Of a stretch of DNA of 64,000 bases, positions 1 to 64,000 are shown piece after piece; position 1 is the first letter of the stretch; every line of letters begins with the position of its first letter. Origin of the DNA: Hygrophila difformis (taxonomy: Eukaryota; Streptophyta; Magnoliopsida; Lamiales; Acanthaceae); NCBI GenBank assembly GCA_030278955.1, contig JAOANR010000011.1, positions 25,548,403 to 25,612,402 of the forward strand. The letters are read 5' to 3'. Under the pieces are notes generated by a model. It searched no databases, had not been told where the DNA came from, and worked only from the letters and a program-made list of their open reading frames with translations. The position numbers were made by a program, and so were the translations under genes.

Positions 1-2195
1 CTGAAAGAATAAGGGGAAAAAATGGTTTTGGTGAACAAAACGTGCTGAGTAATTTAAAACATGGATTCTAACCAATCATACATATAACATAATTTAAATA
101 AAAGCAATAAAAAATTTAAATGAAAGCAATAATTAAGAGTCTTTTAATTATTCACATTACTCCAAGATAAGATATCTCAAGTTTTTCTCGATTGCATTGC
201 AATCTCTACAAGTTTAGCCGGTAGCCCGGCGGCCGCAACCGTATCCGCCATACCCAGTACCACTCCGGAGCCTCGGAAAACCCATACGGATACTCCCGAG
301 AGTGTAGGCCCTATATATCTCGCCGTTTTGGCATAATTTCTCATAATTGTTCCCATCGTCCATTCTGGCAAGACGCTGTTAGGAGGGCACCCTGCAGAGC
401 ACTCACCCCCTAATTTGTTTTTAACCAAGTCGCAAGGGGATTTTTCAAAAACATTTGTTTATTTATTTTCAAAAGGATTAATTTGGTTGTATAATAACGC
501 CAATTTCCAAGTTTAGCAAGTTTCCCAAAAAATACTCTTCCACATGTCGATGTTCGCGCCAATATTATTTAAAAATCCATCGCAAGGCCAAAATTTCTGA
601 AATTTGAGCAGTAGCTCGCCAACACAGTAACAAACAAGTTTCGTGTTTTAACGTTTCCAATCCGGGTTAAGACAACAAGTCAAAAATGTGATTTTGTAAA
701 GAAACATTACTCTGCCTGGATTTAGAACGTAGCAGGTTTCAAAGGTTTGATTTTAAACATATCAAATGAACACCAAACTTAATGAAATTTTACACGCTTA
801 ATCCTAACACAATTGTCTATAACATTTGTCTAGAACTCAAGGTCTAATTCCAATCGGATCAATTATGAAAAATTGGATTAAATTCAGAAACCATTTCTGT
901 CAACATTTAGAAGTTCAAGAAAAATACAGATTGATTCGGGTCAAATTCGGAAGTCCACATCTTGACGAAAAATTCTAAACTTTTACAGTGGTATTCCAGA
1001 CTTATAGATCTACAATTTTTATGTTTAACACAAGATCTAATTCGGCCTAAATCCCATGTCAAAATCGTCAACAAGTTCAAAACATGAATCTGTCCCTATT
1101 TCAAAATCCAAATTGAAGGCAGGTTCGTCTAGTTCGATTCTCGGGTATCAAATCTCAATCAAAAATTATAAAATTTTTACAGGAATTAGATCAAGGTCTT
1201 AGGAACATTTTTCATGTTTTAAGTTTTCTCGTTTGAACAATTTACGTGGTCCGAAAAATCCCTGCAACAACACTGCGCCGGTGTAGACAGATTTTAATTA
1301 GAGTTTTTAATATATCTATGTGTTCGGTTAATTTTATACACCCAAAACCATATTAAGTGATTAACTTACTTGAAATTGGTTTCCGGCTCTTCTAGTTCAA
1401 TGAAGTGGCCTCCTCGTTCACCGTTTGACTCCTAGATCCGTCGAGATTCTCGTTCTCGATCCGGATCGGGGTTTAGAAGAGAGAAAGAGGCCAAGTTAGA
1501 GTCGGGTTCGAATTCGAAAGGAAAAGAATGGACAAAACCTTACCAACAACGATGAGAGCCTCTGATTTTCGTCCAAGTGTTGGTCCTTTACTGCCTTCGT
1601 ACCTCCGACGATTTAGGAATTAGGGTTTGAAATGTATAGATATTTTTGAAAAGTTTGACAAGTGTCCGGGGTCGAAGGGGACGGGTATTTATAGACTTAG
1701 GAGACCCATAGGACGTCCAAGAGCTGCCTTGTAGAGTCTTGGGCCGAAAGGTAAGCAACCGAAGTCGAAAAATCCAAAATCGGGCGAGAGAATCTCGCAC
1801 GGGTTGTTCATGGGAGCTGGCGCGGTGGCGGCGTGGGATTTTCTCCGGAACGCACGGCCTTGCCCTGGACTTCGGTCCGGGCCGGGTCATGCGATCCGTC
1901 GGGCCTTTTCTCCTCTCTTTCGAACTTCTACCCTCCTATGTTCTTGGGCTCCGATTTTCGGGCTAATATTTGGGCTCCAAATTCCTATATTAATTTTATT
2001 TGGATCTTAATTAAATTATGAGTCTGAATTATCGAGTCCATTGGTATTGGGTTAGCTTGGGACCATTTTTTTAATTTTATCATCTTTGACTTTAATTTTT
2101 TCTTGGATTAAATTCTTTCTCCCATTTATTCTTTTAATTATTTATTTATTTATTTATTTATTGTATTTATTTATATAAAATTCTCGGGTATTACA
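1..2195 (-). mobile_element. 3' LTR of chromovirus A (partial, runs off the left edge)
   Basis: On the minus strand this LTR begins TGTAATACCCGAGAA at 2195, directly after a polypurine tract, and is read down through position 1. By comparison with LTR C the missing end is probably about 300 bases outside the window. It holds a block shared with LTRs C, D, E and F (around 210-420: GTATCCGTATGGGT and GGCTCCGGAGTGGT on the minus strand). A TATA box lies at 1685-1693. An (ATTT)n run at 2140-2175 lies near its U3 start. Small ORFs here are not coding. It is related to but clearly diverged from LTR C, so A and C are probably different insertions. Confidence 0.85.
1685..1693 (-). promoter_or_regulatory. 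TATA box of LTR A
   Basis: The minus strand reads TATAAATAC about 500 bases into the LTR, the usual place of a core promoter at the U3/R border. The LTRs of B have the same motif at the corresponding place. Confidence 0.6.
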
Positions 2196-2430
2196 GTCTA
2201 CCCTCCTTAAGAATCAACTTCGTCCTCGAAGTTATGTTTCGGCTTTTCTCAAGCTAAGAGTTAGGGTCCTTTCGCTTATTTTATTATTTTGTGACTGAAC
2301 TCAGAATGAAAATTTCCAAGCTGCCTGCGTACCCTGTGAAGGGATCAAGCCATTACGTAGTTCAAAACAATTTGAATTTGTTTATTTATTCGGACTAAAA
2401 TACACGGTGTTACATCCTCTCCCCCTTAAG
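2196..2430 (-). other. Double polypurine tract of element A
   Basis: Immediately before the LTR start the minus strand has TTAAGGAGGGTAGAC (2196-2210), a normal polypurine tract. A second purine run, AAGGGGGAGAGGA (2415-2430), is also followed by an LTR-start-like TGTAACACC (to 2405). The 190 bases between contain the plant LTR motif ACTACG...CTTGATCCCTTCAC...GGGTACG. The arrangement recurs in B (6956-7212) and in the fragment at 37004-37272, so it is a family trait: a relict LTR start kept inside the element. Confidence 0.6.
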
Positions 2431-2437
2431 CTTACAG

Positions 2438-3727
2438 TTATGTCCCCATAATTGTGGTCATTTCGGTTTGAAACAGGGTCGGGTAACGTTCCTTCATGTC
2501 GGTTTCTAATTCCCAAGTGGTTGTTTCACTTTCATGGTTCAACCAAAGAACCTTGACCATCTTCACGGTCTTATTTCTCGTTATTCTCTCCTTAACGCCG
2601 AGAATTCGCACTGGGACTTCTTCATAAGTCAAGTCATCATCGAGTTCAATCACTTCCGGTTGAAGTACATGTGTCGGGTCTGGCACGTATTTCTTTAGTT
2701 GTGATACATTAAATACATTATGAACTCGAGCCAATTGTGGCGGTAAAGCCAGTCGGTAAGCTAGATTTTCGACTCGTTCTAGAATTTCATAAGGTCCTAT
2801 GTATCGAGGACTTAACTTCCCTCGTTTGCCAAAGCGCATCACCCCTTTCATAGGTGATATCTTTAGCATGACCCTATCTCCCACTTGAAACTCTAGGTCT
2901 TGTCGTCTCACGTCAGCATAACCCTTTTGACGGTCTTGAGCGGTTTTCGTTTTTCCTTGGATCACTTTTATTTGTTGGGCCATATCTTCGACAAGCTGTG
3001 GTCCAACTACCAGAGCCTTATCGCTTTCTGCCCAACTCAACGGGCTTCGGCACCTTCGACCATACAATGCTTCGAATGGTGCCATGCTAATGCTAGCACG
3101 GTAGCTGTTGTTATAGGAAAACTTAATTAAGGGTAAATGGTTTTCCCAACTTCCCTTAAACTCTAATACGCATGCTCTTTGCATGTCTTCCAAGGTTTGG
3201 ATCATTCTCTCGGTTTGTCCATCCGTCATTGGGTGGAATGCGGTGCTCATTTTGATTTGAGTACGGAGAGCTTTTTGTAACTCCGTCCAAGAGTGAGAGA
3301 CAAATCTACTGTCTCTGTCAGAAATGATGTCGTGTGGTACGCCATGTCGTCGTGCCACATTATCGATGTAGGCTCGGGCCAATTGGTCCATAGTCCACGT
3401 GTCCTTCATCAGGATAAATATGGTCGTTTTTGTCAGCCTATCCACTATCACCCAGATCTTATTCATTCCTTTAGGTGAACGTGGTAACCCCTAGACAAAG
3501 TCCATCGAGATGCTATCCCACTTCCAACTTGGAATCTCCAGTGGTTGCATCAATCCTAAGGGTTAATGTCGCACTGCTTTAACCCTTTGGCAGGTGAGGC
3601 ATTTCGCCACGAAGTCTGCCACTTCCTTCTTCATTACCGGCCACCAATAGATCTTTTTCAGATCCTTATAGAGTTTGTCACCTCCGGGATGCACTGAATA
3701 TGGCGTGTTATATCCTTCCTCCATCAA
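2438..3727 (-). pseudogene. Integrase with C-terminal chromodomain, element A (disabled)
   Basis: The open part (2438-3466) holds the integrase core ([33 protein letters not shown]), then the GPY/F-like region (SPRYIGPYEIL) and a chromodomain-like end (VKVLWLNHESETTTWE). This is the chromovirus layout, Tekay-like in wording. The enzyme would insert cDNA into the host chromosome, and the chromodomain is thought to bias insertion to marked chromatin. Upstream, 3467-3727 continues the zinc-binding N-terminal half but has in-frame stops (for example TAG near 3493), so no full enzyme can be made. It ends about 230 bases before the polypurine tracts. Confidence 0.9.
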
Positions 3728-4190
3728 TCACTGTTTCAGCTCAACGCACTTCTGAGGTACACACCATCTTCCCTTGAAGCGAATGCTTCCATCATCGTGG
3801 ATAGCAAACCCTATTGCCTTGCCCTCGACAATACTCTTCTTCATCCTCTCCAACTTGACATCGCCCGGTTGAGCTAGTCTTATCTCTTTAAAAATTGGAG
3901 TCCCCGCAATCATTGCGTTAACAATCTCACTCATTGTGCCCAGATGCACAAGTTCCACATCCAATCTTGCCAAATCCATGTACAATACTGGCGGAATCAC
4001 CAACGAGTTTGTCACGTGTTGGGTCTTCCGACTTAAGGCATCAGCTACCACATTCGCCTTCCCTTCGTGGTAGGATATCTCCAAATCGTAATCCTTGATA
4101 AGCTCCAACCATCTTCGCCGCCTCATATTCAACTCCTTCTGAGTGAATATATACTTCAGACTCTTGTGATCAGTGAACATTCGACACTTT
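3728..4190 (-). pseudogene. RNase H C-terminal half and linker, element A
   Basis: Translation starts in the RNase H motif [12 protein letters not shown], followed by [19 protein letters not shown] and VVADALSRK, then a poorly conserved linker into the integrase N-terminus. A stop separates it from the integrase. Its upstream half is not adjacent: the reading resumes at 15379 on the far side of element B, with target duplication CGTCC on both sides (4191-4195 and 15374-15378). It is therefore one gene split by an 11.2-kb insertion as well as damaged by point changes. Confidence 0.9.
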
Positions 4191-4863
4191 CGTCCTGTAA
4201 CACCCCGGTTTTTGATAACCCAGGTCGGGGTGTCACCGCCACACCTCCCTAGTAAGACACGGTTTCTCCGGCTTACTAAAGAGATGCAAGGCTAGATATT
4301 GTAGTATTTAAAACATTTAAAGCCCATTCATATATAATTTAAAAATAATACATCAAAGTTGCAGTGGAAAATAATATTTACATATATAATGCAGCGGAAT
4401 TTAAATATAGGGCCAACATGGCCTATCACGGGTTAAACAGGCTCGTTCATGCAATTTCTAGTCTAACGTAAAATTTAACAATAAAGTATTTCCCCAAAAT
4501 TCCCATGAATGCATATGATGATGCATATTCTTCAGCTCTGAAAGAAAAAGGGGAAAAACATGGTTTGGTCAGCAAAGACTTGCTGAGTAAGTTAACATAG
4601 ACATGATTATGGGGTTTCAAAGCCATTAGTTAAATTTAAAGAAAACGTGTGCATAGCACCCCATAATTTAATTCATGTATCTAATAATAATTTAATTGCA
4701 TAATTTCAAAGACAAGGATTTCCATAAGATCATAATTCAACAACATGATAAAATAATCGCAAGGCATAATTTAAAGGCACAATTTAAATAAGGAAAATAT
4801 TCAAGTATTTCAAGATTTCACTCTTCCTCTTTTATTCGATATAATCTAGTATAATTTGTTCTT

Positions 4864-5205
4864 GAGGAATCGAACCCGCAAGAAAACAGACAATCGCCCT
4901 TGGGGAATCGAACCCGCAAGAACTCACATACATCCTAGGGAATCGAACCCGTAAGAATCAACACATATTCTGGGGAATCGAACCCGCAGAATGACACACC
5001 CTGGGGAATCGAACCCGCAAGGTTTGACACGGACATCCTGGGGAATCGAACCCACAGGAAAACAGACAATCGCCCTTGGGGAATCGAACCCGCAAGAACT
5101 CAAACACACCCTGGGGAATCGAACCCGCAAGGTTTGACACAGACATCCTGAGGAATCGAACCCGCAGGGACACAGACGCCCTTGGGGAATCGAACCCGCA
5201 AGGTC
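4864..5205 (-). repeat. Array of ten T-arm/B-box-like hairpins in the 3' LTR of B
   Basis: Ten copies of GGGGAATCGAACCCGCAAG spaced 30-37 bases apart with variable spacers. On the minus strand the core is GGGTTCGATTCCC: a 3-bp stem around the 7-base loop TTCGATT, matching the tRNA T-loop (TTCRANN) and the RNA polymerase III B-box core. There is no acceptor, D or anticodon arm, so these are not tRNA genes. The ORFs crossing it (SIPQG, FDSPG, VRFPR repeats) only read the repeat in three frames. Confidence 0.85.
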
Positions 5206-6398
5206 AAAACAAGTCCCACAAATTTCACACGTTTCAACATATAATTTCACTAGTCGCTGTTTTGCTCCAAAAATATTTAAAAATTAATCTTAAGTCGGAT
5301 CATTCTGAAAATTTACCGGTAACTCCAAAACACAGAGATGAACAAGTTTCATGTTTTAAGTTTTTCAATCCGAGATACGGAATAGGTGAAAAATGTCAAC
5401 ATTTAACAGGATATTAATCTGTCCGAAAATTCTGACATCAGTTTGAAGGTTTCAAGATCTACCATAGCAAACTAACTCCAAATTTGATGAAATTTTACAG
5501 AGAGATACATAAGACATATACCTACAACTTTCATGTTCGGCTAAAGTTCCAAATCGGTTTAGATCTAATGTCAAAAACGTCATCAAGTTCGAAACTAATG
5601 TCTGTCAAGGTTCTTGATTTCGGTACGAACGCAGATCGGATCGGCTCGGGTTCGGAGGTTCAAATCATAACGAAAAATTCTAAAATTTTACAGAGATGTT
5701 CTAAACTCATAGATCTACAATTCTTATGTTCAACGCCAATCCTAGATCGGTCTAGAACTAAGGTAAAACTCACCAACAAGTTCGAACTAGAGTTCTGTCA
5801 CGAATTCCAAGATCCAGATTTCATGCCGTTCAGTTTCGAGTGAATTTCATATATCAAATCATCATGAAAAATTCTGAAAAGTTTACAGTAGATAGATCTA
5901 AGCCTTAGGAACGTTTTTTGTGTTTTAAGTTTTCTCGTTTGAACAGTTGTAGGGTTCCTAAAAATTCGTGCAAAAACGCTGCGCTGTATTGGTTTTCGTG
6001 TGGACAGAATTTATGTTCTTGATTAAATCTTGAGATTAGATGTATTTTAATTCGCCCAAACCATAGTAAGGTTAACTTACAGATTTATGGATGTCTCGGC
6101 TCGATGATTCGGAGGCGTGGCTTCCACGTTCTTCATTCTCCCTCCGAGATCCTTTGTTTCCCCTCAACGCGTCCGGATCGGAGTTTAGAATAGAAAAGAG
6201 GTTTAATTAGGATTCGTTTTCGAATTGTATATGGAACAAGGATTGATCGAGGCTTACCACAACGCTGGAGATTGTGAAATTTTCGTCCAACAGTCCAAGC
6301 CTTGGTTTCGTGCCTCCGACGACTCCGGATTTAGGGTTTCGAATGTATAGAGAGATTTCGTAGGGTTTCGTCCAGAGTTTGGGACTTCCAAGAGGGTT

Positions 6399-6406
6399 TA
6401 TTTATA
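6399..6406 (-). promoter_or_regulatory. TATA box, 3' LTR of B
   Basis: Minus strand TATAAATA, followed downstream by a pyrimidine-rich leader. The identical site is in the other LTR at 14854-14861. Confidence 0.6.
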
Positions 6407-6955
6407 GATATCTAAGTCCTAGGGCGTCCAAAATCTGACCCTAAGGGTCTTAAGTCGAGAGACGTTCAACCGAAAGTCGAAAAATCCGCGTTCGGGCGAG
6501 AAAATCTCGCTTGGTTTGTTGCTGCCAGTGTGGCGCGGGGTTGGCGCGCTTTTCCCTTAAAAGCCGCGCGGCCAGCGCGCCAGATACGCCTGGACTCCGG
6601 TCCGGGCGGGTCGTGCGATCCGTCGTGCTTTTCCTCCTTTCTTTCGGGTTTCTATCCCTCTATGCTCACGGATTCCAATTTCCGGACTCTCTTCGGGTTC
6701 CTATTTCGTGTCGTTATTTCTTTCGGATCTAAATTTACGTTTTGGCTCGAATTCGTCAAGTTCATTTATATCGGGTTCCCGTGTAACGACTTATTTAACT
6801 TTAATTTCTTTTGTTTAATTAAATCTCTTTTAATCAATTTCATTTCTCATTTCTTCTATATTTATTTATTTAATGTATTTACTGATTTATTTATTTATTT
6901 ATTTATTTATTGTATTTATTTATCTATTTATGTTGTAAAATTCTTGGGTATTACA

Positions 6956-7212
6956 GTCTACCCTCCTTAAGAATCAACTTCGTCCTCGAAGTTGTGTTTC
7001 GGCTTTTCTCTTGCTAAGGTCTTTTGTTTATTTTATTATTTTGTGACTGAATTTAGAATTAAAACTTCTAAGCTGCCTACGTACCCGGTGAAGGGATCAA
7101 GTCATGACGTAGTTCAAAACAATTTGAATATGTTTATTTATTTATTTGGAATACATATATCGTCAAAAATAAATGTCTATCTTACGGGGTATTACATCCT
7201 CTCCCCCTTAGG
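6956..7212 (-). other. Double polypurine tract and 3' untranslated region of B
   Basis: The tract next to the LTR is TTAAGGAGGGTAGAC at 6956-6970. A second, TAAGGGGGAGAGGA at 7197-7210, is followed on the minus strand by an LTR-like TGTAATACCCCG. Gag ends only 33 bases upstream of the second tract, which confirms that pol is absent. Confidence 0.65.
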
Positions 7213-7244
7213 ACTTCAGTTATGTCACCATAATTGCCTACTTA

Positions 7245-8199
7245 TTATTCTCTTCCTTGATCTCCTTGTTGAGGGTTTACCAATTCTATCCTCTTCTCAA
7301 TCATCTCCTCACGAACATTACATTCTCTAATCATGTGGTCTTCCCCACCACATCTATAACAAGCCCCACGCCTTGGGCACTCGCGCACCAGATGGGCTTG
7401 ATGGCACTGTGGGCAACGTGGTACGACTGTACGACGTATGCCATTTCTCCCATTATAGAAATCCTTATTCTCGTTCCTATCTTGTCCACCGTTATTGCTC
7501 CGATTCTTCTTCTCAAATCCTTGCGAGTCCTTGCTCGACTCCCCATTTTCCTTACGCTTCAGTTGCTGGACTCGATCAATTGCTACAGCTCGATCATAAA
7601 CCATCTGCAGGTTCGTGAATTGTCCTACTGCAAGTATCTCCCGGATACTAAGATTCAGACCCATCTCAAATTTCTGAGCCTTGTCCGAGTCGGTTGGTAC
7701 TATCCTCGTAGCAAACCGTACTAACTCCTTAAACCGGGTGTAATACTCCTGCACCGCCCGTCCCTCTTGCTTCAGTGATAAAAACTCTTCGTACATTGCC
7801 GCCTTGGTGCTCATGGGGTAGAAGCGGTCCCTTAGATCCTCCTTAAGTTTAGTCCACGAATAAGCTTCTTTAGCTTCCTCTAAATTCCTCTGGAGGTCTT
7901 GCCACCACTCATCGGCTTCGCCTCCTAAGTAGTAGGTTGCTACTCGTGTCTTTGCCTCATCAGGACATTTGATAACATCCAAGAGCTTATCAAATGTACG
8001 GATCCACCCCTCTAGTTTGGCGGGATCCTCCTGCCCATCCTAACGTGGTGGTTGATAGGGATTCAGCAATGCTAGATAGTTGGTTTGAGCTACGGGTGGA
8101 GGTACTGCTTGTGTCCTATGCACCTCGGCATTTCCTAATGCTACTAGGACTTCCTCCATAGTCCTTAGACGTTCTTCCATGTTGTTAGGTGTAGGAGGC
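7245..8199 (-). pseudogene. gag, 3' part, element B
   Basis: Capsid-type gag with the chromovirus motifs YYLGGEADEWW, RDRFYPMSTKAAMYEEF and KQEGRAVQEYYTRFKELVRF, then a basic linker and two zinc knuckles (CPQCHQAHLVREC and CYRCGGEDHMIREC), ending GDQGRE-stop. One in-frame TAG at 8040-8042 (after NPYQPPR) breaks the frame. The first codons lie at 11831-11942 beyond insertion J. Removing J and one copy of the duplication GAGGC restores a continuous frame, so the target really was this gag. Gag packages RNA into virus-like particles. Confidence 0.9.
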
Positions 8200-10156
8200 T
8201 GATGCACCCTGAGAAACCACATTTAAATAAGCTTAAATTATGATAAAAAGAACCTAAATTGCATGTATGAGATCCTATTTTACTGCTTTTTAGTGTACAT
8301 TTCATGTGTTTTGTAAATATTAATAAGACTGCTTAATTTGAGCTTATTTGAGCTCAATTTACCTTGTTTTATGCTTTTTAATAAGACTTTGGCAATTCTA
8401 AGACATTGCAATGATGTTTCAGGCATTAAAATGAAGAAAGAAGATGTTCGGAGGTCAAAGGATGCAAAATTCGGAATTTTCAACACTGGAAGGCGCCAGA
8501 ATGCGCCACATCAGCATGGTGGCGCATAAAAATGCTCTCCAGCGCCATTTTATGCGCCACTTCAACACTTGGAGAAATTTCGGATGGAAAAAGCTTCAGG
8601 ATGCGCCATTTCTTCTTGGCGGCGCATAAAATGCCATTCCAGCGCCACTTTTTGCGCCGATTGTCAAATTTTAGGAAATTGTCAGAATGCACCGCTTCTT
8701 CTTGGCGGCACCTGAAACCACCTTGGAGCGCCACTTTTTGCGCCGTTTTGGAAAATTCGGAAAATCAGCGTATGCGCCAGTTCTACTTGGTGGCGCCTAA
8801 AACCCTCTCCGAGCGCCATTTTATGCGCCGACGTCGCGGTTGAGCAGTTTCTTAACCGCCCGAACTCGGTTTTAAACACCGTTTTTCTTCATTTTTCGAG
8901 ATCAGACTCATAATTCGACCAAAAACTCTCAGGAGGACTCTGCAACTTTGGAGAAGAAGATCGAAAACACCAAAACATGCCGGAGAAAGTGATCGGAGCG
9001 TCTTCTCTGACTGTGTTCTTCGCATTCTAGGTGTTGTCTTTCTTTTTCTCGCTTTGTAATGTTTAGGATTTGCTTTTAAACATAATTTCCTATTGTTTTC
9101 ATGTTTGTAAACGGATTTCTATGTTATTCGTGTTAAAAGTATTCTAGAACGGGAGTTCAGAATCACTTTTGAAGTACGAATTTATGTTTTATGGAAGTAT
9201 AATAAATGTCGATGTTTATATGTTTAATCTGGATTAATCTGCAAGAACTGTTAGAATTTGAATTAGGATTATGTATTGGATGCCTGCAATTGATCGATGA
9301 TTAGGTTTTGGCAAAAATTCTGAAATCTGCATTTTTAATCTGCTAATCTGATATGAGCGATCAATCTGTATTAATCTGTTTAAATTTAATCTGGCATAAT
9401 ATTAATCTGTTCACATTCTAAATTTAGTATTAAAATCCACATTACCATGTTTTATCAATATTTTACCATGTTTATTAGATTATTTACACTATTCTGCATA
9501 ATTAAATGTTATAATCTAATCTGTTTGATTTCTGCTTTGCTAAATCGGGAGATAAAAAGTGGAAATTAGATTTTAGTACCGGTCTTGGGAATAAATCATA
9601 TTAAAATAGATTTTGGCATGTACACGCTGATTTGGGAAATGAAATGTGTCGTTTAATCACAATAGGAAAATTTGTATGCTTGGGAAAGACTCAAATTTAT
9701 GCCTAGACTGATGATTGCATAATGTTAGATAATTTAATTTGCTTCCATGAAGTCTGTTTTTACAAATTATGAAAATTAGGAAATTGTTATATTTTTAATC
9801 TTTATAAAATCATTAATTCTGCTGAAATTGATCTTTTTAGACATTGGGAAATGCTAAATCATTATGCAATTTCACTTTTATTTAAAGATGGCATGTTCTA
9901 AATCATTACAAGCATATATCTTATTTTTATTTTATTATTTTAAATTTTTAACTTGCTTTATTTTTTAAATTTAATGCTATCATTTTAATTTAATCACCAT
10001 TAGAATTAAACAAACTCTTTTCAAAATATAATATATATTATTAATGAACTTAAAATGACTAAGTTTTCTCCAGAATGAAATAATATTCTGAATTCCCTTG
10101 GGTTCGACCCGGTATTCACCGGTTTTTATTACTTGATGACAACCATCCGCTTGTGG
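8200..10156 (+). repeat. Left arm of J (intact LTR, plus orientation)
   Basis: Inverted repeat of 10223-11830, nearly identical apart from a few substitutions and about 390 bases (roughly 9375-9767) missing from the other arm. In plus orientation it contains the GCGCC motif array at 8490-8832, then TTTTAAACACC near 8870 as the only weak TATA-like site, then AT-rich sequence. Its short ORFs appear mirrored in the other arm and show no coding character. Confidence 0.85.
8490..8832 (+). repeat. GCGCC palindromic motif array in J, left arm
   Basis: Four units spaced about 90 bases apart, each with inverted and direct copies of ATGCGCCA and TGGCGCAT. Example: ATGCGCCA, 8-base spacer, then TGGTGGCGCAT, then AGCGCCATTTTATGCGCC. 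It lies upstream of the likely start of transcription, as do the palindrome clusters of H and I. Confidence 0.75.
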
Positions 10157-10222
10157 TAAAATATGAGTGGTGAAAATCACCCATCAAGTTTTTTGCCATC
10201 TGATATGAGTGGTGAAAATCAC
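10157..10222. other. Central spacer of palindrome J
   Basis: A 66-base spacer. It contains GAGTGGTGAAAATCACCCA twice in direct orientation (about 10164-10182 and 10207-10225) around TCAAGTTTTTTGCCATCTGAT. The first copy finishes the left LTR and the second leads into the inverted copy. The repeated 19-mer is what a template switch at short homology would leave. Confidence 0.7.
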
Positions 10223-11830
10223 CCACAAGCGGATGGTTGTCATCAAGTAATAAAAACCGGTGAATACCGGGTCGAACCCAAGGGAATTCAGAATATTATT
10301 TCATTCTGGAGAAAACTTAGTCATTTTAAGTTCATTAATAATATATATTATATTTTGAAAAGAGTTTGTTTAATTCTAATGGTGATTAAATTAAAATGAT
10401 AGCATTAAATTTAAAAAATAAAGCAAGTTAAAAATTTAAAATAATAAAATAAAAATAAGATATATGCTTGTAATGATTTAGAACATGCCATCTTTAAATA
10501 AAAGTGAAATTGCATAATGATTTAGCATTTCCCAATGTCTAAAAAGATCAATTTCAGCAGAATTAATGATTTTATAAAGATTAAAAATATAACAATTTCC
10601 TAATTTTCATATATTACTTGATGACTCACCATCCGCTTGATGACAATCTTCCTAATTAATACAGATTGATCGCTCATATCAGATTAGCAGATTAAAAATG
10701 CAGATTTCAGAATTTTTGCCAAAACCTAATCATCGATCAATTGCAGGCATCCAATACATAATCCTAATTCAAATTCTAACAGTTCTTGCAGATTAATCCA
10801 GATTAAACATATAAACATCGACATTTATTATACTTCCATAAAACATAAATTCGTACTTCAAAAGTGATTCTGAACTCCCGTTCTAGAATACTTTTAACAC
10901 GAATAACATAGAAATCCGTTTACAAACATGAAAACAATAGGAAATTATGTTTAAAAGCAAATCCTAAACATTACAAAGCGAGAAAAAGAAAGACAACACC
11001 TAGAATGCGAAGAACACAGTCAGAGAAGACGCTCCGATCACTTTCTCCGGCATGTTTTGGTGTTTTCGATCTTCTTCTCCAAAGTTGCAGAGTCCTCCTG
11101 AGAGTTTTTGGTCGAATTATGAGTCTGATCTCGAAAAATGAAGAAAAACGGTGTTTAAAACCGAGTTCGGGCGGTTAAGAAACTGCTCAACCGCGACGTC
11201 GGCGCATAAAATGGCGCTCGGAGAGGGTTTTAGGCGCCACCAAGTAGAACTGGCGCATACGCTGATTTTCCGAATTTTCCAAAACGGCGCAAAAAGTGGC
11301 GCTCCAAGGTGGTTTCAGGCGCCGCCAAGAAGAAGCGGTGCATTCTGACAATTTCCTAAAATTTGACAATCGGCGCAAAAAGTGGCGCTGGAATGGCATT
11401 TTATGCGCCGCCAAGAAGAAATGGCGCATCCTGAAGCTTTTTCCATCCGAAATTTCTCCAAGTGTTGAAGTGGCGCATAAAATGGCGCTGGAGAGCATTT
11501 TTATGCGCCGCCATGCTGATGTGGCGCATTCTGGAGCCTTCCAGTGTTGAAAATTCCGAATTTTGCATCCTTTGACCTCCGAACATCTTCTTTCTTCATT
11601 TTAATGCCTGAAACATCATTGCAATGTCTTAGAATTGCCAAAGTCTTATTAAAAAGCATAAAACAAGGTAAATTGAGCTCAAATAAGCTCAAATTAAGCA
11701 GTCTTATTAATATTTACAAAACACATGAAATGTACACTAAAAAGCAGTAAAATAGGATCTCATACATGCAATTTAGGTTCTTTTTATCATAATTTAAGCT
11801 TATTTGAATGTGGTTTCTCAGGGTGCATCA
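10223..11830 (-). repeat. Right arm of J (inverted LTR with internal deletion)
   Basis: Reverse complement of the left arm. At 10609-10655 about 390 bases of the LTR are replaced by about 47 bases of filler that reuses LTR-end sequence (TTACTTGATGAC, CCATCCGCTTG). The GCGCC array is repeated at 11198-11541. Confidence 0.85.
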
Positions 11831-11942
11831 GAGGCACTTGTTCTTCTCGGTTCTGGGGACTTCCACTGTTGTTGGATGTGTTGGGGAGGTTAGTGTCCGT
11901 GCCATTTGGACTAACCTTCCTCGGTTTCCTCCTAGGTGCCAT
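11831..11942 (-). pseudogene. gag, 5' end, element B
   Basis: Begins with ATG at 11942 (MAPRRKPRKVSPNGT), like the other gags here (MAPRGRPRAQ in D, MARRGRPRRE in E). About 35 codons later it runs into J at the duplication GAGGC. The rest of gag is at 7245-8199. The start is chosen by homology to D and E. Confidence 0.85.
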
Positions 11943-12573
11943 TTTCTGTTATAACGTGTATAGATTAGCTAATCTTGGTTTAGATAGATCGCTCGACAAG
12001 ACGTTTCGTAAATTTCTAATTTCAAATTTTCGGATTTGTTGTTTGGAAATCCAAACAAGATTTCTGGAATAAAGAGTGTTTTAATAAAACTTGATTTTTT
12101 TTTTATTGTTCCACATGAGGAAATTTTCTAATTCGTACAAAGATAGCAATGGCCAAGGCCGAGATTTGCTATGCTTGGGCGCGCGCTTAGATGAATGAGA
12201 TCTAGAACTAAGGCAAGATCAGTCTCTAGTTAGCTTCCTTAATTTGATGTCAAGCGTCTAAGTTTTCTAGTGCGAGCAAGAGATTTAAGTTAATATTCGA
12301 CAAGATTCTAAGTTCAATTTCGCCAAGATTCTGAGTTCAAATTCGCCAAGATTCTAAGTTCAATTCGCCAAGATTATAAGTTCATAGACGAGATGCAATA
12401 TGCAAGTACAAATGATGATTTCCCCCCAAAAATAATTTCTGCACTATATATATATATATTTTTCCCATGGGTTTTAAAAATAGAAATTTCTCCATGGAAA
12501 TAATACTTTAAAATTTAAAATAATAGTCAAAATATTAATAATAGTTTAAAAATAATAGTTTAAAAATAGCCGG
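11943..12573 (-). other. 5' leader of element B with short tandem repeats
   Basis: Non-coding leader between primer site and gag. At about 12296-12386 it holds almost four units of a 23-25 base repeat (ATTCGCCAAGATTCTAAGTTCAA). An (AT)n run lies near 12445. Unlike C, D and E I find no coiled-coil ORF here. Confidence 0.6.
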
Positions 12574-12648
12574 GCTCTGATACCACCTTTGGTATCAGAT
12601 ATTTTCTTTAAAATAAATAGCTTTAAAATATTCTGGGCTCTGATACCA
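12574..12648 (-). other. Primer binding site of B and an adjacent second copy
   Basis: The minus strand reads TGGTATCAGAGC (12637-12648) three bases after the LTR end, complementary to plant initiator tRNA-Met. A perfect second copy lies at 12574-12585, facing an inverted TTTGGTATCAGA at 12588-12599. The first copy is in the working position. Confidence 0.85.
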
Positions 12649-12651
12649 ACT

Positions 12652-15373
12652 TGTAACACCCCGGTTTTTTATAACCCAGGTCGGGGTGTCACCGCCACAC
12701 CTCCCTAGTAAGACACGGTTTCTCCGGCTTACTAAAGAGATGCAAGGCTAGGTATTGCAGTATTTAAAACATTTAAAGCCCATTCATATATAATTTAAAA
12801 ATAATACATCAAAGTTGCAGTGGAAAATAATATTTACATATATAATGCAGCGGAATTTAAATATAGGGCCAACATGGCCTAATCACGGGTTAAACAGGCC
12901 CGTTCATGCAATTTCTAGTCTAACGTAAAATTTAACAATAAAGTATTTCCCCAAAATTCCCATGAATGCATATGATGATGCATATTCTTCAGCTCTGAAA
13001 GAAAAAGGGGAAAAACATGGTTTGGTCAGCAAAGACTTGCTGAGTAAGTTAACATAGACATGATTATGGGGTTTCAAAGCCATTAGTTAAATTTAAAGAA
13101 AACGTGTGCATAGCACCCCATTTAATTCATGTATCTAATAATAATTTAATTGCATAATTTAAAAGACAAGGATTTCCATAAGATCATAATTCAACAACAT
13201 GATAAAATAATCGCAAGGCATAATTTAAAGGCACAATTTAAATAAGGAAAATACTCAAGTATTTCAAGATTTCACTCTTCCTCTTTTATTCGATATAATC
13301 TAGTATAATTTGTTCTTGGGGAATCGAACCCGCAAGAAAACAGGCAATCGCCCTTGGGGAATCGAACCCGCAAGAACTCACATACATCCTAGGGAATCGA
13401 ACCCGTAGGAATCTACACATATTCTGGGGAATCGAACCCGCAGAAAGACACACCCTGGGGAATCGAACCCGCAAGGTTTGACACAGACATCCTGGGGAAT
13501 CGAACCCGCAGAAAAACAGACAATCGCCCTTTGGGAATCGAACCCGCAAGAACTCAAACACACCCTGGGGAATCGAACCCGCAGGGTTTGACACAGACAT
13601 CCTGGGGAATCGAACCCGCAGGGACACAGACGCCCTTGGGGAATCGAACCCGCAAGGTCAAAACAAGTTTCACAAATTTCACACGTTTCAACATATAATT
13701 TCACTAGTCGCTGTTTTGCTCCAAAAATATTTAAAAATTTATCTTAAGTCGGATCATTCTGAAAATTTACCAGTAACTCCGAAACACAGAGATGAACAAG
13801 TTTCATGTTTTAAGTTTTTCAAACTGAGATACGGGAGTAGGTGAAAAATGTCAACCTTTAACAGGATATTAATCTGTCCGAAAATTCTGACATCAGTTTT
13901 AAGGTTTAAAGATCTACCATAGCAAACTAACTCCAAATTTGATGAAATTTTACAGAGAGATACCTAAGACATATACCTACAACTTTCATGTTCGGCTAAA
14001 GTTCCAAATCGGTTTAGATCTAATGTCAAAAACGTCATCAAGTTCGAAACTAATTTCTGTCAAGGTTCTTGATTTCGGTACGAACGCAGATCGGATCGGC
14101 TCGAGTTCGGAGGTTCAAATCATAACGAAAAATTCTAAAATTTTATAGAGATGTTCTAATCTCATAGATCTACAATTCTTATGTTCAACGCCAATCCTAG
14201 ATCGGTCTAGAACTAAGGTAAAACTCACCAACAAGTTCGAACTAGAGTTCTGTCACGAATTCCAAGATCCAGATTTAATGCCGTTCGGTTTTGAGTGACT
14301 TTCATATATCAAATCATCATGAAAAATTCTGAAAGTTTTACAGTAGATAGATCTAAGCCTTAGGAACGTTTTTTGTGTTTTAAGTTTTCTCGTTTGAACA
14401 GTTCTAAGGTTCCTAAAAATTCGTGCAAAAATGCTGCGCTGTATTGGTTTTCGTGTGGACAGAATTTATGTTCTTGATTAAATCTTGAGATTAGATGTAT
14501 TTTAATTCGCCCAAACCATAGTAAGGTTAACTTACAGATTTACGGATGTCTCGGCTCGATGATTCGGAGGCGTGGCTTCCACGTTCTTCGTTCTCCCTCC
14601 GAGATCCTTCGTTTCCCCTCAACGCGTCCGGATCGGAGTTTAGAATAGAAAAGAGGTTTAATTAGGATTCGTTTTCGAATTGTATATGGAACAAGGATTG
14701 ATCGAGGCTTACCACAACGCTGGAGATTGTGAAATTTTCGTCCAACAGTCCAAGCCTTGGTTTCGTGCCTCCGACGACTCCGGATTTAGGGTTTCGAATG
14801 TATAGAGAGATTTCGTAGGGTTTCGTCCAGAGTTTGGGACTTCCAAGAGGGTTTATTTATAGATATCTAAGTCCTAGGGCGTCCAAAATCTGACCCTAAG
14901 GGTCTTAAGTCGAGAGACGTTCAACCGAAAGTCGAAAAATCCGCGTTCGGGCGAGAAAATCTCGCTTGGTTTGTTGCTGCCAGTGTGGCGCGGGGTTGGC
15001 GCGCTTTTCCCTTAAAAGCCGCGCTGCCAGCGCGCCAGATACGCCTGGACTCCGGTCCGGGCGGGTCGTGCGATCCGTCGTGCTTTTCCTCCTCTCTTTC
15101 GGGTTTCTATCCCTCTATGCTCACGGATTCCAATTTCCGGACTCTCTTCGGGTTCCTATTTCGTGTCGTTATTTCTTTCGGATCTAAATTTACGTTTTGG
15201 CTCGAATTCGTCAAGTTCATTTATATCGGGTTCCCGTATAACGACTTATTTAACTTTAATTTCTTTTGTTTAATTAAATCTCTTTTAATCAATTTCATTT
15301 CTCATTTCTTCTATATTTATTTATTTATTGTATTTATTTATCTATTTATGTTGTAAAATTCTCGGGTATTACA
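12652..15373 (-). repeat. 5' LTR of element B
   Basis: Partner of 4196-6955: 2.72 kb, same ends and same internal order, T-arm-like array at 13314-13657 and TATA box at 14854-14861. It is followed on the plus side by CGTCC and the interrupted RNase H of element A. Confidence 0.92.
13314..13657 (-). repeat. T-arm/B-box-like array, 5' LTR of B
   Basis: Ten copies matching 4864-5205 one for one, with small differences (for example TTGGGAATCG in copy seven). The GGGTTCGATTCCC core is kept in every unit even where the spacers differ. Confidence 0.85.
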
Positions 15374-15378
15374 CGTCC

Positions 15379-16078
15379 ATAAAGATAGTGTCTCCATATC
15401 TTCAGAGCGAAAACGACAGCTGCCAACTCCAAGTCGTGTGTCGGGTAGTTCTCCTCGTGAGGTTTTAGTTGGCGTGACGCGTATGCAATGATCTTCGAAT
15501 CTTGCATCAAGACGCATCCTAATCCTTCCTTCGAAGCATCACTGTAAACTTGGAAGTCACCATTCTCTGATGGTAGTGTCAGTACGGGTATAGTCGTGAG
15601 TCGTTTCTTCAGCTCTTGAAACGCATTCTCACACGCCTCGGTCCACTCGTACTTTACTCCCTTCTTCAGTAGCTAGGTTAAAGGACGTGCAATTTTTGAG
15701 AAGTCCTTCACAAATCGCCTATAATACCCAGCCAATACAAGAAAACTCCTTATTTCCATGGGACTCGTCGGTGCTGCCCACTCTGTCAGGGCAGAAACTT
15801 TTGCCGGGTCCACTGAAACTCCATCAACGGATACTATGTGTCCAAGAAACGCTACTTCCTTTAACCAGAAATCGCATTTGGACAACTTGCCGTATAGTTG
15901 ATTCCTTCGCAAGATTCTTAACACTTTATGCAAATGAGGGAATGCTCTTCCTCCTCTTCGAGTAGATCAGGATGTCGTCGATGAACACCACTACACACTG
16001 ATCTAACAAATCTCGAAACACATTGTTCATGAGATTCATGAACATTGTTGGAGCATTTGTTAACCCGAAGAATAACAC
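15379..16078 (-). pseudogene. RT C-terminal part and RNase H N-terminal part, element A
   Basis: Continues the pol of element A to the right of B. It includes the end of RT ([60 protein letters not shown]) and the start of RNase H ([17 protein letters not shown] region, [19 protein letters not shown]). A stop after ARPLT and a frame slip near 15950 disable it. Homology to RT ends at about 16078, in the stretch that should read YEFMVLSFG, where unrelated sequence starts. Confidence 0.85.
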
Positions 16079-16418
16079 TGTGACATGCGGCAGATGGATG
16101 AGTACATGCGTCGGCAGTTCCCGCCTCCTGATCAGTGATCTTCCATTTTCCTTTCCTTTTGCATTTCCATTTAGGGCTTGTACTAGAAGTATTTTGTTCA
16201 GTTGGTTTCTTATGAGACTGTATGACGATGATCCTGCTGACTGTGATTCGTAGTTTAGAAATTCGTCATGTCATGTAGGTATCATGGTTTAGTTGTTGTT
16301 TTGATTGTTATCTCTTAAAAAGGTGGGTCGATTTCTTTTAATTTTTTTTTGGATGTACAAAAATAGAAATATTTACTTAGCAAAAACAGTATTTACTAGA
16401 AGTAGAATTCCTAAGAAT
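16079..16418. other. Unassigned segment at a breakpoint; possible tail of a DNA-transposon gene
   Basis: This joins A pol to the leader of C. I cannot assign it firmly. On the plus strand it opens with a short frame ending [21 protein letters not shown] (16084-16134) followed by T-rich sequence like a 3' untranslated region. That wording resembles the tail of plant Ptta/En-Spm-type transposase proteins, but it is too short to be sure. The rest (16140-16418) shows no gene. Confidence 0.3.
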
Positions 16419-16999
16419 CTAAGCTCCTCCCGGCAGGGTAGCGGGGTCCTCCATCGGGTCCTCCTCATCAGAGACTTGGCCGGTGCCCAAAGGTCCATAA
16501 AACACTGGGGGCGGTGGATCGACGACTTCAGGAGTGGGCTTTTTGGTCCCATCAAATGGTTCTCCACGGGGCTTGGGGTTGGGCTTGGGTTCGCCGGCTG
16601 ATGGACCATGTGGGGCCAGAGTCTAAGGGTCCCATAGGGTCAATGTATCAATGGGCATGTTGAATTATCGGTTTCAGGAGTCAGGGTCTGTGATCCATTG
16701 GGCTCAGCCCAATGCTCAGCTACAGGGCTGGGAGCCAACACGATGTGGATGAGATGGATCAAACCCGTTCCTTGATCTATAAGCTTCTTGTTCAAGCTGT
16801 GGTTTAGTTCAGTAAGGTCGTGGATTTGATGCTCCATTTGATTTATGCGATGGTGGTCGGCTTCCCTTAAATTCCCCATATGGTGCAGGTTTGCCTCCAG
16901 CTGGGCTACGCGATGTTTCAGTTGTTGTATGGTTTGTTGGGAATCCAGATAAGCGCTCATCATCTTGACCATTAGGTTCGTCACGTCTTGGTTAGCCAT
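16419..16999 (-). pseudogene. Pre-gag coiled-coil ORF, element C
   Basis: Starts at ATG 16999 (MANQDVTNLMVKMMSAYLDS) and is open to 16640, with heptad-like sequence (LKHRVAQLEANLHHMGNLREADHHRINQ split over two helices). After a stop and frame change the same strand encodes VSDEEDPMEDPATLPGGA-stop (to 16419), matching the acidic end of the D version (SSDEDDPIEDAP). It sits between the primer site of C and where gag should be, as in D and E. No known family is recognised. A DNA- or RNA-binding or oligomerising accessory protein is only a guess. Confidence 0.65.
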
Positions 17000-17327
17000 C
17001 TAGTATAGCAAATGATCTAAGTTAGGACATGTCGAGCTTCTAGGTTATCTAAGGTATAGAAAATGCAATATGCATATGCATATGATGATCCCCCGAAAAT
17101 TCATGCACTATATTTAGTTTTCCCATGGCTTTTAAAATAAAAATTTATCCCTGGTGGACTAAAAATAACTGTAGTATGATTTGGGCCAAAAGAATAATAA
17201 TTGGTCTTTATAAAAATATGGGGACTGGGCTTTAAAAATAATTTATTGTTTAAAATAATTTGGGCTAAATTTCGAAATGGTGCTTGGGTTAAAATAGTTT
17301 GGGCTCTTAATAAATAATAGTGTACAC

Positions 17328-17330
<3 letters not shown>

Positions 17331-17363
<33 letters not shown>
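17331..17363. repeat. (AAT)n microsatellite
   Basis: Eleven uninterrupted AAT units in the AT-rich leader of C. It produces the poly-leucine stretch of a spurious minus-strand ORF. Confidence 0.95.
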
Positions 17364-17423
17364 GTTTAAAAATAATGATGGTTAAAAAATAATAGTTTAA
17401 AATAATAGTTTTAAAATATCCGG

Positions 17424-17435
17424 GCTCTGATAACA
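17424..17435 (-). other. Primer binding site of element C (one mismatch)
   Basis: The minus strand reads TGTTATCAGAGC, one base off TGGTATCAGAGC, three bases after the LTR end. It shows that this LTR served as a 5' LTR. Confidence 0.75.
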
Positions 17436-17438
17436 ACT

Positions 17439-19455
17439 TGTAACACCCCGGTTTTGATAACTCAGGCCGGGATGTCACCGCCACACCTCCCTAGCAAGAC
17501 ATGACTTCTTCGAGCTTGCTAGAGAGATGCAAGGCTATGGTATTGCAGTATTTAAAACAATTTAAATAATTAAAACAACCCATTGTACATAACTCGAAAA
17601 TAATAGTAAATTGCAGCGGAAAATAGTATTTAATATATGTAATGCAGCGGAATTTAAAATTGGGCCAACATGACCAAAACACGGGTTAAACAGGCCCGTT
17701 CATGCGAATGTACTAAGAACATAATTTAAAAGAAAATAATGTTTCCCGAATGTCCCATGCATGCATATAATCATGCATAATCCACATACTCTGAAAGAAA
17801 AAGGGGAAAAAAATGGTTTTGGTCAGCAAAACGTGCTGAGTAAATTAACACATAGCATGATTAAGGGGTTTCAAAGCCATCAATTAAATTTAAATAAAAC
17901 ATGCTACTAGGTAATATACAATTTAATTTAATTAACTAAATAAATTGCGTAAGTTTTTGTTTAGCCGGTAATCCGGCGGCCTCAGCCGTATCCGTCATAC
18001 CCAGTACCACTCCGGAGCCTCGGGAAACCCATACGGATACTCCCGAGAGTGTAGGCCATATATCTCATGCCGTTTTGGCGTAGTTTTTCATTCAAGTATC
18101 TTGCGTCCATTATAGACACGCCGAAAAAGGCTAAAGGGGGGCACCCTGCAGAGCACTCACCCCCAACCTAAGTATCCGATATCTTTTCAACTTAGTGTAA
18201 CGGGATTTTTGAAAATATAACTTTATCGTATATTGAGGGTTCGATTGTTTGTTTAGAAATTTCAAAATCTCATAATTTAAAATCGTTCGATGTCATAGTT
18301 TGCGCCTTTTTAATTTAAAAATTCAATTCAACGCCGCAAAATCTGAAATTTTCACAGTATATCAAAAACATCCTAGCAAACAACTTTCGTGTTTTAACAA
18401 TTTCAAAATAATGTGAGAAAACATGTCAAAAATCGAGTTTACTACACATACAGTGTACTGTCAGGATTTAGTTTTTGACACAGTTCAGAAATTTGACTCT
18501 TTAACATATCAAATGGACTCCAAAAATTCTAAAATTTTGTGGAAACATACTAGACATGATTATCTACAACTTTTGTTTACATTGCAAAGATTAGTTCGGA
18601 CTAGAAATAGTAGAAACATGCTCATCAAGTTCGAACACATGTGCTGTCAGTTTTTGTAAAACGTTTAAAAATACGGTTTATGTCCGACGCAACTTGGGGT
18701 AGTAAAAGTTGATGAAAATCCCTGAAATGGTTACACAACATAGCTTAACGTGTTAGGATCAAAATTCTAGTTTTGAGTTTTTCGGTTTGAACTCTCGAAA
18801 TAAGGGTTTTGGTTGGATTTCAGAAAACGCGCGAGTTGGGGTTTTAGGGTTCGATTTTTACGTTTCATTTCAAAACCACTAATTCGGACGCCCCTAGACC
18901 ACCCGTATTGATATGAAAGGAGTCAACTTACAGTAAGAGATTCCTTGGTAATTCTAGGGTCGATTGAGTCGTCCAAAATCACTACGAACGGATCTACGCA
19001 CACGTTCTCCTCCTTCGGCCACGAACGCGTTTACAAGTAAAAATCCGTAGGCTAGAATGATGATTTATGATTAAAAACGAGAAAGGAACCTAATCCACCC
19101 TTACCAACGATTCAAGATCAGTGCCCCTTGATCTTCACGCCTCCACGGTCGGATTCGGTTGCCGGAAACTCGTCGGAAAGTCGTCGGAAGGTAGGAACTT
19201 TGTATTTTTGGTTTTGGGAGAGCTTTAGGGTGGACAAAGGGTTTGATGAATGATGAATGAATGGGGGAGGCAGCCCTAGGTCGTCCTAAAAGCTTTCCCC
19301 CGGCCAAAATTGACTTACCTTAATCGGGGGTCGAAATTTTGGCAAGAAATCGCCGAGATCGCGTGATCTGCCGCAGTCTGTGCTGCGACGCGGGGTTGGC
19401 GCGTTACCGCGCGGGCAGCGCGCGGCACCGGTCAGGACTACGGTCCGTGTCGCCT
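17439..19455 (-). repeat. LTR C (5' LTR, its U3 start deleted)
   Basis: It ends in CCGGGGTGTTACA (minus strand) and carries the conserved LTR block at 17960-18170. It closely resembles LTR D (24260-25520) over their shared part. At 19455 it stops at ...CGGTCCG-TGTC and passes directly into pol of D, so about 300 bases of U3 are missing. The G+C-rich stretch at 19325-19440 matches the part just after U3 in A and B. Confidence 0.8.
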
Positions 19456-21234
19456 CCGGGATGAACCGAGTAGGGGGTATTATGGCCTTCCTCCATCACT
19501 TTTTGCTTCAGGTCAACGCATTTTCGTGGTATGCACCATCTTCCCTTGAAATGGATGCTTCCGTCGTCATGAATTTTAAAATCCATTGCCTTTCCTTCGG
19601 CAATGCTTTTCCTAATTTCTTCCAACTTCTCATCACCCGGTTGGGCGAGTCGTATTTCATCGAATATGGTAGGTCCCACTACCATCGCGTTGACGACTTC
19701 CTTTACTGTGCCAGAATGCACCAACTCTAGATTCAATTTCGCCAAGTCTCTGTACAACTCGGCCGGTATCACAAGTGAATTCGCCACGTGTTGAGTCTTT
19801 CGACTTAAGGCATCGGCTGCTACGTTGGCTTTTCCTTCGTGATAAGCAATCTCCAGGTCATAATCCTTGATCAGTTCCAACCATCCTCTTTGTCTCAAAT
19901 TCAGCTCTTTTTGTGTGAATATATACTTGAGGCTCTTGTGGTCGGTGAACATCCGACACTTTCGCCCATAGAGATAATGTCTCCATATTTTTAAGGCGAA
20001 CACGACCGCGGCCAGTTCTAGGTCGTGTGTCGGGTAGTTCTCCTCGTGTGGTTTTAGTTGACGCGATTCGTATGCTATAACCCTTTGATCTTGCATCAGC
20101 ACGCATCCCAATCCCTCTTTCGAGGCGTCGCTGTACACCTCGAAGTCACCATCCTCCGATGGTAACGCCAATACTGGCGCTGTGGTAAGTCGCTTCTTCA
20201 GATCCTGGAACGCAGACTCACATTCACTGGTCCAGTCGTATTTCACCCCTTTCTTCAACAGCCGGGTCAACGGGCGTGCGTTTTTCGAGAAGTCCTTGAC
20301 AAATCGCCTGTAGTATCCTGCCAGTCCAAGGAAACTTCTCATCTCTGTTGGATTCTTCGGTGGTACCCACTCGGTCATTGCCGAGATCTTCGCCGGATCT
20401 ACTGCCACTCCGTTGGCGGATACTATATGCCCAAGAAATGCTACTTCTTTTAACCAAAAGTCGCATTTGGACAGTTTACCATACAGTTGATTTACTCGTA
20501 AGATCCCTAACACTTAGTGTAAGTGTTCGGAATGTTCTTCTTCGCTCTTCGAGTAGATCAGGATGTCATCTATGAACACCACCACGCACTGATCTAATAG
20601 TTCTTGAAATACATTGTTCATGAGGTTCATGAACATCGCGGGGGCGTTCGTTAGTCCGAATGATAGCACCATGAACTCGTAGTGTCCGTAGCGAGTTCTG
20701 AACGCCGTCTTTGGGATGTCCTTCTCGGCGATCCTCAACTGGTGATATCCAGATCGCAGGTTGATCTTTGAGAATACTGAAGCTCCCTTCAGTTGGTCGA
20801 ATAAATCTTCGATCCTGGGCAACAAGTACTTGTTCTTGATGGTGACTTGATTAAGCTCTCTATAATCAATGCATAGTCGTAGGCCTCCGTCTTTCTTCTT
20901 AACGAATAAGACCCGTGCTCCCCATGGGGACGTGCTCGGCCTTATGTATCCCTTCTCCAACAACTCCTCGAGTTGTTCCTTTAGTTCATTCATTTCCAGT
21001 GGTGCCATGTGGTAAGGAGCTTTTGAGACAGGTTCCGTTCCCGGAATGTGATCTATGGTGAATTCAAGATCTCTCTCAGGTGGCATGCCGGGAACGTCTT
21101 CAGGAACACATCCGGGTATTCTCTCACCACCGGAATGTTATCTACCTTGATTCCTTCAGCCTCAAGGTTATGAATGTAGCAGGAATATAATGCGTAACCC
21201 TTACGCATTAAGCTACATAACTTGAGGGTGTTAA
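19456..21234 (-). pseudogene. Reverse transcriptase and RNase H, element D
   Basis: RT (20514-21086 plus upstream bases): [60 protein letters not shown] and catalytic [10 protein letters not shown]. An in-frame TAA near 20514 replaces the K of LHKVLGIL. RNase H follows (19404-20513): [53 protein letters not shown], then the integrase entry [11 protein letters not shown], where it is cut at 19456. One missing base before the PPERD motif (DVFPED region) also shifts the frame. Together these enzymes would copy the element RNA to cDNA in the particle. Confidence 0.92.
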
Positions 21235-21675
21235 CTATCCTGTTAGACTTCTTAGGGGGCTGGGAGTAAAAGATGACTCTCTTCCCCTTATTCTTTGACA
21301 GCGTGATCTTTTACTTTTGCATTCGATCACGGCTTTATATCGGGTTAACCAATCCATCCCTAGTATGACGTCAAAATCCCTTAAATTGAATTCTACCAAG
21401 TTCGCGAAAAACTCTACGTTCTTTATAACTATCGGAATTCCGTTATAACGCCTAGAGCATGATACTACTTCTCCTGACGGTAGTTGAATTCCTAAGTTAA
21501 TCAGCTCGCACTTAGGTAGAACTAGTTCAGGTAAGACTCTCGATGATATTATTGAACAACTAGCTCCTGAGTCAAACATAACTTTAAGGGGTGTACTTAA
21601 AACATGGAACGTACCTTCCATCACGTCACCCTGCATAGGCACATCCGCTTGGTTGATAACATTCAACCGCCCCAT
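21235..21675 (-). pseudogene. Aspartic protease, element D
   Basis: Starts near MGRLNVINQADV, with active-site VMFDSGASCSIIS and the second signature FDVILGMDWLTRYKAVIEC. It cleaves the gag-pol precursor. The frame is lost shortly after IEC, before RT, so the gag-protease-RT chain of D is interrupted. Confidence 0.9.
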
Positions 21676-22925
21676 TGGCCGTCCCTGATTGCCCTATTGA
21701 TCCCGGTTCGGGTTCTGATTCTGTTGCTGGTTTGGGTTCCGTGGAGGGCATTGATTTTGGTTGAAATTCTGATTTGGAGGGGGTCTATACCCCTGGTTGT
21801 TTCCATTCCGCCAATCTTGATTACGAGGCTGCGCTGGCCCCGTACCCAGGTCTTCCCTCTTGGTGATGTTTTCAATTCAGGTGCAGCACTCATTCACCCG
21901 GTGGCCATTGCGACCACACCGGTAGCATGCGCCCGGCTGGGGCATCCCCGAGCCAGGTAAGGTTTGCTACGTCTCGGGCATGGTGGCACCGGGTTACCCT
22001 GGAAAAAGGTTCTCCCATCATTTCCCCTATTGTTGTTCGGAGGGGGTCTGTTCAGTCCTCCTCGAAAGTTGTTTCCTCCAGAATTGTTATCGGATCGGTT
22101 ATCCCTGTTCCTTTTATCTTGTCCTTGAGATCCCCGGCTGGGCTCTCCACTCACTTTCCTCTTCAGCTGTTGCACCCTGGCAACAGCTACCGCACGATCA
22201 TACACCGCTTGCAGGTTCGGGGAATGGACGCCAGTGATCACTTCCCGTATGGTCAAGTTTAGGCCCATTGCAAATTTTTGTGCCTTTTCCACGTCTGTCG
22301 GCACGAGTCTTGGTGCGAAACGCACCAACTCCTTGAAACGGGCGTAATACTCCTGGACTGTTTGTCCTCCTTGTTTCAACGATAGGAACTCTTCATACAT
22401 TGCTGCCTTTGTGCTCATGGGATAAAAGCGATCCCTGAGCAGTCCCATAAACTCCTCCCACGAGTAGGGTTCTTCGTCCTCAGTTAACTTCTCCTGGGTG
22501 GCACGCCACCAGTCGTCTGCCTCCCCTCCGAGGTAGTATGATGCCACATGCACTTTCTCGCCAATCGGGCACTTCACGGCGTTTAGTAACTTATCGAATG
22601 TTCGGATCCATTCCTCGAGTCTAGCCGGGTCCTCCTCGCCGGCGTAGTGCGGCGGGTGATATGAGTTCACCATGGCTAAGTAATTAATGCGGGCCTCGGG
22701 TGGAGGTACCGCAGCTGCTTGGCCCTGGTTTAACTGCGCGTTCCCTAGCACAATAAGAACCTCTTCTAAAGTGCGTAGGCGATCGCCCATGTTGTTTGGT
22801 ATAGGGTTTGTTGGCTCTTCCTGGGCGTGTACTCCCACATTTGGTATCGGCATATCTGGTTGCCTAGGTTTTTCGTTGGTATTGGGAGTAATGGGCTGGG
22901 CGCGTGGCCTTCCTCTCGGTGCCAT
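21676..22925 (-). pseudogene. gag, element D
   Basis: ATG at 22925 (MAPRGRPRAQPITPN), chosen because gags B and E start the same way; the open frame extends upstream to 23195 but that part is leader. Domains: capsid (YYLGGEADDWW, RDRFYPMSTKAAMYEEFLSLKQGGQTVQEYYARFKELVRF, given in two parts), a glycine- and asparagine-rich basic linker, then zinc knuckles. A one-base shift before ACYRCGRNGHRVNEC moves the second knuckle out of frame and creates the stop at 21894. Confidence 0.9.
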
Positions 22926-23509
22926 GCTGTTGCAAGAACAAGAGATTTTAGATTTTCTTGTTGAAGTATTATATAATGCTTGTAAGTGATTTAAATAAAG
23001 GATTGTATTAACAGGTATTAATCCATTGGATCCTGTTAGTAGAGGTTGTTTGGGGTTTAGTGTACTATTTGTTGTCGTTGGGGGTTGTTTACTACTTCTT
23101 GTTTTGTTTTCGTTTTCGTCTGTGTTTGTTTTTCGTTTTTTTTTTAAATTCGTGAACAGTATCCTGTTCAGTTTTTTTTTAGACCCTAGGGTCAAGGGTT
23201 TCGGGGTTTAGGGTTGGAGGTACCCTTGTTATCTCTTTATCACATATATAATTATAATTATATATGTTGTTTATTAATTATTACCTTGTACCTTTGTTTG
23301 GTTGGGTATCCATAAGGTATTTGAGAAAAATAGTGTAATAAAATATAAAGGATAATTTAAATATATTTATAAAATAATGCTTGTAATTTTATTGCTCAAT
23401 AGAATACTTTATTGGGTTACAAGCAATAGAAATGGGAATAGTAGCGCTGAAAATAGTTTGGAAAGGGAAATATAAATATAAATAATAGTGCATAGCTAGA
23501 TAACTAAAT

Positions 23510-23908
23510 CTAGAAGGAATATGTAGGTGCATCCTCGATGGGATCGTCCTCGTCGCTGGATACATCGATGGGTGCAGCGACATTGGGGTCAGGCCCCGGG
23601 TTCTGAAGGACCCCTCCATCAACTTCGTTGGCTAAGTTAGTCAACTCCCAGCCCAGATCCCCTACTTGTTCCTCCAAGTCATCACTCTTGTCTTGGAGGT
23701 GGGCCACTTGGGCTTGGAGCTGCGTGACTTGATTTTGCAGCTGGGTTATGTTGTGATGGTCAGTTTCCCTAAGATGTCCGATATGGGCCATGTTACCCTC
23801 TAGTTGATGTACCCGAGTCTTGAAGTAATTGACATGTTGATGTGACTCTAGGTAGGCATTCATTAGTTTCATCATCAAATTGACCATGTTTGCGTTTGGT
23901 TCAGCCAT
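23510..23908 (-). CDS. Pre-gag coiled-coil ORF, element D
   Basis: Intact 132-codon ORF starting MAEPNANMVNLMMKLMNAYL. The middle (residues about 25-90) is a likely coiled coil with repeated Q, L and H (HITQLQNQVTQLQAQVAHLQ-type heptads). The C-terminus is acidic (APIDVSSDEDDPIEDAPTYSF, last 20 or so residues). It lies about 330 bases downstream of the primer site and 585 bases upstream of gag on the same strand. Related ORFs are in C and E at the same place. It is not part of gag or pol and matches no family I know. Conservation of start, coiled coil and acidic tail across three diverged elements argues that it was translated. Confidence 0.7.
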   Translation of the reverse strand: MAEPNANMVNLMMKLMNAYLESHQHVNYFKTRVHQLEGNMAHIGHLRETDHHNITQLQNQVTQLQAQVAHLQDKSDDLEEQVGDLGWELTNLANEVDGGVLQNPGPDPNVAAPIDVSSDEDDPIEDAPTYSF

Positions 23909-24244
23909 CTAATGTCAAAAAGGGAGGTTAGAGTTAGATAAATTTCAACATGGTTAGGATATGCAGGAATTTAAATCTATATGAAATATGCATGTGCAAT
24001 CCCTCCAAATAAAAATTTAATCTATCCATGTGTTTTAAAATAAATTTACTACATGGATAATAAAAAGTGGGGCCTCTATATTGGACCAAAAATTTCAATA
24101 ATTCTTTGGCTTAAAAATATTGGCTAAGTAAGAAAAATTGGCAAAAAATAATACTAGTGGTTTTTTAATATTAAGTTTTAAAATAATACTAGTTTTAAAA
24201 TAATGGTTTAAAAATAATAATAGTAGCTTTAAAATATATTCCGG

Positions 24245-24256
24245 GCTTTGATACCA
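24245..24256 (-). other. Primer binding site of element D
   Basis: The minus strand reads TGGTATCAAAGC, one mismatch to the tRNA-Met-type site, three bases after the LTR end at 24260. Confidence 0.8.
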
Positions 24257-24259
24257 ACT

Positions 24260-25520
24260 TGTAACACCCCGGATTTGATAATCCAGGCCGGGATGCCACC
24301 GCCACACCCCCTAGCAAGACACGGATTCTCCGAGCTTGCCAAAGAGATGCAAGGCTATGAGTATTGCAAAGAGTTTAAAACAAGTCCGGAAATTTTTTTA
24401 AAATAATAATGTAATCTCATCCACACATAATAATAATAATAATAAGTTGCAGCGGAAATATTAAAATGGGGCCGACATAGCCAAAACTCGGGTTTTACTG
24501 GCCCGATATGCAAGTATCATAAAAACGACAATTTAATGTTTAAAAAGGTGTCCCCCAAATGCACATGCTTATGCATTTTCTCCATACTCTGAAAAAAAGA
24601 AAACAACAATTTTATCGGTATTATAAAATACTGAGTAAGTCGACCCTAACATAGCAATAAGGGGGTTCAATTTAGTAATAAAAATTTTACTCATAACCAT
24701 GCATGCAAGGCATTCCATTTACCAATTTAAAACAATAAAAATTTAATTTGTATACTTGAACATGCATTTAAATTCATAAATAATAAATTTAAGCATGGTG
24801 TAAATTTAAGACAAATTTAAATGTATAATTAAAGACATAAATAAATAAATAAATACATAAAAAGGATTAAGTCTTTTAATTTCTCCCGTTACGCCACCAT
24901 CTCAATAATATTTAGTTTAGCCGGCAATTCGGCGGTCGCAGCCAGTTTCGTAAGTTTTTGTTTAGCCGGTAATCCGGCGGCCGCAGCCGTATCCGCCATA
25001 CCCAGTACCACTCCGGAGCCTCGGGAAACCCATACTGATACTCCCGAGAGTGTAGGCCATATATCTCATGCCGTTTTGGCATAGTTTTTCATTCAAGTAT
25101 CTTGCGTCCATTATAGGCACGCCGTAAAAGGCTAGAGGGGCACCCTGCAGAGCACTCACCCCCTACCTAAGTATCTGATATCGTTTCAACTTAGTGTAAC
25201 CGGATTTTTGAAAATATAACTTTATCGTATATCGAGGTTTCGATTGTTTGTTTAAAAATTTCAAAATCTCACAATTTGAAATCGTTCGATGTCACAGTTT
25301 GCGCCTTTTTAATTTAAAAATTCAATTCAAGGCCGAAAAATCTGAAATTTTCACAGTATATCAAAACACCCTAACGAACAACTTTCGTGTTTTATCGATT
25401 TCGAAATAATGTGAGGAAACATGTCAAAAATCGAGTTTACTACACAGACTGTGTACTGTCAGGATTCAGTTTTGACACAGTTCAGAAATTCGACTCTTTA
25501 ACATAACAAATGGACTCCAA
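24260..25520 (-). repeat. 5' LTR of element D, interrupted by element E
   Basis: It ends CCGGGGTGTTACA on the minus strand and holds the conserved block twice: a short damaged copy at about 24917-24950 and a full one at 24960-25170. Homology with LTR C runs to ...ATGGACTCCAA at 25520, where E starts. TCCAA (25516-25520) is the expected target duplication; the other copy lies beyond the window. Confidence 0.85.
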
Positions 25521-28058
25521 TGTAATACCCAAGAAATCGACATCGAGTTTTAAATCCAAAATTTAAGAATTTGGATTTATTCATCGAAATTGAAATAATT
25601 TCGAAAGAGCGGAATTAAATATTTCGGACAGTCGCAGCTCGAAAAGAGTTATCGGATTATCCAACGATCTCGGATTATTCATATTATGATTTTTAAAATA
25701 TAAAATCATAATAATTAAAAAAGGGGGGGTGGTGGTGGTTGCGCGGTGACGGCGTGGGGCGCGCCACCAGCGCCACCAGCAGCAGTCTGGCAATTCGAGC
25801 GTTATGCTCGGTTTTTCTAATTATTTTTGACTTGGACGTTTCCAATCGGTTTGAATTCAATCATAGGACGTTGTGCGACGTTGTGGGGTGCATATCAATG
25901 ATTTTGGGTGTATTAAATCCCCTACAAAGTCAGTTTATGATGGGAACTTAATCACCAATAGAATCCTATGAAGTCATGGGGTGAGTGGGGGTTTTGGATG
26001 AAGTTTGAGGGAGTTAATTCGGGAGTTTCATGTTGCATTTCGTCTCCTCACCTCCCTAGCATCATATGCCAGTCATTGGCACACTCCCTACCCCTATAAA
26101 GACCCCTACTCAGCCTCCAAAGCCACCCATTTGCACTCCATCCGAAAATAAGTTCATAGTTGACTATTGGTGAGAAGTGGTGAGTATTCATTTTTGTGGA
26201 AGAAGGTTTGGACGAGTTGGTGCTTCCAAATCCATCATCCAGTGTTAGGTAAGAGTTTCAATTCGAATCCTTGTCCTTAGGATTGGGTTTCAGGCCCTAA
26301 CGTTAAGGTTTTTGCCAAACAACTCCATAACAGGTGCATTCGGTAGAAGTGTTTATTGTTGGGGCCAAGTTGGACGTTTTCCAAGATTCTACCAAGGAGA
26401 TTTTTGATTCCTAACTCATCCCAAGTAAGTTAGTATTGTGCACGTCGATTTTTAGAAGTTTTGGTTGAGTATAACTCGAGATATAGGCTCATCTCTTCTT
26501 CTTACAAAATCTGTCAAATAGGGTTTTCCTATGGCCAATTTTGTTGCTCTGAAATTTCGACCATGATCCGTACGTTTTTAGAAGATCCTTCCAAATTGAA
26601 ACTTGTTCCTAACATCCTAAATATGCTCTCTGTAAATGTTTAGAATTTTTGAACATGTTTTGATTAGCCAAATCGGATCTGGTATTCTGTGATTGTATGC
26701 TGTCAGTTTTAGTGTTCTTATGCAATCAGATTTTTTTGTTCAATTTACTCTTACCTATGATCATTTTCCGTGGTTGATGTCTTCATGAAACTTGTTCCAT
26801 TATGTGTCTAGATCGTCTCTGTAAAATTTTATGTCTTTTGGAGCATGATTGAAATTGTTATGAATTTTTGAACAAACTGTGGTCGGATGGAATGAAGAAT
26901 TTGAAAACCTTGCAACAGTAGGTTCTGAAATGATTTCTTTTGGGTCACTTAGAGTCCGAATTTGAAGATGCTTATTTCCAAGAAAAACGTTCATTTGGGT
27001 GTGTTCTAGCTTCTGTAATTTTTCCAGAATTTTCAAAAATGGTTTGCTACATTTTTAAATATGATTTTGAAAACTGCCACAGTGCCATTTTTAGTCGGTA
27101 AATGCTATCTTGTGTATTTGATGAGCTAAGAGTCGAATGTTACTCGTTTTTGGGAATATATGAATTCTAGAAATGTGGTGACCTTATGAAATGTTAAAAA
27201 CATGGTTTTAAAACTTTGTAAGTTTTGATCGAGTGGGATGCCCAATGTGTTAGAGGGTAAGTGCACTTGGCGTGAGCTCATTGGGCCGCCCCCTCTTTTG
27301 TAGCCAAAACGGCACATATGATATTGTGGTTTCGTGATTGTAAGAGTCTATACTCCTAGATGTATCCGTATGGGTTGTCTAGGGCTCCGGAGTGGTCTGT
27401 ATAGGGTCACTGCTTTCACATCCCTCGTGGGTACGAGTCCCAGAGGTGGGTTGATTCCAAGGGTACGTCCCTAGAATCCTTATGTTGAGTCCTTGTGGGT
27501 TTTAGTCTCAAGGGGCAAAATTTGGTGTCCTCGATCATAACGAACATTGGTGAACATTCTTGGAATATGTGTAAGAGATTTTAAATTATTTTATTTATTT
27601 ATCTTTTTAAATTAAAATATTATTTTTTGTGCTCTCCTAAAAACTTTCAAAATTTCGTTGTGCTATATATTAACTTACGCAGTACCTTTTATACTGATAA
27701 ATTATTGTTTTATTTTCTTTTCAGATTTCGCAGAGTAAGCATTGCACGGAGGGACATGATTTCCATTTTTAAAGACTTGTCGCATTTAAATTATTTTAAA
27801 TTTATGCGTTGGACTTGGACTATGTTTTGGCCGCATGTTTTGGCCCTGTTTTTTTAGCTTCCGCATTATTTTACTTGTGCATGGTGGATTATAACTCTGA
27901 TTTAAATTCGGGCACTTTTGATTGATTTTAAATATTTTCAAATAATGATGCAACTTAAGCCGTAGAATTCTTTTAAATGAGATTGATTTGATCGTGTCTT
28001 GTTTAAAAGAGTGTGGCGGTAGCGTCCCGGCCTGGGTGACCAAATCTAGGGTGTTACA
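25521..28058 (+). repeat. 5' LTR of element E
   Basis: 2538 bases, TGTAATACCCAAG...GGGTGTTACA, followed by a primer site. It contains a TATA box (26095-26101), the conserved block shared with A, C, D and F (about 27285-27400) and degenerate hairpin copies related to the array of B (27425-27520). It is about 85 percent identical by eye to LTR F where they align. Confidence 0.9.
26095..26101 (+). promoter_or_regulatory. TATA box, LTR E
   Basis: TATAAAG in the context CCCCTATAAAGACCCC, about 575 bases into the LTR and followed by a C-rich leader. Confidence 0.6.
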
Positions 28059-28061
28059 TAG

Positions 28062-28073
28062 TGGTATCAGAGC
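28062..28073 (+). other. Primer binding site of element E
   Basis: Perfect TGGTATCAGAGC, four bases after the LTR end, complementary to the 3' end of initiator tRNA-Met. Confidence 0.9.
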
Positions 28074-28317
28074 CCGAAAAAAAAATTTAGTTACTATTTT
28101 TCGGCCCAATATAGAGGCCCAAAATATTAAATATTATTTTAAGCATTTTAAATACTATTTGCATGGAAAAGAAATTTTATTTTAAAAACCAATGGAAAAA
28201 TATATCTCAAAAATTCGACAAGTCTCAAATAGTTACTATTATTTTTGGGGGGTGCATGTACATTAACATGTGTGCTTGAAATGTGCAAAATATTGATGTG
28301 TTAAAATTTATTGTTAG

Positions 28318-28785
28318 ATGGCCGACCCAAAGCTTTTTGAAATGATGACCGATATGCTATGCTCGATGACTAGTATTATGCATGAATTGAGACATAGCCG
28401 TGAGGAGGTTAGTGCATATAAACATCGTGCTAAGGTTGTCGAGGGAGAGTTGGAGAAGTTGAAGAATGCTCGACAGCAGGATTCGGGCCGCATCGCTGCT
28501 CTTGAAACTTTGTTTCATGAGGAGCAACACAACAACCATATGCTTTGAGGACGTGTGTTCACCTTGGAGCACGAGATTGTTGACTTGCAGAACCGACTCA
28601 ACCCGCTGGAACCCGAAGAGGAAGAGGAAGAGGAGGAGGACCCAGACATGTGTATTGATGTTGTTGGCGTGGAAGAGGAGGAACCAGAGGCGGAAGTAGT
28701 GGACCCACTTGTACCTCATAACTCCGACGAGGAGTATGAGCATGATAGGGCACTCCTCGGCTATTCTCCTGATTACCTACTCTAG
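28318..28785 (+). pseudogene. Pre-gag coiled-coil ORF, element E (one nonsense codon)
   Basis: Frame starting MADPKLFEMMTDMLCSMTSI, with a TGA at 28546-28548 and an otherwise open frame to 28785. After the start comes a long amphipathic segment (HSREEVSAYKHRAKVVEGEL, LEKLKNARQQ, VFTLEHEIVDLQNRL), then an acidic tail with eight consecutive E and PHNSDEEYEHDRALLGYSPD. Same position, start and design as in C and D. It stops 253 bases before gag. Function unknown. Confidence 0.65.
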
Positions 28786-29038
28786 ATTGATCGCATTATA
28801 TCATTGGATTACTGATTGCTTTTCGTATTTCATATTATCTTATTGCTTTCCGTTGTAGCTTGCCTTAAGATTCTCCTAAATGATCTATCCTAAATGATCT
28901 AATAGAATGAAGTATTTCCCCTTTTCTATAGCATCATCTCTTTTAGAATTCTGGATATTCGAAGCGTTAGCACTTTCTGACTTGACTACTAACCTACTGT
29001 AGAATTCGATTCTCATCTTTGCGTGCTTATCTAACAGA

Positions 29039-30776
29039 ATGGCGCGAAGGGGAAGGCCGCGAAGGGAAAACCCTGCCTCTAACAATGCCAATCCTAACGT
29101 AACCGCTGAAGGTGGGGCACCGATGTACCCGAATGAAGCAAATGGGCCAGTGGGCGCAAACCCACCCAACGTTGGAGGTCAGGCAGACGTCGTACCACAT
29201 GTTGTGGACGCGCGGCTGAGGACAGTAGAGCAAGTCCTCGTAGCACTAGGAAATGCCGAGGTAAATAGGGCCCAAGCGGCGGTACCTTCACCGGCAGCCC
29301 GCATTAACTATCTGGCGATGGTAAACCCCTACCAACCGCCCCACTACGAGGGACAAGAGGATCCAGCAAAGCTGGAGGACTGGATCCGTACATTCGATAA
29401 ACTTCTAAGCGCGGTAAGGTGTCCCGAAAATGAGAAGGTGAGAGTGGCAACCTATTACCTAAGTGGAGAGACGGATGAGTGGTGGCAGAGACACCAAGGA
29501 GGGCTAGCTGATGGCGAGCACGTTTATTTTTGGGAAGAATTTAAGGAGATGATGAGAGAGATATTCTACCCCCTTATTACGAAGACTGCTAAGTACAAAG
29601 AGTTCATCAACCTTCGTCAGGGCACCCAGACGGTACAGAGTACTATGCGAGGTTCAAGGAGCTCGTCCGTTTTGCTCCAACACTTGTGCCGACTGATGCT
29701 GACAAAGCCCAGAAGTAGAGAGATTTTGGTAGGAGGACAACATACTGCTCTGCAGGGTGTGTACGATCGAGCGGTGGCAATCGCTCGTGTGCAGCAGCTA
29801 AAATGCAAGGACCAGGGAGAATCGAGCAAGGGCTCAAACAACTTTGAAAAGAGAAACCGGAGCAGTGGTAATGGAAACAACTTCAGGAAAGGAAATGAGC
29901 AAGGGAGGAATGATGGGCAGAGGAGGCCCGAGAACAGAGAATTCAATCAAGGAGGCTACGGGAACAGAAGACCGGATAACCAAGGCGCTTTCATACCTAA
30001 ATGCCAGCGGTGCAATATTCCGCACTTGGTGCGAGAATGTCCAAAACCGGGGCATTGCTACAGGTGTGGCAGGGAGGGCCACATGAAAAAGGAATGCTGG
30101 ACACAAGAGGACCGTATCGAGAAGAGGCCGGATCTGCTGATCCGACCTCAGGGGAACAGACCAGCTGGGCCGAACCAGCAAAACAACCAAGGTCAGAGGT
30201 TCCCTAAGGCACAGAGGCCACCTCAGAACCAAAACCAGCAAGGAAATCAGGGGGGAGCAATGGGACGCTTGAACGTGATAAACCAAGCGGATTTGGCCGC
30301 TCAAGGAGAAGTGATCACTGGTACGTTTACTGCTTTAAGCGTACCCGTTAAAGTTTTGTTCGATTCAGGCGCGAGCTGTTCTTTAATATCTACGAAGATT
30401 GTATCTGCCTTAGATCTTCCAGCGCCTAAGAACATTAATTTAGGAATTCAATTACCATCGGCCAAGGTGGTATCGTGTTCGAAACGATACGATGGGATCT
30501 CGATAGTAATCAAGAACCTAGAATTCTTCGTGAATCTTAGAGATTTCGACGTTATCTTAGGCATGGATTTTCTGACTCAATACAAAGCCGTTATTGAGTG
30601 CCAGAAGCAGAAGATTTCCTTAGCCAAGAGTCGAGGGACGAAGGTTGTGTACTACATGCAGCCTCAAAAGAAGAACGCTAAGGTGGTGAATGCCTTGAAG
30701 TTCTGCAATCTCATACAAAAAGGCTATCACTTATATGCATGCTATGTGCATAACCTCAAAGACGAGGGATACAAGA
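29039..30776 (+). pseudogene. gag and protease of element E (cut by element F)
   Basis: ATG at 29039 (MARRGRPRRENPASNN). Capsid region YYLSGETDEWWQ and LRQGTQTVQ, basic linker, zinc knuckles CQRCNIPHLVREC and CYRCGREGHMKKEC, then protease with VLFDSGASCSLIS and FDVILGMDFLTQYKAVIEC. Between about 29635 and 29725 the frame reads wrongly: a one-base loss after TVQ and a second deletion restore it, so about 30 capsid residues are scrambled or missing. The frame ends NLKDEGYKM-stop because LTR F starts at 30777. RT and the rest would lie past the window. Confidence 0.9.
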
Positions 30777-33340
30777 TGTAATACCCGAGAAATCGACATC
30801 GGAAATTAAATCCAAAAATTTAAGAATCGGATTTAATTATCGGAACCGAAATAATTCCGAGAGAGCGGAATTAAATAATTCGGACGATGGCAACTCGAAG
30901 AGAGTTATCGGATTATCCAACAATCTCAGATAATTCATATTATGATTTTTAAAATTAAAAATCATAATAATAATAACAAAAAAAAAAAGAAAATTCGCGC
31001 AGCAGCTGGCCGCGCGGCGGCGGCGCGTGGACGCGGGGACCCCGCGGCGGCGGTGGCAGGCGACGGTTCCAAGCGGTGTACGCGGTTGCAGCTCCAATTT
31101 TCGAGATTTCTCATTTCCAATTGATCCAACTTCAATGCTCAGATATTAGGGGATGTTTTGGGACTCCTTTGGATGAATTTTGGATATATTAAACTCCTCT
31201 ACAAGTTGGATAGGTTTTGATACATAAACAATGTGGGATTAAATGAACCATGTTGTACAAGGTTGATGAATGAGGGATTGGGGAGCCTTAACTCGACCCT
31301 TGACTGGTATTATCCCCTCTTAGCTTTCCTAGGAAATAAGTGCAGCTCTTGGAAAGCTTAATACCCCCTATACTTATCCTAAATCTGAACCAAAACCCCC
31401 CTCATTCCCTAATCCGAATTTCAGGTTTCAATTGAGAGTGGTGAGTTTTTGTGAGAGTTCTTCAGTTTTCCAGAGGCCTTGGTCGATCCTCAAGCATCCT
31501 AGGTGATCAACTATTGTTAGGTAAGTGTTCTAATCCATCCCTTGTCCCTAACTTCGAACTTCAAGCCCTAGATCTGAGGATCTTTTCCAATCTCTTCAAA
31601 ATAGGATTCATTCGGTAGATTGCGGAAGAGTGGGACTGTGTTGGTCGATTTTGGAGCAAACAAGAAGGAGGAACTCAACACCAATCTCTTGAAAAGTAAG
31701 TTAGTATTGTACATTTCAAGTTTTAGAGGTTTTGGTGGAGGATCCATCAAGTTTTTGTTCGAACTCTACTCATTGCCAAATCTGCCATCTAGGGTTTTCA
31801 TCCATATAGTTTATGTTGTTTTGCGTTTTTCACTTAGATCCGTTTGTTTTTGGAAATCCTTTCTAAATAAAAAATGTTTCTAACATCATAAATATGCTCC
31901 TTGTAAATTTTCATAATTTTTGAACATGATTTGGGCATCAAAAATGGATCTGGTATTCTGAGTTTTTATGCTGGCAGTTTTAGTGCTATTGTGTAATCAG
32001 TTTTTGTTGTCCGATTTACTCTTAACTATGTTCGTTTCCAATGGTTGTTGCCTCATGAAACTTGTTCCATTATGTGTCTAGATCATCTCTGTAAAATTTC
32101 ATAATTTTTGGAGCATGTTCGGAATTGATATGAATTTTTGAATGGACTGTGGTCGGATGAACAGTAGGATTTTAATCCCTTGAGAAAGTTGGTACTGAAA
32201 TCATTTTTTTAGGCCACTTAGAGTCTGATTTCGAAGAAGCCTATTTCTAAGAAAAATGTTCATTTGGGTGTGTCCTAGCTCCTGTAAAAATTTCAGAATT
32301 TTTGAAAATGTTTTTCTAAGTTTCCATATGCGATTTCCGAAACTGCCCAAAGACTATTTTTGTCGGTAAATCGTACTTTGTGTATTTTGATGATCTACGA
32401 GTCGAATGGCTCCCATTTTTGGAAATATGTGAAATCTGGAAATGTGTGATTTTGTAAAGTGTTAAAATTATGGTTTTGAAACTTTGAGAGTTTTGATCGA
32501 GTGGGATGCCTAATGTGTTAGAGGGTAAGTGCACTTGGCGTGAGCTCGTTAGGCCGCCCCCTCTTTTGTGGCCAAAACGGCGCATATGATATTATGGTTT
32601 CGTGATTGTAAGAGTCTATACTCCTAGGTGTATCCGTATGGGTTATCTAGGGCTCCGGAGCGGTCTGTATAGGGTCACTGCTTTCACATCCCTCGTGGGT
32701 ACGAGTCCCAGAGGTGGGTTGATTCCAAGGGTACGTCCCTAGAGTTATTATATATTGGAGTTCTTGTGGGTGTAAATCCCAAGGGCTTATTTGGTGTCAT
32801 TGATCAAAATGAACATTGGTAATTTATTCGTGTGGCAAAGTGTAAGAATTTCTGTGAATTAATTTTTACTCGTTTATTTTTAAAATTAAATTCCTATCCT
32901 TTATTCACTCTTCTAAAAACTCTAAAATTCGTTATAGTATATATTAACTTACGCAGTACCTTTTGTATTGATAAATTGTTGTTTTCCATTTTTCGCAGAG
33001 TAAGCAAATGCACGATGGGATGGGATTTCGCAAATAAAGACTTGTCGCAATTATCTTTAGTTTTATTTTCCGCACTGGACTCGGACTTTGGACTTTGGTT
33101 TTTGGCCGCTTGTTTTGGCCCTTGTTTTTGCTTCCGCACTGCTTATTATTATTATGCATGTTATACTCTGATTTTAACTCCGGGCTTATTTGAATGGTTT
33201 TAAAATTATTTTAAAGTTTGATACAACTTAGCCTTAGCATCTTTCTAGATAAGCTCGATTTGGGCCGTGTCTTATTTAGAAAGGTGTGGCGGTAACGTCC
33301 CGGCCTGGGTGATCAAATCCGGGGTGTTACAAAGTGGTAT
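30777..33340 (+). mobile_element. Element F: 5' LTR and start of primer site
   Basis: LTR 30777-33331 (2555 bases, TGTAATACCCGAG...GGGTGTTACA), followed by AAGTGGTAT, the start of a tRNA-Met primer site cut at 33340 by element H. The primer site shows it is the 5' LTR of a separate insertion, not the 3' LTR of E. F sits in the protease/RT border of E; the expected target duplication is CAAGA or AAGA just before it. It carries the conserved block (32525-32660) and a weak TATA-like CTATACTTA near 31379. Confidence 0.8.
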
Positions 33341-33483
33341 TGAAACTTTTGACAATTTCCTACATGAGTTTTTCTAAAATATCCCAAGTTAAATTTATTA
33401 AAAGAAAAAGAGTTATTATTCATGGGAAAGGGGTTTAAGGATATATTTCGCTTTTTATTACTCATGTGGGGTACTCTGATTTC

Positions 33484-33520
33484 AAACGGCGCTGTGGTCC
33501 TCCCCGGCATGAAACTTTTG
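33484..33520 (-). repeat. Relict LTR-end/primer-site junction inside LTR H
   Basis: AACGGCGCTGTGGTCCTCCCCGGC followed by ATGAAACTTTTGAC (plus strand, given in two parts) closely copies the true junction at 51144-51190, lacking eight bases of the primer site. The same relict is in the other LTR (51317-51356) and in I (54949-54990). More LTR-end-like copies follow near 33605 and 33650. Confidence 0.65.
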
Positions 33521-36039
33521 ACAACTTTCATGGTGCAGCCGGGATAGATAGTTCAATCTTGACCTTCAGTCTGTCACACTGAAGGTCCCCGGCTATTGGC
33601 ATCATGAAACTTATCATAGTTTCATCTCATGAAGATCCTTGCCATGAAACATTTAACACATTCCCACTATATGAGTATTTTCTGAAAAATCATAATCCTG
33701 GTTTTCAATTTTATTTGATGAAACCAATTTATGAAGATGGAGTTGGGATTAGGGATATATTTATAGGTTGTCACGTTTTTATTACTCGTGTTAAGAAATT
33801 GTGCCCCCGAAAGCGCACGGTGTCAAAAATTGCAATAATTTATAGTAAGACCGGATCGTTCACTGGAGGATGTGCGATAGAAGCAGGGCCCACGTCGTTT
33901 ACTAAGATTTTCCACTCGGTTACTCGATTCAAGTTTTGCAATGGGTTCTAACAACTACTTGACAGTAATTTAAACTAGACTATGAAAGCAGTAAAATTAT
34001 TCTACAAAGCATGGTAAATTTAGTCTAAAAAGCGATTAAATCTATTCTAAGAAAGCGATAAGAATTATGCTAGGAAAGCAGGTAAAATTATTCTACGAAA
34101 GCGAATTAAAATGTGACAGAAGGGACAGGTAGAAAATAATAAAGATTGGACAAGATTCAGATGAAACACAATTAAACTTCTGTTTTAATACACAGATCTT
34201 TGTTTGGGGTAGTTCGTCAGTTAGCTAACTCTCATGCTTTCTGCACTATGTTCCCTCTAACAGACATGTACTTACAGTGAGAATTTACATGCTCTTAAGA
34301 CCTCAATTTCTAAGATACCACAGATTAATAACTCCCCTTGCAATGCCTTGCAAGAGTATGTTAGTCATATGTGGTGGACAAGCAACACCTGACATATCAT
34401 TAGTTGATATCCCAAGTACTCCTATCGTCCCCCTTGTCACACCCAAAGTCCAAATCTAACCCCGAACTAATCCATAACTCTTAAACCTTACAACCGGCGG
34501 CCAACCTCTAATTCTTCCGAGTGACCTCTATGAAAGCATTTTAAAGAAAGCGGTAAAGAAAGCAGTAAAGAAAGCATTTAAAACCTATCACTCGGAAGTC
34601 TTAAAAGATCATCACATTCCGTTAGTATAAAAGAGCCCCTGGTCTTGATGACCAGATGCAGATTTAGAACTTCCCAAATATCAGTAAGCCACAGGGCTTA
34701 TAACATCCGGTTAGTTATGAGATACAAACATGAGTGGAACAAACCTGTGGATATCTATTCCGAATGTACTCACTCAAGACTCAATTTTTGGCTTTGGTGA
34801 GAGAAAATAGCAGTTGAAAGAATACTCAACCCTACCTTAGAAATTAACCAAGGCCTATATGTTGTTCCTCTAATATTAATTATCACATCTTATCCGAATC
34901 CAAGTGGACACTGATTCGATGCAACACTTAATAAAAGATTTCCAACACACAGTAATTTTGAGAAACAAATAGATATTTGAAAATCATTCCCTAAACAGGT
35001 ACTAAACTCTCAATTAAAACACAGATCCTTTCAGTCTAGATGAGACCTAATCGCTGACTCTGCTTCTAAGTTCTCAAAATCAACCCCCAGTAGAAGATGA
35101 ATTAGTCATAACTGTGAAATTATCCCTTACTCAGATCCGGATTTTATAAAGTGATTTTTGTGGAAATTTATTGTGCAGCATCTGATTTAAATCAAGACTT
35201 CTATGTCCAAGGAGAAGGATCTCCAAAATATTATAGACCACAATATCTACATAATAATATCATGCATACAAGTATATGAGAAGTAAACTAAATTACCCCA
35301 AAATATATGGTGGGGTTAGACAGAATTTGATACACAAAGATGGATTAGCCTGAGATAAGAAGAATTTGGCTAAAAAGAGTGCCAGAAATAATTGGGGTGA
35401 TCCGGACTGCAAACATCTGCTATCCGGTTCCCAAGTATTCCAGATGGAATGAATTGTAGACAGTGGAATGCCTTAAGTGGCGGTTGCCGCCGTCACCTTA
35501 GACTTTACTATCTATGAATTTGGATGAAAACCCACATGTTCTATTACTGTAGTAATTAATAGATGACATTGGCATATATCATCTATAATTAATACAATTC
35601 TAGATTCAGGTTTGAAATTAAGGTAAAGAGAAGAAAACTGTATCTAATTAGGAGTTGGCTGAGTGACTAACCGTTATCTCCATGTAGAGACCTTTTCGCC
35701 GTAGCTTCCACCAACCACTAATCAGACCATGCAAAATAACGAGTAATAATTAATACACAGAAGACGAGCTAATCGTTATCCCGGTGAAGGGATCTTTTCG
35801 CCAACATTGATCTGTGATATTTCTTATTACCCATTCATACACACAATGAAAGGGAAGATAAACAAGATTAAGAAAATGTATTTGGTATTGTGTGAGTGTT
35901 AATCACACAATAATTAGACACTGATGGGTTGAGATGTGTAATGGATAAAATGAGATGTAGTGGGCCTAGGCCCAATACACCCATGCAACTTAACTCTTGT
36001 AATAAAATATTTTTGGAGTTTTAAAATAGAAGGAAGAAA

Positions 36040-36625
36040 GCAATTCGGTCTATTGGGCAAAATGCAAAAGAGACCGAATTGAGGATGCATGAGGTATGAA
36101 GCAACACCATACCCAATTAATCATTGTAAAGTCATGAAGCATCCTCTAATTCGAATTGTCAAGCAATTCGGTCTAAACCGAATTGGATAATTCGAATTGA
36201 TGAAGTCATTCCTTCACTCAAATTTGGCTAAGGCATTTACCTCAAAGTGAGGGTAATTCGAATTGCCAATTGAATTTGGTCTAGACTGAATTGGACAATT
36301 CGAATTGGTAAGACAGAGAAAATAAACTAAGGCATGAGGGGATGGCATGCATACAATGTGGTTTCCCAAGCCAATTCGGTCTATATGGGCAATTCGGTCT
36401 AAACCGAATTGCCTAGACCGAATTGCATAGAAACCACATGAAGACAACACTTTTTGCTATGCAATTCGGTCTCATGGGCAGTTCGGTATAGACCGAATTG
36501 TCTAGATCGAATTGCATATGAATTTTTAGATAAGACATTCAACAAATATTTTTGCCATGCAATTCCATTCTCATGGGCAATTCGGTCTAGACCGAATTGT
36601 CTCAAATCGAATTGCATGTCTTTTC
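36040..36625. repeat. Palindrome cluster 1 of H (3' LTR, transcribed part)
   Basis: Six or so units built from AATTCGGTCTAGACCGAATT with flanking half-sites AATTCGGTCT (before) and GACCGAATT (after), spaced by about 8 bases. The same cluster in the other LTR is at 53876-54440. ORFs here are by-products. Confidence 0.85.
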
Positions 36626-36709
36626 TCTCATAAGAGATATTTTAACTCATAAGTGCAGGTTCGGTTTACATTGTGTGGTTCATGATGGATAAGATTTACC
36701 AAATCCTTC

Positions 36710-38510
36710 GGTTCGTGCGATCCGTCTGGTCTTTTCCTCCTCTCTTTCGGACTTCTATCCTTCCACGTTTTCGGGCTCGATTTTCCGGGTCATTCTCGGA
36801 TTACGATTCCTATCCTAAATTTATTCCGACTTAAATTGATTTCATGTTTGAAATCTTAAGTCCATCGGTTTTGGATTCGTCGGCTTCTAAATCGTCGTCT
36901 TTTGACTTCCATGCATTTTCGATTTTACGGGTTCTCGGAAACAAAACCTCTACGCTCATCGGATTAAATTCTATTTTATATCCTAAAAATTACGGGTATT
37001 ACAGTCTACCCTCCTTAAGAATCAACTTCGTCCTCGAAGTTGTGCTTTATCATCTCGCGAGTTCGGGAATTGTTTGATTGAGTGATTGTATTATTGTGAG
37101 TTGTTGTTTGTTATTATTTGACTGAAATCAGAATTGAAATTTCCGAGTTGCCTACGTACCCCGTGAAGGGATCAAGTCATCACGTAGTTCAAAATAATTT
37201 GAATTTGTTTAATTGGGATACAATGATATTCGAACAAAAATATTCGGGTCGTTACATCCTCCCCCTCTTAAGATTACAGTTATGTCCCCATAACTGTGGT
37301 TGCATATTCTTGGAATAGGATCGGGTAACGCTCCCTCATGTTTGCCTCTAACTCCCATGTTGCCGTCTCGGTTTCGTGGTTAGACCAACTTTGACCATTC
37401 TCACGGTCTTATTTCTTGTTACTCTCTCCTTGAAGTCGAGAATTTGCACCGAAATCTCCTTGTAGCTCAAGTCAATATCCAATTCAATTTCTTCCGGTTG
37501 CAATACATGGTCGGGTCGTGCACATACTTCTTCAATTGTGATACGTGGAACACATCGTGCACTCGAGCCAATTGTGGCGGTAAGGCTAGTCGGTATGCTA
37601 GATTACCGACTCTTCCTAGAATCTCATAAGGTCCTATATATCGAGGACTTAGCTTTCCCCGCTTGCCAAAGCGCATCACCCCCTTCATTGGTGATATCTT
37701 TAGCATGACCTTATCCCCAACTTGAAATTCTAGGTCTTGCCGTCTCACGTCGGCATAGCTCTTCTGTCGATCTTGTGCCGCCTTCATCTTCCCTTGAATG
37801 ATCTTAATTTGTTGAGCCGTATCCTCAACAAGTTGTGGTCCTACTGCCACGGCCTTATCATTCTCTATCCAACTTAATGGACTTCGCACTTTCGACCATA
37901 CAGTGCCTCGAATGGTGCCATGCCAATACTAGCATGGTAGCTATTGTTGTAGGAAAATTCAATTAAGGGTAAATGATTTTCCCAGCTACCCTTAAACTCT
38001 AGAACACATGCCCTTAGCATGTCCTCCAATGTTTGGATCGTTCTCTCTGTCTGTCCATCCGTCATGGGGTGGAACGCGGTACTCATCTTTATTTTTGTAC
38101 CGAGGGCTTCTTGCAGTTTTGTCCAAAAATGAGAGACAAATCTACTGTCTCTATCCGAGATGATGTCATGTGGTACTCCATGCCGGCGTACCACATTGTC
38201 GACATACGCCCTTGCCAATTGGTCCATTGACCAAGTGTCCTTCATTGGTATGAATATGGCAGCTTTCGTCAACCTATCCACGATCACCCAGATTTTATTC
38301 ATCCCTTTCGGTGACCGCGGTAACCCCGAGACGAAATCCATTGAAATGCTATCCAATTTCCAACTCGGGATTTCCAATGATTGCATTAGCCCTAAAGGTT
38401 TTTGGCGTACTGCCTTGATCTTCTGGCAGGTGAGGCATCTAGCCACAAACTCGGCTACCTCTCTTTTCATGTTCGACTACCAATAGTTCTTCTTTAAGTC
38501 CTTGTACAGC
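36710..38510 (-). mobile_element. Chromovirus fragment inserted in LTR H
   Basis: In the other LTR the flanks AAATCCTTC and ATTTCACATC are directly joined; here 1.8 kb lies between, with no target duplication and no lost bases. The insert runs (minus strand) from the integrase zinc region (LYKDLKK) through integrase, the double polypurine tract (37004-37272) and an LTR start (TGTAATACCCG at 37003) to about 294 bases into U3 (CGGATCGCACGAACC). It has no LTR ends at its borders, so it did not arrive by retrotransposition. Its two ends closely match the gap at the C/D junction (19455/19456). Confidence 0.85.
37467..38508 (-). pseudogene. Integrase in the inserted chromovirus fragment
   Basis: Zinc-region end (CLTCQKIKA), core ([59 protein letters not shown]) and GPY/F-like region (SPRYIGPYEILGRV). 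A frame change at about 37880 splits it and another near 37490 removes the chromodomain. A stop replaces W in the entry YWW. Overall close to the integrase of A. Confidence 0.88.
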
Positions 38511-39305
38511 AATTTCACATCAATGTCACTTCACAGCCACACTAATGAGTGTTTTAAGGAAAATAGGTAAAGTAGGTTACGTGGCTAGCAGATATTGGCA
38601 TGAAACAAACCTTAAAACTACAAACAAGCAATCAGAGATCAAAAACTTAAACATCTACTGAACAAATAAGAACACATGCTTAAAAATAAGAACACCTACA
38701 TTATCTAAGGCAACAATAAGCTAACAAAAGAGACTAAAACAGCAACTGAATAGCAGAGAAATAAATTCTAACAAGCCTAAGATTGTCTAAAACCTAAGAA
38801 TACTTATTTGGATCTCTAAGGTATAAGATCAAGCCAAAAACCCACTAGCATACATTTATTGAGAATGTAAGTCAACTAGGACATAATAAATGTAACCTAG
38901 TTGAAACAAACAAACATTCTAACATTTATTGCTAAGGAAAACATTAAATAAATGCCAAACACTTGAAATGAAAACCCATTTCTGGATTCTTTCTTGTATT
39001 GACACTTGAAAGCAGTAAATAACCCTAAAACCATTCATTGGCTTGAAGGTAGGGTTCATTCTAACTACAAAGCATTTAAAGTTTATGGAAATGGCTACAC
39101 TAAGGGTGGTAACAAGCTTCTATGAAAAATAAACTAAGCTCAAAAGCAATAAAACTACATTACAAGCATGAAAATAAACTAACTAACTACACTACCTACC
39201 TAACCCTTAAGGGGTGAAGAACCTTCTGCTCCTTCTTTTTGTCTCCCAGCAAAATGTCCAAGTGTGTAAGGATTAGAATTTTTTTCTTGTGTTGAGGAAG
39301 GTCAG

Positions 39306-39313
39306 CTTTTATA
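39306..39313 (-). promoter_or_regulatory. TATA box of LTR H
   Basis: The minus strand reads TATAAAAG, with CCTAGGG-type sequence upstream shared with LTR I (TATA at 58899-58907). Palindrome cluster 2 begins about 70 bases upstream. Confidence 0.6.
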
Positions 39314-39377
39314 CTTCTTCTCGAAACCCTAGGCCCATCATGCATTTCTCACGTGCTACACAGCTGCAATTTTGAAT

Positions 39378-39790
39378 GTGGTTCGGTCTCCTCAAGTAGT
39401 TCGGTTTAGACCGAATTGGTGACATGAGGTCTTTCTCCTTGATCTTGAGCATGAAATGTGGTGATTCGGTCTATGGGTAGACCGAATTGGCCTTGTCGAA
39501 TTGAAGATGGCTCCTGCTTGGCTTCCTTGCTTTGAGGTAATTTGATCTATGCAATCAATTCGGCCTAGACCGAATTGCAATAGATCGAACTCCTTCTTTT
39601 CTGTTTTGCTCAAAGTCTTCTCCTTTCCATAGTGCAATTCGGTCTAGGGGTCAATTCGGTTTAGACCGAACTGCCGCAGACCGAATTGGTTGCTCTTCTC
39701 TTCTTCAACACTTCTCTTTTTCTTCTTCTCTTCAGCAATTCGGTCTAATGAGCAATTCGGTTTAGGTCGAATTGTGTACAGACCGAATTG
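39378..39790. repeat. Palindrome cluster 2 of H (U3, upstream of TATA)
   Basis: Five units of the AATTCGGTCTAGACCGAATT type with outer half-sites, for example AATTCGGTCT, spacer, AATTCGGTTTAGACCGAACT, spacer, AGACCGAATT. It occupies the promoter-proximal U3. Element I has its own motif in the same place (58977-59265). Confidence 0.85.
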
Positions 39791-39829
39791 ATCTTCAACA
39801 CTTAACCAAAATTTCAGTTTGTGGGATTT

Positions 39830-41821
39830 TCATTCTTTTTCCCATCTTTTCATTCCTTTTTCTTTTCTTTTTCTTTTTTTCATGTTTTTGGATTTTTCTA
39901 ACACAAATGCAATTAAAATTGCATATTTTTGTGTCTTTCATTACCAGCTCAATATTTTTACAAACTTGCATCAATCTGTCGAATTCAACTGCTTTCTTAT
40001 TGAAATAAGATGGGATTTCGATCAAAATGTCCGTCTCAGACACGGAAATGGATTGGAAATAATGGACAATTTTGGCCATTATCAACATCCTCACATTTAA
40101 TATTGATCATCCCCGAGCAGTCAGAGTCAGTGCTCCTAAGAGCATGGACTCTGCATATTCAATCCATTTGCGTGGCTTCAAAAATTTCATTCTTGTTATA
40201 TTGGGATAATACAATCACAATTACAAGTATTAAACTCTATTGATTGCAGTGTTTAATGAAATGATACTTTTCACTTGGATAGGTATACAAATAAATCATT
40301 ATTGTTAATTTTTCTTGAATATATGTATAGAAAATTTCATTGGTTTTAATTCTTGAATTCAAGTATGACATGATCATTAAACAATCAAAGTAGAGCCTTA
40401 CATATAGTAGAATCGGAAATTTCACTCACTCTCAAAGTTGGCTTTTAAACAATACGCTCATAATCAAATTCAAATAAATTCTCCCATAAGCTTGCAATTA
40501 GACCAACTCGCCACCTACTCATTTCCTCAAATCGAGATCCCGATGTCTTATTTAAGGTTATAACGGGGCATACGGTTGTAACATTGGGTATGGAAGGGAA
40601 TTATTAGGCTAAAAAGTGATATGAGTCCATTCCATTATAACTTGGCATGTTTTTACTTGAAATCTATGATCATCAATATTTCTTTCTTTCTTTGTTTTTC
40701 TTTTCTATTGCATGACATTAGACTTTGCCTAATTTGATTTGTCAATTGCAATTTATTTCTGTTGAATAAATCTCAGCACTTTTTTTTTGTTGATCGGTTT
40801 ATGAGTACCGATTGATATTTTTGATGATCATAAACTATAATGCCTTGATGGAATTGATTCGTGTACACTTGGGTTTGATTTCTTGGTCTTTTTATAAGGT
40901 TAGGAATAACATAGTGGTTTCAAAGAAAAATTAGGCTTAAAGGCTCAACTTGGTTAATCCTAAAGGGAAAATATTTTTGGGTTTGAAATTCAAACGAAAG
41001 CCAAAATTTTGGGTTTTCTAAGTGCCTCGATCATGTACTCGATTTCGGGAATATGGCATGGTCTTGAATCGATCCCAATTGCAAGTTCTAGTGTCCTTTA
41101 ATCGAATTGATTTTCACACGACAAAGAAATAATGAGTAAAAATGACTCGGCTCAGATCTCACATGGACGGTTTGATCATGTCATACCTTTATTCTCAAAT
41201 TTAACCTTGAAAAATTCTTGCAAATTATTTAATCAAATTCTCAACATGAAAATTTTGTTTTTCTTCCAAATGATCATATCATTGGATTTTTATAGCTCAA
41301 AACCTCAAGAATTTATGTCATGCATATTTTTTAATTGTTTTATCCCAATTTAATAGTTTGAAAATTTCATCCTTAGCCTAAATTCAACATGTGAATTTAG
41401 GTGACAGATTTATGCTTGTTTTATGCCGGTTATTTAATTGAAAGCAGTAAAAAGACACTGTGATCATGCAAGCATGTCACAGCTTTGTTTTTGGCGCGAC
41501 AGTCACTTATTCATCTTGGACTGTCACACATCTTTTTCAAAAATATTTTGAGAATTCGGAACGAAATTCTCTTGTGGAAAGCAATAAACACTGGCTTCCA
41601 AAATACATTTCTGACAATCATAATTAACAGTTCCAAGGTTCGTTTTACAACACACGACCTTAATCACTGTACTTCACCAATACATTAATTACAGGAGATG
41701 CTATACACTTGGGTAAAGTTAGCATTAAAAAGCAGTCAAAAGATCTCCTAAATAAAGTTCCAGTTAACCCAGTCAAAAGTGAATCTCTACAGATTCAGTC
41801 CATCTTCAGCATCCTTCTCTT
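39830..41821. other. 3' non-coding region of H
   Basis: No convincing gene. It aligns with 59300-61228 of element I. Several blocks are very similar (for example CTCGATTTCGGGA and GGCATGGTCTTGAATCG near 41040-41080 against 60525-60560), above the level of neighbouring sequence. Pyrimidine runs at 39831-39891 and 40677-40705 are candidate polypurine tracts on the minus strand. A copy of the ATCAACATCCTCACATTTA motif is at 40081-40099. Confidence 0.6.
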
Positions 41822-42501
41822 CTAATCCTGAAAGAAGATCCTGCTCCAGTGGACGAAGTTGGTCAGGCTGCAGGGCACGCAGTAATCACCCTCGTCTGCT
41901 TCGCCATTCTCCAGCACTCTTGAGCAGTAAACTCTGGGTCCTTGGTTGCCAAACAGGTCAGGAGTTTCCAGGCTATCAGCCAGCCATGCAAAGACATTTG
42001 TCCCCCACATATGTCATGACTGATTTATCAGTCACTGTCATGTTTATCATCGCCACCCCTTGCTGGACCTGTTCATTGTCCACCTTGCTGAGCAGCATGT
42101 ACCCCCTGAGAAAGATTGAGGCTTTATGATTGTCCTCAATCCCTTCCTTCAGTAGTTCGCAAGCTTGACCCTCGTCCCCTGCTCCAAATGCTTGCAGAGC
42201 TGGAATAAGCTGGAGGTTGAAGTTTCCAGCTTCCTCACACTTTAGCAGGAGTTCCTCTTTCTGCTGTTCGACTCCCTGCTGCCACATCTTCACGATGGTG
42301 GTCTCCAGCTCGCACCTTTTGTAGACAATGGGGAGATCTGCCGCATCCCTGAGTTTCTTGCATGCCTCCCTGACAGTGAACACCTTTTTGATGTCGTCCT
42401 CTCCGATGCGAGAGAGGATCTCCCCCAAGAGTTCCACCGGAAGGTCCAGCAGCTCAATTCTTCCTTCTTGATCTTGATTTGGGTCTGCGGGAATGATGCC
42501 T
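41822..42501 (-). pseudogene. F-box-like protein gene carried by H (main exon, one frameshift)
   Basis: N-terminal F-box (LLDLPVELLGEILSRIGEDD, then VREACKKLRDA), then a region like the Sel1/TPR-type repeats of the plant At2g35280-like F-box proteins (EEAGNFNLQLIPALQAF, DNHKASIFLRGYMLLSKVDN), then VYCSR and a C-terminal CxxC with FVHWSR. About 220 codons in all. F-box proteins give target choice to SCF ubiquitin ligases. A one-base shift near 41985-42005 separates the CxxC end from the rest. It is in sense with gag-pol, downstream of integrase, where Athila relatives hold an env-like ORF. An apparent splice acceptor (TTTCCAG) precedes it at 42502. It is about 70 percent identical by eye to the copy in I over 130 residues. 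Confidence 0.7.
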
Positions 42502-43987
42502 CTGGAAAGAAGACATGGAGTAGTAAACAAGTCTGATACCAGTAGTCTCACTCCTTCAGCTAGTTCTAAACATAGGTCGCTGAATGAGAGAGTTGGAACT
42601 ATTTTTAGCAAATTTTTGATAAACATATTCAAGTTGGAAAATCAACATCCTCACATTTTGAGCTAAGCTCTAAATGTGAGTTAATTGGTTTTTACTTGAA
42701 TTTATTAGATAAAAAGACATGGAGTTGGATTTTTAAATCCAACTCTTATTGCAACAACATAGAGAGAGAGGTGAGAGAAGTAAGGATCTGGGACCCTTAC
42801 AAAATTTTTCTTAGACTATAAATAGTCTAAAAGGTTTTTTTTTTAATGGTTAAAAGACCAAAAGAAAGACTTTCATAGGCTATTAAGCCTACGAAAGAGA
42901 TTTGGATTTTTATCACTTAAAAAGTGATTTAAATCATGTGAAATAGGCAGCAAGATGATTAGTGATGAGGAACAAATGCACATGACCAGTTATGCAATCA
43001 CTAGCATGCAGTAATGGATCATGGAGAATAAAAATAAAATAAACATGCACATACACAAAAAAGTCATTTTTGGATTTTTAGGAGAAGTGTTGACTTGTTT
43101 ATTTAATAAAATTGGGGGTGTGAGTGGTCCCCCATTTGGATTTTGTTTTGGGAAATGGGTGTTAAAGAATGAAACAAGATGTTCCATTTGAATATTCCCC
43201 ATTTAGCCCAAAAATGAGCACACGTCAAACACTTAAAAGAAAAGAGCATTCTACCACTTTTTTTTTGTCTTTTTAGACATAAATGCCATGCCAAAAGTGT
43301 TGGAAAAATTTTGGCATGGTTTCGTCTATAATACCATGTTTCCCGTATGTGCAAACATCAACTTTCGAGTTGAGTTTGCAAATTGTGTTCAACATTTATT
43401 TACAAGATACACATAACACAGTACATGCATAAATGAAAACAACACAGACAATCCATTCATACCATGATCATGCAAAAATTAGCCAATAAATCATGCTTCA
43501 AAAACATAGATTCGGCAGTACCATCAACATGCATATCCAATCAACATTATCAAATAACCAGTAAAATAACACAGTGATTGCAAGGGAAAAACAAACCACT
43601 GTGTTTTTCCATTTTCACAGATTTCATAAAATAGACACAGACAGAACAACATATACACAGACGATCAAACAGCAACACAATATACAAAGATAGGATTTTT
43701 ATGGGTTTTGAACCCATATTTTCAAATATAGACGCATCCCTACACCACAGAAAACTTGAACCCACAACAATGACAGTTTCGAACAAAAAGCCCTAAAACC
43801 CTAGGTTCTGCCTATCCTGTTCTTTCCTATTTCCGACCACACCCAAACCATTCCGGCCACTTCCCGACCATCTCCCACTCGAAAACGATCACCATTCCCT
43901 TCTCCATTACCGATTTCGCAAAAACAATGAAAAACCAACACTGGAATCGCGAAAATAGGAGTGCGAAATCAAAAACAGAGCACTTAC
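42502..43987 (-). other. Probable intron of the H F-box gene
   Basis: Donor GG/GTAAGTG at 43988/43987 and acceptor CTTCTTTCCAG at 42502, 1486 bases, no coding character. The motif CTAAATGTGAGGATGTTGAT-like copy (42641-42681, with a hairpin) lies 140 bases before the acceptor. I has an intron at the same place with the same phase. An in-frame ATG upstream of the donor was not found in H. Confidence 0.45.
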
Positions 43988-44181
43988 CCGACACTCCCAG
44001 TAGGATTAGACGAAGAAGATGCCAGTTTTACGCACTTTGAACGGAGTTGATCAAGTAAAAGCTTTGGCTCGAGCCCTGGTTTCGCGAGGAAGACGGAGTT
44101 CGCGAGAGGGGATTCGGGGAAATATCGAAGTGTTGGAGGGTGAAAGTGAGGGAAAAGAGGGGGAAAAGGGGATATAAAGGG
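43988..44181 (-). promoter_or_regulatory. Leader and TATA-like site of the H F-box gene
   Basis: The minus strand has TTTATATCC (44172-44178) followed by a CT-rich leader and the donor at 43987. The TATA-like site reads TATAAAG on the plus strand, so direction is not certain; the pyrimidine-rich leader and the splice donor favour minus. Palindrome cluster 3 starts immediately upstream. Confidence 0.4.
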
Positions 44182-44187
44182 GTAGGG

Positions 44188-44800
44188 GAGTGGCTAATTC
44201 GGTCTATTGGAGACCGAACCATCAATTCGGTCTAGACCGAACTGATGTGATCTCCAAGTGTTTGTGAGAGATTCGGTCTCTTAGGCCAATTCGGTCTAGA
44301 CCGAATTGGCATAGAGACCGAATTGCAAGGGAAAGCAAACACACTTGCTGCAATGTGATCTTTTGAAGTCAATTCGGTCTTAGACCGAATTGGTTTAGAG
44401 GCCGAATTACAGCAAGAAGACCGAATCTGATTACTTAGGAAAATTACTGAGGGATGCTTTTGTGAGGCAATTCGGTATAGACCGAATTGCCTTATAGATC
44501 GAATTGCTCACTTGCATAAATAAAACTAAGGAAACACAAATGCGTTTTGTAGATCAATTCAATCTATTCAAAATTAATTCGGTCTAGACCGAATTGCTAT
44601 AGATCGAATTACTACTTGGCTAAATTTACACAAGGATGGACGATGTGTCTTGGGGAAGCCAATTCGGTCTCTAGGGCCAATTCGGTGTATACCGAATTAG
44701 CTTGGGGATCGAATTGGTTAAAATTTCCAAGGCATACCTCCAATGCGATCTGTTTCAAACAATTCGATTTAGACCGAATTGATTTGAGATACAAAATAGA
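44188..44800. repeat. Palindrome cluster 3 of H (upstream of the F-box gene)
   Basis: Seven or so units of AATTCGGTCTAGACCGAATT with outer half-sites, the same motif as in the LTR clusters. It starts within about 10 bases of the TATA-like site of the F-box leader. Element I has its own motif here (63257-63560). Confidence 0.85.
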
Positions 44801-45090
44801 TCGCATTCAACACTTAGAAAAATTTTGAAATTTTTCAAATTTCAAATTTTCTGAAATTATGGATTTTCTTAAAAATAAGCACACTGAAAGCACACATTAA
44901 AACAGAAGCATTACTCTATTATAAATTGCTTGCATAAATTAGGTTGGATTAACACCCTCATTTTATGGAGTTATTCCGGATTTTAAATTTCTCTAAATTC
45001 CGAAATTACTTTCCATTAAATGTAGTGTTAATCTAACCGGGAACCTGGTTTTCGAAGCATTATCTTTCTTTTTGTTGGTTCCATGAATTC

Positions 45091-45172
45091 CTGCAAGGTA
45101 AACATAAGAAAATTATTAAAATTTCTCCAAATATCAACATCCTCACATTTAGAGTCTTAGTACTCTAAATGT
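45091..45172 (-). other. Conserved hairpin motif and splice-acceptor-like site after pol of H
   Basis: The minus strand reads hairpin ACATTTAGAG-loop-CTCTAAATGT (45145-45172), then GAGGATGTTGAT, then CTTGCAG (45091-45097). Element I has the same order at 63876-63957. Copies of the motif also stand before the F-box acceptor and near the LTR. Confidence 0.5.
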
Positions 45173-45263
45173 TTAGTTGATTTTTGGATACTTATCATTC
45201 GAGACGAATAAATATGTACTAAATAAATATGTAATAAATAACAATATAGATATATATATATAT

Positions 45264-47297
45264 TTATTGAGCATAGGCCGGCTCTGATGTCGTTTGGACT
45301 TCTTTTCCGGGGTCGAGCAGCCCTAGATACTCCTTCAACCTGTGTCCATTCACCACCAGCTCTCCTTTGTCAGTTCGAATCCTGACAGCTCCACTTTCAA
45401 ACACGTGCACCACTTCGTATGGCCCTTCCCATCTGGATTTAAGCTTTCCGGGGAATAGCTTTAACCTAGAATTGAATAACAAGACATTTTGGCCAACATA
45501 GAAGTGTTTAGACTTTATACGACGATCGTGTAACTTCTGGGTCCGCTCTTTGTAAATCCTCGAGCTTTCATAAGCTTGCGCACGTATTTCCTCAATTTCA
45601 TTGAGGTCCAACTTGCGTTTACTCTGAGCAACTCGTGGGTCAAAATTAAGCGTTTTTACGGCCAAGTAAGCCTTGTGCTCTAGTTCTACAGGCAAATGAC
45701 AGGCTTTTCCAAAGATAAGCCTGTATGGGGACATCCCAATGGGAGTCTTGAATGCAGTGCGGTATGCCCATAGAGCATCATTGAGTCTACGTCACCAGTC
45801 TTTGCGGGTTATCCCCACAGTGGCTTTGAGTATGTGTTTGATTTTGCGGTTAGATACCTCGACTTGGCCACTGGTTTGGGGATGATAAGGCGTGCCGATC
45901 TTGTGGAGAATCCCACTTCTGCTCATGAGATTTGCAAAAGCTTTGTTGACAAAGTGGGTTCCTCCATCAGATATGATTACCCTAGGTACACCAAATCTAT
46001 TGAAAATGTTATTTTTCAAAAATTTGATGACTTGGTGACCATCGTTGGTTGGCAGCGCAACCGCCTCGACCCACTTGGACACATAGTCGACAACTACCAA
46101 GATGTAGGGATTCCCATCAGATGTCAGGAATGGTCCCATGAAGTCAATACCCCATGCATCGAAAATCTCAAAGACGAGAATTCCTTTTTGAGGCATTTCA
46201 TCCCTCTTGGAGATATTCCCGAATCTTTGGCATCTGTCGCAAGCCTTAACAAACGCCTTGCAATCATCGTAAATGGTAGGCCAATAGAAACCACACACGA
46301 GTACCTTGTGAGCTGTTCGAGTGGGGCCATGGTGACCTCCATATTCCGATTCATGACATTTTTTAGCAATTTGATAAGCCTCGTGCTCAGTTACACAGCG
46401 TCTAATAATCGAATCTGCACAATGCTTAAAGAGATAAGGATCTTCCCAGAAGTAGTTAACTACCTCTCGGTTGAACCTTGCTTTTTGCTTCTTACTCTGG
46501 AATGGTGGAGTTATTCCACATGCTAAAAAGTTAGCCATGTCGGAAAACCATGGACAAGCTTGATCATGAAGGTGCAAGGCAAACAGTTGCTCATCCGGAA
46601 AATTTTCATTAACGGCTATCTCATTTTTATCTTTATCTATTCGAGACAAATGGTCAGCAGCACCATTGTCTCTGCCTTTTCTATCTTTTATTATGATGTC
46701 AAATTCTTGCAACAAAAGTACCCACGTGATTAATCGAGGTTTGGCGTCTTGTTTGCTAAACAAGTATCTAAGTGCAGAGTGATCGGTGTATACTATGGTT
46801 TTCATACCAATGAGGTATTGTCTGAATTTATCAAACGCGAAAACCACAGCATACATCTCTTCCTCCGTGGTGGTGTAATTGACTTGGGCTTCAGTCAGGG
46901 CATGGCTGGCGTAATGAATTTCGCAATGCCTTCCTTCTTTATGTTGCCCAAGAACTGCACCGACGGCGAGATCACTTGCATCGCACAAGACCTCGAAAGG
47001 CATTGACCAATCGGGTGGTTGCACTATTGGAGCAGAAATCAACATCTTCTTGAGCGTGTCAAAGGCTTGAACACACGCTTCACTTATTACGAAAGAATTT
47101 TCTTTACAAAGCAAATTAGTGAGCGGCTTGGCAATTTTGGAAAAGTCTTTAATGAATCTCCGGTAAAAACCGGAATGCCCTAAGAAACTCCTAACTGCTT
47201 TTATTGAGTTTGGTAATGGAAGGTTGGATATGACTGAGACTTTGGCTCTATCGACTTCGATGCCTGCGCGCGAGATGCGGTGACCATGAAATGGCAC
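45264..47297 (-). pseudogene. RT end, RNase H and integrase of element H
   Basis: RT connection ([20 protein letters not shown]), RNase H ([33 protein letters not shown]), integrase zinc region (H and C residues in [10 protein letters not shown] and CDRCQRFG), core D-D-E ([32 protein letters not shown]) and C-terminal region ([21 protein letters not shown], split). Ends at 45264. One TGA near 45791 (after RKDW) interrupts integrase. The 5' end is out of frame with the RT at 47201-49270 because a short piece after EKCHFMV is missing. Confidence 0.92.
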
Positions 47298-49270
47298 TTC
47301 TCCCAGTTCAAAACTAGGTTAGTGTCCTCGCATCTTTTCAAAATTTTTGCAAGATTTGTCAAACATTCATCAAAAGTATCTCCATACACAGAGAAGTCAT
47401 CCATGAAAACTTCAATGCATTTTTTGATAAATTCTGAGAAAATAGACATCATGCATCGCTGAAAAGTGGCAGGCGCATTGCAGAGTCCAAAAGGCATGCG
47501 CCTGTACGCAAAAGTTCCATATGGGCACGTGAAAGTGGTCTTATCATGATCTTCACTAGCTATTACAATCTGATTGTAACCAGAGTACCCATCCAAAAAG
47601 CAGTAGTACTCCCTCCCGGCCAACCTATCCAGCATTTGATCAATGAATGGCAAGGGAAAATGATCCTTCCGCGTAGCGGTGTTAAGCTTCCGGTAGTCGA
47701 TGCAGACTCTCCAACCGGTTACTGGACGTGTCGCCACTTCTTCTCCTTGCTCATTAGTCGTTATGCACATCCCCCCACGCTTAGGTACTACCTGCACGGG
47801 GCTGACCCATTTGCTGTCAGATATAGGATAGATGATACCAGCATCTAAGAGCTTGATAACTTCTTTCCTTACCACTTCTTGCATATGGGGGTTCAGACGC
47901 CTTTGTGGTTGCCTTGAGGGCTTGTACTCCTCTTCCATTAAAATTCTGTGCATGCAAACAGAGGGGCTTATTCCTTTTATATCAGAAATGGTCCATCCAA
48001 TTGCATGTACATATTTCTTTAGAATGTCTACCAGAGCTTTTTCTTGTTCTTGTGTCAGCTTGGCTGACACAATTACTGGTAATCTTTTATGTTCAGTGAG
48101 AAAGACGTACTTAAGATGATCCGGAAGTATTTTAAGTTCAAGCTCTGGCGGACATTCAACGGAAGGTAGTAATTTGCGAGAATTGGTTGGGGATGAGAGA
48201 TCAGATTTACCTTCAGGACCCTGTGTCAGTACAGGGTCCACTTCCTCTTCCGTGGTGCTCTCTTCCTCCCCCGGAGTGAATTCCATACCGTCAAACTCTT
48301 CAAGATCCCCTGTGATAGGGTCTTCGAAGTGAATAGCGTTGCAACTTCTTTGTTGCTCAGCACCTCCAGGCGTCAGTACCTGTTTTGAAATTTTGTCCGT
48401 CATCACAGTCATAGAGTCTATGCTCTCATCCTCACACCTACTTTCTATTACATCAAACATGGAACAAGATCCCTCATTCGGGAATTTCTGCACCTCCTCC
48501 ATGTCAAAAGAGATTTCTCGATTGTCCACCCTCAATGTGACTCTTCCAGATGTGGCGTCAATCAGTGCACCGCCTGTGGCCAAAAACGGGCGTCCCAGGA
48601 TAAGTGGCATTTCAGAGTCCTCTTCAATGTCAAGGATGATGAAGTCAGCCGGGAAAAGAACTTGGCCGGTTTTGACTACTACATCCTTGAGGATTCCTAC
48701 GGGCTTAGTGATTGATCTGTCTGCCAGCTGCAGTTTCATCTTGACCGGTTCAATCTCTCCGAGCCTTAGGCGAATTTCCATGGCTAGAGGCATCACGTTG
48801 ATGCTGGATCCTAGATCACATAACCCCATGCTCACTTTGGCCTTTCCAATCTGTACTGGTAGCGTGCAACACCCCAGGTCCTCTTTCTTTTCGGGTAGCT
48901 TCCTTTGAACTATGGCACTGCATGTTCTGTTGAGAATGATCACCTCCTCCTGCTCTACCTGCCTTTTCCCTTCACCCATACCCTCTTCAGCTTCATTTGC
49001 AGCTTCAGCCTGCGAGTTAGCTGTATCTGATTTATCCTCTACCAGCTCAACACTTTCATCTCCTTCAACCTTTTCCTTTTCCTTTTCCACCTCCAATGAA
49101 ACCTTTACTTTCATAGCTTTCTTCTTTGCAGATCCAACATTTCCTTTCAGAGTCTTGCCTCCCCGCAATGTGATTGCCTTGCATTGTGGGTTGGCTTCAG
49201 TGCTGCTCAGCAGTGTTCCTTTCCCTCTGTTCTGCAATTCCTTAGCCAACTGGGTGACCTGCGTCTCCAC
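47201..49270 (-). pseudogene. Protease and reverse transcriptase of element H
   Basis: Protease-type region KVSMGLCDLGSSINVMPLAM (Athila form, DLG at the active site) with MPLILGRPFLATGGALID, a long acidic linker, then RT: VVPKRGGM, GWRVCIDYRKLNTATRKDHF, YCFLDGYSGYNQIVIA, FGLCNAPATFQRCMMSIF and catalytic VFMDDFSVYG. An in-frame TAA just upstream (near 49280) separates it from gag, and it loses frame after EKCHFMV. The wording places H in the Athila lineage. Confidence 0.93.
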
Positions 49271-49280
49271 ATTTTTGATT

Positions 49281-51029
49281 TATGACTGCAACTGCTGGTT
49301 TATCTCCCTTTGATTGGAAATAAACTTGGTCATCAAATTCTCCAGGCGAGATGGTGGCTTTTGGTTGTATTGCTGATTCTGTTCAGGTTGGGATTGGAAG
49401 TTTTGGAAATTATGGCCTTGGTTTTGGTTGGGCCTCTGCTGGATATGGGGTTGAAAGTTCTGGTTCTGGTTCTGGAAGTTCTGGACTCTCTGCTGAACGA
49501 ATCCTTGGTTCTGAGGTCTGAAGTTCTGTTGAAGGTTCTGGTTTGCAAACTGGTTAGGCTGGTTTTGGCTGTGTCAACAAATGCGCATTGAGTGCATTGT
49601 TGTTGGAATAGGAGAGGTTGGGGTGGCGGTTCTGGTAGTTCCCTGCATAATTGCAGCTTTCGGTAGCTAGTTGTTGGCATGTGTCAGTTGGATGTGGTCC
49701 TTGACATAGCCCACAAATTGCTCCCGATTGTTGTGCTTGCACTTGGCCAGATGAGGCTCCTGCCTGAGAAGTACCTGCTCCCCTTCCTTTCTCCTGTCCT
49801 AGCTGTATCGCAGCTACCTGTTCCTGCAGTTATTCGAAATCTGTTTTTCCGTCACCTACAGCAAAAACTTTTCTAGGAGGGTCCGCCTTCTTGTCATTGC
49901 TGTTCAACACAGATCTGTTGACAGACATTGTCTCAATCTTTTCCCAGGCTTGATCCATGGGCAAATGGAGTAAATGTCTTCCGCCTGCAGCGTCCAACAT
50001 CATTCTCCATGGATGGGTGAGTCCTCCATAGAATTTCCTCAGTTGCTCCCACGGTTGGTATCCGTGTTGGGGGCATCGCCTCAAGAGGCTGGCGAATCTT
50101 TCCTTTGCGTCATACAATGACTCGTCCGGCTTCATCTTGAATTCTCCAATTTTCTCTCGTCCCTCGTCTATCTTAGATTCAAGAAAATACTTTAACAGAA
50201 AACTCCTCACCAAATCTGCCCAGGTACTCCTCTGATTTATGGCCAATGATTTATACCAATCCCTGGCACCACTAAACAAAGAAAAGGGAAACAATATTAG
50301 TCTTATAGCATCAGGTGAGACTCCCTGATTTTTTATTGTGTCGCAGAGCTCCAGGAAGGTTTGGAGATGATCATGGGGATCCTCATGATTTGCACCGCAA
50401 AATTGGTTGTTTTGCACCAAGTTGATGAGTGCCGGTTTGAGCTCAAAATTGCGTGCAGGGAATTGTGCTCTCCCAGGCCTATCCAAATAGGGCTCCACGA
50501 TGGGCTGCATAAAATCAGTTGCTGCTTGCTGCTGTTGATTTCTTTGCTCTGCTTGGTTTTGATACTGCTGGTGGTAGTTGGGATTCTGTTGAAAAATATT
50601 ATCGGGATCATGAGGGTTGTTTTGGAATTGGTCCTGATTGAAGGCTTGATTATGGTATTGCTGGTTTGGTATATTTTGGTTTTGTTGATTATATTGGTTA
50701 GGGGGTGGCGGTTGTTGGTGGAACTGCTGATATTGTTGCTGATTTGGATTAGGTAGGTCTTCCTCCTCGTTTGCACGATTTGGGTGTTCTACCATACCCC
50801 CATCAGCTCCATTACCAGGATTATTGGGTGGTTGGTCTATTGGTAAGATCGGGGGAATGTCTTGGTTCTCTGCCATATCGGATATTTCACTGCTTGTGGT
50901 TTCGGGTGAGGTACGAGTCCGGGCTTCTTGCTCTTTCCTTCGTCTGGCTTGCGCCCTCAGTTGGCGAGCGGTCCTTTCTATTTCTAGATCGAACGGTAGC
51001 TCAGGCAATGTGGCCTTTCTCCTTTGCAT
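49281..51029 (-). pseudogene. gag of element H
   Basis: Starts MQRRKATLPELPFDLEIERT, then a glutamine/asparagine-rich segment, capsid (ARNFELKPALINLVQNNQF, EDPHDHLQTFLELCDTIK, RLILFPFSLFSGARDWYKSL, FLLKYFLESKIDEGREKI), a linker and one zinc knuckle (CGLCQGPHPTDTC). An in-frame TAA at about 49830 (after KTDFE) and a frame change near 49560 break it. The Q/N-rich stretch (50500-50760) is longer than I would expect and reads open in other frames, which explains nearby shadow ORFs. Gag forms the particle that packages element RNA. Confidence 0.9.
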
Positions 51030-51157
51030 AAGCAGTTTATATCAAGATTTGACAGCACGTGCACAACCCCCAGGTTAGTAATGACTCGAGAATATATACA
51101 GAAACTATCTATGAGTAAATCAGGAGTGTAGTTCTCTTAATAAACGGCGCTGCATCC

Positions 51158-51175
51158 TCCCCGGCAACGGCGCCA
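51158..51175 (-). other. Primer binding site of element H
   Basis: The minus strand reads TGGCGCCGTTGCCGGGGA directly after the LTR end ...AAAAGTTTCA, the site typical of Athila/Tat elements. This fixes the LTR border at 51176. Confidence 0.93.
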
Positions 51176-54100
51176 TGAAACTTTTGACAATTTCCTACAC
51201 GAGTTTTTCTAAATATCCAAAGTTAAATTTATTAAAAGAAAAAGAGTTATGATTCATGGGAAAGGGGTTTAAGGATATATTTCGCTTTTTATTACTCATG
51301 TGGGGTACTCTGATTTCAAACGGCGATGTGGTCCTCCCCGGCATGAAACTTTTGACAACTTTCATGGTGCAGCCGGGATAGATAGTTCAATATTGACCTT
51401 CAGTCTGTCACACTGAAGGTCCCCGGCTATTGGCATCATGAAACTTATCATAGTTTCATGTCATGAAGATCCTTGCCATGAAACATTTAACACATCCCCA
51501 CTATATGAGTATTTTCTGAAAAATCATAATCCTGGTTTTCAATTTTATTTGATGAAACCAATTTATGAAGATGGAGTTGGGATTAGGGATATATTTATAG
51601 GTTGTCACGTTTTTATTACTCGTGTTAAGAAACTGTGCCCCGAAAGCGCACGGTGTCAAAAATTGCAGTAATTTATAGTAAGACCGGATCGTTCACTGGA
51701 GGATGTGCGATACAAGCAGGGCCCACGTCGTTTACTAAGATTTTCCACTCGGTTACTCGATTCAAGTTTTGCAATGGGTTCTAACAACTACTTGACAGTA
51801 ATTTAAACTAGACTATGAAAGCAGTAAAATTATTCTACAAAACATGGTAAATTTAGTTTAAAAAGCGATTAAATCTATTCTAAGAAAGCGATAAGAATTA
51901 TGCTAGGAAAGCAGGTAAATTTATTCTGCTAAAGCGAATTAAAATGTGACAGAAGGGAGAGGTAGAAAATAATAAAGATTGGACAAGATTCAGATGAAAC
52001 ACAATTAAACTTCCGTTTTAATACACAGATCTTTGTTTGGGGTAGTTCGTCAGTTTGCTAACTCTCATGCTTTCTGCACTATGTTCCCTTTAACAGACAG
52101 GTTCTTACAGTGAGAATTTACATGCTCTTAAGACCTCAATTTCTAAGATACCACATATTAATAACTCCCCTTGCAATGCCTTGCAAGAGTATGTTAGTCA
52201 TATGTGGTGGACAAGCAACACCTGACATATCATTAGTTGATATCCCATGTACTCCTATCGTCCCCCTTGTCACACCCAAAGTCCAAATCTAACCCCGAAC
52301 TAATCCATAACTCTTAAACCTTACAACCGGCGGCAAACCTCTAATTCTTCCGAGTGACCTCTATGAAAGCATTTTAAAGAAAGCGGTAAAGAAAGCAGTA
52401 AAGAAAGCATTTAAAACCTATCACTCGGAAGTCTTAAAAGATCATCACATTCCGTTAGTATAAAAGAGCCCCTGGTCTTGATGACCAGATGCAGATTTAG
52501 AACTTCCCAAATATCAGTAAGCCACAGGGCTTATAACATCCGGTTAGTTAGGAGATACAAACATGAGTGGGACAAACCTGTGGATATCTATTCCGAATGT
52601 ACTCACTCAAGACTCAATTTTTGGCTTTGGTGAGAGAAAATAGCAGTTGAAAGAATACTCAACCCTACCTTAGAAATTAACCAAGGCGTATATGTTGTTC
52701 CTCTAATATTAATTATCACATCTTATCCGAATCCAAGTGGACACTGATTCGATGCAACACTTAATAAAAGATTTCCAACAGACAATAATTTTGAGAAACA
52801 AATAGATATTTGAAAATCATTCCCTAAACAGGTACTAAACTCTCAATTAAAACACAGATCCTTTCAGTCTAGATGAGACCTAATCGCTGACTCTGCTTCT
52901 AAGTTCTCAAAATCAACCCCCAGTAGAAGATGAATTAGTCATAACTGTGAAATTATCCCTTACTCAGATCCGGATTTTATAAAGTGATTTTTGTGGAAAT
53001 TTATTGTGCAGCATCTGATTTAAATCAAGACTTCTATGTCCAAGGAGAAGGATCTCCAAAATATTATAGACCACAATATCTACATAATAATATCATGCAT
53101 ACATGTATATGAGAAGTAAACTAAATTACCCCAAAATATATGGTGGGGTTAGACAGAATTTGATACACAAAGATGGATTAGCCTGAGATAAGAAGAATTT
53201 GGCTAAAAAGAGTGCCAGAAATAATTGGGGTGATCCGGACTGCAAACATCTGCTATCCGGTTCCCAAGTATTCCAGATGGAATGAATTGTAGACAGTGGA
53301 ATGCCTTAAGTGGCGGTTGCCGCCGTCACCTTAGACTTTACTATCTATGAATTTGGATGAAAACCCACATGTTCTATTACTGTAGTAATTAATAGATAAC
53401 ATTGGCATATATCATCTATAATTAATACAATTCTAGATTCAGGTTTGAAATTAAGGTAAAGAGAAGAAAACTGTATCTAATTAGGAGTTGGCTGAGTGAC
53501 TAATCGTTATCTCCATGTAGAGACCTTTTCGCCGTAGCTTCCACAAACCACTAATCAGACCATGCAAAATAACGAGTAATAATAAATACACAGAAGACGA
53601 GCTAATCGTTATCCCGGTGAAGGGACCTTTTCGCCAACATTGATTTGTGATATTTCTTATTACCCATTCGTACACACAATGAAAGGGAAGATAAACAAGA
53701 TTAAGAAAATGTATTTGGTATTGTGTGAGTGTTAATCACACAATAGTTAGACACTGATGGGTTGAGATGTGTAATGGATAAAATGAGATGTAGTGGGCCT
53801 AGGCCCAATACACCCATGCAACTTACACAACTCTTGTAATAAAATATTTTTGGAGTTTTAAAATAGAAGGAAGAAAGCAATTCGATCTATTGGGCAAAAT
53901 GCAAAAGAGACCGAATTGAGGATGCATGAGGTATGAAGCAACACCATACCCAATTAATCCTTGTAAAGTCATGAAGCATCCTCTAATTCGAATTGTCAAG
54001 CAATTCGGTCTAAACCGAATTGGACAATTCGAATTGATGAAGTCATTCCTTCACTCAAATTTGGCTAAGGCATTTACCTCAAAGTGAGGGTAATTCGAAT

Positions 54101-54803
54101 TGCCAATTGAATTCGGTCTAGACCGAATTGGACAATTCGAATTGGTAAGACAGAGAAAATAAACTAAGGCATGAGGGGATGGCATGCATACAATGTGGTT
54201 TCCCAAGCCAATTCGGTCTATATGGGCAATTCGGTTTAGGTCGAATTGCGTATAGAAACCACATGAAGACAACACTTTTTGCTATGCAATTCGGTCTCAT
54301 GGGCAGTTCGGTATAGACCGAATTGTCTAGAGCGAATTGCATATGAATTTTTAGATAAGACATTCAACAAATATTTTTGCCATGCAATTCCATTCTCATG
54401 GGCAATTCGGTCTAGACCGAATTGTCTCAAATCGAATTGCATGTCTTTTCTCTCATAAGAGATATTTTAACTCATAAGTGCAGGTTCGGTTTACATTGTG
54501 TGGTTCATGATGGATAAGATTTACCAAATCCTTCATTTCACATCAATGTCACTTCACAGCCACACTAATGAGTGTTTTAAGGAAAATAGGTAAAGTAGGT
54601 TACGTGGCTAGCAGATATTGGCATGAAACAAACCTTAAAACTACAAACAAGCAATCAGAGATCAAAAACTTAAACATCTACTGAACAAATAAGAACACAT
54701 GCTTAAAAATAAGAACACCTACATTATCTAAGGCAACAATAAGCTAACAAAAGAGACTAAAACAGCAACTGAATAGCACGGAAATAAATTCTAACAAGCC
54801 TAA
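51176..54803 (-). repeat. 5' LTR of element H (interrupted by element I)
   Basis: Nearly identical to 33341-38782 without the 1.8-kb fragment. It includes palindrome cluster 1 again (53876-54440) and the relict primer junction at 51317-51356. At 54803 (...CAAGCCTAA) element I begins; CCTAA is the likely target duplication. The rest of the LTR, with its TATA box, is beyond the window. Confidence 0.9.
53876..54440. repeat. Palindrome cluster 1 of H, 5' LTR copy
   Basis: Same motif and order as 36040-36625, with small differences: one unit reads AATTCGGTTTAGGTCGAATT and one outer half-site pair near 54236 is lost. Confidence 0.85.
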
Positions 54804-57714
54804 TGAAACTTTTGACAATTTCGTCACACGAGTATTTTCTAAAATATCCCAGGTTAAATTTATTAAATAAAAAGAGTTATGATTCATGGGAAAGGGGTTT
54901 AAGGATATATTTCACTTTTTATTACTCATGAGGGAAAACTTTGAGTTCAAACGGCGTTATGGACCTCCCCGGCATGAAATCTTTGACAATTTCGTGCCTT
55001 GAAGATCCTTGCCATGAAACTTTTGACAAGTTCCCACTACATGAGTATTTTCTGAAAAATCATAATCCTGGTGTTCAATTTTTATTTAATGAAACCAATT
55101 TATGAAGGCGGAGTTGGGATTAGGGATATATTTATAGGTTGTCACGTTTTTAGTACTCGTGTTAAGAAACTGTGGCCCGGAAGCGCACAGTGTCAAAAAT
55201 TGCAGTAATTTATAGTAAGACCGGATCGTTCACTGGAGGATGTGCGATAGAAGCAGGGCCCACGTCGTTTTACTAGATTTTCCACTCGTATTGCTCCAAT
55301 TGGTTTGAAAAATGATTAATCATCTACTGACTGAATTTAAACTAAATTACAAAAGCGTTTAAATCTATTCTACAAAGCATATAAATTCTATTCTAGAAAA
55401 CGGGTAAAGTTATTCTAAGAATGCGATAAATACTATCTGTAAAAGCAATGAAAATTTACACTATGCTAGCTATGAAGCTGATTCACAGTGTGGACAGAAG
55501 GGACAGGAAGAAAAGAATACAAATTGGACAAGACTTAGATAAGGCATAATTAAACTTCCATTTTTATACACATATCTTCGCTTGGGATAATCCTGTCAGA
55601 TAGCTAATTCTCATGCTCTCAGTACAACGTTCCCTTTAACAGACAGGTACTTACAGCATGAGTTCACATGTTCTTAAGACCACAGATTCTAAGATACTAC
55701 AGATTTGTAACTGCCCTGGCCTGGGTATGTTACTTCATCTGTGGTGGACAAGCAACACCTGACAAATCATTTATTGAAGTGCCAGGTACTACTATCATTC
55801 TCCCATGTCACACCCAAAGATTCTAATCAAGCCCTGAACTATCCCTTAACTATCAATCCTAGTAGCAGTTACACAACTCTCAATACAACCGAGTGACCTC
55901 TAACGAAAGCATTTAAAAGAAAGCGATAAAGAAAGCATTTAAAATCCTATCACTCGGAGGTTTTGAAGGTCTGACCCTGGTAGTAAAAGACAGCTGCCCA
56001 TCAGAATGAAGGAGTATGGATCAAGAATTCCCGGCTCTCGGTGAACTACTCGTGTAGTCACTTCCTTCCGGGTGGTTATGAGATACAAACTAATGAAATG
56101 AACTAATAAATTAGTTCATTCCGGATGCACTCACTCAGGACTCAAAAATAGGCTTTGGCAAAAGAGGATAGCAGTTGAAAGAAAACTCAACCCTATCTTA
56201 GAAAATAACCAAGGCCTGGGTGTTGTTCCTCTATGATTATTTACTGCACTGTATTTGAGTCCAAGTGGACCCCATCTCGGTGTAATAAGTAATCTCGGAT
56301 TCCCAACAAACAGCAATTTCGGAAAATAATGAATCTGAAAACCATTCCCTAAACAGGTACTAGCTCTCAATTAAAACACAGATCCTTTCAGTCTAGATGA
56401 GACCTAATCGCTGACTCTGCTTCTAATTTCCCAAAATCAACCATTGACAGAAATTGAACCAGTCATAACTGAAGAATTTATCCCTTACTCGGATCCGGAT
56501 TTTATAAATGAATTTTTTTTGTTGGAAATTTAATACGCAATATCTGTTTAAATCTAGACTTCTAATGTCCACGGGAAGGATCCCAAAATATTATAGACCA
56601 CAATAGTACATAATAATATCATGCATAAGGATATATGGAAGTGTAAAATTAATTGACCCAAAATATAGAGGCGGGTCTAGACAGAGAATGAAACAAAAAT
56701 ATGAAATGGTCAGAGGACCAAAGTAATGGCAGAATAATCGGGTGGACTGCAAACATCTACTGTCCAATTTCCCAATTACTCGGATGAAGTGAATTTAGAC
56801 ATGTGAAACCCTAAAATGGCAGTGTCGCTACCAGTTGGGCCCCTACTGTCTGTGAATTCAGATAAAAACCTACATGCTTCCTTTCTGCAGTACTTATCAG
56901 CTAATGTTGACAGACATTAGCAGAGTTATACTACAGATTGGAATTTGGGCTTGGAAATTAAGATAAGGAAAATAAAACTGTATCTGGATAGGAGTCAGCT
57001 GAGCAGCTATTATAATCCCGGATGGACGAACCGCCAAGGCTTCCACTGACTACCATCCAGACCATGCAAAATAAGTCTTAGTAACTAATACCCAGAATAC
57101 GAGCTAGTTATCCATGAGGGAATACCCGCCAACATTAGTCTGATGTATTCTTTACTAATTGTTACACACAATACGCAAAAAAACAAAAGAAAATAAAATA
57201 AAATAAAATAAAGAGAAGAACTTGTATGAGAGACATTGGTTTCTCATGCAAGATTATGGAATCAATCCATAATTGATGGCCTAAATAATCCCTCCTACCA
57301 TAGTTAATTACAGTCCGGATTATCTGTTTAAGGCATCATGAGTTTGTTTATAGAAAAGTGTTTTAATGACAATTGAACAAAGATCCTTTAATCATAAAAA
57401 TTAGTGATTTAACCATTGCTAATTACAATCATTAATCATTACTGACAAGAGGGTTCAATTAATTAAATGATGGGAAATGGAGAATCAAAATTTTGGCAGC
57501 ATAACGCCTCATATTGCAATTCCGGGATATTACATCTTAATCCGTGGGATTAAGATGTGAGTGTTTGCAGTATAATAGAGGTTGAGAAATCAGAATTTTT
57601 GAGACAAAATAGAAGAGAGGATTCTGTCTAAATACCATAAATTGTGTCATGAGCCTAGACCCGCGACATGGGTACCTCGATAGGTTTTCAGAAATTTTGG
57701 CAGAGTTTCACCTT

Positions 57715-58266
57715 GTGTCGCTAAGCAGGGGTTGTGTCGCGGACCGTGGGTCCGCGACAGGAGTTTAGCGACACAAGATTTTCTGAAAATTTCAAAGTAT
57801 TTGGCTCCCAATCGCTAATCTGGAACTGTGTCGCGAAGCGTGGCTCCGCGACAGGATGTTTAGCGACTGGGTTTTCAAAATATTTACAAGGCATAATTTC
57901 CTGTCTCGGAATAAAAAGTGTGTCGTAGACCGTGGGTCCGCGACAGGGGTGTTCCGCGACAGGAGCCATGCAGAGAAAAATAGCAAGAGTTTGGGTCCCT
58001 GGTCGCTAAGCAGGGTTTGTGTCGCGGACCGTGGGTCCGCGACAGGGGTGTTCCGCGACAGGAGCCATGCGGAGAAATATGGCAAGAATTTGGCTCCCTG
58101 GTCGCTAAGCAGGGTTTGTGTCGCGGACCGTGGGTCCGTGACAGGAATGCCTCGCGACCGAGGGTTTTCAACATTTGAAGACAAGTATCCCTAAACATCC
58201 ATGTCGCGGAACAGCCTCCCTGTCGCTAGACGTGGCCTCGCGACAGGAGTCGGTTAGCGACATGGA
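57715..58266. repeat. Palindrome cluster 1 of I
   Basis: Six or so units based on TGTCGCGGACC/GGTCCGCGACA with outer half-sites TGTCGCTAA and TTAGCGACA. The clearest unit (57716-57777) has fully matching inner and outer pairs. It occupies the place of cluster 1 in H but shares no motif with it. Confidence 0.85.
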
Positions 58267-58898
58267 TGGTTCAGGACACAAGTCAGTAAAAGCAAATTTG
58301 AACAGTGGCATGCAAACAACGTGATCTCACCCTATTTCGGATTAAAAAGCATTTCTAAGCTAAAAACAACCAAATAACAATGGAAATATGCAAGAACATG
58401 CTAGAACAGAAATAAACTAAACTGGAACAGTATTTAAAAATAAGCACTACCCTAATCTAAGGTTTGACCACGCACATACATAACATCATCCATAAAATAA
58501 TGATAATAAGCATAATAAGGGGAAATGGGGGTCAAATGACTCCAAAATGAAAATGAAAGCATTAAATCCATGGGGTGCTAGACCCATTTCATGATTTGGG
58601 ACACGTAATGCGAATATTTTCCCATATTATTAAATGGGTTTGTTAATACCCATCATTTGGGTATTACAAAACCCTAAAAACAAAGTTTAGATGGAAAAAC
58701 ATGGTGAAAACTGGCTACCTAGCCACTGGAACAATGGAAAACAGTAAACAAAACACTACACTGAGCTAAACTATGGACATAATTAAATAATACAAAAAAT
58801 TAAAAATTAAACTACACTACCTAAGAACTGGGCGCTGATCTTGCCTTCAAGAGGATGAACTCTAATTTTTCCAACCCTGAGCTCATGGGGATCACCTC

Positions 58899-58907
58899 AT
58901 ATTTATA
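58899..58907 (-). promoter_or_regulatory. TATA box of LTR I
   Basis: The minus strand reads TATAAATAT, with CCTAGGG-type sequence upstream as in H. Cluster 2 starts about 70 bases upstream, the same distance as in H. Confidence 0.6.
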
Positions 58908-58976
58908 GAAGTGGAACCCTAGGCCCATGGGCTTGATCTGAGGCCCACTGTGTCTCAAGACATCACACCCATCACA

Positions 58977-59265
58977 CTGTGTCGCGGAAATGGAAGTCTG
59001 TCGCGGAACATCACTACATGTGGTAAGGCTTCTCGACTGGGTCTTGGGTCTCTATTGGTGCATCTGTGTCGCTAATCAGGCCTGTGTCGCTAAACCATGG
59101 TCCGCGACTCGGGCCTAGCGCCTTAGCCTATCTGGACTGGTCTCTTCTTCATGCTGCATGCTGTGTCGCTAAACCCTCCTGTGTCGCTAAGCCCTCCTGT
59201 GTCGCTAAGCCATGGACCGCGACACAGGAGCCATGGACCGCGACACAGGAGCTTCCGCGACCGGT
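58977..59265. repeat. Palindrome cluster 2 of I (U3, upstream of TATA)
   Basis: Repeated TGTCGCTAA, TGTCGCGGA and inverted CCGCGACACA half-sites, including three direct TGTCGCTAA copies at 59163-59205 opposed by two inverted copies. Confidence 0.85.
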
Positions 59266-59299
59266 TGTTCCAGAACTGGGCTGAATGGGCCAGATGGGC

Positions 59300-61228
59300 C
59301 GAAATTGTTCTTTTTGTGGGCTTTTTCTATCTTTTCCCATCTTTTTGTATTCCTTTTTCTTTTCTTTTTTTTTTCTCATGTTTTTGGATTTTTCTTACAT
59401 AAATGTGTAATAAAATTACATATTTATGCGTTTTTCACACCAGCTCACTATTTCTACAATTATGCATAAATCAATCCAATTCAACTGCTTTCTTATTTAA
59501 TATAAGACCGGAATGCGACAAATGCCCGTTTTAGACACGGAAATGGATTGAAAATAATGGTCATTTCTGGCCATTATCAACATCCTCACATTTAATACTG
59601 ATCGTCCCCGAGCAGTCAGAGTCAATGTTCTAGAGAACACGGACTCTGCATATTCAATTCATTTTCGTGGCTTCATAAATCACATTCTTTTTGGATTGGG
59701 ATAAGACAATCAAAAACTACAAGTGTTAAATTCCCTTGATTGCAGTGTTTAATGAAATGATACTTGCTCACTACATCGGGCCTACAAATCAAACATTATT
59801 ATCAACCCTTCATGAATATCATGTTTGAAAAATGCAAGGATTAAAAATTAGAATTAAAGTATGACACGAACATATTTGCAACCGAACAGAGCCTCACATA
59901 TAAGAGAATCGGAAAGTTCACTCACTCTCAATTGGGGTTTAATAATGAACGCTCAAAATCAATTTTAATTAAATTATCCCATAAGCTTGCAATTAGACCA
60001 ACTCGCCACCGGCTTATTTCCTCAATCGAGATCATGGGGTCTTATTCAAGGGTTATAACAGGGCATACGGTTGTAATATTAGGTAAAAAATGGAAATTAT
60101 TGGGCTAAGAAATGGCAAGAATTTAGTCTATCATAACTTGGCATTTTTTTTTATTTAAAATTTATGATCATCACTATTTTTTCTTTCTTTTGCTTTTCTT
60201 TTGCATGACATTAGACTAAGTCTAATTTGCTTTGTCATTTGCAATTTATTTAGTGTTGAATTGAATTGAATATTATTCAACATTATTCTCTCTCTCTTTT
60301 TTTTTTTTGATCATCATAAATTTAATGCCTTTGATAGAATTTATCCTTGCACACTTGGGTTGAATATTTTGGTCTTTTTGTATGGCTAGGAATAATATAG
60401 AGGGCTTCAAAGAAAAATTAGGCTTAAACGCTCAAAGTGGTTAATCCTAAAGGGAAAAAACATTTTTGGGTTTGGATTTCAAACGAAGGCCAAAATTTTG
60501 GTTTTCTAAGTGCCTCGATCATATGCTCGATTTCGGGAGTATGGCATGGTCTTGAATCGGTCCCAATTGCAAGTTCTAGTTTCCTTTAATCAAAACGATT
60601 CACACATCAAAGAAATAAATGAGTAAAAGTTACTCATGGCTCAAACCTCACAAGGTTGGATTGATTCATGTCATACAATATTCTAAAATTTAATCAAAGT
60701 TTAATTCTAACAATTTATTCAATCAAAATCTCTAACATGCAGATTTATTACCCAATAAGCTGATCGCATCATTAAATTTTTATGGCTCAAAACATTAGGA
60801 ATTCATGTCATGCATGTTCTCAATTATATTATCCCAATTTAGAAGTCTGAAGATCTAATCACAAGCCTAAATTCAACATGTGAATTTAGAGCAGGTTTAT
60901 GCATACTTTTGTTGGTTATTTAATTTAAAGCAGTAAAGAGGCACTGCTGACATACGGAGTATGTCAACAGCATATTTTTGGCCTGACAGTCACTTATTCA
61001 TATCGGACTGTCAGACATCTTTTCAAAGGAAACAAATAAAAATTGGTTATGGATCTCGAAAGTTTGAGTTCCATTCAAGGAAAGCGATAAATTACATCAA
61101 TTACAAGAGATTCTTATGCAGTTAGTACGAACCTGCACACAAAAGAAGAAATCCCTCATGTGATGCTTACACTAAAACTTAAATAAGATAAAGCATACTA
61201 GGATTCATTCCTCCTCCATTCTTCTCTC
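59300..61228. other. 3' non-coding region of I
   Basis: Aligned with 39830-41821 of H. No gene found. It includes a TC-rich and poly-T run (60285-60308) and the ATCAACATCCTCACATTTA motif (59576-59594). Confidence 0.6.
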
Positions 61229-61890
61229 TCAGAACATGTACCTGCTCCAGTGGACGAAACTTGTCAAATCACAGCGTAGACACCAGCCATTATGGTCTCA
61301 GGGGTTCATGCATCCTTGTGCAGTAGACCCGGGGTGGTTGGTCTGCAAATAGGTAGGGAGTGTCCGGATCGTCCGCCATCCATGAGAGAGTGTTGGTGGA
61401 TGTGTAGTTCAGGACCGATCTATCGGTCACCATTCTCTCTATCATTGTGATCCCCTAATTGACCTGGCCTTCATCCAGCTTGCTCATAAGCATCAGTCCA
61501 CGGGTGAAGATTGACGCTTTGTGATTGTCCTCGATGCCTGGCCGCAGCAGTTCGCAGGCTTGCTCTTCATCCCCTTCTGCGAATGCTAGGAGTGCGGGAA
61601 CGATTTGGAGATTAAAGTTTCCAGCCTCCATGCATGTGTGCAGGAATCTCTCCTTCTGCCATTGAATCCTCCCTTGCCACTGCCTCACCTTAGAAGTGTC
61701 CAACTCGCATCGCTTGTACACGATGGCGAGATTTCCTGCGTCCCTGAGCTTTTTGCATGTCTCTTGTGCAGTGAACACTTCCCTGATTTCATCCTCTCCT
61801 ATTCGGGAGAGGATTTCACCTAGGAGCTCCTCCGGTAGGTCCAGCAGCTGTGTTCCTTCGGGCACTGGGTCCGGGATTTGAAGATTGCCC
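61229..61890 (-). pseudogene. F-box-like protein gene carried by I (main exon)
   Basis: F-box LLDLPEELLGEILSRIGEDE with CKKLRDAGNLAIVYKRCEL, then EAGNFNLQIVPALLAFAEGD and DNHKASIFTRGLMLMSKLDE. A TAG at 61455-61457 follows GQVN; beyond it the frame continues (MVTDRSV, PRVYCTRM), then after one frame change gives WCLRCDLTSFVHWSRYMF-stop. It therefore keeps the whole domain order of the H copy, including the CxxC end, with different damage. Acceptor CTTTTCAG at 61891. The role would be SCF target choice if any intact relative is expressed. Confidence 0.7.
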
Positions 61891-63030
61891 CTGAAAAGAT
61901 AAGAAGTGATGAATCCAATTTTATAATTTCCTCAGAAATCATTCAAGTTTAGAAACCAACATCCTCACATTTAGAGTTTTGCTCTAAATGTGAGATTATT
62001 AAGTTTCTGACTTGAATTTCAATTTAAAGCATAGGTAAAATAAATGTTTATGAAGAGATAGGGGTCATTGGGCCCCTATATATTTTTAATGGGCCATCGG
62101 GCCCAAAAGTTCGATTTTCCAATATTATTAGTCAAGTCTGAGACACTTGTTGAAAATGGAATGAAATGGATGGATGGGGGCGAAATGCTCGAATATTGGA
62201 ATATGCAGTGGAGGCGTGGCGCAATGGATTTGCTATTTCTGGGCTGCCTAGACTGTCTTGGACAGTTGAAGCATTCCCAAGAATTTTGCAAATACTATTT
62301 TTCATTTTTAAAGAGTTGACTCGTTTTATTAAGAAAAGTGGGATGTGAGTGGTCCCATTTGGATTTTTGAGAAGGATAGCAGTTGGGTGACGAAAATACT
62401 GCTATTTACTCACACTATAGTTTCATTGGGAACAAAAAGAACACAAGTCAATTATTGCACCTATCAACTATTTTTGTCTTTTTCCAAAAGGTCACTTTTA
62501 TTAAAAAGTGGAAGTCTCCCATTGGGTGTTTGTACTATGTTTCCATAAACAAACAAACATTTATTCCCACAAGATTGAAACATGTGGAAACAAATATGCC
62601 AAAAAGATCTTCCACTTTAATGCTCCCAGATAACACTGCAGATGCATCCATTATAGGATCAAAAACAAAGTTGAAAAGGAGCATCAAGCATTTAACCCTA
62701 CTTTTTCAAAAACTCAAGATAGGAAAAACCAATAACATCATGGTGTTCGAAACAACACCCTAACATTCATCAGTTCTTCTTTTCCAGTTTCAAACTTCAA
62801 ACTTAAAATTTTAACCCTTAACAGTCTTTTTAAAACAGTTTCTCAAACAGGTTTTTAAGGGTTTCAAAGAGGTTTTAAAGCAATCACTCAAAACCGGGAG
62901 CAACCAAAGATCAAAACCGAAAAAAATGAAAGGCACACAAGCCACATTATGTTCTTCTCAAAACCAAGTAAAGGCAAAAGAACAAGGAAAATGGAAAGAG
63001 CCATGAACAGGGGGGAAGATGGGGTTCTAC
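61891..63030 (-). other. Probable intron of the I F-box gene
   Basis: Donor CAGG/GTAGAA at 63031/63030 and acceptor CTTTTCAG at 61891, 1140 bases. Joining leaves the frame open with the same splice phase as inferred in H. The hairpin motif is at 61956-61993. The donor is weaker than that of H. The interior shows no gene; it aligns only in part with the H intron. Confidence 0.45.
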
Positions 63031-63245
63031 CCTGCCCTCCTTTGTTCAGGTCGGGGTAAGGGTCCCAAGTTTGGAAGGATCCTATAAAATCTGTCCATAG
63101 TTTCCCCTTGAAAACGGATGGTTGAGTGCGAAGAACACGGTGGTGTTCGTTCGGGAGAGAGGAGAGTGAACAGGAGAAGTTGGAGATATGAGTGAAAAAT
63201 GAAGAGAGTGCAGGGAAAGGAGGTGAGGAACGGGGGGTATAAATA
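63031..63245 (-). CDS. First coding exon, leader and TATA-like site of the I F-box gene
   Basis: ATG at 63098 opens MDRFYRILPNLGPLPRPEQR and reaches the donor in the phase needed by the main exon. Upstream is a CT-rich leader and TATA-like TATTTATA (minus; 63238-63245). The site reads TATAAATA on the plus strand, so direction is not certain. Cluster 3 begins 12 bases further upstream. Confidence 0.4.
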
Positions 63246-63256
63246 CTGAAAAAGCT

Positions 63257-63560
63257 GGTCGCGGAACCCCAGACCGTGTCGCGGAACAAGGTTCCTCGAC
63301 CAGGGTCTAGCGACATTAGACATGTCGCGGAACTGGAGTCCGATCGTGAGGCCATGCCTCGCGACAGGGGTATAGCGACCGACTTTAGTAAGGAAATAAA
63401 GTCAACGGGGGAAACGTGTCGCGGAATAGGAGACCGGTCGCGAGGCTATGCCCCGCGACAGGGGTTCCGCGACAGCGTCAGAAAGAGTTAGAGATAAATG
63501 TGATTGTGTCGCGGGACCAGGCCTGGTCGCAGAGCATTGCCTCACGACACAGTGGTTGCT
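63257..63560. repeat. Palindrome cluster 3 of I (upstream of the F-box gene)
   Basis: Repeated TGTCGCGGA with inverted CCTCGCGACA and TTCCGCGACA half-sites, the same motif family as the LTR clusters of I and unlike the motif of H at the matching place (44188-44800). Confidence 0.85.
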
Positions 63561-63875
63561 TCGCGATACAAAATTTTGAATTTTCAAATTTTTCGTGGTC
63601 TGGGCCTGAGCGTGGTATTGGGCCTGAATCCACTTTATTTGATTTGGACCTGAATAAATTCAGTCCAAATAAATTCAAAATACTGGGCTGAAATTAAAGA
63701 AGGATCCACTTGCACAAATTAGGTTGGGTTAATTCCATTTGTTTGCAAAAATTATTCCAGATTTAAATTGCTTCAAATTCCGAAAATATTTTCTTAAATT
63801 CATGGAATTAATCCAACCAAGAACCTGGTTTTCCGTGTTACTTTTCTGCTCCTCTTTTTGATTGTTCCGAACTTT

Positions 63876-63957
63876 CTGCAAGACAGATAAATAAAACGCA
63901 TTAGATTTTCTCCAAATATCAACATCCTCACATTTAGAGTCTTAGTACTCTAAATGT
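63876..63957 (-). other. Conserved hairpin motif and splice-acceptor-like site, element I
   Basis: Same layout as 45091-45172 of H: hairpin ACATTTAGAG-loop-CTCTAAATGT (63930-63957), GAGGATGTTGAT, then CTTGCAG at 63876-63882 (minus strand). Integrase of I should lie just past the window end. Confidence 0.5.
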
Positions 63958-64000
63958 TTAATTGATTTTTGGGTACTTTCTTGTTATGAAAATAATATAA

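Follow-up and report, generated by a model that had tools for sequence, protein, structure and literature searches.

The palindrome clusters carried by two related retrotransposons, H and I, in a 64-kb window (the whole stretch of DNA that was analysed) are best explained as promoter-proximal arrays of palindromic, CpG-containing candidate sites for one sequence-specific DNA-binding factor per element, a reading to which we assign a probability of about 0.62. Each element has three clusters, located in U3 (c2), in the transcribed part of the LTR (c1) and upstream of an F-box-like gene (c3; Table 1). The data support that the clusters are real and that each element uses one motif at all three places, in n = 2 elements.

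H and I are Ty3/gypsy retrotransposons, probably of the Athila type, each with an added F-box/TPR-like gene. Element I is nested inside the 5′ LTR of H, and a putative target duplication of this insertion, CCTAA, is visible at one side only. The Pfam domains along H follow the order RVT_1, RNase H, H2C2 and rve, which is the gypsy order (RT, RNase H, integrase), and membership of H among the Sireviruses (Ty1/copia) was rejected on this ground. The sequence TGGCGCCGTTGCCGGGGA, which we take to be an Athila/Tat primer binding site, adjoins the H 5′ LTR; it is common to both groups and so does not separate them. Among 120 listed relatives of the pol region, those carrying an organism name are from plants. 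The right edge of the H 3′ LTR was inferred by eye from the polypurine tract, the other LTR of H being interrupted by I, and the gag-pol region of I falls outside the window.

Table 1. Features of elements H and I in the window; cluster coordinates are half-site extents.
Feature	Coordinates	Strand	Remarks
H 3′ LTR	33341..39832	-	~4.7 kb excluding foreign Ty3 pol fragment (36710-38511)
H cluster c1	36041..36614	.	transcribed part of LTR
H LTR TATA-like box TATAAAA	39307..39313	-	66 bp from end of H c2
H cluster c2	39379..39790	.	U3
H F-box/TPR_27-like ORF piece	41976..42506	-	further stops downstream
H F-box-gene TATA-like box TTTATAT	44172..44178	-	looser pattern; 17 bp from end of H c3
H cluster c3	44195..44808	.	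upstream of F-box-like gene
H gag-pol region (gag, RT, RNase H, integrase)	45264..51041	-	
H 5′ LTR (part), split by element I	51176..54803	-	Athila/Tat-type PBS adjoins at 51175
H c1 copy in 5′ LTR	53878..54439	.	fourth H cluster, absent from the first-pass annotation
I 3′ LTR, within H 5′ LTR	54804..59329	-	~4.5 kb; right edge by eye
I cluster c1	57716..58262	.	transcribed part of LTR
I LTR TATA-like box TATAAAT	58901..58907	-	73 bp from end of I c2
I cluster c2	58980..59262	.	U3
I F-box/TPR_27-like ORF piece	61455..61904	-	stop earlier than in H
I F-box-gene TATA-like box TTTATAC	63237..63243	-	looser pattern; 14 bp from end of I c3
I cluster c3	63257..63568	.	upstream of F-box-like gene

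The cluster positions claimed in the first-pass annotation were borne out by the half-site extents of all three H and all three I clusters. Allowing up to three mismatches, AATTCGGTCTAGACCGAATT occurs 20 times in the window against a mean of 0.00 in 100 shuffles, with 15 matches in the three H clusters and 5 in the c1 copy of the other H LTR, while TGTCGCGGACC (up to one mismatch) occurs 18 times, always within I, against 0.30 expected. The H half-site (≤3 mismatches) was found 24, 17 and 28 times in H c1, c2 and c3, and the I half-site 18, 11 and 11 times in the corresponding I clusters, counts reached by 0 of 200 simulations in each case; as the units partly duplicate one another, these counts are non-independent. 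In the clusters of the other element, the H half-site was found 0, 1 and 2 times (not above chance in 200 simulations) and the I half-site 0, 1 and 0 times. When 6-mers were counted without reference to a motif, AATTCG or ACCGAA was the commonest in each of the H clusters and GCGACA or CGCGAC in each of the I clusters. A less refined 8-mer scan of both strands of the window singled out the H clusters as well as I c1 (3–6, compared with no more than 2 in 10 simulated 64-kb windows) and did not flag I c2 and I c3; it also flagged two other places, where TAGATCTA had a count of 3. The claim that all clusters of one element use one motif thus holds as enrichment in all three of its own clusters, but the exact letters vary: perfect H palindromes are confined to c1, its copy in the other LTR and c3, the c2 copies carrying 1–3 mismatches, and perfect I 11-mers to c1, TGTCGC[G/T][G/A] being common to all I clusters and the motif loose beyond TGTCGC. 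With the half-sites masked, no BLAST match (E<1) was found between clusters of one element.

The two elements share the design of the unit and not its letters: 11-bp half-sites in the order > > < < around a fixed centre, so that the nested arrangement of two half-sites and two inverted half-sites proposed earlier was seen in both. Of the 18 H and 13 I units, 14 and 11, respectively, have all four half-sites in this order, and the gap counts refer to these (units without clear half-sites were omitted and some outer half-sites placed by eye). The centre gap is 0 in 13 of the 14 H units and 3 in all 11 I units, and the left gap exceeds the right one in 13/14 and 9/11 units, respectively. Half-site identity is 0.70–0.80 between clusters of one element, 0.71–0.81 within clusters and 0.21–0.25 between H and I at equivalent places (15/18 H and 12/13 I units; as half-sites were selected for resemblance to a consensus, the high values are partly built in). 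The H motif has sharp edges, with 1.1–2.1 bits per position over 11 bp and 0.1–0.6 outside; the half-sites in the I information table were chosen via the TGTCGC core, whose conservation there is thus partly built in.

That the surrounding sequence aligns while the motifs do not, as had been noted, is true further out, in the outer LTR and the linker, where H/I identity is 57–94% per 100 columns (one window with 18 aligned columns omitted). Two blocks of ~2 kb (H 35850–39830 minus the foreign insert with I 57175–59330; H 42700–44900 with I 62000–63700) align near noise, at 0.43, 0.46 and 0.47 against shuffled maxima of 0.43, 0.47 and 0.45; the F-box-upstream block stands at 0.473 against 0.448. 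Faint H/I likeness is seen over 14 bp between the TATA-like box and c2 (E 0.027) and, beyond c3, over 23 bp rich in A/T (E 0.003). Three matches at E 0.48 were also obtained between H c3 and I c1. In a codon-phase test of the linker, 2 of at most 21 windows had uneven mismatch (p 0.005 and 0.018), both (40515–40665 and 40815–40965) with fewest mismatches in the same phase, compared with 4 windows in the F-box control. No open frame spans these two linker windows; a hidden gene was set aside, and the linker is read as non-coding, short of proof. Rfam gave no gathering-level match in 33000–64000.

Such poorly aligning stretches, being whole blocks that extend beyond the motifs, could also mean that H and I captured different promoter modules tuned to different host factors, as in the U3 variants of Tnt1. 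Tnt1-family elements are similar elsewhere and differ mainly in the regulatory U3 (PMC1838419), although the part of that article available to us does not mention a second, internal promoter changing alongside U3. Capture is compatible with DNA sites, so that its odds overlap with those of the preferred reading, but it would need the same change of motif in two separate blocks, and the faint likeness at the same places and the common unit grammar speak against it; as a separate account we regard it as unlikely.

Each of the four promoter blocks contains one TATA-like box, and the distance from the nearest half-site is 66 and 73 bp in the LTRs of H and I and 17 and 14 bp upstream of their F-box-like genes; for two of the four boxes, the looser pattern was picked after inspection. 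No TATA-like box is found near H c1 or I c1. Under the preferred reading of DNA-binding sites, the arrays would adjoin the LTR promoter and a separate promoter of the F-box-like gene and, lying beside both, would allow the same factor to switch, and possibly activate, the two together; the third array would sit in transcribed LTR. A dimer would bind to the inner palindrome, in which the spacing of the two 11-bp half-sites is fixed, and a second pair would bind cooperatively to the half-sites that flank it. As the grammar is the same and the motifs differ, H and I may be read by related factors or by one factor of altered specificity. The earlier proposal of factor-recognised sites that turned over together gains from the single motif per element at three places, from the lack of other similarity between these places and from the position of two of them beside TATA-like boxes, while "together" rests on n = 2 elements.

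The F-box-like protein is constrained, as dN/dS between H and I is 0.107 (bootstrap 0–0.24; 118 codons, with synonymous sites near saturation), which points to purifying selection. Among 7 ORFs scanned with Pfam, of 60 listed in the window, gag-pol domains were found together with TPR_27 and an F-box just below cut-off (20.1 bits in H against 20.5; F-box not listed for I). No relatives were found at E≤0.001 with the H protein alone or at E≤0.1 with a two-row alignment. The AlphaFold2 model (pLDDT 40.9) was too poor for a fold search; one weak PDB match (E 0.75) was unrelated. F-box proteins can target silencing factors. Among the matches listed in our literature search, the portions of text available do not report such boxes or an F-box gene in Athila elements. 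Other retrotransposons likewise have an extra ORF located between pol and the 3′ LTR, and in maize Grande it is reported to have its own promoter (PMC11963269, PMC7264820, in the parts available). Compared with those ORFs, the gene of H and I is in sense orientation and F-box-like, a term that occurs 0 times in the main texts of both articles.

The constrained gene, which has the motif of its element next to its TATA-like box, and the use of a single motif at the three places of each element would also suit a special form of the preferred reading, with which its odds overlap, in which a VANC-like protein encoded by the element recognises the motif, evolves together with it and lifts silencing. 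VANDAL transposons resemble H and I in having non-coding arrays of short motifs that differ between related families, for which co-evolution with a trans-factor is proposed, and they provide a precedent for motif change between families (PMC5735166, in part). They differ in being DNA transposons with demonstrated binding and with motifs, such as VANC21 sites, arrayed in one orientation (same source), whereas the H and I sites are putative and palindromic, in the order > > < <. In the 7 ORFs that were scanned (60 are listed for the window, outside which the I gag-pol lies), Pfam detected no DNA-binding domain other than retroviral ones, and no candidate for a VANC-like protein emerged. An element-encoded factor of this kind is possible, if rather improbable.

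The CpG dinucleotides of the clusters are retained largely within the motif. With a strict half-site mask, also applied to the background, the H clusters hold 61 CpG in half-sites and elsewhere 4 against 33.8 expected (o/e 0.12), and the I clusters 92 in half-sites and elsewhere 8 against 29.2 (o/e 0.27), compared with o/e 0.41–0.60 in the outer LTR, linker, gag-pol and F-box-upstream stretches. Within H half-sites the C is kept in 64 and the G in 67 of 69 cases. I c3 is an exception, CpG between its motifs not being depleted (o/e 0.84). Loss between motifs is not confined to the clusters, CpG being likewise scarce in the remainder of the LTR promoter blocks (o/e 0.13 in H and 0.31 in I). TpG+CpA is 1.18–1.38 in CpG-poor regions and 1.05–1.30 in the rest, thus not clearly higher. 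The arrays of two other elements in the window had no such CpG confinement (o/e outside the motif 0.95 and 0.43). The methylation state of the retained CpGs may be relevant to recognition.

Inverted repeats could alternatively be kept since transcripts fold there, with a role in packaging, stability or host small-RNA production. Of the 31 units listed, 12 were folded, and these gave better folds than shuffles, with z-scores of -2.4 to -9.6; for 10 of them none of 200 shuffles matched the unit, and for the other two 1 and 6 did, but good folding is expected of any inverted repeat. Covariation was weak in the I inner arms (p 0.016; 0.024 with G-U) and H outer arms (p 0.028; 0.18 with G-U), and Watson-Crick covariation was absent in the H inner arms (p 0.93) and I outer arms (p 0.56), using 15/18 H and 12/13 I units for inner and 14 and 11 units for outer arms. 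Complementary unit-specific flanks occur in some units, e.g. H c1d, I c1a and I c1f, but this is inconsistent in H (p 0.075 and 0.034 in one test, 0.69 in another) as well as in I (p 0.20 and 0.25 against 0.013). Sirevirus palindromes are small-RNA mapping hotspots according to the accessible text of PMC5311732. Arm pairing is not consistently maintained, an RNA hairpin is therefore not needed, and pairing does not predict CpG retention or placement beside TATA-like boxes. With covariation and flank tests mixed, RNA pairing as a conserved property was set aside; together with CpG retention in the motif, the covariation tests support DNA sites as the better reading and leave hairpins improbable.

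Copying without any factor, in which template switching or gene conversion homogenises palindromes within an element and yields three-place identity without selection, is very unlikely: one inner palindrome of the H 5′ LTR, at 54227–54248, has four differences from its 3′ LTR partner and equals the c2 palindrome at 39753–39774 in 22/22 bp, which looks like transfer between clusters, and I c1 holds a 99-bp tandem array, but the clusters lack similarity outside half-sites, so that copying would have to be confined to short sites, and it leaves the TATA-like placement, conserved gaps and motif-only CpG retention unexplained.

The layout of H and I, in which each element repeats one palindrome many times, ahead of a TATA-like box in the LTR and ahead of an extra gene, closely matches the palindromic RM boxes of Sireviruses, a closer parallel than VANC and one absent from the first-pass annotation. 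In the parts of PMC2829016 available, the RM boxes are described as a repeated palindromic motif of 8–32 copies, different in most elements, which lies ahead of the TATA box in the LTR and, where an element carries ENV, mostly ahead of that gene; CpG is present in each of the 13 consensus motifs tabulated and a CGG-CCG core in 12 of 13. This core is present in H and possible in at most 30 of 50 I half-sites. The H core CGGTCTAGACCG is close to CGGTCTGACCG of Osr10 and CGGTCAGACCG of Osr8, and the I c1 core CGGACC-GTG-GGTCCG to CGGACCGTCCG of HOPIE (same source). H and I differ in being Ty3/gypsy elements, in having an F-box-like gene in place of ENV, in nested double pairs as units, in a further cluster in transcribed LTR and in a c2 that starts ~40 bp inside the LTR edge (placed by eye) rather than 200–400 bp. 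The same article terms the motif Sirevirus-specific, as classic copia elements are without it; the basis given in the available text is copia and not gypsy elements. Exact motif scans of viral contigs gave 0 and 0 matches.

A Sirevirus layout carried into Ty3/gypsy elements points to convergence or a common requirement. CpGs that survive mostly inside the palindromes of a CpG-poor promoter suggest that CpG itself may be the kept feature, and two related elements with the same grammar and wholly different letters make a specificity change in retroelement control directly testable. It is conceivable, though we consider it improbable, that each element has its own circuit, in which a dedicated factor, element-encoded or element-tuned, would read the CpG palindromes in a methylation-dependent manner and switch on the genomic RNA together with an F-box protein that removes a host silencing component, factor and sites changing together; if so, each subfamily would control only itself.

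Each of two related Athila-type Ty3/gypsy retrotransposons, H and I, carries its own CpG-containing 11-bp half-site motif in all three of its clusters, located in the transcribed LTR (c1), in U3 (c2) and upstream of an F-box-like gene (c3), as the first-pass annotation had proposed. Allowing up to 3 mismatches, the H half-site had 24, 17 and 28 matches in c1, c2 and c3 of H (simulated means 1.4–2.0) and 0, 1 and 2 in those of I; the I half-site had 18, 11 and 11 matches in I (simulated means 1.0–1.9) and 0, 1 and 0 in H. None of the 200 simulations per cluster reached the count of an element's own motif (0/200). In a motif-free count, the most frequent 6-mer of each cluster was AATTCG or ACCGAA for H and GCGACA or CGCGAC for I. 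Mean half-site identity was 0.75–0.80 between and 0.73–0.81 within clusters of H (I: 0.70–0.76 and 0.71–0.76), against 0.21–0.25 for H versus I at the same place, the high values being partly built in since half-sites were chosen by consensus likeness. With half-sites masked, a BLAST comparison (E<1) returned no hit linking one cluster to another of the same element. Between H and I, the c2 place gave a 14-bp match (E 0.027), the c3 place a 23-bp A/T-rich match (E 0.003) and another at E 0.14, and H c3 matched I c1 three times (E 0.48).

Coordinates of the elements, clusters and other repeats in the window
Feature	Position	Strand	Remarks
H	33341 to beyond 54803	-	Ty3/gypsy; gag ORF and pol domains
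H clusters	c1 36041-36614 (5' LTR copy 53878-54439); c2 39379-39790; c3 44195-44808		
I clusters	c1 57716-58262; c2 58980-59262; c3 63257-63568		
Atypical H c1 unit	54209-54248		5' LTR
H LTR copies, aligned parts	33341-36709; 51176-54534		
Primer binding site	51175		adjoins H 5' LTR
Foreign pol fragment	36710-38511		1.8 kb, Ty3, inside H 3' LTR
I insertion point	54803/54804		in H 5' LTR
Linker	39840-41541 (H); 59336-61027 (I)		
CTCTAAATGTGAGGATGTTGA repeat	40082, 42642, 45134 (H); 59577, 61956, 63919 (I)		element sense, 0-3 mismatches
Apparent 3' splice sites	45070-45110 (H); 63870-63900 (I)		by eye
Inverted arm pair	8200-11830		
CTTGGGGAATCGAACCCGCAAG direct array	4860-5210; 13315-13656		

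The letters differ between H and I, and the unit grammar is common to both: half-site, gap, half-site, centre, inverted half-site, gap, inverted half-site. All four half-sites are present in 14/18 H and 11/13 I units, and the design described earlier was recovered with a fixed centre gap (0 in 13/14 H units, 3 in 11/11 I units) and a usually longer left gap (13/14 and 9/11; median left/right 7/4 in H, 8/5 in I), although units of one element are partly duplicates and these counts thus lack independence. Unit centres lie 82–118 bp apart in H and 65–102 bp in I. One c1 unit in the H 5' LTR lacks its outer half-site, and its palindrome is identical to a c2 palindrome and differs from its 3' LTR partner at four places, a single case that hints at palindrome transfer between clusters of H.

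The pol domains of H follow the order RT, RNase H, integrase (Pfam), and the primer binding site is of the Athila/Tat type. The H LTRs are ~4.7 kb long, and their copies differ at 49 of 3355 aligned sites. The foreign fragment covers a Ty3 integrase region and has no visible LTRs and, by eye, no clear target duplication. I extends past the window end. Both elements encode a sense ORF between pol and 3' LTR with similarity to TPR_27 and, in H, to F-box, each just under the Pfam cut-off; its dN/dS between H and I is 0.107, with synonymous sites close to saturation (pS 0.68). In both elements the apparent 3' splice sites closely follow the end of pol, a position that would suit a downstream gene expressed by splicing.

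Read in element sense, gag-pol follows the 5' LTR; next come c3, a TATA-like box and the F-box-like ORF, then the linker, the polypurine tract and c2, and finally a second TATA-like box and c1. The c2 cluster lies 66 bp (H, TATAAAA) or 73 bp (I, TATAAAT) from its box, the strict pattern TATA[AT]A[AT] matching once per LTR block and nowhere in the F-box blocks; the boxes 17 bp (H, TTTATAT) and 14 bp (I, TTTATAC) from c3 come from a looser pattern picked after the sequence had been read. The pattern scan found no TATA-like box beside c1, which lies within the transcribed LTR. The promoters beside c2 and c3 are putative; the clusters are a real, non-random feature adjoining likely promoters.

The claim that the surrounding sequence aligns holds for the outer LTR and linker (57–94% identity per 100 columns) and fails for the whole promoter/cluster blocks, which are near noise: 0.432 for the c1 part (shuffled 0.401–0.430), 0.458 for U3-R (0.413–0.466) and 0.473 upstream of the F-box (0.384–0.448), this last block thus keeping a slight resemblance. 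As a positive control, the linker reached 0.788 (0.416–0.460). Since synonymous sites of the F-box-like ORF are near saturation, alignment loss in unconstrained DNA is expected, and what has to be explained is one motif per element with a shared grammar. The linker itself, apparently non-coding, is 79% identical and has few gaps, a likeness well beyond that of those synonymous sites; constrained RNA or DNA and recent exchange are alternatives. The CTCTAAATGTGAGGATGTTGA repeat occupies three matching places in both elements, partly within a hairpin, two of them upstream of apparent 3' splice sites.

H motif information is 1.1–2.1 bits/position across the 11 bp and 0.1–0.6 outside, and its CpG is kept in most half-sites (C in 64/69, G in 67/69). 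Few CpGs lie outside half-sites in the clusters (H 4 observed vs 33.8 expected; I 8 vs 29.2, with I c3 alone at 6 vs 7.2) and in the rest of the LTR promoter blocks (H 4 vs 31.1, I 11 vs 35.5), compared with an o/e of 0.41–0.60 elsewhere. TpG+CpA is 1.18–1.38 in clusters and LTR promoter blocks, not clearly above the 1.05–1.30 elsewhere, which makes deamination no more than a plausible cause. Motif CpGs kept on a CpG-poor background point to a putative functional DNA site. An RNA role of the palindromic units is less favoured: the 12 of 31 units folded do fold strongly, but so would any inverted repeat, the covariation test found no consistent arm covariation across H and I units, and two tests of flank complementarity disagree. 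From these data, a DNA site is the favoured reading.

Other arrays occur in the window. The inverted arms, 99.7% identical over 1176 bp, bear their own GCGCCA/TGGCGC array (period ~85 bp) and adjoin a candidate gag-like ORF, and the CTTGGGGAATCGAACCCGCAAG unit, self-complementary at 16/22 positions and containing CpG, lies in two long direct-repeat copies of a putative further Ty3 element (both by reading of the sequence).

VANC21 sites, as described in PMC5735166, differ from the H and I clusters in orientation and element class. The palindromic RM boxes of Sireviruses are closer: they are many-copy palindromes with CpG in every consensus, lie in the LTR upstream of TATA and also occur upstream of an extra gene (PMC2829016), all of which is paralleled in H and I. 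H is Ty3/gypsy, however, and failed the Sirevirus lineage test, and the likeness is therefore one of function rather than of membership. Among the matches listed in a literature search, none reported such boxes in Athila elements. Judged by their sequence, the H and I clusters would be a variant of a known palindromic-box design, here in Ty3/gypsy elements.
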